From Sipunculus nudus (taxonomy: Eukaryota > Annelida > Sipuncula > Golfingiida > Sipunculidae): 64,000 bases of DNA. This document shows positions 1-64,000 of the stretch, in pieces. Where the stretch lies: positions 69,484,926 through 69,548,925 of the forward strand of contig CM049309.1 of the NCBI GenBank assembly GCA_026874595.1, in the 5' to 3' direction. Each line of letters opens with the position of its first letter. Within the stretch, counting starts at the first letter, position 1. Under the pieces are notes generated by a model. It made no database searches. It was not told the origin of the DNA and saw nothing but the letters and a program-made list of their open reading frames with translations. Made by a program: the position numbers and the translations under genes.

Positions 1-1218
1 CAGCGTGTTTTATCAAGTCTTCACCTGATTATGGTTATCTGCTTAAAAGATCATTCTCAACTTGTTGTGAGAATTAAACATACCTATCAAGGGTGTCATA
101 TTTTATTTAACTCTGCTAGAAAACCATGTATCTGAGATATCACTCATGACTTTGCGACTTTTATGCTAAAAACAGAACTGGGAATAAGACAGGATTATCG
201 GCATTTACCATAAACTTTGCCATGTTGAGCGGCTATTTCATCATTTTCAAACTGGGTTAGTATATGCTTGGGAAAACAACAACAAGCCCTGTAGGACAAA
301 ACAGGCATTTTAGACCACGCATTATTCAGTCGGTGTACAACTTTTATACAATTAGGACAGGTCAATATGATGTCCCCATGGATATTTAATGTTTTGTGAG
401 TACAGAACACTAGGTTATATTCACGAGTGCAAAGCCCTTGATGGTGCCTCTTCAATTATGCATGTTTGGAGAGCCCTGACATTACAAATTATACATTTGT
501 GTCAGTGCTGTAAGAATGGTGTACCTCAAAATATATATTCATTAATAGATACGGTAAAATTCCTAAAACATCTCTGCACTATCTTGGGTTCATTGAGTGA
601 AACAATTTTTCAGTTAGCCATAAAAACTGATAATTCCGTTGTGATTTTTTATACATTTGAGTGGATTGCCAAAGAGAATACATCATGATTCACTGCCTTG
701 AGTGGAAATATGATTAATGCTAAATTTAATCAAAAAGATTTAATCAAAAAAGTTCTAAATCATTCAACACTTGAATACTAGATGATGCTGAGAAATAAAA
801 GTGGTTCGTGCCAGAAATAATAATTTTGTTCATAGATATCCCATTGTTAAGGGTCTTTCTAATGTCTTTCAAAAGTAAAACAAAATTTCTTTTGGGAACC
901 ATTTAGCTTTGACCACATGTCAGTTACAAGCATGTGATTACATTTGATTTATAATGTACTTTATTTATTTTTCTAGTTTCTGACTTCTGAATTGGGGGCA
1001 TAAACTTGACTGTGTTTGTTTTTCTGGCTGTCCATCACATTTTGTTTCTGAATGGAAACTTCCCAAATTATTATCCTATTTCATTTCTCTTAAACCGAAG
1101 TTATAGAATTACACTCAAATTTTAGAATGAAATTCAAATACCAACGTTCATGAATACTTTTGTTACAGAAAAAAAGCATAAAACCATGGTGTGATTTTAT
1201 CTTTTCTGTAATTGCCAG
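1..1218. other. Intron sequence upstream of the first visible YIPF1/2 exon
   Basis: AT-rich with no recognised exon. The sequence just before 1219 has a modest pyrimidine run (ttttatcttttctg) suitable for a splice acceptor. An 86-codon minus-strand frame at 195-455 is Cys-rich but unrecognised. Since exon 1219-1332 starts inside a codon, this stretch is intron, and the upstream exon must lie outside the window or have gone unrecognised. Confidence 0.6.
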
Positions 1219-1332
1219 GACCCTTCTGGATCTGTGCCACCCTCGTGTTCACAACAGCCATCGCTGGTAACCTTGCCAACTATTTTGCTTTTGCTGGCCA
1301 GAACTACACCTGGCACTATGACTTTCATAAAG
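1219..1332 (+). CDS. YIPF1: YIPF1/2 internal exon, first transmembrane segment
   Basis: Acceptor ...ttgccag before 1219 and donor gtaggt at 1333. The exon enters at codon position 2 (ga completes a Gly codon started upstream), holds 37 whole codons and leaves one base (g) for a split Val codon. It encodes PFWICATLVFTTAIAG and continues to ...WHYDFHK. The FWICATLVF run is diagnostic of YIPF1/2, and the segment is membrane segment 1 followed by a short loop. The open frame continues past the donor to 1433, but that part has no family similarity, so the splice is preferred. Confidence 0.95.
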
Positions 1333-4300
1333 GTAGGTTGGTTCATGGTGTGAGAGTACTCATAATAAAAGATGAATTTGTGCAGTTAATATTTCATATC
1401 AGCAAGGTCAGTTGTGATTCCAGTCTGCAGTGACCATTATATGGTTTATGTTGTGAAAGTGCTCACTGTAAAATATTAATTTATGCAGTTTAAACTTCCT
1501 ATTTCAGTAAGATAATACATAAAGACATTCAGTTTTACTGTCAATCAGACTGTGAACAGTGTTTGCAGTGAACATAATATAGTCTACAGCATAAAATTTC
1601 TCCCCATTAAATGTGAATCTGTGCATTTAAACAACTCATTTAAATCTTTTAAATTTTTTAAAATATTAGCAAAAATAAAAAATTTGTACCTTAAATTTTG
1701 CCCAACTTTGACCTTGACACATTTTTTCCTGTAACTGCTGTGGATTTAATTTTAACAGCATGTTTTTGTAAGCATTTCATCTGTTAACACCAAAAATTTG
1801 AAACCACTTGATCAAAAACTGTAGATTTTATTTAAGTTTTCAAGCACCATGTCACATATCGTTTACATCAAGCTATTGTTATGCAGTTTGCTAGGGCTCA
1901 GCTCCCCAGCTTCAGCTCTCAGTTCCTGAAATTTGGTTTACAGTTTGATGTCTCCAAAATCCCCTACCATGCCAAAAATTTGGTCACTAGAACTTAATTC
2001 CTTCGAGATATTAATGAAAAACTTCATTTTTCCATTAAAAACTCATTGTTACACTTCAAGACTGCCTAATATCAAAACCACTGATCTGATTTTGATCATA
2101 TATAAACTACATATTTTTCTATATATTTGCTATGCACATGCCAGAAATGATGTCAGTATTGCGTAACTGTTTTAAGTTATGGGCCCAAACATGATGCACT
2201 TTGTAAAAAATCAAGAAATATATTTACTCCCTTAACAAGAGGATTGCTGAAGCTAGAGATTTTTTTGTCAGTGATGTAACATTATTTAATCAAGATTCAA
2301 TTGAATACCCAAAATTAGTTCTGTATTTTTCAAATTTTATAAGTTATTAGTATAAATATAAAATTAAACTTAAATTTTGCCGTAAATTGGACCATGGCAC
2401 ATTTGTTTCCTGTAAGAATTGTTGATATAATTTTCATATCATGCACACATAAGGATTTCAGCTTTTTAGTTTAGAAAGCTGAAAGATATTGGCCAAAAAT
2501 TATAGCTTTTAATGTTTTTTTGAGACCATGTCAGACCAAGGCTCTCCCCAGCCCCTCTTCAGTCACCTGTATGTTGACCTGGTTGACCTTTCAGCAAATT
2601 ATGCATGCTTGAGGCGAGGCATACACTGGGGCAGCCAGGCAGCTTATGGCCAGCCACAGTTGATCCAGGTGTCCAACCCAACTCATCTAGTAGTTGTTTT
2701 GACCAACAACATAACAATAAATTATAAATTAATAAATTATTATTGGTTTTTAATAACAAATTAAGAAAAAATTAATAGAAAAGGAATCTGTTAGTTGATG
2801 AGTAACAGGAAATTAACTTGCAGTTACTGATGATGTAAGAATCTTGTTTGGATGGATAGAATGTCACGTATTCCAAATAACACCATTCAGTCACCTATGG
2901 TATTTTTCAGTTCAATTTTAATGATAACAAAAATTAATCATAATATTCATTACTAATCATTAGGGATCATATGAAGGAAATAAATGATAGACAAAGATGC
3001 AGTTGATAATTTTAATCTAGATTCCTACTGTGTCTAGTGTGTAGATTGATGTGAAAGTAGCCCAAAGTGAATATATTACATTAATTGTTTTTAATATAAA
3101 TAAAAGCCATAACACCAGGTACTTATGATCATTATTTAAATTTGTGAATTTTGTATATTCTGGATTCTCAGCATCATTGTTTGGCTAAAACTGAATAAAT
3201 ACCAGACATGGTGTGAATACTTTGCAAATGTATTTGAATACGAATATGAATCATTATAAAATTTCTTGCATAAGAATGGGAACTCAGGTAAAATAAAATA
3301 TTTGAATACCAGTGCAAATACTTTCAAAATGTATTCATGAATGCATTCATGAATATATTCTATAATATTATTTTAATAATCATTTCAGTTGTATTTCATT
3401 TTAAAAAATCATATGATTCTCTTATAATTTTTAATAAAAATTATATTAGGCACAATATTTGTTATTAAATTTTAATGAATAGTTAAACTCTTATATCATA
3501 TGTGCTGCTTATAAGTTATATGACGAAGTCAAAATCTGTGCGACAATAGCACTCCATTTGTTAATAAAATAAATGAAATCAATCCTCTTACCTGTCTCCA
3601 AAGATACTATCAAAATCATACATAAGCTAAACACCAACAACTCATAATACAGCTTATATTTATTACCACACAAAACCAGCATGTGCCTCATTTCCAAATC
3701 ATATTTTTTTGATCATATATAACAGCTGAGTGCCGTGACCCATGCGTCCTTTGTTGTTGTTTTTGATGAATGAGCACCAATTCATTGGTATTAATATTGT
3801 TAATATTTTTTTGCTCTTGCAAACGTCCCTTAAAAAAATTTACATATGTATTGATAATGCAATTTTTTGTTCATCAGAGTATCATTAAAAATGGATTCTA
3901 CATCATATTTTATTTCTACAATTATATTAGTTGATAGCATTTTGTATCCAGCTAGCACTTTCAGTAAATTTTAAAAAAAAAATTCCCATATTTGTTTTGT
4001 CTCAGAGCCTGTAGAACATTTTATTTCAATTGTATAGCCTAATCTGTTACTCTGCTTCAGTGGCAAATGCTGTACTCACAAAACATATTTTCATCATCAG
4101 CTCCATGTTTTATTTTCAGTAACATTTGCTGCGTCTGCAATATTTGGGTACTGGTGGTTGATTCCAACCTTGTTATGGGTTTTGTTATGGTGGAGGGGGA
4201 GTCAGGCTGGATATAGTTTCCTGGAGATGGTGTGTGTGTATGGTTACAGTCTGGCAGTCTACATTCCTATATCAGTAAGTACCAAGTATATGTGTATGTC

Positions 4301-7300
4301 CTGTATATGTGTAAATACCATATATGTGTATGTACTGTGTATATGTGTATGTACTGGGGTTCATTGGATTTAGGTTCATGAGAGTTTTGATTTCCTGAAT
4401 ATTTGTTAAAGAGAAATTATCAGGAAAATTAAATGATTTTGGTTAAGATACTCCTTCAACACAGGTGAACAGCCATTTGTCTATATGCTAATTTATTTCT
4501 CATGTCTGTTATCCATGCACATTTAATCAGTAATTGAAAAGCAAAAGATTTATAGTTTAGAAAATAACAGACCTTTTATGTTACCTGTAAATTAGAGATC
4601 AGTATTATGGATAATAAATGATCTTTTGTATTAACTTTCAGTGAAAGAGAAATTTCACTCATAAGATGATCCCTCAACTCCTTGTTATATTGTTAAAACT
4701 TAGCATGAATATATAAATCCAAAGCAAAGTAATTAAACTTCAGGTACATTATTTTGTAATCCTGCATGGTGAGACCATGAAAATGGAACACACACAAAGC
4801 ACTGAACAAGGGAAAATTGTAAATAATATAATCAGATAAATATAAGAAGCGAACCACAGTATGTGTATGTGTATGACTTGATCATGTATTGTTTGACATT
4901 TATGTGATGGTTTATATTCCTACCGGTCATACCTGATGAAGGATGCTGTGTTATCTGATGGTTAAACTGCATTAGTATACAATTCCTAAACTGATCTGAG
5001 ATAGACTAACATAGCTAAAAGTTATAGATTTTAAGTTGTTAGATAAGTTAGAAAACCAGTGACCTTGACCAAATGCAGGATAATGGTGAAGGTCATAACT
5101 TTTAGAAGTACTGCATATTGTTTTCCAAGTTGTCCAACATGTACATGATCTTGGTTACCTTGATCTTCAAGTTCAGATCTGCAAAATTATAGGATTTTTG
5201 TAAACGCCAAAGTACATTTGAAGTACTACATATTTTTTCTTCAAATTGACAAATATTTATTTCAACCAAGATCTTGGACATGTTTGAAGACTGGTGACCT
5301 TCACCTAGTTCTTCAAGTCAAATCTTTGGAAATATATGGGTTTTTTATCCTCAATTTTGAAGTATTGCATATTCTTTACTGAAATTGTTTCAACCAAGTT
5401 AAAATATCTTTGACCTTCACAACGGTGACCTTCACCATGTTAAGTATTAATATATGCTTCAGAAGAAGGGGGCCTATTTTAACGGGGGTATGCCCTGTCT
5501 TGGGATAATAAGCTTCTCCAATGCCAGAAATTTCTAGTTAAGAACCCTTGATATGTGTAAACTATGTCTCAAACAAATTTTAAAAACAGCAAATACATAA
5601 AAGTTTGTTGGTGGTGATGGTGCTGTAATGATATGTTATCCCACTTGTAGAAGCATTTGTAGCAGGTATTTTATAGCAAACAGTGGAATTTGATACATAT
5701 TTCATTATCATTCATCAGATTGAGCAATCTGATTGATGATTTATTGAAAATTAATTATTTTCAAGATCTGTGAACCTGGAAAATGTTTGGAGCATTTTGA
5801 TACTGTACCATCCATACTATGCTTTTTAAATCCCAGCTAAAACTTATTATTTAAAACTGCTTATTTTCAAGTTCATTCTCAAGTTAATTGCTCAGATTTT
5901 TAATGAGATTGTCATAAATCTTGGATCTGTTATTTATGGTTGGTAGGGTTGCTTAAAAGATCCTTTCACCTTATTGTGGTGTAATTAATAGTTAACTTTG
6001 TTATTTGAGCACCTGAAATTGAAAAAAAACAACAAATTTTATGCTCGCTCCATCACTTGTTATAGCTTAGACTGCAAACCAGTGTTCATCCTTCTTTATA
6101 GAAAGATAACCAAAAATCCTCCCTGATAGTCTTATCCAAGATGTTCAACTCAAAACTGACTACCGGTAATCATGTCTCATTTTTCATGCCTTTTATGGGA
6201 CAGAGAATGAAGGACTATAATTAAAATGGCGCATCTAATCAGATAATTAGATCTTCACATGCAGAAACATCTGAGAAATTGATAATACCAATGCAAATAT
6301 CAATATTTGACTTTATTATCATTATATATCAGTGTATAGTAAATTTCAGGCTTGGGTCAAGTACATGTACTTGTACTTGGTACTTGTACTCAAGTACAAA
6401 ATTTTCAGTACTTGGCCTGTACTTGTACTTGGTTGGTACTTGTACTCAAGTACAAAATTTTTTTCAGTACTTGGTCTGTACTTGTACTTGGTACTTTTTA
6501 CCAAGTACAGTACTTGTACTGTACTTGTACTTGCTAAAAATGTACTTGAAAAATCAAGTACATTTCAAGTACTAGTCAAGTACATGTATTTTTTTAATTA
6601 TTTTGAATAAGGGGCTCACAGGAAGTAATAGAAAGTAATATGTATTACTCTATTACTTTGCCTTCTGTTTCTATTACTATTACTATTACAGCTCAAATTT
6701 TTTATTCTATTACTATTACTATTACTATTACATGGAAAAAGCTGTAATAGTCTATCCTCAGACCTGATTATATGAACAGCTCGTGGAAACACTACCCTCT
6801 TTATAGTTCTGCTGATTAAGTTTGTCCCAGGTTACATCTGCTTATGCACCAGGCTAATTAGCTGTGGTAACTGAGAAGGTCAGGTTGGTATTAGTGGTGG
6901 GAGTCAGTTCCTTTTTCATAATCAATCATCGATTTAAGCAATCCGATCGATGATCGATTATTAATCGGTTCAGGCAAATATAAAGAAATGTGCAATTATC
7001 TGTGAGACTGTACTTTCTTAACCCAACCCGCATGTCTTAGTAATTCTACCTAAAGAAAAGAAGTTTTGCCTTATTTATATTTTCCTATTATCAGTAAGAT
7101 ATGCTTTTCAAAATTTCATTTTAATTATTTATGATTAAAAAGAATTAAACCACTACCCAGGACATCTACTTGCTGCATAGAACTAGAGAATTTATGGAGC
7201 ATTTTAACTATAGTTGGTGCTGTAGTGCTGTGGTGCTGTAGTCAAGTCTTATAATATAATACTGATTGTTTTAAAAAAAACTTTCACCCTATTTTTTATC

Positions 7301-10300
7301 AGTTGAATGTACTTTTGATTAATATACTCATAAACAAGTACTCCTTTTCTGAATCATCATAGCTTATCATGATTGTGATATACATGTACCGCATTCAGTA
7401 AGTATGAATTATCTAATTTTTGTTTTTATATTTAGTATCTAGGAATGGTAGGGATTGGTTTTAGAATCATAATTGATGATTGAAAAATCAAATTATTAAT
7501 AATCAGTTATTTTATATAGTATCTATATTACTTTGAATATAGTATATAGTATACTACTACCTAAAATATTGACCCCAATAATACATGTACAGGGGTATTC
7601 ATGATAAACCATCAATCCATCCACATCTGAGGTTGACTTGCTGTCATATATCTTTGAGAGGATGACATTTTATGCATGTGCATACATAATCGTTTTTAAT
7701 CGATAATGAAAAATGCAATCGATTTCATCAGTTTTTAAAGAAAAGGACCAATCATTGATTAAATCTATCAATCTGCACACCACTAGTACCTAGAAAAGAT
7801 ATCAGTGTTTACATCAGTGTTAAGATATCAGTGTTGACATTGGTAGACCATCAGAATATATATGACAGAATTTTTTCAACTTCACTCATAATTAATTGTA
7901 TCCCCAGACAAAGTCAGGAGATACTATGTTTTCATACCGGTCCCGCCGCCGCCGCTGCATATAAATCTTGTTGCCTCAATAACTCAAAAAATATTTCACG
8001 GATCTTTACCAAACTTGGTATATGTATAGATATTGGTGAGAGGACGACGCCTAATTAAAATGAGGTCATGACCTTGAATAGGTCCAGTTTGGGGGAAAAT
8101 CACACAAATTCTTCAATATCTCAAGAAATCTTGGATGGATTGATCCCAAAATCAAGTTGATGGAAGATCATGGATAAATATTGTCATGTTCCAGAAACTG
8201 GTGGCGCCACCTATTATTCTTTACTTGTTTTTGTGCCGTTTAACACCCCCAAAAGTGCTTCTTGACAGCACTGTGAGCATTATAAGTCAAAAACTAATGG
8301 ACAGATTTCTTTCATATTATGCATATACATAGATATAGGTTATGGGATGATGTTTATTTAAATTGGGGTCATGACCTTTCCAGTGAGAGTGGCTTTGACC
8401 TTGAATATTGCCATATATGGTGAAAATCACACAAAATCATTAATTTCTCAATAAGGGATGCATGGATTGGTCCAAAAATCAACTTGATCAAAGATCTTGG
8501 ATAGTTGTGTCATGTACCATAAACAGGTGGCACCACCTGTTATTCTTTTACTTGTTTTCGTGCCGTTTAATACCCCCATCATTGCCACTTAACAGTACTG
8601 TGAGCATTATAAGTCAAAAACTATCAGACAGATTTCTTTCATATTATACATATACATAGACATGGGTTATGGGATGATGTATATATAAATTGGGGTCATG
8701 ACCTTTCCTATTAGAGTGGTCTTGACCTTGAATATTGCCATATATGGTGAAAATTGCACAAAATCATTAATATCTCAATAAGGGATGCATTGATTGGTCC
8801 AAAAATCAACTTGATCGAAGATCTTGGATAGTATTGTCATGTACCATAAACAGGTGGCACCACCTGTTATTCTTTTACTTGTTTTTGTGCCTTTAATACC
8901 CCCATCATTGCCACTTAACAGTACTGTGAGCATTATAAGTCAAAAACTATCACACAGATTTCTTTCATATTATACATATATATAGACATGGGTTATGGGA
9001 TGATGTATATATAAATTGGGGTCATGACCTTTCCTATTAGAGTGGTCTTGACCTTGAATATTGCCATATATGGTGAAAATTGCACAAAATCATTAATATC
9101 TCAATAAGGGATGCATTGATTGGTCCAAAAATCAACTTGATCGAAGATCTTGGATAGTATTGTCATGTACCGGAAACAGGTGGAGCCACCTGTTATTCTT
9201 TGACTTGTTTTCGTGCCGTTTAATACCCCATCATTGCCACTTAACGGTACTGTGAGCATTATAAGTCAAAAACTAATGGACAGGTTTCTTTCATATTATG
9301 CATATCCATAGACATGGGTTAGGGGATGATGTATATTGAAATTGGGGTCATGACCGTTTCTATGAGAGTGACCTTTTCTATGAGTGTGGTCTTATATTAA
9401 TTGTTGCTGAAGATGGGGGGGCCTATTCTTGAAGGGGGGGACTAATTGTCTGGGGATACGATGGCACCTGCGGTGCCAAGAAATATCTAGTTTTGATTGA
9501 TTTCTCGACCAAACAGATGTGTGGGAGTGCAAGTCCAAGATAGCAAAGTCTGATCTGAGTCCTTGGTCTATGAGCACTGTCAACTCGGCAGTGACGTCAC
9601 ACACTGGGAAATCCCCTGTGACTAAAAATTCTAGATCTCAGTAAAAGCACAGTATTTCTGCCACTGTCAGTCCAGAATTTTCATGAGGGAATAAGAACAA
9701 CATGCATTACTAGGGCTGAGTTGTTGATAAAATTCAGTCCATGTTGTTACATGTGTACAAGTCAATCAAATCAGGGCAAAGTCTGGGATCTGGATGAAAT
9801 CCTCCATTCACACAACAAATGCATGTGGTATAGGTTTTCTTAACCTTCAGTGCTACATCACACAAGTGACACCTATCAAAAACAGATGGTACTAAATGTT
9901 CCTGTGCCTCTGAACATTTTGCCTTCAGTGGCAATGAATGGTTTTCCCTCAACAAGAAACCTCAATGATCAGTTAATTGTTAATTTTTTTTATTGATATC
10001 ATGTTTTTCTTGTTGCAAAAGGTCACTAGGCTTATTTTTTGTTTGTTTCTAAGGTAGCATGATGTATCTATGTCATCAACAAGGTCACATGACTTCCATG
10101 AGGACACAGGTGCATTGAAATGGAGTGACTGTCTCACGCCATTGGTGCTTGTCATGTTGAACATATATATATAGAAAATACCCTTGAAAGGATACACTAT
10201 ACCTTGGCTGAAATTTTACCCCAGGTCCCTTAAAGCATATATGATGATTTCTGTGGGCGGTGTTCGCCAGGGATCCTATATCTAATGTTTTTGTTGTGAT

Positions 10301-13300
10301 CTGTTTCTTTGTCTAAGAGGTTTCATCATTGTATCATAAGACCTAAAAAAAAGGATGGGTTTCTTTTCTCAGAAATCAGTAAAGAGGGGTGAATTTTTAA
10401 TTACCTTTTTATTATAGGTTTTCGATTAAAACATTTTTGGCTTAACAGGTAAAAGCTCAACATAAATAAGGGAAATTGTATCAAAATTGTAGGCTTTATT
10501 TTCATAAAAGAAATGTCTTCACTTCTAGAGCTTTAAATTATAAACGTCTTTTGAAAATTAAAATAAAAAAAATGTGGATGGGGGGGGTGGCCGTCAGAAT
10601 TGATGCACAGTGCCTGGGAAACAACCTTTTTATGGCTTTATTTACATCTCTGAGCTTCAAAATGAGGAAATGTATTTTAAAAGGGAGTATGACTGGGAAA
10701 TACTCTTATATCCGTGGAGACAGAAATGTGTAGTTATTTCATGGATTCATAAATTCATTCTAGTTTTTTAAACTTGAGAGATTAAATCCTCAGTGAACTA
10801 ATCTCAGTATCTCAGAATCAAAACAAGCTTATAATAACTAATGACAGTTATTCAGCTTTAGTGTGAACACACTGTAAGGAATTGCAGCAAGGAGTCAATG
10901 TTTATAATAAAACAATCAACATGGAATGATTCCATAAAATAAGAATAGAACCTGCGCAAGCTATTGGAAAATTGTTCTGTAGTGATATCTGCGGGAATTT
11001 ATAATGTAACCACTGATATGTAAGGGTACAGGAGCCCTGCTATACAGTTTAATATTTTTGAAAATGAAACCCTTCACCTTGTGGTTGCGAGTATGGGATT
11101 TAATTTGGGAGTTTGTTAAAAAAATTTGCTGCAGTTTCAAATGGAAATTTGGTTTAAAAAAGAAATACAGTTACCCAGATCTATACATGGGCATATTATA
11201 CCTGAATCAAGTAGATGTCATGTTAAATGTGCAGATTTATTGCAAAGGTTCTTTTGGGGAAAAACTTCAAAATCTTAAATAATTAAAAATTTGTGGGTTA
11301 AGTACCATTAAGTCAGCAGTTGTAGGCAGACAGGAGGTTAATGAATGGGGTTCAGAGTATGTTATGACAGGTCACATGAAGAAAAAAAAACAGAAGTGAT
11401 TAACCCTCAAGATCCCAAGGCTTCCGTAATAATGTGATTAACAGATGAGAAAATGATGATAAGCCACTTCCTTCAAGAGTAATCATCATTACATTTAGGT
11501 CACACCAAAAACAATTGTTCTACTGAGTCACACATCCTATTTTTCACAGATCAGGTTTTTTTTGTGAATGAGTGCAAAACCCTTTGTATTAAAGCCAACT
11601 ATATTCTTACCTTATCTATAGAATTTATGTGTTTTCTGACTTACACTGAGTACATATTAATGAACTCTTGGATATTCCTGTAAGATTAGTCCTCATAATG
11701 CCTATGTAATGGATGTTTGAGCTTGTTTATCTACAAGCTGTGAGTAAACATGGCAGTGTTAACAAATGAAAAAAACATGTATTCTTAGGTGTTTGATTGC
11801 TTAAGTGCAGAATTTTAATGTACAGGTACCTTGAGGGCACCATGCAAATATAGCCAAAAATATTGATTTTACTCCCCATAGGGGCCCTGTAGGCTATGTG
11901 ATAGCTGCATAAATAATGCAATAGTTTCATTTCTTGAAGTTTTTTTGAAAACAGGTGAAATTTTCTGTTGTTCATACCATTTTGAAATTGTTGCACATTT
12001 TTGCATCCATCCTGTGAATTTACCAAACTTAAAGCTCATGTTTAGTTACCTATTCGTTCCTTATTTTTGTCCCTGAGCCCTTTGAACAGTGAATTTTTTG
12101 GTGTGGCCTGGAAAAAAAAATTTTGTAACTTTACAGCAATAAACATTCTTATGTACCAGAGGAGAATATTTTGAAATAATTGTGTAATTTAATGGATTTA
12201 GTCAATTTTCACAATCAAGTCAAAGGTTCGTCACATAAAGATTTGATGGTCATGCTCCTATCCAGTAGTGACACCTTGGGAGCATTAGTGAAACTACACT
12301 GTGGAACAGTCATTGATTATTTGTGTTAACATAGATCTGGCAGATGGGGGAACAGCCACTTTCAGATAGTTATAACCCCATCATAAAGAAGTACGTTCCT
12401 TTTCATTTCCTTAACACATCTCAGTATGGTCAACTTGCACTAATTTTGCTTCTTTAAAGTGCAGTTATTCTCATTGTGGTGGGTGGCCCCGAGACCCTCA
12501 TTATCCTGCCAATGGTATGATGACACAGCATCTCAGTTCTGGTTTCCATCCACATTTTCCCCTTGGGTGTCCTACACCTGTGTACTAGTTTTTTAAAAAA
12601 AAACAACCACATGATTTTCACAAAAAAATTTTTGATCTTACAGAAAATGGGTATTAAAGACAATTTAAAATTTAACTTTTCACTTATGACTGATTTTCAT
12701 TAGATTTAAATACAGTCAAGGGTCTATATCCAAGAAAAGTTTTTTTTTTTGGGGGGGGGGAAGTCACAGGGTTTTTGTTCAGATGAATGATTGTTCTGAT
12801 AAATGATTTTGCAGAATGCACCATGATTGCTAAGTACTGGATATTATCAGATGCTGACAGGCACAAATTATTTAAGCTATGCCAAGATAACCTTTTGGAG
12901 CAAATATGTTTGTTACATTTTCCATCAATTTTATCAACGATCAAGTCATATGAAATACATTAATGTTATTGCTTATTAGCTATTGTTAATTTATCTGCAT
13001 TATTTATCCCTGCTAATCTCTGTAAACTTGCTTGGAATTACACAATCTTTTATAACAAACTAAAGAATGTGGTTATTGTTTTAATTTTAGATAAAGTTTT
13101 AGTTCTCAGTTAAATTCAGTCATATGATTAATTTATATAAACAGTTTGGGATTAATGAAGCTATACTATACTTAGAGGTTGAGTGCTAGTCTTGATTTAA
13201 ATGAATTGTATGGCATTCATATTATGCTTTCAGTTAACACTGACAAAAATACTCTCTGTCTGTTTATCTGTCTGTCTTTGTGTATGTCAGTGAATCCTTT

Positions 13301-16300
13301 AGCAGTGTACAATAATAATTATGTGGCTGTTTTTTGCCCATTGTGGCATACTGCCAATTGTGGAGTGCTGAGCTAGAAGAAAATGGGTTAAAATTAATCT
13401 CCAACATGTGACAGTCTCAAATGTGGTATTTTTTGTATTTATATTGTACGTCTAGGTAAACTACATGAAGAAACTGTGTTGCACTTACAGTCAATATATA
13501 GAAAAATTGATAACACAACTTTCATGGTAAATGAGAGCTGAAAAGTCTATGCCCCCATTATCTTCAAGTTAGGGATGGGGGGGGGGAATTTCCCACATCA
13601 GGTTGTTCATATCACAATAGTTTTTGTATTCAACCAAGTGTATGTACCCCAGAAAAGGACAAGTGAATTTGTATGTGTCTCTCTGTCCATCTCTCAGCTC
13701 AGCTGACTATAAGTCATCTGAGCTGTAGTTGTGGTCCATTGTCCATCGTCTGTCTGTCCGTAGATGTGGCATGTTTTGAAACTGTAAGACTTAGGAATCC
13801 AAAATTCAGCATAATGTTAGATGTCCCCAAGATATCCTACCAAGCCGAAAACTGGGTCTTTGTGACTAAGTTCCTTTGAGAAATTAAGGAAAAACCTCAA
13901 TTTTTTATGAAAAACTATTTTCACACTTCAGGACTGCCTAATATCAAAACCCTCATATTTACCATAAATATTCCACATATAGCTCCTATGTACATGCCAG
14001 AAATTAGGTCTCTATTATATAATTTAAAAAAGTTATGGGCCCAAATATATTGCACTTTGTAAAAAAAACAGGAAAAATATTGGCTCACTTAACATAAAAA
14101 AATGTTAAAGCTAGGGATTTTTTTTCAGTAATATAACTTTAATTAAACAAAATTTAAGATCAAATATTAGATCAAAATCTTTTAAATTTTTTAAAATATC
14201 AGCAATAACATAAAATTTGTACCTAAAAATTTTACCTAAACATCATGGCACATATTTTTCTCGTAAGTATATTTAATTTATTTTTCACAGCGGGGATACA
14301 TGTGGATTTAAACTTTTTAAGAAATTATTTCCTTTTAAATAATGAAACAAAACATAATTCAACCCATCAGTAGGCATAATTTGGTAATATATGAAACAAA
14401 TCATGGATAAATAAAGATGCATGTGAATTCCCAAGTATTATTTTCATATATTTATTGCTTTGCAAATTTAAAAAATATATTTTATAAAAAAATGAAATAT
14501 GTCTGTGTGCATAATGTGATGTTACCTGACTAAATTTAGTAAAAATGTTGATGCAATTTAGATTTGTGAATCAGTTTTATTATACAGATATATATAATAT
14601 ACTGTAAATATAAAGTAAAATTTATAAACTTAAAAAAAATTACTCAACAAAAGAAAAAATAGGATCTAATGCAAATATTTGTTCATTATTTTCCTGTCTC
14701 AGTTGAATGGAAATTAAATTTATTTGCTTTTTTTCCATCTCTTTGCCTGTTTTTAAATATTTAAAGATAATTTCATTTTAATTAAATTTTATCCTTTACA
14801 TATATGCAGAGGTGCTGTAACTCCGACCAGTCCCTGTAAGCACCATTGAATTTATTTCTCGTATTCTGTATTTATATCCAAAGGTGTTGTAACTCTCCCT
14901 CCCCCCCAGTCATTGAGCCCTAGTTCCTGAGCACTTAGGATAGTATTTTTATTGCAGCTTCAAAAAATCTATGGTGATGCAGTTATAACTGTCACAATCG
15001 GCTGAGTGCCGTGACCCATGGGTCCCTTGTTCATGCACAAAAGGCCTGCCAAATCACTTTTTTAAAAAAATCACATTTTTTTTTTAGGATTTCCTGAAAA
15101 TTATGCTAATCACTCTTTTTTCACTCTTTTTTTTTGGCAGCACTCTTTTGCCTCTTTTTTTTTTTGTGTGAAAGAATTCCTGTATATTCTATTTCTTTAC
15201 TGCTTTCATGGTCCAGTAAGAACAAGAATGGGACCTTTCACAATTTTTATGTATGCATATGTCTTAGAATGTGTCACAACATGAGGAATATGCCCTTATC
15301 TGCATGCAGGGGAATGTTCGCCATGTATGTTTCTGATTTTGGGAACGATATGCCTCAATATATAAACACAATTGTGGTTTGTGAAGTACATGTTTTTTTT
15401 CAGTCTGTGATAAAAAAATGGGGGAATTGACACTTCTTTTACTCTTTTTTCACTTTTTTTTCAAAGAAGTTTATTCTTTTATTATCAGACCACTTACTCT
15501 TTTTTTCAGTCATTCACCTTTGACAGGCCTGCGTGACAGCTTATTAAGGAATCATGTCATGGCCATTTAAATTGTATTTTTGCCATTATGTCTATAAACT
15601 GTTATATGAGGGTGTGTGTCATGTGATTATCTATGATTTATATTGGTCTGCTGAAAAAATTACAGGTAAATTGCTCTGTCAGGTAAGATATTGAATATTT
15701 GCAGGGATAGTCAGGACATCATTTTTGCAAGTACGGTAAAGCTTGTTATAACAGGGTCCGTTACAATGGAAGACTCGAGTTTTGAACAAATCTCTAGGGA
15801 GTGATTGAGTGATAGTTAAAATTGGCTTCAATATAATGGAAAACTTGAGTTCTGGATCCTAGCGGACTTACATGAAACAAACTGAACATTGCTCCTATAC
15901 TCATAATCGTTATAAAGAACTGGACTGACGGCAGTCAGGTCCAAGTTTCCCTAATTGTTTGATCTTTTGTGAAACCCAGCCGCCAATGACAAGCTTATTA
16001 ACACTACACATATGAAAGGGCAGGTTTTCACACACAGGCCATAGTTGAATGGTTATGTCACTGCACTGTTTACTCCCAATCTTGGTTAACTACTTGAGTA
16101 TTTGATTGTTTGTATCATTTACATGCGTACACTACTCAGGGTACAGCAAATTCCTTATCAATGATCATCATAGGAAAACAGTTGTGACATGTTTTTCCAA
16201 ACATATATAGATAAAAGCCGAGGACTGCATAAATAATGGACAGAATATGCAACAAATACATTCCAGGCCTGCCAAAGTTAAATGCTCGAAAAAAGTCATT

Positions 16301-19234
16301 TAACAAAAGGTTTAAAGCAGTGATCATTCATTTTTGGGGTTATTTTTTATACAAGGGTTGTAAATGATGAGAGCATTAATTATTACAAAGGCGATGTCAA
16401 ATTGGAAACCGGCAGAATGCCAATGAACTTCTTAAGTAGATATAAACCCAGTTAACATTCCCCTAATTTATTGCTATGGAAATTCAATACAACAAACTAA
16501 TTCCCATTGAACAAACGGGATTATTATAACAAGACTTGACTGTACATATACATATATTCCCCATTACATTTAATATTATACAGTTTATAACTGCTTCATT
16601 CTTAAAGGTAGTCTGTTTGAAAGTTTCCAAATGTTGTATTCACTTGTTATTAATATATCACACTGGTAATAAACATCCATGTTTAAAAAAACCAACTGAA
16701 ATGTAGAATCAACTGTTATTATATTTTTTACAAAAACAAAATTATACTGAAATTTTATAGTTTCCACTTGTTATTAATATATCAACAGGTAAAAGACTTG
16801 TTCTTTAATTTAAATGGAACATTCATAATTTAAAAAAAAAAACATGCAATATAAAAAACATTTTCTGATGTGAGCTTGAGTTCTTAAATTATTTTAAATA
16901 TGTCCTGAAGCATATCTGCAGCGTCTTTAGATTTAAATTTATCTCCGATTAATGAGGTTATTAAAGGAAATAGGTGCTTTTTAATACATTAAAAGCTCAG
17001 ACTTTATTAGCCCTGTCATTGTTGTGGATGTTCTACTTGATGTGACTGTTTACTAATGGTAGATAAACTTAGTTACATGTAAAGCACATGTTCGATTAAA
17101 TCTGACACAAGATTCATTTACTGAAGCACACTAGATTAGGATAGCGCCAGGGAGTCTGGAACACATTTAACCAGCCAAATATGATGATCATCCTTGGCTT
17201 GATGCATGCAACCACTTGTGAAAACTTGATTTATGATTGCTAAATGATCCTGTATGCCTGCTTTTTTTAACATTTTCATCCCAAAGTTCAAGTCACTTGA
17301 ATAAATCTGTATGGTAATTTGATGGGATGCATTATTTGACATGACACTCGAGATCGCAAAAAAGTTTCTCGAAGATGGCCTCTCAAACATGATGGGATTT
17401 TTCTTGATTTTTCCCGGACGAGCGTGGACAGCAGCAATATGATGTAAGGGCCTAGAGTTCATGGTGATGAAATCATATGTCAGTCTCACATTCTATTAGG
17501 CAGGAGAATTTTCAATTACATAAAGCCAATGGGCTTTATGATTTCATTACTTGACAAACAGGGACGTCATCCCTGGTCGCCATCAAAAGCCAAACCAGCT
17601 GGGGATGGATAGCCGCCACCACTTCAGATGTAAACTCATATACTCGGCCAAATGGAATTACAGGGCATGAAGGCTTGAAACGGCCCTGGGGTGTTTTCCA
17701 GCCTGGTTTATGTTTCACTTTTGTTGAATTATTGACAGAATTTTGTTAATTGAGGATGCAGCTATAGAAACCACTGTCAGCCTCCAATGCACGGGTAACA
17801 AATGCCTGTCTCGATCCCCGCCTGCCTCACCACTTTCTTTTGGCTCAACCAAATTCAGACACCATTGACTCTTGGTTAATTAACGATTTCTGTAGCTTTA
17901 TTACCCACTTGTCACCTTGGATATGATTAATATTTATTTACTACTTGGGCTCATGTTCCTGGAATGAACACATAGTAATTTGCATCTGACGGATGAAATC
18001 GCCCCAATGACTTTTGTGGTAGCCACTGCCACCAGGAAATAACTTTACCTTTAATGCAGGGCTTGTGCTTCTATAGCTGATGTATTACCTCGACTTCCTT
18101 GTAAACACAATATATTTTCATGCACTGCTTTTCTTGGACTGACTTTTCTCAAGTTTACGATGGAACAAACACCATGTGATGTGAAGCATATGAAATTTCA
18201 TTTATGATTTGTGAAAACACAGCCTGCCAAAATCTCCAGCATATTTGATTTAAAGTGCAAGTATTTCTAGAAAAACAAATGTCCCCCTATTGAGTTAGAA
18301 AGCTAGTTTGTTAAGAGATGTTTGGTGGTTTTCCACTCTCCTCCATTTGGTATAATCAGGCAAAAAACAAGTTAATTTAAGACTGTACGGTCTGAGAAGG
18401 AGGTTACTTTTTCACCCATGTCTGTTGTTTATGTTTGCTGGAATCTTGTATTTGACAAGCATACCTGTCAGTTCATATAAGTATCTTTTTGCATGTCTGT
18501 CTGGTCTCTACAGGTATTGATATTTGCACCAATGATTTTGAAAATTTTACCAGAGATAGATATGAGGAAAGCCTCAAAACCAATGCTTTATCCATCAGAA
18601 TCAGAGCATGAATGATGGCGGGTGCTCACTGCCAGTGCTGACACTCAAGGTCACAAAAATGTTTCTCAAAGGGCGTGACACAAGTGTTAGGAAGCATTTT
18701 GGATGTGCTCACATCCATTGACTTAACCAAGATAAGGTTTGGGTCTCTGTTTGAATAAGTCAGAACATAAAGAGGACCATTGCTCCGATTTGTCTTCATG
18801 ACCTTTTATGACCTCTCTCAAAAATTTTTTTATTAACTTGTGAACTAATGTGGGATGATGGTTGTTTTTACACACTGTTTTTGCCAGTTTGTGTGATAAG
18901 CATAGCTGGTCTCTACAGGTGGAAGCAGTAATGCCAACCTTTGTCAATTATTTCAATCATACCAGTAAATTTAGTGATTAGGATTTCCCAAACTGGCCCA
19001 ATTAAGGAGGAACTCACAATTTAAACCCTATCTAAGATGTGTTAAGTTAGTTTCAACATTAAAAAGGAAAACGCTACCTCTGCTACATATACTCTAAATA
19101 CATATATATATATATGTATATATATGTATATATATGTATATATATATATATATATATATAATGTAATATATATCAAACAGTCCGAGAGTTTAGCTCATAT
19201 TCGATTTGTGACGCAAGGTAATGAACCTATTTTA

Positions 19235-19306
<72 letters not shown>

Positions 19307-22300
19307 ATTTCTTCACATATTCAAATTGGCATCAATGTGCACTGAACACTACTGAGCAATTGTGTATCCAAAATATGATTTGAGCCTAATGGGACCACAA
19401 GAGGTAGCCCTTGTACCACATAGATCATGTTTTGTGTGTACATCTGGCTGTACAAAGGACATGACTAATTAGTTTAAGTGATCTTTAATGTCTACAGACC
19501 TGTGTCTTCTGTTGTTGGCATGGACTTAGTATTATATATAGCTTTACAAAGCACGCAAGTTTGTCATTTGAAAGTCATGCATAATGAACTACACACGCAT
19601 CTTCTATGTAAATCTCAAGATTACAAGGAAAGAAGACCCGGCTTTGGTCTTTGGTGGGCAGATTTTTATTTGGTTGTGTTTTATGCAGATGAATGAAAGG
19701 ATTCTAATTCACTTTACTCGCCGTTTAAATGTCAAGGCTTAGCTAAAAGAAGCGTCGTCTGAAGATGGTGCATGCTCACATTCTGGCTGCAGTCATTTGG
19801 ACAGAACTCATGTTTCAATTGCTACATACCGACCATCTGCTCCTGATGAGGCTTTTGTTCTGGAATGAAAAGCACGCTAAGATGTTTCATGGGCTGGAAA
19901 GTCATCTGAAAAGCAACAGCAGACATACCCATCCCTCCAGTGTCACACCGGTGTAACAGAATATTGTCCTACTATAAAAATATCAATGAATTTTCATCCT
20001 CTCTTCTTACTCTGGGAGCTAATTTACTTTTTTACTTTGCTAACTTGTTTAGTTAGAAACCTTCAGAGTTGTGCAGGTCTTCTTTAATTACAAATGGGGT
20101 TTATCATTTCAGGCAAGTTATTTTCAATTTAGTTTTTTGTGCACAACCTTGTTAGCTTGTTGTACAGTTGAATGAACACCAACCTCTTTGGTAAATGAAA
20201 CAGATGTACAGATACAAGTTTAACAAAATAAAACGCTGTTTAACGGAAATAATTTTGTCCTTTGCATGACCCAGAAGCATCAGTTTACCCAATACAATTT
20301 AATTAATTTGAAGAATTGCTTTTGAATTTTATGTTGGTTGGCATGGATCAAATTTTAAAAAAAATCAAAGAACTCCCATGATAAAAACTCTTTGTAGGAA
20401 TTATTTTTATTTTTTTCAGTGTAATCCCACCAGCTCAACTGAACAGTTGCTATAAATATAATAAATGATTTTTAGTCTGTCTAGTCATCCAGATTTTAGT
20501 CAGTAAAGTTTTGTAAATATTACAGAGGAACACCTGGGATTCAAGCCTTGTTTGTCCATTTTAAATTGGTCTGTATGTAATTTTTCCAGGTTTTCAAAAA
20601 TCCAGTCTAGAGTCTACTGTAAAATTGCCATTATCATAAACATCTAATACACAGATTGTAAAAATTTGACAAAGCAAGTTTAAATGTCAACTATCAGACA
20701 AACCTCAGTTTTTGGTAAGGCCACAAAATATTTTATCAGAAATTGTCCACTCAAATAAATGCCTTTTTTAGCGAACCTGTGAGCTTATGCGATGGTGCGG
20801 CGGCGTCCGTAGCGTGTCGTGCGTCCTACGTCGTGCGTCATGCGTCGTCTGTAAGTTAACCATAGCCATCTCAAAAACGGCAGGAGCTAGCATCACGAAA
20901 TTTTTTGCAAATAATCAGTCATCCAAAAAACTATATCGGATTTGTTTATTTTTTTTCAAATTACATTTTCGTAGATTTTATTGGGAAAAAGCTAAAAAAG
21001 TTTTAAAATTTTCTTTTCCGAAATTGTCTAGCCAAATTGTCCAAATATTTCACAGAAATGATCCCTGGAACAATTTTCTCAAGTTTTAGTTCGAATGGTT
21101 CCAGTTCGGAGATTTTTTGGCCAAGTTACAGGAGGTTGAACTTTGTTAACTGTGCAAAAAAGCATATTAAAATTTAAATCTCAGAAACGGCTGGAGCTAT
21201 CATCACCAAATTTTATAACAATATTGGTCACATGAGTCATATAAAAAAATTGAGGTATTGGTGGCGCCACCTGCATCGGCCTTTTTTGTACAGGGTCATT
21301 AATGCCTGTATCATACTGACGGCTACAAAAAACTTCTTCTCTGAAACCATATGGCCAAAATGTTTAATATCGCACAGAAATGATCCTAGGGTAGTGCTTT
21401 CTGAAGTTTGTTCAAATGGTCTCAGTTCAGTGACTTTTGGCTGAGTTATGGGAAGCTGAATTTAGTCATATGCTGTAACAGCCCATTTTAGCTCAGTGGC
21501 TACAAAGATCTTCTCCTCAAAAACCACTGGGTCAAATTCTTAAATCTCACACATTAATTATCCTTAGATGTTGATTATTCAAGTTTGTTCAAATGGTTTT
21601 GGTTCAGTGATTTTTGGCTGAGTTATGGGAAGCTTAACTTAGCCATTTTGCTGTATTTTCCAACGTTTTTTGACTGATGCCACTGAGGCCAATTTGTTTA
21701 ATATTTTACAAGAATAATCCCCTGAATAATTCTTATGATAATTGTCTTTTATGGTTCCAAAGAATGAATTTTGGCTGAATTATAAAGATTGAATTGAGTC
21801 ATTTTACCATATATGTTAGCTGTAGGAAGCAGACACATCTAGCCTGGCACTAGTGTATCAGCATTTATTACATCATGCCTCTAGACATTTAAATTTCAGG
21901 TTATCAATGGTTAATATTGACAAGAATGTTTATCAAAAGCTTTAAAAATTGTAGATTTGATTTGTGAATGGTCCAGCCAAATTGTTCAATATTTTACATA
22001 AATGATCCCAGAGGCAAGCCCTCTAAAGTTTGTTCAAATGGTTTGCATTTGATGAATTTTAGTGAAATTTCACAAATTTGAACAGTCATTTGGCCAAGTA
22101 AGCATACTGACAAAGTACTCTCAGAAATGACAGAAGCTAGCATTACCAGGTATTGTGCAAATGTTGATCACATGACTCATATTTGAAGTTTCAGATTTTT
22201 TGGTGCCACCTACATTGACCTGTTTTTTATAGTTAAAAAAACTCATAATTTTAGCCTCTTTCAGCTTAATGATGAAACTGTCAAGTTGAATTGTTCAATT

Positions 22301-25300
22301 TTTCAAAATAATTATCCTAGGACATGGTCCTTTCAATCATATCAGAATATACTGAGTTTGTTGATTTTTGGTCGAGTTGTGAAAAGCGTAAGTTGGTCTT
22401 ATGGCCATTATTATGTCTTTTTCAAACTGAGGACTACAATAGTGTTTTTCTACAAAATTATTGTTTCAATTATATCTTCTGTACCATTGCACAAAAATTA
22501 TTCTTAGGTGGCCTTTGTTCAAGTTTACTAGAATGATATTTGGCAGAACTATTGGACCTTTCACAATGAAAGTACTGCATCTTTTATTATTCTAGATATT
22601 TTGATAAAAAGTTTATGAATATGTAGGCTTGAAAAAAAAAACATTTTAGCCAAAGTCTTTCAGTATGTGTAAACAGATAAACCAACAGGCCAAGATTGAA
22701 TCCGTATCATTAAATAGGTTGAGAAACTGCCAACTGTTTCAGCTTTGGCAACAGATCAAGAGTTCATTGAGTGCAGTTAGATATAGGTCAAGAGTTCAAT
22801 CAGTGCAGTCAAGCACAAGGCATGTGATCACTTCATGGGTGACATGTGAACACCTCATGGGCACCATGTGATCACATCATGGATGTCAAGCCCCTCAGGG
22901 CAGGGCCCCTGCATAAGTATATGCAATGGTGTGGCTACTATTTCAGATTTGGCAACAGGCTTGAGGTCAGTCTGGATCTATTTATAGCTTTGGCAGACTG
23001 CCAACTGTATCAGATTAGGCAACAGGTCAAGAGTTCACTCAGTGCAACCAGGTATGGGTCAGGAGTTTACTCAGTGCAGTAGCTGCATTCTATTTATAGC
23101 TTTGGCAGACTGCCAACTGTGTCAGATTATGCAACAGGTCAAGAGTTCACTCAGTGCAGCCAGGTACAGGTCAAAAGTTCACTCAGTCTAGCCAGGTGCA
23201 GGTCATTAGTTCACTCAGTGCAGTAGCCTGAGCAAGCAATTTGTCACAGTTCACTCGGGGCAACAGCCTTTCTCTCCTAAGCCTGGTCAGCCCCATGCAT
23301 CAGACTCATGATAAGTTTGATGTACTGGCCTAATATTTTGACCTGTCTATGTATCTTTGATGGCTTTCTGGCTCACAAGACAGGTGTCGCCATCTACAAT
23401 GACTTTTGCACAGTGTGTGTCCCTGCGTTTTTCTCAGGAGGGGTTTGATATATCAGTCTGATATTGGGCATTTGTATATATCTCTGATAGTTTCGTTGTA
23501 TACAAGACTAGTGGTGCCAGCTACAATCTTTTTAGTGTTGTGTGCACCCATGCCAGAATTTCAGCAGTGATGTTTGTGTAAATGTTTCTTTTCAAAATGT
23601 TAAGTACTTGCATTGTTCATATGCATGAAAAGTAATGGTCCAGAATTGAAGCATTATACCTGGTGCACAGGTTCGCATTAGGCCTGTAGGCCTTGTTTTT
23701 AGATAATCAGTGATGGCCAACAGTTAATACTATGAATACAAACTGTAAGAAATTGACATGGAGTAATAAATAATTCATATTACAGTTTGTTTTAAGGCCA
23801 CGCCAGAAACAAGGCTTCTCCTCTGTTTATTGCTGACTGAAAGTCATCTGAGCTATAGCGAACACACTTTGTCCGTTATCTGTCCAGCCATTAGCAGGAC
23901 ACAAATCATAACCACTGGACCTAGAAATGTCAACTGAAAAACCCGAAGAGTTCCAGGGCTTTCAGGAACATGGGGGTAAGAGTCTGAGATGCTCAAAATC
24001 TTATATGGATGCTTGACTCTTGGGGTCCAAGTGTCTCATCTGACACACAATTTTCTGACTGTAGGACCAAGAGGATCAAACAATGCCCTTGTAGCAGTCA
24101 CTGAATATTGTTTGCTGTCTCAAACAAACCAGAAAGTTGTGTAAACTCTCCACTGACAACTAACCCTTACAGTTCTCTTTAATGGAATCATATAATAACA
24201 CAATTTTTAATCATATAATGACACAATAATGCATATATAAAAAAATGATCAGTTTTCAAATAGTATCTCCCATTGGGACGCACCAAACTTAGATGGGACT
24301 TTCCAACATTTTGACCTGAAAGTCCTTTTGAAATACCTAGGAACTTCTAACTGTACATCCAGGAAGGTCTTAGGCAAATCTCCTTGGAAACCTGAAATTA
24401 AGTCATGGTGACCTATATTTTGCAAACCACAGGCTAAAAATATGATTTTGAGCACCCAGTCAGTCAGATGGAGCACAAATTGTATCTGCTAAGCCTAAAA
24501 TATTCTAGCCTTACATCCATGGAGGTCCATAAAAATCTCATGGGAAACCTAAAATTTAGTCACTGTGACCTATATCCTTTGACCTATGGGGCTTGAAAGT
24601 ACATGCCAGAATAAGTAAATATTTGATACAAAAGCTCCAGTATCTGAATAACTAATGCATTGATTGCCATGATTCTTTCCATGCATTTTGATCATGGAGT
24701 GTTTCATCATTTCCTGAAGACTGGTGGCGCCACCTGTATTTTATCTAATTTTTTAGCTCAGCTGACTGTAAGTCAGCTGAGGTTTAGGAATGGCGCTTTG
24801 TCTGTCGTCCGTCTGGTCATCCGTTAGCAGGGCACAAATCATAACTGCTGGTCCTAGAAACTTCTAAGTGAACATCCAGGGAGGTCAATAAAAAATCTCC
24901 TCGGAAACCTGAAATAAGGTCACTGTGACCTATATCCTCCGAGCTATTGGGCTTGTAAATACCCCCAAGAATAATCAATAATTTGATATAAAACCTCCAA
25001 TATCTTGATAATTAATGCATGGATTGTCATGAAACTTGCCTTTAATATTGACCATGACTATTTTTGTCAGTTCCTGAAAAGTGGTTTCGACACCTGTATT
25101 TTTTCTTATTTTTACGAATATTTTTTTATTTTTTTTTTACTGTAAAATGACAACAAATATGTCAGTTTCTCAGCTATGATTCCATTTAGTGTCCCAAAAC
25201 CTGCTGTGTTTATTGATCACAAGTGGTGCCCTATTGTAATCACCCTGTCTGTTTGTTCATCTGTCAGTCTGTCTGTCCATCCGTCCATCCACACAAATTT

Positions 25301-28300
25301 GTTTCCAGATGATATCTTCAGGTTAGATTGACATCTGGATTTCAGACATGACTTCACATGGCCCATCACTAAAGAAAGATTCTGTATGCTTTTTGGGTCA
25401 ATAGGTCAAAGGTCAAGGTCTCAAGACTCACTTATTTAAAAAGACAATGGCTGCATTTTAATCCCAAACTTTCCATCTTGCACATTTAGCTGACTTGACA
25501 GTATAAATGAGCATAAATGAACATGGGATTAAAAGGTCAAAAGTCAAGGTCACAGGAGCCATCTGTTTACAAATTAGTTTCCAGATGATAACTCAAGTTT
25601 AGTTTGACATATTGGTTTCAAACACAACTTTTATGTGGCTCACCACTAAAATAAGAACCCTGTTGATTTTAGGGTCCAAAGGTCAAAGGTCAAGGTCACA
25701 GGACCTATTTCTTTAAATGGAATGTGTATCCATTTCAAGCCAAACTTTTCATCACAAACCTTCCATCTTCAAGATATTACTCACCTGCAAATAGGGGAAG
25801 ATTCTTTTTGATTTGGGGTCACAGGTCAAGGTCACAGGGCCCATCCATTCACAAACTAGTTTATGGATGATAATTCTGCTTTGGCTTGACAGATTGGCTT
25901 CAAACTTGATTTATTAATGACCCACCACTTAAGTTAAAAAATCATTTTGATATTCAGGGTCCAGAGGTCAAAGATGAAGGTCACAGGAGCCATATCTCTA
26001 AAATGATTGTCGATGCAATGTAAATCAAACTTTTCATCACAAACTTTCCATCTTTCACACATGGCTTACTTGCCCAAAGTGGAAGAAATCTGTAGATTTT
26101 GAGGTTACCTGGTCAGAGGTCAAGGTCACTGGACCCACATTTTTTAGCAGATTGTTACAAAAATCTAAATGGTGCAAGTTCAAGGATAATAAGTTCTCAG
26201 ATTTTTGGGTCACAAGGTCATTGGTTTAGGTCACAGGACCATCATTTATAAAAATTTCTTTAAAAATATCCTTATAGACAAATACAGCTGAGCATCGAGA
26301 CCAATGGGTCCCTAGTTCTGTATTTTTGATACCGTTAGATAATGCAGTCCGTTTAGGGCATATATCGTAATGGTTAGTCCTAGATACATCTAATTATCCC
26401 TGATAAACCTGAAATTAGGTCATGGTGACCTGTATTACTGCCCCCAAAAAATTTAAGCAACCCAGACAGTCAGGCAAGGTACAAAACTTTACAGTTGGAC
26501 ATAGAATCTTCAGTCTTGACATCCAGGGATGTCCTAGAAAATGTGCCTGGTCATTTTTAGCTCAGCTGACTGCATACAAAAGGCTAGATTTCATGGGAAT
26601 GGCTTGACATATTATCATGAAACTTTATCATTTTGTTGCTTTTGAAGATTTAATTGCTTCAGCTGAATGGGGATACCACCTACACAATTTGGCATTTAGA
26701 TGATAAAATTTCTGTCATAAATGCCTTCCTGAGCATCATGACCCATGTGTCACTTGTTTACAAAAAATTGTCTGGATCTGAGATAATGGGAGCTGCAAGA
26801 GTTAATACCGGTGATATGAGATGACACCAGGATGGACTGTGGTTCAGGAGGTTACATCCAGATACAGGATGTGAACCCAATGGTTGTCATAAAAAAAGTC
26901 CAGAACTGGTGATACTGAGTGACAGACCTCTGCCAGCACCAGTCACAAAACAGGTGGAGAATGTTGGCAATCAAATTGATTGCATGGTTTACAGAGTGCA
27001 GTTGCTGCAGGGGAGCTAACCTCCGGACATGACTGGTACCAGCAGGGGGTAACACCTGATATCTCGGTGTAATAAGCAGTGGCCATAGCAATTATTAAGA
27101 AATGCTTGCCATACCTGGTGCAGCAGGACCGATATTACTATGACGATGGATCAGTGAGGGGCAAAAGTTGAGCCCTGTTTTGATCAAAATGAATCGCAAA
27201 AGTTGCTTTAGGGCAGACTACATGAGTTTTCTGAGTATAAGTTTGTCCATTTTGGGGGCAGCATTTTTGTGCCTTTCATAACCTGCACCCCGGGTAGGGT
27301 AGATGTTGATGGCAGAAAAATGTGAATGGGGTTGATATAATATGAGATAATGATGACGGACAACAGCTTGCTGCCTGCCTTCTTGGGATTTTGACAAGTT
27401 CAGATAATAAGGATGATTTATAAGCTGTCTACATGGCAATGAGAATGTATTAACTTCATCTGTCTGCAAGCTCTATGAAATTACGATTCTGAAAAAAAAA
27501 ACTACTAAGATGAATGTGGGTTGAACTCATTTCTAGTTCTGTCAGGCTGGGCCAAAAGACGAAGATTCCATTTAAATTTCCTAGGGAACAGAAGAATTTC
27601 CAATTTTTTTTACTCTCAAGACGTAAGGAAAATGTTTGTTTTTCAGATTCCAGATGAGTTCATAACCACATCGTAAAACAGAATGACCTTGCTTCAAGAT
27701 GATGTAGTTTATATTTAGTGTTTACATTCAGGAAGACCTTAGTTCTTCAGGTTAAATGTCATAAATATCTACTTCTGACATTGGCTGTGCCTATTTTTAA
27801 CCAGGAGACATCTCTGTCTTCCCCTTTGCTGCAATAACCTTTAGCAAATGTTAGAACTCGCAGGATAATCTGTTGTTGAGGCATATTATACTAAATGAAA
27901 AATAGATAGCAATTTAAAAAATAAACCCTTTTAAAAGAAGAGTTAAAACTTAGTTTCCACTCTGGCTTATGTTAAAATGCAGTTTTATTGATAGATAGCA
28001 CTAGCTACATGTACCAACTATGTTTTGAAATATTATTGGTCACTTTGATTATGTCTTGTTTTACATACTTAAGTGAAAATGTAATTACTTACAGCTTGGC
28101 AGGTCCAAAAATATATAAACCTTTCCTCTAGATTTCATTAAAATGAATAAAAATCTTCTATCCATATTTTCTTAACACAGACAGCAGAGAGACTCGAATG
28201 ACAATTAAACCTCCATCTTACTTTTTTACTGAAGGTTAAAAGAAAAACATTTCATGAATTTGTATATTGGGAAGGTATATACGTGTGTACTTATATATCT

Positions 28301-31300
28301 GTCATTTACTAACATGTTTGCAAACAGACAAACAGATGATTGAAACTGACTAGTCAACTTTGGACTGTTTTATGTTTGTTACACTCACTTTTTCAGGGTG
28401 GACACAAAACTTTAATATAATATCATATTAAAATATACATTTACTCGATAACCTCTACTGTAAGTAACCTATTCGTTGGCTTTTTATGAATGAATAAATA
28501 TAAAGACAAACAACCATACAGATTGGCAAATGCAGCAAAACAACTTATGTTCAACAGTGTTGGCAGTGGTAATAATGTACCAGCATACAGCTGAATGCTA
28601 CAGTTTTCGTGGCGGTCAGAGGGGTTGGTGATTCATTTTCTCTCAAATGTTCCCAAAGGGTAGAGATAGGATATGTGACCCTCGTGGGAAGCCATTGATC
28701 ACCATTTCTTCCCTTCCTAACAGAAGACCTCTGAGCTATAGAATATTACTTAAAACAAGACTGCAGACCTTTGAGGTGCATTTCTGGCAACTTGGTCAGA
28801 AAATAGCTTTGTGCCTTTCTGTTAAAGTTCTTTTTAGGTAAATTTGTTCAGTTTCCCAGAATTCCTTGCTGAAGGTAGATATATTTACCACTAACTGTTC
28901 CTGTAAAATTGGCATCTCCTGCGTCATTGTATAATGAACTCTTAACTGGGCACTGAGGTCCCTCAGTGGCTTACATGAGAACCTGCATTATTGGCCAGAA
29001 CTGGGCCACTCAAAGTGCAGTCCGTCTGCATATATCTGAATATTATGTCTGGTAATAACACACTTTGTTAAGGATCAGTGGAAAGTTGGCCTACTGTTAC
29101 ATAAATTGAACTGAACGGAGACTACATCCCCTGACAGTTCCACGCAGGTACTGACAAAACCGGTCGTTATCATGTAGTTTATGTATGCAGCAACAGGGGG
29201 CGTTTTTTGTCACCTCTGCCACTCTCAACCGTGGAGTTATATTTACAGATTTATTTATTGACCACGGCACAGTAATCAAGTTTTTTATTCTTCCTGCAAA
29301 ACAGGAATGTCGGAAAATTGCCGAAATTAAACGGGATATATGAGTGTGTCTAATTGCTACTCTTCCACAAAGATGTTTCCATCTGACTATATATATCATT
29401 GTGGTCAGTCACCTGGTGGCTGTTCATATATTTTTATGTCCTCATGTTTTCTTATTATTTCTGTAGTAACTTGAAAGCTGCTTTTATCTTTTAATTTACA
29501 CCATATTTTTATTTTTATCTCAAGCTTCAATTTACTTGTCAGCAAAAAAAAAGTCATATAAAGTTAACATAAATTCACAGTTTTGCTCAGTTATAATTCA
29601 GACACTGAAATCTGCTATGTTCAGCTGAAGAAATGTTCTATTTTTTTAAACCATTTGCACAAGGTCTTATCAGTTCTTATTTTATTCCCAAGTAATCCCA
29701 TACCTTACACTTGAAGAGGAATGGGGAAGAAATTGAAAAGCTTTTATTGTATCCGCCAAAACAAAGTTTTTTCAACGTTCCAACGTCTATGGCGCAACCG
29801 CCGTGGCGTTCGTTTTCAGAGAATTCCTCTTAAACCCTAGATCTTTCCGAAACCAAGCATAGTTATTCCCTCACCTATGTAGTTGTGCCTAACAAAGACT
29901 GGTGGCGCCACCTGCAGTCCTTATTGTGCAGTACAAAGCTGGGTGTCTTTTTTTATAACAGCCCATATCTCAGGATTGTTTCAAGTATTGAGCTGAAATT
30001 TTGCATGTCCATAGATCATGGATCTGTCCATCTTATACTCAAGACTGATGGCACCTACAATGACTTCTGTGTGGTGTCCATCCATGCGTTTGCCAACTGT
30101 TCATCTTAGTAATTGGTTCAACATATTCCTGAAATTGTGCATGTTTATAAACCTTGGATACCTCCATCTGATATTCAAGACTGGTGACGCAATCTGCATG
30201 TGTTTTGTATGTTTGCTTTAGGTGAAAATTGCTCATATCTCAGGAGTGGTTCAGTGCATTGGTCTGAAATTTGGTATGGCCAGTTATCGTGGAGAGTCTC
30301 TTATAGACCAGACAGGTGGGGCCACCTACCTTCCTCTTTTTTGTAGAATTCATTAATGCCCTTTTCTCAGGAGTGATTTGCCCTATTGGCCTGAAATTGT
30401 GCATATCCATTGATCTTCGATACCTCTATGTTGTTTTCAAGACTGGTGGTACCATGTGCAATTGTTTTTGCTGTCCATCTGTCTGTTTGCTTTAGGTAAA
30501 ATTCGCTCATATCTGAGTAGTAGATGGATATATCAGCCTGATATTTTTTTGCATGTTTATCAGTCTGGGATAGCTTTGTTGTAGACCAGACCTGTGGCGC
30601 CGCCTGCTGTTCTATTCTTATAGAATACATTGATACACTTTTTCTCAGTAGTGGATTGGTGTCTCGGCCGAAAATCTTGCAAGGTGTTTCCATCAGTAGA
30701 TCTGTTTTTGGTGAAAATTTCTCATATATGAGGAGTGTAATTGGCATCACTGATGCCACAAATTTGGAATCATGTCATGTCAGGAACATTCCATGCCTTA
30801 CTTCACCCATGCCTTTGTGATATGGCAGATACACAAAGTTGCTTTTCTACTACCTGATTCTGGTTCATTATTCCACACACTAAACAATGTACCAAATCAA
30901 AAAAGAAATATTTTAAGTTTCCAAATTGGCAAATGATTTGGGCCATTGGACAACATATTTTCTTTGTTAGTGTTTACCATCATTAACTCAGGCTTGTAGC
31001 ACTTGTACTTTAGTTAATTAAACCTCTCAGGTTAAAGTGACGGATCTGTGAAGGTCCTCAGAATCAGCAAATTTTTCTCCCATTCAAGACCTAGCCCCCG
31101 TAGTGTTCCTTCGTCACAAGTTTCACTGTAAAAATTAAAGAAAGCTGTTAACACCCTGGGGATAACCAGCTCTGGTACGGCATCAGGGAAGGTCACTCAC
31201 TGTTTCAGGTTTTCAATGAAGGAACCTTATTGGGCTCTGCAGGCAGTGACGACGGGGCTTCTCCTTAAAAGAAGATACAGTGTATTGGTTAGATAACTGC

Positions 31301-34300
31301 CTGGTGAAGCCCTCCAGAGAGCCATAAAACATGATTGTGACACAGTTGAAAGACATTAACATCATACGCGATCAGTTGGCATTGTTTGTAAAGCCCACAG
31401 AATTTTCACTCGTTTTAGCTCTTTGCTACTGTTGATTTACCAAAGTGGTCAGTTCACTCATCTTTAGGTTCATGGCACTAAGCGTGTGTGACACAGGAAG
31501 CTTTTTTAGCTCTGCTAGCTGAATGATAGATACATTGCCTGTTGGTCATACCATACTCTGTTCCACCAACCTGTGTTCACCTGTTTCTTTTAAGAGGTAA
31601 TTCTCTTAAAAAGTTCATATTTTTCAATCATTTCCTACAAAGCTGTAATAGGAAGTTTATGCCTAATATAACAATCAATAATTTTAAAATAAATCCCATG
31701 TTTATGTTTCTCATCTCTTTTTACCCTTTTCTGTGTTCTGACAGATCAGATGTGACCATACGTCTTTGTTTTACCCTTTAGAGTATCTACAAGCTGTTAG
31801 TTATAACTGTCTATCTACCAGTGTTGACAAACAAGAAAAAGTCTAACCTATGGTGGTTGGCTGCAAGTTGAATGGTCTCTAGTTGCAAAATGCTCTGTGC
31901 AAAACTCTGCTTTGTCTGAGCTGCTGGCAGATGTTTTTGTTGAATGTGTTTGAATGAATTTAGCAGGCCCCCAGATTATAAACTTGTGGATATAAAAATA
32001 TTACAGGATGTGTGCCATGTGATCAGTGTTTTCTTGATTATACTCAAAAAAATTTCAAGGTATTATCTTTAATTAACAGAAGTCAGATATCAGTATAGGA
32101 CCCTTCTATGAAACTCTACCAGCCAGGCATGCTGCCTAAAAAAGGTAGTTCATGAAATTCTAAACATATGTGGGCACTTAAAACTAACTTTAAACTAAAA
32201 AATACATTATTTACTCCACTTCACCTGAAATTTCCAAAGTGTAGCGTTGATTTGAGAGAGAATGCATGTCATGTGTAGGAGTACTGTTAACGTATCACAC
32301 TGATTGGAAAATTGAGCTAAAACAAATAATGACTCCTGAAAGGCGGGTGGAGTTTAGACAAAAAGTCTCTTTAAAGTTCTCAGCATGAAGAGGAAAAGCA
32401 TTACCCCTCAGAGCAAAAAATAGTGTGGTGCCATTAAGAACCTCAAAAAAGATGGTAGGTTACATGGCTTCTTGCAAGAAAATGGGCAAACAAACAAATG
32501 GCAATAGTATCTTAAAGGACAGAAAACGATAGGTTATTCCTCTCATGTGAAAGAGAGGCTCTGTTTTTTTCCCTCGTTGATTTGAGCCTCTCACAGCCAG
32601 TTGGCCTTTCAGACTCGCTGAACTGTGAGCAGCCGCTGGAATTTTGTAAGAATAATCTAGTCCGGGCATGAAGATAACGGTAATTTAACCAGATTTAGCT
32701 TCTGGGCATCAATTAAAGGAAACTCCATTATGAACAAATGTATTTTGGGCCTCCAATTAAGGCTAATAATGCTGCATACTGTCTTGGGAAATCAGGAAAT
32801 TTCTGTTTGAACAATCACTGTTTGTGGGTCTGTTTGTTGATTTATACGTATGGCTGTACACTGATTAAAGTTTGTGTACATTGTGGCAAAGGTAAATACT
32901 TCCTTAGGCAGAATGTAGTGATTGAAAAAATTAGCCACAGTGATGACACGGCTGCTTAATTTGAGCGTCATGATTCTGTCTGGAAGGGATTAGCTTATAG
33001 TCATTTTGTTGGTTCTTGTGGTCCAATGATGCAGAGCTTGTACTATAGATTATTGCTTAATCAAAATGACTTAGTAATTGCGGAGACTGCTGTGAGCTGC
33101 TGATAATTAATTGCGATCTTTGAAAGCCTCAGGTAAAGGTGGATTATGTGCAGTGAGACAGGATCCGTGGCACTCGGAGCTGGCCAGACATAAAAGAGGT
33201 ACCATTCATGGGTTGCACTATACATTTGTCAGTGTTATGGGACGTTTGTAAAACTATCACCACCGAACAGACTTGACTGTCCATCACTAGTAAACAGCAG
33301 GGACCATGTCTTACAGTCTTTTCTTGTCTATTACAGTATTTTTTTCCTGCTATTTATAATTCTCCCTCAGCCTTCTGCATCACGGCTTGTTTTCATCATG
33401 TTGCACTTTGGCTCTGCTGTCCATTGAATTTTGTTGTTTCTTCTTTATCTTACCACAGTGCATTGTCCATCAGCACTTTGTTCTTAACTAATTACCATTT
33501 GATTGGTTAATTACCATCATTAATTACATAATTTTATCCCCTGTTAATTTCTCCATTGCACTGGTTTAGCAAGTTGTCAAAGTGATGTTTAGAGTTGCAC
33601 TAAGGTATTAATTATCATGATTTTTATCACTGCAATGCTTAATTTTGTTTTTCCTGTATCTTTGAAAAACTAAATGTTACTATGACTGCCCTTGCCCAGC
33701 CACTCTGAAAAACGTTTAGCATATTTTGAAAGCAGTACATAGGCCAAGTTTTATAGAAAATATTATTTTTTTCTCCAATTCAAATGGTGAGTTAAGACTT
33801 TTCTCACATACATCTCAGAACTTTTTGGGACTTAGAGATGTGCTCATAATATTTCCACCAAAGATATGTGCATCGTATAGTGTTGTGCCGAATAAATTGT
33901 TTGCATTTTAATGTTATTAATCATAAATGGTTATATGTACAGTTAGGTGAAGAATTTGTTTATATGTGAAAATTATCTGGATTCTGTCAGAAACATAAGG
34001 CAGGCAAAAATCAAGATACCAATATCTAGAGGGACCTCTCTTGATGTGTATGATCACAGGTCTCAGTACAGTAAGGTCTCATTACAACATGATTCACAGC
34101 ATGGCTTTAAAATAGGAAGAAAAACTGAGAGTTCCTGGATGCACAGGCCCAAATTTTATCGGTGTCAGATAGGATTTTCGACATGCCAAGGGCAGGGGAT
34201 TTGTGTCTATTTAAAGGGTACTGTAAAATTGAAACCATTTTAAAGTATTTAACATCATTATTGTATCATTTTATTATTGTATACTGTGTCACTTCATTAT

Positions 34301-37300
34301 TATTTGATCATATTTAATGTGAAGTTCAGCTTTTGGTTGCCAGTGCAGTGTGTGCTGGTTGATTTGAGGTATATTCAGCAGTGATCAGTGACTGCTAGCT
34401 ACAGGAGCCAGGTTTTATCCTCTAGGGCATACAGCCAGAAATTACACAACCGATCAGATGCTCACACCCTCAGAACTGATCATCTGAAAGGCAATTCAGT
34501 TCTTACCCCTGTGTTCCTTAAAGCCTTGTTTACATTTAGTCCGTCCATTATTACTGCTAACAGTTACTTTTGTCTGCTGATGTGTATTGGTGGAAGGCTA
34601 TAAAATTAGGAAGCACAAAAGTGTCAGTGCTGTCAGCACAACGATTACGGTAGTCCTTAAAATGTTGAAAAAGTAATGACTGGTGATAATGAAAAAGTTG
34701 TTTACTAAATGATCATCGATTGCTCTTGTCTTGTAATTAAAGTTGTCAAACATGATTCAATAACCAGTTTTTAACACTAATATATGATCATGTGAAGTCA
34801 TGCCCTGATTTCAACATTTACTAGTAAAATCATATATGCAAACTAAATCTCTTTACTAAAGCTCCTTCAACTTGTTTTTTCATAGTATCACGTATAGTTA
34901 TATTTTTAAAAAAAAATCATTATAGCAGGGCCATTCTTGATGTTGTTACTCAGCACACAGGAGCTAAAGTGATGGTAGCTGCTGTGTAAAAAAAATGATA
35001 AACAGACAAACAGGTTGAGAACCAACATTACTTATGTTCAGCCTGTTGGTACAAAGGAGCTATGACCATGCTAGGTGCTGTTTCCATCAGATGCTCATGG
35101 GCTTGGACAAGTAATAGCCTTGAGTAACACTGTTGTGCGTTGTCAGTATGCATGAATCCAGCTTATTATTCGGTGTTATCACATTAGACTCCAGATTCAA
35201 TTAAACGAGATGATCTGTATGCTGGTGGCCATGATACCATTAGTCCCTTAGGGGTATTTAGTCTTACCAGTGACTGTAAAGTGCTGTTAAGTCAAGCAAG
35301 CATTTGTGTGCCTATTTGAAGGTACTGGGAATATCTTGCCATTTGCTTGTCATGTTACTGTACAGTGATCCTATTTTATCATTCGTAGCTGTCAGGACAT
35401 ATATCTTAACAAAAAATACCATACTTTACTGGTAATTTTATCACTTTCATTATTTCACTTACTCAAGTTAATTACTGCCAGATGAAAGCAGTGAAAGAGG
35501 TTGCATTCACTTTTCATTTCTTTCATTCATGCCAACCACATATATACTGTCCCATCTACCTTTGATCAATTTTTTTCTTTAATTCTCTGAGAAGCTTATA
35601 TTTTTGTTTAATTTTAGAGAATTGATCATGACCTGCAGTGAAGGAGGTACTTTTAGTATTCACACCAACTATTCTATCCCACCAACCTGTTAACAAATAT
35701 CAGGGGTTTTTTTTTTTTTTAGAACCCTATATTTTTGTATAAATTTAATTGAGGACTGTCTAAGGATAGTCCTATGTCCTGTTGGTGGTACTGTCTGTTA
35801 AATGAAGAACAAGTAACCATACATTTAAAATCTTATATAATTATTGCCATAAGCCATCTGGATTTCAGGTTTTTATATGCACAGAGTTTGGGATAATCCA
35901 GATGTCTAAACCTGTAATTAAGACCATATAAAAGTATGAGGTTCTACCAGTAGTTAACCATTTTGCTACAGAGGGTGTTGTTAAGATCAAAGTAGAACTC
36001 CAATGCCTTAACCACTGGGCTAAGTCCTGTTGCTATTTGAAATGTAAGGACTTCACTGATGTGCTATTTGAAATGTAAGGATTTCACTGATGTGCAACTG
36101 TGTTAGGTTGAGAAATAAAACTTGGCCACTGCATGAGAACAAAAGTATGATATTTCAGGGTAAAATTGTGTCACATGAGTGATAGTTTCTTGGTGGAGAA
36201 CATTGAATTTAAATCTGTAAGTTAATTTTTTTTTTTCAGTCAGACGTATACAACAGTATGTGAACATTTGCTTTGCAGCAAACAATTATTATGTTGATTA
36301 TCATTTTATATTGAACATATATACTTGTCTACTAACATTAAACTGATTTGATGATAAGCGCCTTGTAGTGTGGATGAGTAAAGTAATTCCTCAAGTGTAC
36401 CAATAGGTGTTCCAAATATATAATAACATCTGAGAGTGTGAAGGCACGATTATACAAACTATGGCAGATTGTTTGCAGAGAATAAAATATACATACATAA
36501 CAATGTTTGCATAAGATTATAAATATTTGAAAATCCTCATAAAACTGCTATACATGTATTTTCAATGCCCAGACAGAACTTGAATTAAGCTCAACATGCA
36601 AAGTTCCTTATAATTAGAAAAAAAACATGAATTCGGCTGTACTGATTCCCAATGTCTGTGTGTTCATAAATTGTGTCTAGTCTTGACTATTATGGTTCCG
36701 GTTAGTTTGTAATTGTATTTTGTAAATATTGTCCACTTAATTTATTAAAACTGCATTATTCGTTTAGAGGGAATCACATCTTTCATAATGTAAGAAATAC
36801 TATTATGTATTTACCATTACTTCATACATTTCTACATTAATGTGCCAAAAAGTTATTTCTTTACACTAAACTAGGAAGAAAACCCTTAAAATGTGCTGAA
36901 TAAACATTTATCCTCAAATAAAATACTAAATTAACATTTATCCTCAAAGCAACCTATTCGCATACCAGGTATGTTATTTATACTTAAAATATAATGTTTT
37001 CTTCTTCAAATATTATGTTGCCTGCCACTAACTCGGTCAAAAACCATTTGCTTATTGCTTTACAAAAATTGAAATAAGCTTGCACCAGGTGTGATCAGTA
37101 GCAAAAAAAATAAAAATAGCACCAAAACCATCTGGTGACAGAACGCACACTTTCACAAGTGAAGATTTTTCAAGCTTCCAATCAGTTGTTCTCCTTTCAT
37201 GATTTTTCCACTTGTTTACAAATCATCATGCATGCGTGTGATTGGACTACTCATCACAAAGTCTTCTTAGAATAACAGACACCCCTGAACTGTGAGAACT

Positions 37301-40300
37301 CACACAGATAACCATAACAACATATAAAACAGGTGAACTGGAGATAGTAAGCCCATTTGCTGGATGGTTTGGCTTTAAAAATCCAAATAAACATCCCTGA
37401 AAATATATGATAGACTTTGAAAGCAAACTCTAAATTTGTAGTAATCATGAGAAAGTTGACTTTAGTATTTGTTCTTCTTTATGAAGGTAGTTGATACATT
37501 TCTTTCAGTACACTCATTAGCACACCATGGTGTTGAGACTTTTTCTGAAGGTTCATTAATCATGGAGACATACCCTCTGAGACAACATCAGACAATTCAC
37601 TAATTAACTTTGTAGGATTCTGTTCCAAAGAAATCGAGTGAAAGCATTAATTTAAGGTTTCAGATAACTACATTGTTCTTGTCTTGCTGAATGATTGCAC
37701 ATTAGCCGGGAAGGTCAAGGTCAAATGCAAACTTAATTTTGCATTCAGGTGCTTTGTTTATATGCAAATACATTTTGGTACCATGAAAAAAAAATGAATA
37801 TTTAGGACTTTTCATTATATAGCCAAAATCCAGCAAATCAGATGCTGAGTTCTAAAAAAAGATAAAGAAATAATAAATTGAAAGTATCAGTAATTTTAAA
37901 AAATCAATTTTCAAGATTTTCTAACTGAAATAAAAAATTTGATAAGCCCAAACTTTTGAACATGTCCAAACAATGAAATAGTAATTATAGTGAAAAGCTG
38001 GAAACCACAACATATTAACTTGTCATTACCAAACATTAAATGTGAATAAATAATTAAATAATTTAACTTAATTAATAATTAGTTTGATATCAGTGCAATT
38101 AATAAAGCATTAAATTACTGAACCCACAAATTCATACTGGATTATAGCCATCATTTTGCACTGAGGAGGAGTAGGAGACATTGGTTATGACATGAGCACT
38201 GTTGTCACCTGGTTGTCACCTGGTTGTCTCATAGTTGTCCAAGAGAGACCTGTACAGGAAGGTAACAGGGGTGATATTTCTGTGAAATAGGAGAGATAAG
38301 AGGTGCCTGCATCCTAGATATTGTCTGTAAAATGAGGTATGGCAGATTTTCAAGGGACCAAAATCAGGTGAATGGCAAGTTTATACATCATGTAGGAGAG
38401 GAGATTAGGGGTGTTGAGGGATGGGGTTCTCAACAGCCACTTTTTTGACATACTGTTGTACAAAGCTTATGTAAACCATTGTGCCATTTCATGTTCATTT
38501 GATATTTAATTTCCTGCATTGTATATTTATCATCTCATCTTAACTTTTATATTTTTGCCATGTCCATGTGGTCTTAAATTTTCAATTTTTTTCCCATGAT
38601 TGTCTGGTCCAGCAGCTCATAACTGTTCTCTTATTAGTTCACTCTGTGAACTTATGTCATGGCGCAGCGTCCGCCGTCCACTGTCAACTGTCCACTGTCT
38701 GTTACCAAATATCTCAACAGCCACTGCAGCTGCCTTCATGAAACTTTGCAGAATTACTGGTCATGGGATGAATATGCAAAAATAAGCTTTTGGTGGCGCC
38801 ACCTGTGTCGACCTAGATTCTGCGGACCAAAATGGTCTTTTTCACTTCTTCCAAGATAAGTCGAAAAGTATAAATATCATGGCCTTCATATCATAGGCAA
38901 AAGTTCCTTAGAGGAAGGGAAATAATTTGGGTGTAAATTGAGTCAAGTCATTTTCAAAATGGCGTCTCTACAGAACTTTAAATTGTGTTGATCGCAAAAT
39001 TTGGCAACTTGATATGTTTCCATACATGATGTATTGTCTGTTACCAAATATCTTAGGAACTGCTGCAGCCTTCAGTTTCAAATTTCACAGTAATATTGAT
39101 CATGTAACTGCTAAATGATAATGAACTCAAGGTGGTGCCACCTGTGTTGACCTACTTTCTGCTGGTTGTAATGGTCTTTTCATCTTTTTCCAAGATAAGT
39201 CATAAAGTATAAATATTTTGGATTTCATATCATAGTCAACAGTTCCTAAGAGGAAGGGGAATAATTTGAGTATAAATTCAGTCAAGTCATTTTCAAGATG
39301 GCTTCTCTACGGAACTTCAAATATGTTTCAATCGCAAATTTTGGCAACTTGATGTGTTTCCATACATGATGTATTGTCTGGTACCAAATATCTTAGGAAC
39401 TGCTGCAGCCTTCAGTTTCAAATTTCATAGGAATATTGATCATGTGACTTTCAAATAATTTTGACCTGCAGGTGGCGCCACCTGTATTGAGTTTCATTTG
39501 CTGTTGTTGAAAATTGCTCATATCTCAGGAGCATTGGTCTAAAATTGGCATGTGCATCAATCTTTGAAAGTTTCCTGTTAAAACTAGACAGGTTGGGCAA
39601 CCTACCTTGTGCAGTAGAATACTGTCCACTTGGAAAGGAATAAATGTTTTTTTCACATTCAATTTTTTTCTTTTTTAATCACCCCCCATCATGCACAGTA
39701 ATTCACAGAGTGAACATTAGACCCCTGGGTCTCTTGTTTCAATATTCCTTTCCGTCTGAACTTGACTGCAATATTTTTTCTTGTCCATCTGGCCTTGACT
39801 TCTCAGATTTCACTTGTCCATCATGATCTTTTCTTAAATTTGTGTTATTCATGTCCAGTTGGCCTGTTTGATCTTACATTAATTTAGTGTTTTTGCTCTG
39901 GTTGGTATAATTTAAACTTTCCTTTTCTCCTCATGTCCATCTGGTTGCAATATTTTAGTGTTTCCAAGTAAGTCTTAGACGGGATGTATTCTGGTACATC
40001 CACAGACCATCTGTCCATTAACCAGTGTAGCCATGATAACTTACCAGGGCTTTGATGGATTTTTCCGAAACTCATCAGAACTACTCACCAGAACTATTTA
40101 TCAATGGCTGATCTCCCCCAGTTTTGATGAGCAGCCAGGCAAAATGCATGTATATTTAATGATGTCAGAGTTCACCAGACTTTGCTAGTTTCATCATGAT
40201 GTACCAAAAGTATGACGGCTTTTCATTAAACTCTTGTAAATATTTACCAATAAAGTTTATGGCCTGAATTAACTACTCGCAAAATCCACATATTTAATGA

Positions 40301-43300
40301 GGTCAGAGATCATAAGACATACAACAGGTGGATTATGAACTCTTGCTATGCTCCTATTACTTATGTTCAGTGCATGTGTCAAGTTATTATTTTCTTAACT
40401 GGTGCAAGGACTCAGTTTTCATTGATACAGATTGCATGTTGAATTCCTGTGACAGTAGTCACTTAAAAACTAACCTCTGGAGATAGGATTTGGATGCTTC
40501 ATGCACTAAGAACACTTGGGATAACATAAAAATGACTGTATAATTACCTGGATCATTCTTTACAGACAAAACTCACTTATGTTTCCATGGAGTCATCTGG
40601 TCACATGGATGATTGATATATGTAATTAACGTGCATTGATAATTCATAATGTAGATTAATTTATTTACTAATTATATTACTTGGTGAGTTTGTGGAAATT
40701 GATTTCTTTTGTCATAAATTATTCAGGAGAAAAGAACTTCTGTTGTTCAGAAGACCATTCCTTCATTAAAGACCAAAACAAAAAAGATCATTAAGAAGAA
40801 ATAAATAGATTTACTCCCATATCAGTGAAGAAATTAAAAGTACAACGGTTTCCTAATTGATGTACAATTTCTGTTACCTACCTGACCATTAACTTTTTAT
40901 TAAGAAAGAGGAAATGTAACAGGATTTAATATGCTTTCAGAGTTTCTTGCTTAACATTAAAAAGTCACAATAATGCAATTACTACCTTATTTTCAATTCG
41001 GTAATCATATTTCCAAGTGCATAAATTTTTTCTTTAAATTCTACAGAATCAAACTTTGTGTGCAAATAACATTTGGAAGTGAAAAAATAAATTGATTGAT
41101 GCTCTACATTTGATTGATAATGGTAAACACAGAGGGATTGTAACCTGATGATTAAATTAGCATTATTTATACATAAATATTTCCATAAGTGCTGTTGTTG
41201 CTATGATGACTTGTCCTCTATAACCTTAGGAACATTAACAGTTGTAATATGGCCTGGGTGCAGTTGTGACTGTTTATTATGTTGCTGTAAGTTTTGAAAT
41301 TTATTCACTAGAGGACAGCCACATGTTTTCATTAAGGCCTGCAAATCTACAGCCAGTATGAGACAGTGGGACAATGCGTGCAGTGCCAAGCTGAACCTGT
41401 GTGCTTTCCATTAAATAACTTGAACCGAGTTTAACTATGTGTCCAGCCATGATGCATTGTATTTACAATATGAAAGAGATGTGTCCTGTAGCTATCATGT
41501 CATATCCATACATACAAATATAAGGGAATGCACAATCTTCTTCAACTTTCACATGACATACTTTTATACTTTCTCTTTAGTATTTGTACACATGAACGCA
41601 GAGGTTTTGAAGATAAAGAGGTTTTATCATTATTACTTCATATTTCCAGGAAAGAAATTAGATAACTGCAGTTTGGTTAAAACCTATCCATTTTTGATAA
41701 AGGTTTATGTAGGACCCATTTGTCAAGTCAGGCAGGCAAGCAGCAGGTGACTTATGATTGCCTTCCCACCATTTTCTGTAACTTTTACTTGGCCCTAGCA
41801 AGCAATTAACCGTCAGTGTCTAGCTCTGTTGCTTCTGATTTTACAACTGCTTAAAGGGAATTAAAATACAGATACCTGTACCTACATTGATTCTTACTGT
41901 ATTTTAAAGTGAACCTGTGAGCCTATTCCATATGGCACCCATACATTAACCCATACTATCTCAAAGAAGGCTGAAGCTAGTATCACCAAATTTTGTGCAA
42001 AAATCAGTCACATGTCAAACATTGTTGAATTGTGGGGACATCTGCATTGTCTTACATTTTACATGGAATAGCTATGAAATCTTCAAAAAATTTTCTCAAA
42101 AGATGTCAAGCCAAATTGTTTAAAATTTCACCCACAAAAAACTAGGAATGAGCTCACTCAGGCTTGTTCGAATGTTTCCAGTTTGATGATTTTTCTCTGA
42201 GTTACAGATGGCTAAACTTAGTAATTTTTCCAAATAAGCATTCTAAAATTACAATCTCAGAAACAGCAGGAGCTAGCATCACAAAATATAATTATGCGAA
42301 AGTTGGTGACACCTGCGTCAAACATTTTTTTGTATGGGGTCATCTGTAATATATGAGAAGCTGAAATAAGTCATTATGCCAAGTAAACATACTATGATTA
42401 TTATATGTTACAGATTCTTTGGCTGATACAGCTGAGCTGGTTACAGTGGCTGCTTGTGATGCTAGGGATGGCGTTGTCTGGAAGTGTGCTCCTCATGGTC
42501 TTCTGGCCAGCAGTGAAAGATGATGACAAAAAGGTAGGAGGGCTGTAGAAACCAAACAAAGTACTCATAGACATTGATATTGTGTAGAAACCAAACAAAG
42601 TACTCTCAGACATTGATATGGATATGGATAGAGCATAGAATACATGATGACATGCAGAGGCAGCAGGCTCCTGCATTGGTTCAATATTTGTGATTGCTTG
42701 TGGTTTTTTATGCCCCCACCACAAAGTGGCCGGGGCATATAGTTTTACCCATGTCCGTCCTTCCGTCATTCCGAAATCAAACAGTTGTACGGATTTTTTT
42801 TCGCAATGCCTGCAGATATTGGCCTGATTTTTTGTGTGTGGGCAGATAATGACCAGTTACTGATCGAGTTTGCGTTTTGTCCCGGTTGACCTACTTTAGA
42901 CCGTTTTACGGCTCCTAAACTTAGAAAATTTCATGAAAAATAGAAATTTTCATGACAAATACACATGTACGGACTTTTTTTCGCAATGCCTGCAGATATT
43001 GGTCTGATTTTTGGTATGTATGCAGATTATGACCAGTTACAGATAGAGTTCGCGTTTTGTCCCAGTTGACCTTCTTTTGATTGTTTTACGGCTCATTAAC
43101 TTAGAAAATTTTATGAAAAATAGAAATTTTTATGACAAATACACATGTACGGACTTTTTTTCGCAATGCCTGCAGATATTGGCCTGATTTTTGGTGTGTA
43201 TGCAGATATTGACTAGTTACAGATTGAGTTCGCGTTTTGTCCCAGTTGACCTACTTTTGACCGTTTTACGGCTCCTAAACATAGAAAATTTCATGAAAAA

Positions 43301-46300
43301 TATAAATTTTCATGACAAATACACATGTACGGACTTTTTTTTTGCAATGCCTGCAGATACCGCCCTAATTTTTTATGTTTGGGCATATAATGACCAGTTA
43401 CAGATCAAGTTAGCGTTTTGTCCCGGTTGACCTACTTTTGATTTTTTTACGGCACCTAAACATAGAAAATTTCATGAAAAATATAAAATTTCATGACAAA
43501 TGTACATGTACAGCTGTTTTTAGCCCTCAGCTCATAGGATGATGGGCTATTGTCGTCACCCAAGCTGTCCGTCTATCTGTCCGTCCATCTGTCTCTCAGG
43601 AACCATTGTGTGGATTTTCACAAAACTTACTTTGCTCATTGGGACTGATGGTCTGTAGTTGCTGCACAATTTTGGTGGCGTCACCTGTAATTTCTGATTT
43701 TTTAATGAAATTTTATCGAATTTTTAAATTTTGGCCTTTTGTGCGGGATATCTCCAAAGGTATTCAACTAAGGAACTTCATTACTTCAGTGCTTTTGCAT
43801 CATATTTACAAAATCTTGGTCAAGTTCAAAGATGGGTGGTCTTGACTTACTTTTCTAGGTCACAGAGCTTAGTATAGAAAAAAACTTAGGGGGATATTTC
43901 TCAGGAAGAATTTGGTGGATTGTTATAAAACATGGTACATACCTCTCCAATTTGAATTTATAACTGATTATCAACTTTTGCTAATATTCTAGTTTCGCAG
44001 TGCAATGCTTACAGATACTGGCCCAATGTTTGGTGTGTGGGCGCATAATGACCACTTACAGATCGAGTTCGCGTTTCGTCCCAGTTAACCTATTTTTGAC
44101 CAAATGACAGATCCTGAACATAGAAAATTTCATGAAAGACAGAAATTTTTATGAAAAATGCACATGTATGAACTTTTTTTCACAATGCCTGCATACTGGA
44201 CTGATTTTTGGTGTGTTGCTTGATAATGACCTGTTACAGATCCAGTTTGCATTTTGCCCTTCTTGACCTACTTTTGACCATACAACAACTCCTGAACTTA
44301 AAAAATTTTACAAAATTTAACAAATGTTTCTAATTTGCCCCAGGCGGGGGCATTCGTGTCATTCCAACACATCTAGTTTTTCCAAATTCCAGTAAAATTA
44401 TAATAGCCAAGCCTTTGTTCAATGAACATGGAATGATACTTTTTTACTCAGTTTTTGAAGATAATGACCAATTTCACATGTTCTCAGAGGCTGATGAGAA
44501 CATTTCAAAACAATTCAAAATTCAATTAGTATATCTGATAGGCCATTGTGTAACACATTATTACATCATTTTTAGATGAGCTTTGTGGGCCAAGGGTCAG
44601 TAAGAACCTGCTTGCACAAAATAATGACAGATGTTTCACCAAGAGATTTATATGAGTTAATGCTAAAAATATCAATTCAAATAAGACAGGAAATTAGTAT
44701 CAAAATATGTTATGACATCATAATAACAATAGTCCAATACAGTTGATTCTAGTAATTCCATTCAACCAATGCTATAGTCATGTCTGGATCCAACCAGTCT
44801 TATAGACATGCAAGTAAAGGGGTAATTTATAGTTTTCATCAGGTTTAAATCTTTTTAAAGAATATACACTTTAACATGAGTATATAGTATGATGACAGGT
44901 ATACCGGTAATCATATTTGGAAGAATAAATGAATAACAGCAGTGAGGCCTCTAAAAGAAAGTGGAGAATTTTCAGCAAAACTGTTTTAATTAATCTAAAT
45001 AGAAGACACTATACAGTCACACAACAAGTATAATGAGGAAGAGCCAGTTGTACAGATCATTCCATCAAACAACAAAAATAAAAAAGAGACAAACAAAAAA
45101 AGAAAAAAAAAGAAGGAAAACATCTCTGAAAAGCTTGGATCATTTGCTTCTGGTAGCTATATCTGGACCACTTTTCAACAAGATTCACATCGGGTAGATT
45201 TGATGGCACTGAAACCAGGCTGATTAAGCATCTTACCATTCATGTTCCTCACATCTAGTAATTTAGCGGGCTGCAGAAACGGACAGCAGCAAGCCTACAT
45301 GTTAGTTAGGCAGTGCTGCTGCTGGTATAGCCCTTAAATTGTCTACAGCTTCCAGACAGCAGGGACCTGTAAGTTGTACCGTTGTCGTAGAAATAACTGG
45401 ACTTTGATCGCTCCTCGAGCGATTCTGAGTGATCTAACGCAGCCTGCCTGTGGTTATGTCCCTTTTATCAGTCCCTTTGTGAAGGTTCTTTCATTGACAT
45501 CATCATTGAGCCCAAATTGTCCACATCCATTAAAGTTTTCAATTACAGACTTCTGACAAAAGTTCTCAACTCAGATCACCAGGGCTAGCTATGTGCCAAG
45601 AGTTTGTGGTGATTTTTTTTTTTGCACTTTCTTCTTATTGCTTCAGTCAGGAGGGTACTTGTTCATTTCCATTTGTGTGTGTGTTTGTATGTGTGTTCAT
45701 AACAGAACTCTTTCAATCATGAAAGCAATCACATGAAAATTCCCAGGCATCTCAGGAATGGGCCATGGAAATAGATTATATTTTGGCGTAGGTCTGGCTC
45801 ATGATCCAGGTACAGGAAGGACTTCCAGGAATTTTTACAAATGTGCAGTCACATATGCCCGATTGAACATGGGAATCTTGGCAAATAAGTGAATGCAAAC
45901 ACTTGTTTGTTAATATATACCAATTAAAATGGGAATATTGGCCAGTGAATGATTGGAAACACAAGTTGTGGAGTACTTCTCATTAAGGACTGCTCACATG
46001 TTGGAGGCCTGCATTCTTATCATGCATATTTCAAATTTTTATGATACTTTTTGCCATATAGTGATTCTACTATTATTGTTATAATCATAATAATAATAAT
46101 TAACAAACATATCAGAAATGAATAAAGAATAAAATAAATGTTTATTTCATTATTTTAAAGTTATATACCATCTTACTGTTAACATTAAATATATAAGTAA
46201 TTTCCTTCCTGACAGCAATTTATTTTTCATTTTTTAAGTAAGAAGTATAGAAGAGCTATTCATGATATAAGCAATGAATTTTCAGTGAAAATGTAAAAAA

Positions 46301-49300
46301 AAATTATACAGCTTGTAAATATTATTTGATTTAAGGTACCAAGGGAATTGATATCAGACTTACACACAGCAACTCCATTCGAGCCTTTGTCCCAAAGGGA
46401 GCAACTACTCAAACTCTAATTTTTTACAGAAATGTTTTATATGTGACAAGAAATCAAGACAAGTTATTTATTTAATTACATGTTAAAATCTGTTTCTTTT
46501 ATGTTGAACTGGACCATTCCACTTATCAGTATTTTTCATATGATCATGCAGTTTGCTTTACATACTCAGAATTTAATTTTTTTTCTCCAGTTTCTCTTTG
46601 TAAATTCTTCTTTTGAACATACCATGAAATGTTTTCTGAGTTTAGTGTGTTGTTTATCTGGTCACTCTTCATTACTTTCCATGTCACTCTTAAATCTTAA
46701 AAATATATTTAATCTCGCAAATATTCACTTATCCCACAGTATAGTGGTTGTGAATACATGGCTCAGTAGGAAATCATATTGGACTGATAGGGCAATCTTT
46801 AGTTGTGACAAAAGTCATTATTAAGGTCAAGCAAACATATTCCAAATCTCATTATATTATCATATAACATAATTGCATATGAAAAAAATATTAATATAGA
46901 TTTTACATAAAATGAGCCCAATTCCTGGAGGAAAAACATTTTTTTATCTATTTTTCCACTAAAAACATGAGGTTGTGTGATTTGTTCAAAAACTATGGGC
47001 ACATCTATGAGCACTGTCAAATCGGCAGTGACGTCACACACTGGGAAATCCCCTGCGACTAAAAATTCTAGATCTCAGTAAAAGCACAGTATTTCTGCCT
47101 CTGTCAGTCCCAAATTTTCAGCAGAGAATAAAAACAACATGCATAACTAGATCTGAGTTGTTGATAAAATTCAGTCCATGATGTCACACGTGTACCAGCC
47201 AATCAAATCAGGGCAAAGTCTGGGATCTGGGTGAAATTACTTAACCTTATGAGAAAACTGAACTGCAACAACCATCCATCCTACTTCATTAATTGTTAAC
47301 AGCCAGTAATTTATTATTAAAGGTGCCCATTCACCTACCTTTTGAAAAAAAATTTGTGATTTTTGGTTTCCTCTGTATATATATTAATGTTCTAAGGGTA
47401 GTTTTATTTTTTTAAAGTTTTTATAAGGCCTTAGTTAAGGATGTATGAACTTGTTTATCAACAACCCTTTTGTTGACAGAGAAATGTTGACAAACGGGAA
47501 AAACATGTAACATAAGGTGGTAGGTTGCATATATTCATAGGTAGAATTAGAAAGGTCACTTGTTGTAAAAGGCCATTTGCAAAGCTCTGGCTTATTTGAC
47601 TTGCTAAAAAAGCCCTTGTTGAATTTGTTTGATTATTTTGGCAGGCCCCCACATATTATAAACATGTTGATATAAACAAACATGCAGCCTGTGTGCAGTG
47701 ATGTGTGCATTTTCTGGACAATTTTAATAAAAGCTCCAAGGGATTACCTTTAGTTTATGAAGGTCAGATGGGTGATTAGGCCCCTTCAAGCCGAGAGTCC
47801 AGAAATAAGATAAAGAATACAGTTGAAGTGTAAATGCCCATCTATATGGTATATGTTGCCATTTCCTGTTCTGGTAGGATTTAGCTGTTTGGAAGCCACA
47901 GGAAACATAGCATGTTTGTCTGCAGTCAGAAATTCAACAAACATTTACTAGGATAGGCATTTTTAGCTCAGCTGACTGAAAGTCATCTGAGCTATAGCGA
48001 TCACTCTTTATACGTTGTCCGTCTGTCTGTCCGTCTGTCTGCCTGTCTGTCCGTCTGTCTGTCCGTTAACCAGGCACAAATGGTAACCGCTAGAAATGGA
48101 ATCTTCTTACTTGACATCCTGGGAGGTCCATGAAAAATCTCCTTGGAAACCAGAAATTAGGTCTCTGTTACCCATATCCTTTGAGCTATGGGGCCCCAAA
48201 GTACCCCCCAGAAAAGTCCAAAATTTCAAACAAAAACTTCAATATCTCATTAACAACTTGACTGATGGTCATGATTTTTGGCATACATATTGATCATGAG
48301 AGGTTCCATCAGTTCCTGAAGACTGGTGGCGCCACCTGTATTTTTCGATTTTTTACGAATTTTTTTCTCTATTTTTGAGACCTTTAAAAATGTGAACATC
48401 TGTTAACAAGGCACAAATCGTAATGACTGGACTTAGAATCTTCATTCTCAACACACTGAGAGACCTATGAAAAGTCTCCATGGAAACCAGAAATTAGGTC
48501 TATGTTACCCATATCCTTCCAGCTATGGGGCCCCAAACTACCCCCCAGAAAAGTAAAAAATTTCAAACAAAAACTTCAATATCTCATTAAATACTTGACT
48601 GATGGTCATGATTTTTGTCATATATATTGATCATGAGATGTTCCATCACTTCCTGCAGACTGGTGGCGCCACCTGTATCGTTCAACTTTTTACGACTTTT
48701 TTTCTCTATTTTTGAGACCTTTCAAAATGTAAACATCTGTTAACAAGGCACAAATCATAAAGACTGGACCTAGAATCTTCATTCTTGACACACTGAGAGA
48801 CCTATGAAAAGTCTCCATGGAAACCAGAAATTAGGTCTCTGTTACCCATATTCTTCGAGCTATGGAGCCCCAAAGTACCCCCAAGAAAAGTAAAAAATTT
48901 CATACAAAAACTTCAATATCTCATTAACTACTTGACTGATGGTCATGATTTGTAGCATAACTATTGATCATGAGATGTGTCATCACTTCCTGCAGACTGG
49001 TGGTGCCACCTTTATTGTTTGATTTTTTACAATTTTTTCCTCTATTTATGAGACCTTTAAGGATGCTGTCATCTGTTAGCATGGAACAAATCGTAACGAC
49101 TGGACCTAGAATCTTCATTCTTGACACACTGAGAGGTCCATGAAAAATATCCTTGGATCCAGAAATTAGGTCTCTGTTAACCATATCCTTCGAGCTATGG
49201 GGCCCCAAAGTACCCCCCCCCCTGAGTAGTCAAAAATTTCATACAAAAACTTCAATATCTCATTAACTACATCACTGATGGTCATGATTTTTGGCATACA

Positions 49301-52300
49301 TATTGATTATGAAATGTTCCATCAGTTCCTGCAGACTTGTGGCGCCACCTGTATTGTTTGATTTTTTACGATTTTTTCCTCTATTTTTGAGACCTTTAAG
49401 GATGCTGTCATCTGTTAACGTGGCACAAATCATAAGGACTGGACCTAGAATCTTCATTCTCGACACACTGAGAGACCTATGAAAAGTCTCCATGGAAACC
49501 AAAATTAGGTCTCTGTTACCCATATTCTTCGAGCTATGGAGCCCTAAAGTACCCCCAAGAAAAGTAAAAAATTTCATACAAAAACTTCAATATCTCCTTA
49601 ACTACTTGAATGATGATCATGATTTGTGGCATAACTATTGATCATGAGATGTGTCATCTGTTCCTGCAGACTGGTGGCGCCACCTGTATCGTTCGATTTT
49701 TTACGATTTTTTCCTCAATTTTTGAGACCTTTAAGGATGCTGTCATCTGTTAGCATGGCACAAATAGTAACGACTGGACCTAGAATCTTCATTCTCAACA
49801 CACTAGAAGACCTATGAAAAGTCTCCATGGAAACCAGAAATTAGGTCTCTGTTACCCATATCCTTCGAGCAATGGGGCCCGAAAGTACCCCCCCAGAGTA
49901 GTCAAAAATTTCATACAAAAACTTCAATATCTCAATAACTACATCACTGATGGTCATGATTTTTGGCATACATATTGATTATGAGATGTTCCATCAGTTC
50001 CTGCAGACTGGTGGAGCCAGCTATGTTATCTATCAAGAGGGTACAAATTGCAACAACTGGACCTAGAAACTTCATTCTTGTCATGCAAGGAGGCCCATGA
50101 AGAGTGCCTGTGGAAACTTGAAATTAGGTCTCTGTTACCCATATCCTTCAAGCTATAGGACTCTGAAGTATCCCTCAGAATAATGGACAATTTGATACAA
50201 AAGCTGAAGTATCTGAACAACTAATACGGAGATCATCATGATTCTTTGCATGGATATTGACCATTAAGTGTTTTTAGCTCAGCTGACTGTAAGTCATCTG
50301 AAGTATCCCTCAGAATAATGGACAATTTGATACAAAATCTCAAGTATCTAAACAACTATTGCAGTGATCACCATGATTCTTTGCATGGATATTGATCATG
50401 GAATGTGTCATCAGTTTCTGCAGTATGGTGGCGCCACCTGTATTTTTTTTATTTTTATGAATTTTTTTCTCTATTTTTGAGACCTCATAAGATGCAGTCA
50501 TCTGTTAACATGGCACAAATTGTAACAACTGGACCTAGAATCTTCTCTCTTGACATCCTGAGAGGCCCATGAAAAGTTTCCTTAAAAACTTGAAATAAGG
50601 TCTCTGTTACCCATAACCTCTGAGCTATGGGGCTCCGAAGTACCCCCCAGAATAATGGAAAATTTGATACAAAAACTCAAGTATCTGAACAATTATTATA
50701 TTGATCACCATGATTCTTTGCATGGATATTGATCATGAAATGTTTCATCAGTTTCTGCATTCTGGTGGCGCCACCTGTATTTTTTCAATTTTTAGCTCAG
50801 CTGACTGAAAGTCATCTGAGCTGTAGGGATCACCTTTTGTCCGTCGTCCGTCCGGCCATCCAGGCGTCTGTCTGTTAACAGGGCACAAATCGTAACCGCT
50901 AGACCGGGAATCTTCTTACTTGAAATCCTTGGAGGTCTAAGGAAATTCTCCTTGTAAACCTGAAATTAGGTCACTGTGACCTATATTCTTTGAGCTATGG
51001 GGTTCTGAAGTACCCCCCAGAATAATGCAAAATTTAATACAAAAGCTCAAGTATCTGAACAACTTATGCATTAATCACCATGATTCTTTGCATGGATATT
51101 GATCATGGAATGTTTCATCAATTTCTGGAGATTGGTGGCGCCACCTATATTTTTTTTATTTTTTACGATTTTTTTTTCTCTACTTTTGTGATCTTTAAAC
51201 ATTTGGTCATCTGTAAACAGGGCACAAATCATAATGACTGGACCTAGAATCTTCTGTCCTCACCTCCAGGGAAGCCCATAAAAAGGTCTACATGGAAACC
51301 CTAAATAAGGTCCCTGTTACCCATATTCTGTGAGCTATGGGGCCCTGAAGTACCCCCCAGAATAAAGATTTGGTCATATATAAACAGGGCACAAATCATA
51401 ATGACTGGACCTAGAATCTTCTGTCCTCACCTCGAGGGAAGCCCATAAAAGGTCCACATGTAAACCCGAAATAAGGTCCCTGTTACCCATATCCTTCATG
51501 CTCTGGGGCTCCGAAGTACTCCCCAGAATATAGATTTGGTCATCTGTTAACAGAGCACAAATTATAATGACTTGACCTAGAATCTCCTTTCTTGATATGC
51601 TGGGAGGCCCCTGAAAAGTCTCCTTGTGCACCTGAAATTACATCTCTGTTACCCATATCCTTCATCCTATGCGGCTTTGAAATACCCCCCAGAATAAACA
51701 TTTGGATTTGTTAACAGGGCACAAATCATAATAACTGGACCTAGAATTTTATTTTTTGACATGCTGGGAGACCCCTGAAAAGTCATCTTGTAAACCTTGA
51801 AAATAGGTGTCTGTTACCCATATCCTTCATGCTACAGAGCTCCATAGTACCCCAATGAATATTGGATGATTTTATACAAAAGGTCAAGTTTGGAAAAAGT
51901 ATTTCATTCAAATTTGACATTCAGATGATAAAATTACTTTTGTCAATGTCTTCCTGGTCAGCTGAGCGTCATGACCCCTGGGTCACTTGTTAGAAAGTAC
52001 ACAGACATATCAAATGGACAGTCTGGTTTATTTCAAGGGAAAGCATGCCTGTAAGGCATGAGGAAAAACTTGCAAAACTATATGCATTCTCATTGAGATT
52101 TCCCATAAGGTTCTCAACATTAGAGGGCATTCCACTCTGACAGATGTCGGATTGACAAAATGTCGCTTACAGCAGTAGAGCTCGCAAAAATGTTAAAAGG
52201 GATAACATTTACCAATGAATTACAAAATATATAAAGAGCTGTATACCAAGGCTCATGGGTTAGTAGCACTAATCCAAAACGAGAAACAAAAATCTTTTAT

Positions 52301-55300
52301 ACAACTGATATATAGAAAAAGGCTCTGTCTCATATTGGATGTTCACCATATAAGAAGTACAGATGTGACTTACTTGTCTGAACTGTCGGGAACAATTTGT
52401 CACTTGTTTTTACTCACCTTCGGGGAGAATTAGGAAAAGAATTAACTGTTGCCTTAGGCAAGGTTCCCACGGAAAAACCGCCATTCTAGGTATTTTTGTG
52501 AAGATGTCAGATGTTTTCTGGTATCTGATAACATGGTCTTGAGTCATGACATAGCAGTCACAGATCAGAATTGAGACCTTTGTTGTCTGGTACACACACA
52601 CTAATACAACTGTACTCGATCTTTTACACAGTTTAATATTTTAAAAAGAATGCATCTCTACAGTCTGCCAACAGAATATAAAAATATCTTTAGAACTTAG
52701 AAGCATCCTGCAATCACAGCATCCAGCATGGTAAACTTTTTTTTCTGCCAGAGAACACTTGAAACCCTGAAGTAAATGAACAAATATTTTCATGCATGCA
52801 TGTATACATAACTTACTTTATTACCACATTTTTTTCTTGCCGGGTGCCTTATAGAAGTATCAGGGCTTTCAATAGAAAGTGGTTTTTGAGAGTCTAGGAT
52901 GCCTAGACCAAAAGTATGAAGAGTCATGTGGGAATTTGGAGCGTCCCCGGGGGGGGGGGGTGTCCTTGTCAGACTTGAAAGGATTTTTTAAATATCATTA
53001 CCGGTAACTATATTATCAAGTGCTATTAGTCAATTATAAGAATTGTAAGGGTCAATTTTCAATTGTCAGTGCAGTCTTTACAGAATGGACTGGTTTGTTT
53101 GAGCTAGTCAGCAATGGTCAGTGGCTGCTGCAGCAGCTAACTTTGGTTCTCTGTATCCTTCAGCCAGTTGCTCTAACCACAATACGATCAATTGATGATT
53201 AATCAATTATCAGTTGCCTTTTCCTTTGTGTCAGAATTAAAATATTGGTTCTTAGGACCATACCTTGAACTACCTCATTCTAGCAGTCATTCTAAAGTCC
53301 AATATACTGCACATTTTATTTTCTGTTCTAAAGATTTCCATGAAACATAAAGCAAACCCTCTGTGTTGTAAATGTGGAAATTTGGTTAAGAAACAGTGAA
53401 ATCAGAACAATGGATCACTTGTAATAGAAATGTGAAAGAATGTAAGTAATTGTTCAGAATGTACAATAAATCTGAGCAGTACAGGGTTGAAATATATGTC
53501 TTTTTGTGTATATCCCAATTTAAAATTTAAAAAATGTATCAATTCTCATTAAATAGACACATTATAGATCTCTGTATCTTAGCAGAGCAAACAGCTTGCT
53601 TGATCCCCCTAGTGTCCTGAAAATGGTGTTCCAGTGACACTGTGTTAAATGTCACCAGCTTTTCATAAAGGGATAGACGGTGGGGTGGGTATGTTGTCCA
53701 CAAGGTGCTGACAAGATCTCACCAGAGAAAGCAGTCTCTGGAACTACAGGGGACAAAATCCTATTACTTTTGCTCAATTTATTGGCCAGGTTCTATTAAC
53801 GGTGGCCATGGCAGACCGCTGGGTTAGGATCTCTGAGGCCCCCAGTGAGATACAGTGTCATGTGTCCAATGGAAACTGTCACGTCGTCCTTATGTAGCAT
53901 AATGACGAACACTTCAGTTTTGGCCAGGGATAGAATTTTTTACCTGTGTGTGTTTTGGTCTAAAACCGTTAATGTAAGTCAAGAGTTTTCCCACATGCCA
54001 GCACCCCCCTGAGGGGACCTTTTTTCACAGCTGTCATTAACGTTTGTGATTTCCTCAACACTCAAATGAGTTATGGTGTGAAACCCCAGTGCATTGCAGT
54101 CATAAAAACCTATGCGTTTTTTTTAGTTCAAATTTTAACACGTACATCATGTGATATGGCTTATTTAAACATTAAGGTAAGGTTACAAACTGTTGCACGT
54201 TAACTTGAAGTTTATTATACCAGTAATTTTGTTTTTCATTGCCGCATTACAAGCCATTTTTCTGTGTGGCAGAATTTCCACTGACTCCTGTATTTTTCTC
54301 ATTAAAAAAAAAATTCTCCCTAAATTTCCTATATTTCCAGTATTAGATTATAATCTCCTGTATTTTCCTATATTGTTTTCATAGCACAGTTCTGTTTCTG
54401 ATATAACCCATATTACTGAATAAGTATTCTTATACATATCCCTATATTATTGAACACAACCAGCTCCTTAATAGAATGGTCCATGTATGTGTTGCAGGTG
54501 TACAGAAACAGCCCTCTAAACCAATTAAACAGACCTTTACATGTTGTTTTGAGAATTTATGGTCATATTATGTAAACAAGTATAACATGGTTGTGCAGTG
54601 AAAATTCCTGTGTTTTTTCTGTATTTTTGGCTGAAAATTCCTTTAAACTTCTATAATTTTCCTCCTCACATTTCTTCAATTGTTACCCCTGACCCTATGG
54701 GGGGGGGGGGGTGACTATGCAGTCAGGTCTGGATGTGTGTCGGTGTATGTTTCTCTTTGTCTGTATTATGCTACACTTAACTGCAAACTTGAGATGGTTA
54801 AACAAATATACAACACATCATGATTAATAAACTGTTAATTATGTAAACTACCATTCATTCTATATTGAATAATTCAAGTACTTTGGTTCATAACTTGAAG
54901 ATTTTAACACCAAATCTTGTGATAACATGGAAGAGGCTTGCATTCTTTAGAATGCAGATTTCTAATTAATTTAAGTGAAAAATATTCAAGTTCTGGTGCA
55001 TACTGTTATTTTTTCATTAATGAATATATGACAAGTGTGGATATTTAATTTATGTTGCAATAAAAGCCTAGTACAAGACATGTTGGAATAAACTGCTCTT
55101 AAAGCTTGTTTTATTAAAGCAAAAGGTACTGACAGAAAACTTTAAATGATCTGAAATTTGATGCAGAGGGGTTAATTACCTTGATGTTATATCAGTAAAC
55201 ATTTTATTGGCTGTACAGCTTCTGACATAGAGATAGGCAGGGTATTAGGCTTAAGTGAGTTTTATGTTTTAGTGTATTTAATTCAGTATGAAGATTTCTA

Positions 55301-57387
55301 ATACACAGGATGTCTGCAAGTCATTTACTGGTATCTCATTAAGAAATGCTTTGAGGAAAAAATAATTTATTCTCATTAAAATTATTAGACTATGTCAAAA
55401 TAGGAGGTTTGTAGAAAATTATATTACCTGAGGGTGATGAATGCTAAATACAGATTAAAGATTTTGTTGGATCATTTCCATGGAGAGTAATGAGACTAAC
55501 TTAGTGAATATATGTTGTTAGTGCAGATGTCAAATTAACTGTTTATACCTTGTGGCTTAGTCAGATTTAATTAGTACCTACCGCTTCCAGCTCTGTTTAT
55601 TTCAGTGTGCAGACAATACAGGATTTATTTTAGAGCCAGAGGTTTTCATTGGACATTTTTGTACTTTACAGATTGCATTGTCAACGATGGTATTGATAAT
55701 GGTATTCCATGGGCTCCTTGCCGTCGGGTTTGTGGTAAGTACATTCCATAATTTCATCAACCCCAAGCAAACATTAGATTCATAAAGGCCAGTCAGTCTT
55801 ATTATGAATAATGAACAGGGGATTATGGGAAAACCACTTCATAGACAGTTTGAGGCATGAATACATCTCCACACACAAGTTTATGCTCGCGTTAAATGTG
55901 GAATAGGAGATGCATATTCGTGCCTGTACAGTTATTACTCAGCACCAATCTGCAAAAATGTTTGACCACTGGAGCTTGTCTGTAGTAACACTATATATCA
56001 GTCAATGAAAATGCCAAATAGCGATCTATTAGTGAGGAATAGGTGTCCCTGTGTCAATTTGCCCACCACGTCAGTAGCATTGATTTAACCATCCAGTTCA
56101 GGGATTTGTCCAGCAGGGTGCCCGGCATGTGCTCAGTCTCTTGAGGCCGGTGTCAGTTTTTCACTAACACTAAATAAATGGCACAATTAAAGCACGCCAT
56201 GCTTCTAATCTTCCCTGCCTGAAGATTAAAGAACAAAAGAACAAACCTTCAATGGTGGGGCTGTCAGTGTTTTGTTTCTGAAGTCTGGTGTTAATTACAC
56301 TTTCCACTGTTTGTCCTCTCTGCCTTGGCCTCCCGGACTTACTGACTTGAGGTGCTGAAGTTCCCATAAATCTTTTTGCAATTGATTTTTTTCAATTACC
56401 ATACATCCCCCTGGCTTGAACCCCCTGAGTGGTAAAAAAGTACTGAAACTCTAACACTGGGCTATTCCTACATATGTTATTTATATAGGGTTACTATAAT
56501 AACTCATCAGTAAAGTTTATTACTGACTTTACTGACTTCCTTGGACAATAAAATTGGACTGAAGCTTTGAGTTAGCCTTGTTATTAATTTAAAGGACTGA
56601 ACTGTTCATCAGATACATACATATATGTATATATATAGTCACAGTACTTAAAGAGCAAGCTATGTATTTCTCTTGTTGTAAGCCCTCAAAGCAAGATTCC
56701 ATTCCACTTCTAAAATTAGATCACTCTGTCCTCATTTGTGACACTTCACTCAGAAAGTTGGTATTTAAGCTGTTATCTGCTTTATGAATCCTCCATACTC
56801 AACATATTGTGTAGGTAACTTCAATAATTATAAGTGGCTACACATCATTTGGAGGAATATCCAAAACGATTTTAGCTTTGAATTTTAGTACCTTTACCCC
56901 ATTAGTAAGAAGCGGTTAGAGTGAAATGACAAATTTTCAGATGATTTTTATTTATCTTTAATAAATTTCATTAATAATATCTTTAACATTAACTTTAATT
57001 TTTTATTTATCTTTATATTCATTTTCAAATCAGGCCTAAAGCTAAATATATCTCTTTAACTATGCATATTTACTTTTGTTTAGGAAGTAAAATGAATTTT
57101 GAGTACATCTTATCATTTAAGTATGCCACAAGTTTATTTACTTTCAGAATTTAAAAAAAAAGTATATAATATTATCATGTTATATGACTGGTTATGTGGG
57201 TCATGTATTGTTATTGGTTTCAAACAGTATTAATTCATAGAGTTTTGATTTTTTTTTGCAGCTGTACTTTTTCCATGTGCCTGCTACTGAAGCTCCAAGT
57301 CTCATGACCAACTCAACCACACTGTCAGCAGCTGTGTCACATCCCAGTGTCACATTGACATCAACACCCATGACTCTAACTACCTGA
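1219..57387 (+). CDS. YIPF1: YIPF1/YIPF2-type Yip1-domain Golgi membrane protein, five 3'-terminal coding exons (5' partial, spliced)
   Basis: Seen: five exons with GT/AG borders join in frame to 192 codons ending in TGA. The order of blocks matches vertebrate YIPF1/YIPF2: GPFWICATLVF, then YSFLEMVCVYGYSL, then ILWLIQ, then a SGS..LLMVFWPAVKDD block, then a last membrane segment and a Thr/Ser-rich tail. Five hydrophobic segments are visible, the usual number for Yip1-domain proteins. Known of the family: multi-pass Golgi/ER-Golgi proteins that bind partner YIP and Rab proteins and act in vesicle trafficking and Golgi structure. About the first 110 residues (cytosolic N-terminus) lie before the window, judged by the roughly 300-residue family length. 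The exon joins need no extra exon in the 38-kb intron, because the protein aligns without a gap there. YIPF1 versus YIPF2 cannot be separated from this part; an invertebrate may have a single co-orthologue. Confidence 0.93.
1540..3757. repeat. E1: diverged HINE/pearl-like repeat, two long tandem copies
   Basis: Two diverged tandem copies with a period near 680 bp: a block around 1677-1735 (...cacattttttcctgtaac) recurs around 2360-2418 (...cacatttgtttcctgtaag). The part at 1944-2260 matches element E4 at about 13815-14130 in order (gactgcctaatatcaaaacc; ttatgggcccaaa). The right end at 3726-3757 is a decayed copy of the family terminus (gctgagtgccgtgaccca, then tttgttg). The left end is not clear and the interval 2500-3725 is only weakly recognisable. 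Occupies most of the first intron. Confidence 0.45.
3758..4119. other. Intron, AT-rich, nothing recognised
   Basis: No ORF, repeat unit or RNA gene recognised. Ends in the acceptor of the second exon. Confidence 0.5.
4120..4274 (+). CDS. YIPF1: YIPF1/2 internal exon, transmembrane segments 2 and 3
   Basis: Acceptor tattttcag ends at 4119 and donor gtaagt starts at 4275. The first two bases (ta) complete Val with the g left by the previous exon; 51 codons follow and the exon ends on a codon border. It encodes a Trp/Leu-rich membrane segment (GYWWLIPTLLWVLLWW), a short loop with RGSQAG, and the family hallmark YSFLEMVCVYGYSLAVYIP, which is membrane segment 3 and the best conserved part of YIPF1/2. 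Confidence 0.97.
4286..4356. repeat. Short minisatellite of tatgtgtatgt-type units
   Basis: Four irregular copies of a roughly 20-bp unit around tatatgtgtatgt, starting about 12 bases after the splice donor at 4275. The remainder up to about 5039 is unremarkable AT-rich intron. Confidence 0.6.
5040..5541 (+). repeat. E2: HINE-like repeat fragment, same right end as E3
   Basis: Right end 5455-5541 matches the end of E3 in order: gcttcagaagaagggggcc, then a tatgccctgtcttggg block, then atgccag and tttctagtt. The body carries degenerate tandem units marked by gaagtactgcatat-like blocks near 5105, 5219 and 5359 and by several TGACCTT half sites. The left end is not identified; more decayed than E3. 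Confidence 0.5.
5542..6345. other. Intron, nothing recognised
   Basis: AT-rich sequence without ORF, tandem repeat or recognisable terminal repeats. Confidence 0.5.
6346..6766. mobile_element. Inverted-repeat element made of GTACTT-rich and ATTACT-rich blocks
   Basis: Two low-complexity blocks sit side by side: 6358-6592 is built from GTACTTG/CAAGTAC words in both orientations, 6625-6745 from ATTACT/AGTAAT words. The outer ends are loosely inverted: TCAGGCTTGGG at 6346 against TCAGGTCTGAGG on the opposite strand at 6755-6766. This suggests a MITE whose interior evolved as simple sequence, but no target duplication is visible. Confidence 0.35.
6892..7785. mobile_element. hAT-like non-autonomous element
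   Basis: TAGTGGTGGG at 6892 faces its inverted partner TAGTGGTGTG (reverse complement of 7776-7785); TAGTGGTGKG ends are typical of hAT-type elements. Flanking octamers (gttggtat and gtacctag) agree only in part, so the target duplication is decayed or absent. The inside is rich in AATCGAT words and has no transposase ORF. Confidence 0.4.
7885..9494 (+). repeat. E3: HINE-like element with 327-bp tandem core
   Basis: Bounded by a perfect 14-bp subterminal inverted repeat, GTATCCCCAGACAA at 7898-7911 and its complement at 9446-9459. The core is a tandem repeat: the block gtgcc(g)tttaa starts at 8233, 8560, 8887 and 9213, period 326-327. Each unit has a palindrome at 8200, 8526, 8853 and 9179 (GGTGGCGCCACC or one-base variants). 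Right end: hairpin GGCACC-TGC-GGTGCC at 9463-9477, then ten bases and CTAGTT at 9487. No long ORF, so non-autonomous; the architecture fits Helentron-associated elements. Confidence 0.65.
9567..9955 (-). mobile_element. Transposon 3' end with Cys-rich ORF tail, possibly piggyBac-like (copy 1)
   Basis: On the minus strand, codons at 9734-9955 end in a Cys-rich tail (DRCHLCD, KKTYTTCICC, PRLCPDL) followed by a stop and about 165 bp of trailer. C-x2-C, C-x-C-C and LC spacing resembles the C-terminal Cys-rich domain of piggyBac-family transposases, but this is a loose likeness. The segment 9567-9800 recurs at 47004-47237, both 234 bp. No catalytic domain is present, so this is a truncated remnant. 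Ends and target duplication not determined. Confidence 0.4.
9956..13690. other. Long-intron sequence, mostly featureless
   Basis: AT-rich, with short ORFs only. Contains homopolymers (poly-T then poly-G at about 12739-12761; poly-G at 13568-13587) and part of a three-copy dispersed repeat at 11725-11800. No exon similarity, RNA gene or clear element ends seen. Confidence 0.5.
13691..15031 (+). repeat. E4: HINE/pearl-like element, complete with both ends
   Basis: Left end: hairpin AGCTCAGCTGACT/AGTCATCTGAGCT at 13696-13724, then a GTCY microsatellite at 13738-13765. Right end at 15001-15031: gctgagtgcc, hairpin GACCC-AT-GGGTC, then CTTGTT. The core shares ordered blocks with E1 (13815-14260), and its distal part is AT-rich. 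No coding capacity. Immediately followed by another inverted-repeat element at 15041. Confidence 0.6.
15041..15531. mobile_element. Inverted-repeat element with AGGCCTGYCAAA termini
   Basis: The left end AAGGCCTGCCAAA at 15041 faces CAGGCCTGTCAAA on the opposite strand at 15519-15531. Inside, both arms are rich in CTCTTTTTT runs, plus a central segment with a chance ORF. The terminus fits a hAT-type MITE, but no convincing 8-bp duplication is visible. A further AGGCCTGCCAAAG terminus occurs alone at 16264. Confidence 0.35.
15734..16542. mobile_element. pogo/Tigger-like non-autonomous DNA transposon
   Basis: Left end CGGTAAAGCTTGTTATAACA at 15734 and right end, read on the other strand, CAGTCAAGTCTTGTTATAAT. 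Both are flanked by TA (15732-15733 and 16543-16544). CAGT..AA.(C)TTGTTATAA is the style of TcMar-Tigger/pogo termini (compare CAGT.GAACCTCG.TATAAC). Similarity continues inward (CCGTT, CAATGG). Length 809 bp, no transposase ORF. A weak tRNA-like A box at about 16040 lies inside. Confidence 0.6.
16545..19100. other. Long-intron sequence with a GC-richer stretch
   Basis: No repeat termini or genes recognised. A direct repeat ttgttattaatatatca lies at about 16645 and 16771. The part 17130-17880 is more GC-balanced than its surroundings and has a 117-codon minus-strand ORF without recognisable domain; it could be conserved non-coding sequence, but this cannot be judged from one genome. Confidence 0.4.
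19102..19303. repeat. (TA)n microsatellite, two blocks
   Basis: 19102-19161 is TA repeats broken by regular GTATATATAT units; 19239-19303 is about 32 uninterrupted AT units. Between them is 77 bp of ordinary sequence. The Tyr/Ile ORF across this region is an artefact of the repeat. Confidence 0.95.
19304..20769. other. Long-intron sequence, nothing recognised
   Basis: Contains two short plus-strand ORFs (19478-19696 and 19765-19956) of 72 and 63 codons without domain similarity. Slightly higher GC around 19450-19960. No repeat ends seen. Confidence 0.45.
20770..23699 (+). repeat. E5: HINE-like element with perfect 11-bp terminal inverted repeats
   Basis: GCGAACCTGTG at 20771-20781 is exactly inverted at 23666-23676 (CACAGGTTCGC). 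A CGTCC/CGTCG-rich stretch at 20800-20850 replaces the GTCY microsatellite. The core has repeated blocks such as atctcagaaacggctggagc at 21178, with relatives at 20870 and 22123, and carries GGTGGCGCCACC at 21260. A second tandem, period 112 bp (ctatttatagctttggcag at 22978 and 23090), lies at 22660-23260. Right end: hairpin AGGCCT-GT-AGGCCT at 23680, then TGTTTT. No real ORF. Confidence 0.6.
23830..26318 (+). repeat. E6: composite HINE/pearl-like element with two left ends
   Basis: A first, partly truncated left end (tgactgaaagtcatctgagct) lies at 23834, and a second complete left hairpin at 24755-24783, only about 20 bp after a core palindrome at 24723. GTCY microsatellites follow at about 24798 and 25247-25290. 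The distal core has units ending in aaggtcacagga at 25540, 25694, 25824, 25978, 26124 and 26230. A single right end at 26286-26318: gctgagcatcg, hairpin GACC-AATG-GGTC, CCTAGTT. Parts seem to derive from three related elements. Confidence 0.55.
26556..26759 (+). repeat. E7: minimal 0.2-kb HINE/pearl-like element
   Basis: Left end tttttagctcagctgactg at 26555 and right end gcatcatgacccatgtgtca + CTTGTTT at 26733-26759, separated by only about 160 bp. The last 70 bp match the end of E13 (agatgataaaatt.. cttcctg.. atgaccc). An internal deletion derivative that kept both termini. Confidence 0.55.
26760..29749. other. Long-intron sequence, nothing recognised
   Basis: No repeat ends, exons or RNA genes seen. 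26760-27120 and 28600-29400 are GC-richer than the average; the latter has a 100-codon minus-strand ORF (29097-29399) with no recognised domain, which I do not call a gene. Confidence 0.45.
29885..30780 (+). repeat. E8: HINE-like core array, ~140-bp units
   Basis: Units of about 137-143 bp marked by agact(g)gtggc-like blocks at 29899, 30042, 30178, 30305, 30440 and 30583. Palindrome GGTGGCGCCACC at 29901; diverged forms in other units (cctgtggcgccgcctg at 30590). Blocks such as gctcatatctcaggag are shared with E9 at 39507. A preceding stretch 29750-29884 (cgccgtggcgttcg) may hold the left end, but neither terminus is clear. The 130-codon minus-strand ORF here is a by-product of the repeat. 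Confidence 0.5.
31785..32095. repeat. Dispersed repeat of unknown type, copy 2 of 3
   Basis: Shares ordered blocks with 47449-47770: tctacaag/tgttgacaaac, ggtggtt, ttgttgaat.tgtttga, gcaggcccccanattataaa, gttgatataaa-like, tatcttta. A partial third copy is at 11725-11800 (tttatctacaagctgt.. gtgttaacaaa.. aaacatgta). The copies are diverged and no termini or ORF are evident; it could be an old SINE or a duplicated regulatory element. Confidence 0.4.
33489..33526. promoter_or_regulatory. Cluster of three TAATTA homeodomain-type motifs
   Basis: TAATTA at 33489, 33508 and 33521, two of them inside a repeated taattaccat word, with TAATTAAT also at 33104. Such spacing is suggestive of homeodomain binding but AT-rich sequence yields these words by chance; function is not shown. 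Confidence 0.2.
35935..36030 (-). repeat. tRNA-derived SINE-like head
   Basis: On the minus strand, 36030 downward reads ...ACTTAGCCCAGTGGTTAAGG, a textbook A box (TRGCNNAGNGG) in a Ser/Leu-tRNA-like context. The expected B box is only weakly visible near 35990, so this is a decayed SINE rather than a tRNA gene. A 31-bp tandem duplication follows directly at 36031-36092. Confidence 0.4.
36031..36092. repeat. 31-bp tandem duplication
   Basis: tgctatttgaaatgtaagga followed by cttcactgatg, repeated once directly with a single mismatch (c/t). A recent local duplication next to the SINE-like head. Confidence 0.9.
36093..38631. other. Long-intron sequence, nothing recognised
   Basis: Strongly AT-rich. 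No exon, tandem array or element termini found. Confidence 0.5.
38632..39739 (+). repeat. E9: HINE-like element with 340-bp tandem core, complete ends
   Basis: Left end hairpin GTTCAC-TCT-GTGAAC at 38637-38651, followed by gtccgccgtcc / ctgtccactgtct sequence. Core repeat: taccaaatatct blocks at 38703, 39042 and 39382, period 339-340. Palindromes at 38792, 39131 (one change) and 39471. Right end: ttcacagagtgaac at 39702-39715 (the same word as the left hairpin, inverted), hairpin AGACCC-CT-GGGTCT at 39719, then CTTGTTT. No coding capacity. Confidence 0.65.
39740..41905. other. Long-intron sequence, nothing recognised
   Basis: AT-rich; a 103-codon plus-strand ORF at 41439-41750 has no recognised domain and no splice or repeat support. 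Confidence 0.5.
41906..42398 (+). repeat. E10: truncated E5-family element next to a coding exon
   Basis: Left end aaagtgaacctgtgagcc matches the E5 left end (gcgaacctgtgagc). Internal blocks match E5 in order: atcaccaaattttgtgcaaa, cagaaacagcaggagctagc, and near the end cattatgccaagtaaacata against E5 catttggccaagtaagcata at 22087. No right terminus is present; similarity fades about 16 bases before the exon at 42414. Confidence 0.55.
42414..42533 (+). CDS. YIPF1: YIPF1/2 internal exon, transmembrane segment 4
   Basis: Acceptor tatatgttacag ends at 42413 and donor gtagga starts at 42534. Exactly 40 codons, phase 0 at both ends. It encodes ILWLIQLSWLQWLLVMLG, then a Ser/Gly-containing hydrophobic run to MVFWPAVKDDDKK, matching the SGS..L.M.FWPAV.(D/E)D block of YIPF1/2. 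It sits between a 38.1-kb intron and a 13.1-kb intron, with repeat-derived sequence close on both sides (an E5-like repeat ends about 16 bp upstream; a second repeat starts about 175 bp downstream). The longer minus-strand ORF over this exon is a shadow. Confidence 0.95.
42548..42620. repeat. Imperfect 38-bp tandem duplication
   Basis: tgtagaaaccaaacaaagta with ctcatagacattgatat, then a second copy with ctcagacattgatat. Starts about 15 bases after the splice donor at 42534. Confidence 0.8.
42709..44380 (+). repeat. E11: HINE/pearl-like element with 180-bp tandem core, interrupted
   Basis: Left hairpin TGCCCC...GGGGCA at 42711-42737, then gtccgtccttccgtc. Core units of 180-181 bp: gcaatgcctgcaga starts at 42803, 42983, 43163 and 43344, with resumption at about 44002 and 44183. 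Right end: hairpin TGCCCC-AGG-CGGGGGCA at 44336-44352, then 18 bases and CATCTAGTT at 44370-44378. The core is broken by a second element (43518-43995). No ORF is maintained across units. Confidence 0.65.
43518..43995 (+). repeat. E12: element nested in E11
   Basis: Starts at ttttagccctcagctcatag, which can fold as AGCCCTCA...GATGGGCT, followed by a GTCY microsatellite at 43567-43600 and one palindrome GGTGGCGTCACC at 43674. Ends ATTCTAGTTT near 43994. On either side the E11 unit continues (…tacagctgttttt before, cgcagtgcaatgc after), so the insertion falls between the T-run and gcaatgcc of one 180-bp unit. Confidence 0.65.
44381..47003. other. Intron sequence, nothing recognised
   Basis: AT-rich intron between repeats. 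45240-45600 is somewhat GC-richer. A 114-codon plus-strand ORF at 46480-46824 has no recognised domain. No termini or exons seen. Confidence 0.5.
47004..47237 (-). mobile_element. Transposon 3' end with ORF tail, possibly piggyBac-like (copy 2)
   Basis: A 234-bp copy of 9567-9800. Read on the minus strand it keeps the last codons of the same ORF (PDPRLCPDLI, ending in a stop at the same place) and the trailer, including the tgacgtcacacactgggaaa block. It is cut off inside the ORF, where copy 1 continues with the Cys-rich part. Substitutions are spread evenly, so both are old. Confidence 0.45.
47449..47770. repeat. Dispersed repeat of unknown type, copy 3 of 3
   Basis: Related to 31785-32095 and, in its first 70 bases, to 11725-11800. 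The best kept block is gcaggcccccacatattata followed by aacatgttgatataaa. Lies in a different intron from the other copies. Confidence 0.4.
47960..51991 (+). repeat. E13: large HINE/pearl-like array, 337-bp then 166-bp units, three left ends and one right end
   Basis: Left hairpin AGCTCAGCTGACT..AGTCATCTGAGCT at 47965-47992, then (GTCY)n at 48017-48066. The core unit is about 337 bp: the palindrome starts at 48325, 48662, 48999, 49338, 49673, 50010, 50427, 50764 and 51134. Further left ends occur at 50276 (short) and 50794 (complete, with its own GTCY stretch at 50840). From 51190 the period drops to 164-167 bp (ggcacaaat at 51221, 51388, 51554, 51718) and these units lack the palindrome. Right end: gctgagcgtc, hairpin TGACCC-CT-GGGTCA, CTTGTT at 51986-51991. 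Confidence 0.7.
51992..55671. other. Intron sequence, nothing certain recognised
   Basis: Contains poly-G runs at about 52950-52960 and 54701-54711, and a GC-richer block at 53600-53900. No repeat termini, exon or RNA gene recognised. Ends at the acceptor of the 63-bp exon. Confidence 0.45.
55672..55734 (+). CDS. YIPF1: YIPF1/2 internal exon, transmembrane segment 5 (first part)
   Basis: Short 21-codon exon, phase 0 at both ends, acceptor gtactttacag and donor gtaagt. It encodes IALSTMVLIMVFHGLLAVGF plus Val, the start of the fifth membrane segment; vertebrate YIPF1 has a similar (V/I)AL.T.V..VL.H.LL.VG run here. Small enough to be missed by ORF-based annotation, but the reading frame, splice sites and protein similarity agree. 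Confidence 0.93.
55735..57261. other. Last intron of YIPF1/2
   Basis: A 1.5-kb intron with GTAAGT donor and a T-rich acceptor. 55750-56400 is GC-richer and compositionally unlike the AT-rich second half; possible regulatory sequence but no specific motif set. A short tacata/tatatg run at 56611-56636. Confidence 0.6.
57262..57387 (+). CDS. YIPF1: YIPF1/2 terminal coding exon with stop codon
   Basis: Acceptor tttttttttgcag with a strong pyrimidine tract ends at 57261. Forty-one codons then TGA at 57385-57387. LYFFHVPATEAP finishes membrane segment 5 and starts a Thr/Ser-rich tail that ends in ...MTLTT. The tail carries an N-S-T sequon (in MTNSTT), comparable to the N-glycosylation sequon in the Thr-rich luminal tail of vertebrate YIPF1. 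This places the C-terminus in the Golgi lumen, as expected for five membrane passes from a cytosolic N-terminus. Confidence 0.95.
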   Translation: MYFFHVPATEAPSLMTNSTTLSAAVSHPSVTLTSTPMTLTT

Positions 57388-58292
57388 TGTCATTGTCTGA
57401 CCTACTAGAAATCTCAGTCACAGAGACACTCACTCAGTCTACCTGAGTACATATCTAGACATAATATCAATAATTCACAGAGTCATATAGACTCACTAAA
57501 GTCAATATTAAGTCTTTGTTACCTATATAAAACGTTAAGAATATACAAGGTACTCTAACTATAAAAAAATACAAGGTTCTCTGATTCTTAGAGTCACAAC
57601 AGTCTCACTATTAAGTTAATGTTATAGGATATGAAGGTATTTAAGTTTTTCTAGAGTATCATTGATTTCAAATATTAAATGTGGTGTACCTTGATAAAAA
57701 TGTGAAGATCGTTGAAGGTACTCTGATTATGAAAGAAATAGAAGGCACTCTGAGAGTCATGCTTGTAAAACATGATGGCATAGCAGGTTTTTCAGGGAGT
57801 CCCATAGACTTTAACTCTTAAGAATGTTTGATTATTATACAATATGAAGATAATACAATATATTCATAAGATTTTGGAGGTTTGGAAGTTCTTGTATGTA
57901 TTTAAAATCTTAAGATACAAGTTGTAACGAATGTCCTATTAGACATGAGGTATGAGTACCTTCTCAGTGTATGAAAAAGAAGATAGTGCAAGATATTCCT
58001 AGAATCATGTTAACGTAGTTACAGGTATTATGTCATATGTGAGATGATATCCTTTGAATTTAAACTCACATCCACAGAGGTGTATGCATGAATTATACTT
58101 AAAATTAATAAGATTCTTCTGGTGATGTCTATGTGAAAAAGTTCATGGATATTGATAACAACATGTTTCTCAAATAATTTAATTCATAATAACATCTCAT
58201 AATGACATCTTTTTTTTGTAAAACAGACAATAGGAGCTGGCAGAACTCAGATGTGTGACATGTATAATTATATAAGTTTAACTAATAGTATA

Positions 58293-58762
58293 CTGTGGTT
58301 GGCTTTATATTCAGGATTGTTTTATTTTCACGATATTCTGGAATGGGATATAATTGTGAATATGAAACTCTCGGGAATTTGATGTCCATCAACCAAGATG
58401 AACAAATGGGCTTGTGCATCTGCACAATTGTATAAGCTTTCAACCCTCTAGAAACATGTTATATTTATCAGTAGACCTTATCTATGATAGCATTGGAACT
58501 GGCATATGCAAACACTAATTAATTATTGTTAAACATGTGGTTATATCAGGGATATATTGACTGTGCGACAGGTCATAACAGAATGACTCTGACAGAAATG
58601 AGTGAGATATTGTGGATTTTGTTCTGATATTATGATAAATGCAAATACTGCTGATTAAGATGTTATATGTTCTGGTGTATTGAGGAAAATAAAACCATGA
58701 CAAAAACTTCAAAATAAATAAATTGCGAAATGTCAGCCTCGCGAATATAAAGCCAACCACAG
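58293..58762. mobile_element. Tc1/mariner-like MITE with 20-bp perfect terminal inverted repeats and TA flanks
   Basis: The left end reads CTGTGGTTGGCTTTATATTC from 58293, and the reverse complement of the right end (58743-58762) is identical. Both sides are flanked by TA (58291-58292 and 58763-58764), the duplication expected for the Tc1/mariner superfamily. Imperfect similarity continues further inside. Length 470 bp with no transposase ORF, so non-autonomous. Perfect termini suggest a fairly young insertion. It lies in the probable 3' UTR of YIPF1/2. Confidence 0.75.
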
Positions 58763-60543
58763 TACAAGCTTCCAGGTATTGCGTTCAAATTGTTTGTAAT
58801 CAGTGTACCTTGGGGCTTTTTCTCTTTGGCATTTTCACTGTGGAAGATGGATTCTGAGTGAGGTAACCTTATTAAGTTTCTACATCTCTTTGTACAGTTA
58901 TGCCGGGTGTGGTTAGGTAATAAGTGGGGTAAAATGACTTGTGGTGATAGTTTAAAATGTCAATGCATGTCAAACCACTGCACTATTTCCTTGACAGCAG
59001 ATTAGGGATTTGTTAAGAACAGTCATGATATAATACAGATTTCATCAACAGAGTTCCAGGTATTGTTCTTACTATTGACACTCTAACATAAGGAAAGTTA
59101 CTGGTCATGAATGACTGTGGATTTTTACCATGAAAACACTGTATTATGAGTGAGATCAGCTTAAAAAAAATATTTCTTCAGAATTGTCAATCTGAATTGA
59201 AAATCATTTTTCTGAACAAGTATAAAGTTCTTTGTAATGTTTCTAATTTATGTCCATGCCTCAGTCCCTAAAAAAATAACTGCAAGTGTGAAAGGAGTCT
59301 GAGAAGATGGGTTGAATTTGGTGTTGCTCATGTGGACCATTTCAGGAACAGAAGCTATTTTTTGTATTCTTCATGCAAATTTGCTGAATCTCTTCAGTTT
59401 TTCTTAGTTTTTGGGAGTATTTAAAAAGATAAAAAAAATAGCATAAAAATCATTTCACTCTCGATTCTCATTATTTGGTCTCAGAGCAAATAGAATATTT
59501 TTTTGTAGGGGTGTTGCCTAACTGAGATTTATTTAGGACTGTCATGATGGTGATTGCATGAGGAATGTATTGTCCTGGTCATTCTGGGGTGGATCCTGGA
59601 TTTATAAAAAGGAAGGGTCCAAACAATTGGGAGGACTGATGACAAAACTTCAAAAAGTTCCTTTGGTCCCCTCTCGGATCCACTTCTTGGTTGTGTAGTG
59701 ACTTGTCATGGATATTTACATCATCAAGCTTCTTGATACATTTATGATAACTTTGCTATCTTGCATCTTGACCATCTTTGCACAGACTGTGGATCAGGGC
59801 TCCCCTAAAAAGTTTAAATGTATTTACAGTGCCTTGAAAGTGGGAAAGTTCTCATGAAAAGACCTAAAATTTTCCTTAATGGCTGGCTATGAAAGACCAA
59901 GAAGACCAAAGCATGCTTAAACATATTAATAATATTCATTGATTATAAACTTGTCTTGTTTTTGAAAACCGAAGGGTCAGACAGCTGAAGGTAAAGGAGT
60001 CTGTTAAAAACCAATGTCTTCAAAAATAAAATTCTTTTAAAAAAACTTCATATACTTCTCAGAAACATGTGTAAGTTTTTTTCATCTGGCAAATAGTGGT
60101 TTCAGAAAATTTGTCTTCAAGAAAAGATCATAGGGTCATGGTCCTTAACATAACAGAAAAAAATTAAGAGAGATGAAAGAATCAGTAATATATTTGTTAA
60201 CATTGGTGTAAGAAAAGTTGAAAATTCACCAATGCATTCAAAAGTTTGTTTCTGTCCTTTTCTTTCATTCCTGTCCTTTCATGTTCTCTTATGATACAAA
60301 TATAATTGAAATTATAAAGAATGATCAAGAATATTTCATGAGAGGAAATTGTAATACAAATTTCTAATACATTGAGCTTCACGAGTTCTGTTAAGTTTAA
60401 ATTGTTAAAAAGTTACCAGTTATTTCATACTGCAGCACAACAAAATATTAAGTGGGTTACTGCATGTGTTTGAACATAATCTGTATTTCTGTATTGTTAC
60501 ACTGAACATATTTGTTTGCTATTTATGCATGTATATTCATGAT

Positions 60544-60549
60544 AATAAA
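60544..60549 (+). terminator. Candidate poly(A) signal AATAAA
   Basis: AATAAA followed by a U/GU-rich stretch about 25 bases later, on the gene strand and before the minisatellite. Chosen over the hexamers near 58690-58720, which lie in the MITE and lack a clear U-rich element. Needs transcript data. Confidence 0.35.
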
Positions 60550-60689
60550 ATATATGGCAAGGCTGACATCTGTATTTTTTCCTTAAGATTGTTACTTTGA
60601 TTTAGGCTAACAGGAGAGCTCTTATAAATGTGTTTACCATAGTATGTGACTAATTTTAAGCAGTAGTTAATGCTGCTGCCTTTTTAATG

Positions 60690-63065
60690 GTTTTAAATCA
60701 ATGAGCCAGTCAGGTGAAAACATGTGAAAGCGAAAAGATAATATGACATGCCCAAATAATGTCAAGGCTGGGCGACTGATTAAACAAATGTCATAACATG
60801 ACATATCTTGTATGCATGATTAAATGATTTTAAATGAATGACCAAGTCAGGTGAAAGAGAAAAGATAATAAAGACGTGCCGAAATAATGTCAAGGCTAGG
60901 TAACTGATTAGACAAATGTCAAAACATGACATATTGTGTATGAAAGAATGTCAAGACATGATATTAAGCTGGTTGGCATGAAATGTCCAGATATATTGGT
61001 GTCAAAAGAACAACAAGACATGGCAGCTGGTTTGTGTCAAATTAATGTCAAGTCATAACAGCTAGTTGGTGTCAGATGAATTTCAAGTCATGGCAGCTGG
61101 TTGGTGTTAAATGAATGTCACGATAAGGCAGCTGGTTGGTGTCAAATGAATGTCATGTCATGACAGCTGGTTGGGGTCAAATGAATGTCAAGATATGACA
61201 TCTGATAGATGTGACAAGAAAGTCAAGAACAAAGTTGTCAGTTTGTGTCAAAGGAATGTCAAGACATGACAGCTGGTTGATGCCAAATGAATTTCAAGAC
61301 AGGGCAGTTGATGCAAAATAAAATGCTAAGGCTAGGCAACTGATTGAACAAATGTCAAAACATGACATATCTTGTATGCGTTAAAGAATATCAAGACATG
61401 ATATTAAGCTGGTTGGCATAAAAAATGTCCAGACATGGCAGCTGGATGCTGTCAAAAAATTGTCAAGATATGGAATTCCAGTTGGTGTCAAAAGAATATC
61501 AAGACATTGCAGCTGGTAGGTGTCAAATAAATGTCAAGTCATGAAAGCTGGTTGGTGCCAAAAGAATTCTCATGACATGACACCTGGTAGGTGTCAAAAG
61601 AAAGTCAAGACAGGGTTGTCAGTTTGCATCAAAAGAATGTCAAGACATGGCAGCTGGTAGGTGTCAAACCCATGTCAAGACAAGACAGCTGGCTGGTGTC
61701 AAACTAACGTCAAGACATGACAGGTGGTTGGTACCAAAACAATGTCAAGACATGACATCTGGTAGATGAGACAAGAAAATCAAGACAGGGTTGTCAGTTT
61801 GCATCAAATGAATGTCAAGACATGACAGCTGGTTGATGCCAAATGAATTTCAAGACAGGGCAGTTGGTGCCAAAATAATGCCAAGGCTAGACAACTAATT
61901 GAACAAATGTCAAAACATGACATATCTTGTATGCGTGAGATAATGTCAAGACGTGATATTCAGCTGGTTGGCATAAAAAAAGTCCAGACATGGCAGCTGG
62001 ATGCTGTCAAAAAATTGTCGAGATATGAGAGCCAGTTGGTGTCAAAAGAATAACAAGACATGGCAGCTGGTAGGTGTCAAGATGAAGTCGAGATCAAGCA
62101 GATGGTAAATGTCAAAATTAAGTCAAGACATGGCAGCTGGTTTGTGTCAAATGAATGCCAAGTCATGACAGCTGGTTGGTGTTAAAAGAATGTCAAGACA
62201 TGGCGGCTGGTAGGTGTCAAATAAATGTCAAGACATTGGAGCTGGTAGGTGTCAAATGAATGTCAAGACACGGCAGCTGGTTTGTGTCAAATGAATGTCA
62301 AGTCATGCCAGCTGGTTGCTCTTTGATGAATGTCAAGACAGGCAATCTGGTTGATGTCAAAATGATGTCAAGACAGGGCAGCTGGAGGTGTAAAATGAAT
62401 GTCAAGACATGAGAGCTGGTAGGTGTGACAAGAAAGTCAAGACAAGGTTTTCATTTTGCGTCAAAAGGATGTCAAGACAGGAAAGCTTGTTAATGTAAAA
62501 TGGATGTCAAGACAGGGCAGCTTGTTGGTATTAACAAAGTGGCAAAACGTGGTTATTAGCTTCTCAAAGACGATAGCAGTCAGATGTCCTAATACTTTTC
62601 AGACGTAGCACCTTCTTGGTATCAAAAGAAAGGGCCAAGGCGAGGCAGTTAGTATCTGTCAAAAAGATGCCAAGACATGACAGCTGGTTGGGATCAAGAG
62701 AATGTCAAGACATGGCACCTAGGTTTCGTCAAACGAATGTAAGGTCTTGGCACATGGTTGGTATTAAAAGAGAGATCCGGACTCCGCTGATTGTTGGTGC
62801 TAACACAAAACCAGGAAAGTTCTGCTGTTTGCCAGTGCCAGACGAGTGTCAGGAAATGACAACTGGATGATGCCAAAAGAATAGCAAGACATATGGTGGC
62901 ATATCAAGGCAAAAGTTTGTGCAAAACGGATTTCAAGACGAGTCACTTCGTAGATCCAAAATTCTGTCAAGGCAGCTTGTCAGTGTCAAACGTCCGTTCA
63001 TGACAGCTGTTTGAAGCGAAAACGAGTGTCAAACAATGGCACCTGTATGGAGCCAAAAGAACGCT
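60690..63065. repeat. Degenerate 35-bp minisatellite with higher-order structure
   Basis: About 2.4 kb of units near 35 bp: tggttggtgtcaaatgaatg followed by tcaagacatgacagc, with many substitutions and small indels (roughly 65-70 units). A longer block starting gaacaaatgtcaaaacatga occurs at about 60907, 61343 and 61899 with similar following units, giving a higher-order period of about 435-556 bp. 35 is not a multiple of 3 and frames are broken, so it is not coding. Lies downstream of the gene. Confidence 0.85.
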
Positions 63066-63619
63066 GAGTATCTGAACTGGAGCAATAAAATACAAGTATA
63101 TCGCAGACGTGTTTCACTGAAGAGAACCCACATTTCCAGACCTCCGAACGCAAGATACGAAATCTATTAGACCCAGTTGTGGCTGTTTACTTTTTACTAC
63201 AGAGCAACAGCTGGGTCTAGAAATTTACCAAACGGTTACTAATAGAAAACAAAATTTAGTACATGTCCGGATATTTTGACAGCAAACAGGTTACTGGTTA
63301 TATATTAAGGGGAAAACTGAGATGAAACACGTTCGACTTTCTTTGAGAGTTGTAAGTATTCTAATCGTGGGAAGAACATTGGGTGACCCAATAAAGAGAA
63401 GAAAAAAAAAAACGGAAGTATTATAATTTGTCTGTTGCTGCCTATGCCTTTCCTTCACCACAATATGCATAGAAGGGTTTACATGTGGTTTTGGTATACT
63501 TGTTGAGTCTTTGTTACGTAATTCGTCCATGGACTTAATTTTTTGCCTAAATATAACTGGTGTAACCAGTTTTCTCCTGCAACTTTGGTTCTGGACAGTC
63601 GGGTAAAACGTTCAGCAAT
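63066..63619. other. Intergenic sequence, nothing recognised
   Basis: No gene, repeat unit or termini recognised between the minisatellite and the SINE-like segment. The short minus-strand ORF 63291-63530 has no domain similarity. Confidence 0.45.
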
Positions 63620-63775
63620 CCCCGGTTAGGACCCGAGTTACATCCCCGGCGTGGCTATGAGAGAGGGCTGAAGTGATCCGTTATAAAAGGCCATTGGTTT
63701 CTCCGTGTTCTCCAGTTTTTCCTCATTCCAGCACCGCTACAGAGTAGCGAACGCCACCAGTTGAGCTATGCCCAT
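63620..63775 (-). repeat. Possible tRNA-derived SINE
   Basis: On the minus strand from about 63775, GGGCATAGCTCAACTGGTGG resembles a tRNA 5' end with A box (TAGCTCAACTGG, one base off consensus). A short stem GCTAC..GTAGC follows. No good B box was found, and the segment is GC-rich compared with its surroundings. Could equally be unrelated sequence. Confidence 0.3.
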
Positions 63776-64000
63776 TTCGAGTGACTCGATTATTTAAAAT
63801 AACTATTTGTACAATCCAGGCAAATAAATAAAGTTTATAAACTTTTCTTAGATTAAAGACTTCAGAGAGTCGCTACCAGCCAATGTTTTAAAGAGAATCG
63901 ATGTCACATACTGGCACGGCCAAATCACCAGTACCACTCAGTGTCGTAGTGCCACCTGCAGAAGAAATCTTAAACTACAACCTTTGATAGTTTATGTGAG

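Follow-up and report, generated by a model that had tools for sequence, protein, structure and literature searches.

Right ends of Helentron-related HINEs in a Sipunculus nudus window and their candidate Rep-helicase partners

Described relatives and the elements of the window

The account of Helentrons and their non-autonomous relatives, the HINEs or DINE-1 elements, by Thomas et al. 2014 (PMC4067079) describes a Rep-helicase with an RGSPHxH motif, subterminal inverted repeats (subTIRs) of at least 11 bp, a 3' stem-loop and insertion into a T-rich target without duplication, and all these traits recur here. The right subTIR lies 38-60 bases from the terminus in the mite elements of that account and 21-33 bases here. 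The Cg_HINE elements of the Pacific oyster, as described by Vojvoda Zeljko et al. 2020 (PMC7492417), are like those reported below in their left subTIR with a complementary inverted repeat, GTCY-like microsatellite, repeat arrays, right subTIR, 3' palindrome, T-rich target, lack of duplication and division into several families whose cores are unrelated. They differ in the length of the repeat units (140-180 bp on average, against ~166 to ~337 bp here) and from the present families, several of which have a palindrome in common; furthermore, that description relates no autonomous partner to the HINEs, whereas B/H- and C-type ends are found here behind Rep-helicase loci. The oyster Pearl elements CvA, CvE and CvG are alike by description, with short arrays of ~160-bp repeats and conserved flanks (PMC7492417, PMC11136912). 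The Helraiser and Helibat Helitrons (PMC4778049) also have a 3' hairpin before CTAG but, as characterized there, are free of inverted repeats and integrate between A and T. The kind of element is already known; the families and partner assignments given here were not found in the parts of the HINE/Helentron literature examined.

The window is the whole stretch analysed, 64,000 nucleotides of Sipunculus nudus contig CM049309.1. Its right-end signature, a hairpin followed by CTWGTT, is real and marks HINEs, non-autonomous relatives of Helentrons. Very probably, it forms the 3' end of rolling-circle transposons of the Helentron group, the window holding HINEs of families A, B, C, D, E and H, the probable members F, G and I and the nested E12, with the GACCC/GGGTC ends going with one Rep-helicase clade and family C with another. 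The features are as follows.

3723..3755, + strand: I, decayed right end of the B/H group, CAGCTGAGTGCCGTGACCCATGCGTCCTTTGTT
5490..5539, + strand: decayed family A-like right end seen by eye, TGTCTTGGGATA..TGCCAGAAATTTCTAGTT
7896..9492, + strand: HINE family A, left boundary approximate, ~327-bp repeat units; left subTIR GTATCCCCAGACAA (7898-7911), right subTIR TTGTCTGGGGATAC; hairpin TGGCACC-TGC-GGTGCCA, then CTAGTT
8200..8212, no strand: shared palindrome GGTGGCGCCACCT, one of 30 window sites with at most 3 mismatches
13696..15031, + strand: HINE family H, left end beginning AGCTCAGCTGACT, right end GGCTGAGTGCCGTGACCCATGGGTCCCTTGTT; subTIR pair decayed and absent from the scan
20764..23697, + strand: HINE family D, T-run and left subTIR GCGAACCTGTG (20771), right subTIR CACAGGTTCGC; hairpin AGGCCT..AGGCCT overlapping CTTGTT
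24755..26317, + strand: F, left end AGCTCAGCTGACTG and right end CAGCTGAGCATCGAGACCAATGGGTCCCTAGTT, presumably a pair
26554..26758, + strand: G, ~200-bp element, left end TTTTTAGCTCAGCTGACTG and decayed right end CTGAGCATCATGACCCATGTGTCACTTGTT, presumably a pair
29890..30620, + strand: J, units of a repeat that contain the shared palindrome at 29901, 30315 and 30593; ends undefined
38634..39738, + strand: HINE family E, subTIRs GTTCACTCTGTGAA (38637) and TTCACAGAGTGAAC; hairpin AGACCC-CT-GGGTCT, then CTTGTT
42704..44378, + strand: HINE family C, T-run and ATGCCCCCACC, then a 180-bp repeat array; right subTIR GGCGGGGGCAT, decayed hairpin GTGTCATTCCAACAC, then CTAGTT
43522..43992, + strand: E12, nested in the 180-bp array of C, start AGCCCTCAGC, CTAG end before host TTT
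47960..51991, + strand: HINE family B, left end TTTTTAGCTCAGCTGACTGAAAGTCATCTGAGCT, right subTIR GTCAGCTGAGC; interior with GTCY microsatellite, ~337-bp and ~166-bp repeats and extra left-end copies at 50277 and 50795; hairpin TGACCC-CT-GGGTCA, then CTTGTT

Judged from their letters, F, G and I probably belong with B and H in the GACCC/GGGTC group, F as a probable diverged member of the B/H part. A second copy of family A, with a similar left end, occurs in locus L003, and the left end of family D recurs in L011; the decayed end at 5490..5539 gave no BLAST match. The window has 28 open frames of at least 90 aa, with no Pfam match in five of the six frame pieces tested, and a search for RNA genes gave no Rfam match at gathering level and no tRNA.

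The right-end signature, chance and subterminal repeats

A sequence-only reading had placed a short hairpin and CTAGTT or CTTGTT at a series of right ends. The terminus is found at all eight main ones (9487-9492, 15026-15031, 23692-23697, 26312-26317, 26753-26758, 39733-39738, 44373-44378 and 51986-51991), as CTAGTT also at 5534-5539 and 43989-43994 (E12), and near 3757 as a decayed CTTTGTT (~3749-3755). The hairpin precedes it at six of the eight (9492, 15031, 23697, 26317, 39738 and 51991), and the stem at 26758 is decayed. At 44378 the proposed TGCCCC/GGGGCA pair exists as the subterminal repeat; the hairpin of family C is another sequence, GTGTCG-TTC-CGACAC, decayed in this copy and intact in 85 of 100 genomic copies among the matches listed (counted by eye with a pattern that left both positions free). 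E12 keeps the terminus, while neither the expected hairpin nor a subterminal repeat was found at position 43994, which may be an irregular end.

With a stem of at least 4 bp and a gap of at most 18, as first worded, the signature is cheap, giving 32 matches on the + strand and 14 on the - strand against a null mean of 15.3. When the stem has at least three G/C, 11 matches remain on the + strand and one on the - strand (null 1.57, SD 1.27, maximum 5 in 60 null sequences); the 11 are six named ends, four repeat units in one array and one unexplained match (12590). Exact counts in the 1.43-Gb genome gave 7,567 copies of a 26-position right-end core of family B (backwards control 0), 6,619 of them continued by ACTTGTT, 1,791 right ends of family C (control 0) and 217 of family E (control 0); an initial probe made of two termini at a spacing of 20 bases occurred less often than its control (388 vs 1,137). 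The loose count of 32 against 15.3 is what might be cited for a signature due mostly to chance, hairpins and CTWGTT being common in AT-rich DNA. This is nevertheless very improbable: for B, C and E the exact end counts, against zero in the controls, refute it, and subTIR pairs in A, B, D and E speak against it too.

These subTIRs, which like the left ends had gone unnoticed in the first reading, pair the left and right ends exactly in A (14 bp), B (11 bp), D (11 bp) and E (14 bp) and, by eye, with one mismatch over 11 bp in C; no pair was found for H, F, G, I or E12. In a scan that required T's ahead of the left copy, a pair of at least 10 bp accompanied 9 of 61 CTWGTT on the + strand vs 1 of 28 on the - strand. 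Four of the ten pairs are those of A, B, D and E, and the other six are 10-11-bp matches, three of them within the A array. The typical order of a HINE is a T-run, the left subTIR, often a microsatellite and repeat array, the right subTIR, the hairpin, CTWG and host T's. A canonical Helitron (Helitron1: 5'-TC, CTRR-3', A-T target, no inverted repeats) was considered and set aside, the elements having subTIRs and a T-run target.

Boundaries, Rep-helicase loci and end classes

Empty sites were sought at paralogous positions, the check proposed with the first reading, and those at E12, L075, L053 and L081 put the boundaries at CTWG|T.. with no target duplication found. The 180-bp array of C supplies a two-sided empty site for E12, the filled site having five extra bases just beyond the junction and otherwise only T's at the junctions. 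L075 and L053 have right-side empty sites at T-runs, element I being the empty site for the nested insertion in L053, and in L081 the boundary is located to within 5 bases. A second C copy, in L009, is similar to that of the window only between C's own ends, from the left T-run to CTAG, and also harbors E12 (best stretch 91% identical). Among 12 family B copies drawn from 100 matches listed, TTGTT is kept in all 12 (11 end in ACTTGTT and one in AATTGTT), and the flanks differ past the end except in L071 vs L079, with 25 of 33 bases in common.

The genome contains 143 Helitron_like_N matches. The rolling-circle origin that the first reading had proposed is supported by comparison with such loci: of the 17 Rep-helicase loci studied, 10 have a matching right end behind them, eight of these B/H-type (L054 and L056 being variants, and L059 and H_C7 sharing flanks and representing one event) and two C-type (L055 and L063). 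At the other seven, including the largest clade (H_C11), no such end occurs within the stretch examined. H_C17 has a single open frame of 2,342 aa with Helitron_like_N and PIF1 matches, which also occur in frame pieces of H_C7 and H_C11. The Rep motif 2 has S (RGSPHxH) in all three, reading RGSPHIH in H_C17; among the 30 loci L012-L041, where L015 and H_C11 are one locus, RGSPH is present in 26, RGLPH in L013, RGWPH in L038 and no motif in L012 and L040. Exo_endo_phos scores 53.2 bits in H_C11 and 24.2 bits in H_C17, just below the Pfam cut-off of 24.5, and was not seen in two H_C7 pieces scanned; a PDB search with the C-terminus of H_C17 gave helicases and no endonuclease.

The inverted repeats near both ends would also suit MITEs of DDE transposases, which are marked by terminal inverted repeats and a duplicated target. 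Such an origin is hardly conceivable here: each right repeat stops 21-33 bases short of the terminus, the E12 junctions have only T's and five unexplained bases, and the relatives encode a Rep-helicase, with no DDE domain in the pieces scanned. Membership in that class was rejected, the repeats being subterminal and no target duplication being found at the empty sites examined.

For the Helentron-group reading, direct observation covers the anatomy, the boundaries of some copies, Rep-helicase loci followed by corresponding ends and Helentron-type protein motifs. The Rep-helicase would come from a full-length Helentron at another genomic locus and would nick the left end of the element; a single strand would then be peeled off by strand displacement, which, by analogy with Helraiser, may stop at the hairpin and CTWG, the hairpin acting as terminator, and the displaced strand would join a T-run without target duplication.

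A candidate for such a full-length element, predicted from its sequence, is H_C17, a ~14.9-kb putative autonomous Helentron. Over 1,174 bp its 5' part matches family B at 92.9% identity, its only B-type right end lies at 15177 (searched from 1 to 16000), and its left end near 288 contains the right subTIR in exactly complementary form. It could instead be a composite, a 3'-truncated B HINE beside an autonomous Helentron with its own left end at 5250, where left-end-like TTTTTCAGCTCACCTGA / TTTTTCAGCTCACCTGATTAAGC occurs, as it does in both sister copies, C5:42912065 and C10:71600289. This is a real if unlikely possibility, the points against it being that no B-type right end intervenes from 288 up to the one at 15177, that the sisters keep 98.8% similarity over 348-418 bp on the upstream side of 5250, and that the right subTIR has its complement near 288.

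Over the last 60 bp the best partners are 75% identical for B, which also has an identical 11-bp subTIR, 78% for C, 85% for H (to the autonomous H_C7) and 70% for E, which shares no subTIR; the rule applied asks a partner for the same subTIR at family level and at least 80% at subfamily level. Because random window 60-mers reach a mean of 51% and a maximum of 82%, identity alone is weak for B and C, and it is the exact end motifs, rather than the 60-bp identity, that carry their link to Rep-helicase partners. No such partner was found for A, D and E, nor any last-60-bp counterpart for A and D; the closest E end among 100 matches listed sits 27 kb from a Helitron_like_N match.

In a tree whose rows with known ends number seven and represent few independent events (three B-type and two C-type rows, each ~96-98% alike in DNA), the B/H partners form one clade (100/100) and the C partners another (100/99). 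The suggestion that several families use one replicase thus fits only the GACCC/GGGTC group (B, H, probably F, G and I). That one replicase serves every window family is improbable: the CTWG terminus is common to the families, and a GACCC..GGGTC-like hairpin to B, H, F, G, I and E, but B/H- and C-type ends lie behind Rep-helicases of separate, well-supported clades, and neither the hairpins nor the subTIRs of A, C and D match. A common terminus is more plausibly a trait of the superfamily than proof of a single enzyme.

Shared palindrome, orientation and meaning

The cores were first described as unrelated, but not all of them are: A, B, D, E, J and E12 have a common palindrome, with weaker similarity in its flanks, and C and H lack this palindrome. 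Its further sites include 21260, 24723, 29901, 38792, 39471, 43674, 48325, 50427 and 51134, and five first-order Markov sequences gave 0, 1, 0, 1 and 3. The exact 16-mer CAGGTGGCGCCACCTG has 4,777 genome copies (control 0), and the palindrome shared between families is also written GGTGGCGCCACC. Left ends come after it at 24723 and 50764; an origin of the arrays by self-insertion beside the palindrome is not claimed, as one ancestral event could explain both places.

A side lead is the co-orientation of neighbouring ends, B-type and C-type going with different replicase clades. Where a B-type end is paired with a C-type end on the first 16 Mb of one contig, 18 of the 20 pairs no more than 50 kb apart and 61 of the 74 no more than 200 kb apart have the same direction, and the share drops to about half beyond 1 Mb. 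Within families the excess reaches only 50-100 kb: B-B pairs at 50-200 kb agree in 56%, and among C-C pairs 100-500 kb apart the excess is absent (33 of 73). E and C agree in 4 of 8 pairs within 200 kb, and a control repeat agrees with the nearest C in 2 of the 5 matches listed in the C-covered stretch, too small a number for a verdict. It is fairly unlikely that the surroundings dictate the orientation of Helentron insertions; if they do, the direction of replication forks or of transcription might favour one strand for the single-stranded intermediate to join.

How HINEs with arrays relate to autonomous Helentrons was not settled in the oyster study (PMC7492417); here the end class tracks the Rep-helicase clade in the few groups comparable. 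The candidate ~14.9-kb autonomous element shares the repeats of its HINE, suggesting that satellite-like arrays can belong to the parent and need not be later captures. The cross-family palindrome and the local co-orientation are two leads on Helentron replication and integration.

Right ends and anatomy of the HINE families

HINEs are non-autonomous relatives of Helentrons whose right terminus reads CTAGTT or CTTGTT (CTWGTT), and every such terminus was located within a few bases of where a sequence-only reading had placed it. The accompanying claim, that a small hairpin precedes the terminus as a signature, survives in part: as worded it is cheap, with 32 matches in the window against 15.3 in the null, whereas a strict form (stem ≥4 bp with ≥3 G/C, gap ≤18) exceeds its null, giving 11 + strand matches and a single − strand match where the null mean is 1.57. 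The 11 comprise six named ends, four repeat units within the array of family A and one match, at 12590, without explanation. The hairpin at 44378 had been misassigned; the actual one is GTGTCG-TTC-CGACAC, intact in 85 of the 100 genomic copies listed, as counted by eye. A hairpin was also looked for at 43994, and none was found.

A scan requiring T's ahead of the left copy detects exact subterminal inverted repeats (subTIRs) of 11-14 bp in A, B, D and E, and the pair of family C is 11 bp long with one mismatch. The left ends of C (four copies) and D (two copies) are alike from the T-run onward and unlike upstream, and the B-type left ends of the window and of the candidate autonomous Helentron H_C17 appear to follow the same pattern, being alike from the T-run on. 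The subTIRs, a GTCY microsatellite and arrays match the layouts given for HINEs in passages of PMC4067079 and for Cg_HINEs in passages of PMC7492417. The anatomy, some boundaries and the partner loci were established for a kind of element that is already known, the distinction between Helitron1, Helitron2 and Helentron following passages of PMC5148889 and PMC4067079; these particular families, their partners and their shared palindrome were not found in the main-text passages of the literature searched. By the mechanism proposed, a nick at the left end would be followed by strand displacement and a stop at the hairpin, a terminator role suggested by analogy with Helraiser, in which, according to passages of PMC4778049, hairpin deletion reduces transposition and raises non-canonical read-through events.

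Other features of the window
About 4138-4276, + strand: Yip1-domain-like exon, below Pfam's cut-off
9567-9800 and 47004-47237: 234-bp repeat, two copies 92% alike; genome-wide, its 32-mer has 142 copies (control 0)
60929-62784: large 35-bp repeat array

Boundaries, nested copies and orientation

Empty sites, proposed earlier as the means of defining the 3' boundaries, were provided by nested copies, and they bear out the right boundaries of some copies. The right flanks of L075 (inside a B repeat unit) and L053 (inside an H/I-type end) resume the uninterrupted copy from the T-run onward, and similarity at L081 (inside a D unit) picks up again 5 bases beyond CTTG. The element E12 lies within the 180-bp array of C, which supplies the empty site, with T's at the junction; the filled site carries 5 additional bases immediately beyond it. 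Another copy of C that contains E12 (L009:6644-8168) lies in the 10 kb directly upstream of the window; its similarity to the window's C is confined to the stretch from C's left T-run through CTAG and so stops at C's own ends, which indicates that C and its passenger E12 were copied as one composite unit. In a boundary sample of 12 copies out of 100 listed, all from one contig, TTGTT is kept in 12/12 and ACTTGTT in 11/12, and the flanks beyond the terminus differ, L071 and L079 being the exception with 25/33 bases in common. Genome-wide, ACTTGTT follows 6,619 of 7,567 exact B cores.

Every identified element of the window is on the + strand, and B strands are balanced genome-wide (3,807 vs 3,760). 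Within part of one contig (C1), where the pairs counted are non-independent, orientation is the same in 28/35 B-B pairs and 18/20 B-C pairs within 50 kb and in 22/25 C-C pairs within 100 kb; nearest B-C pairs within 100 kb agree in 15/19 cases, and when the B labels were rotated 99 times, one rotation reached that value. Agreement is 33/73 for C-C pairs at 100-500 kb and 4/8 for E-C pairs within 200 kb, and a control repeat (2/5) is too sparse for comparison. On this contig nearby HINE ends are co-oriented to about 50-100 kb, and the B versus C excess extends further. The local co-orientation could stem from selection on gene strand, from segmental copies or from integration with a strand bias.

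Rep-helicase partners

At least 143 Helitron_like_N matches occur in the genome. Seventeen Rep-helicase loci were surveyed, three of them as 16-kb regions, two of which were lengthened by 5 kb, and fourteen as stretches of 2.5 kb downstream. Ends of the window's kinds were present at 10/17 of the loci; at the other 7/17, none was present within the stretches surveyed.

Rep-helicase loci with right ends of the window's kinds
B/H-type: H_C17, H_C7, L052, L053, L054, L056, L058, L059 (L054 and L056 are variants)
C-type: L055, L063

L059 and H_C7 have flanks in common and probably represent a single duplicated event. Over the last 60 bp, H is 85% identical to H_C7; the values for B against H_C17 (75%), C against L055 (78%) and E (70%) compare with a mean of 51% and a maximum of 82% for random 60-mers, and A and D are at this background level.

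The earlier proposal that several families use one replicase fits some families and not all. In a tree built from those 26 of 38 sources in which enough sequence preceding the Rep domain was available (the other 12 had no match or too little coverage), midpoint-rooted only, the B- and H-type partners form a single clade (support 100/100) and the C-type partners another (100/99), with H_C11 in a third, large group; the tree rows with known ends number seven and amount to few independent events. H_C11 (L042-L043, L064-L065) belongs to the most intact Rep-helicase group; its 2,235-aa frame matches OTU and endonuclease, and a sister copy shows 99.2% identity across 11.8 kb. Within the 16 kb surveyed at H_C11, no end of the window's kinds was found.

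A 2,342-aa open frame at the locus H_C17 matches Helitron_like_N, PIF1 and, near the threshold, an endonuclease, and its protein carries an RGSPHIH motif. Residues 63-210 of this protein (L044) give an N-terminal match to Herpes_teg_N (1.3e-11). Since the region 1-16000 has a sole B-type right end, at 15177, and the window's B is 92.9% identical to H_C17 positions 522-1691 over 1,174 bp, B appears to derive by internal deletion from this candidate Helentron of ~14.9 kb, which bears the same repeats.

A palindrome common to families and partner

The palindrome GGTGGCGCCACCT is common to families A, B, D and E, the repeat units J, E12 and H_C17, with 30 window sites at ≤3 mismatches, where each of five Markov sequences gave 0-3.

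Sites of CAGGTGGCGCCACCTG or close forms
Window: 8200, 21260, 24723, 29901, 38792, 39471, 43674, 48325-51146
H_C17: in L044/L048

Exact copies of CAGGTGGCGCCACCTG number 4,777 genome-wide (control 0), and the flanks of seven sites, themselves picked by the palindrome, are 31-37% alike. A full-text literature search for GGTGGCGCCACC returned one paper, unrelated. The palindrome links otherwise different HINE families with the candidate autonomous Helentron H_C17 and may act in cis in replication or expression.
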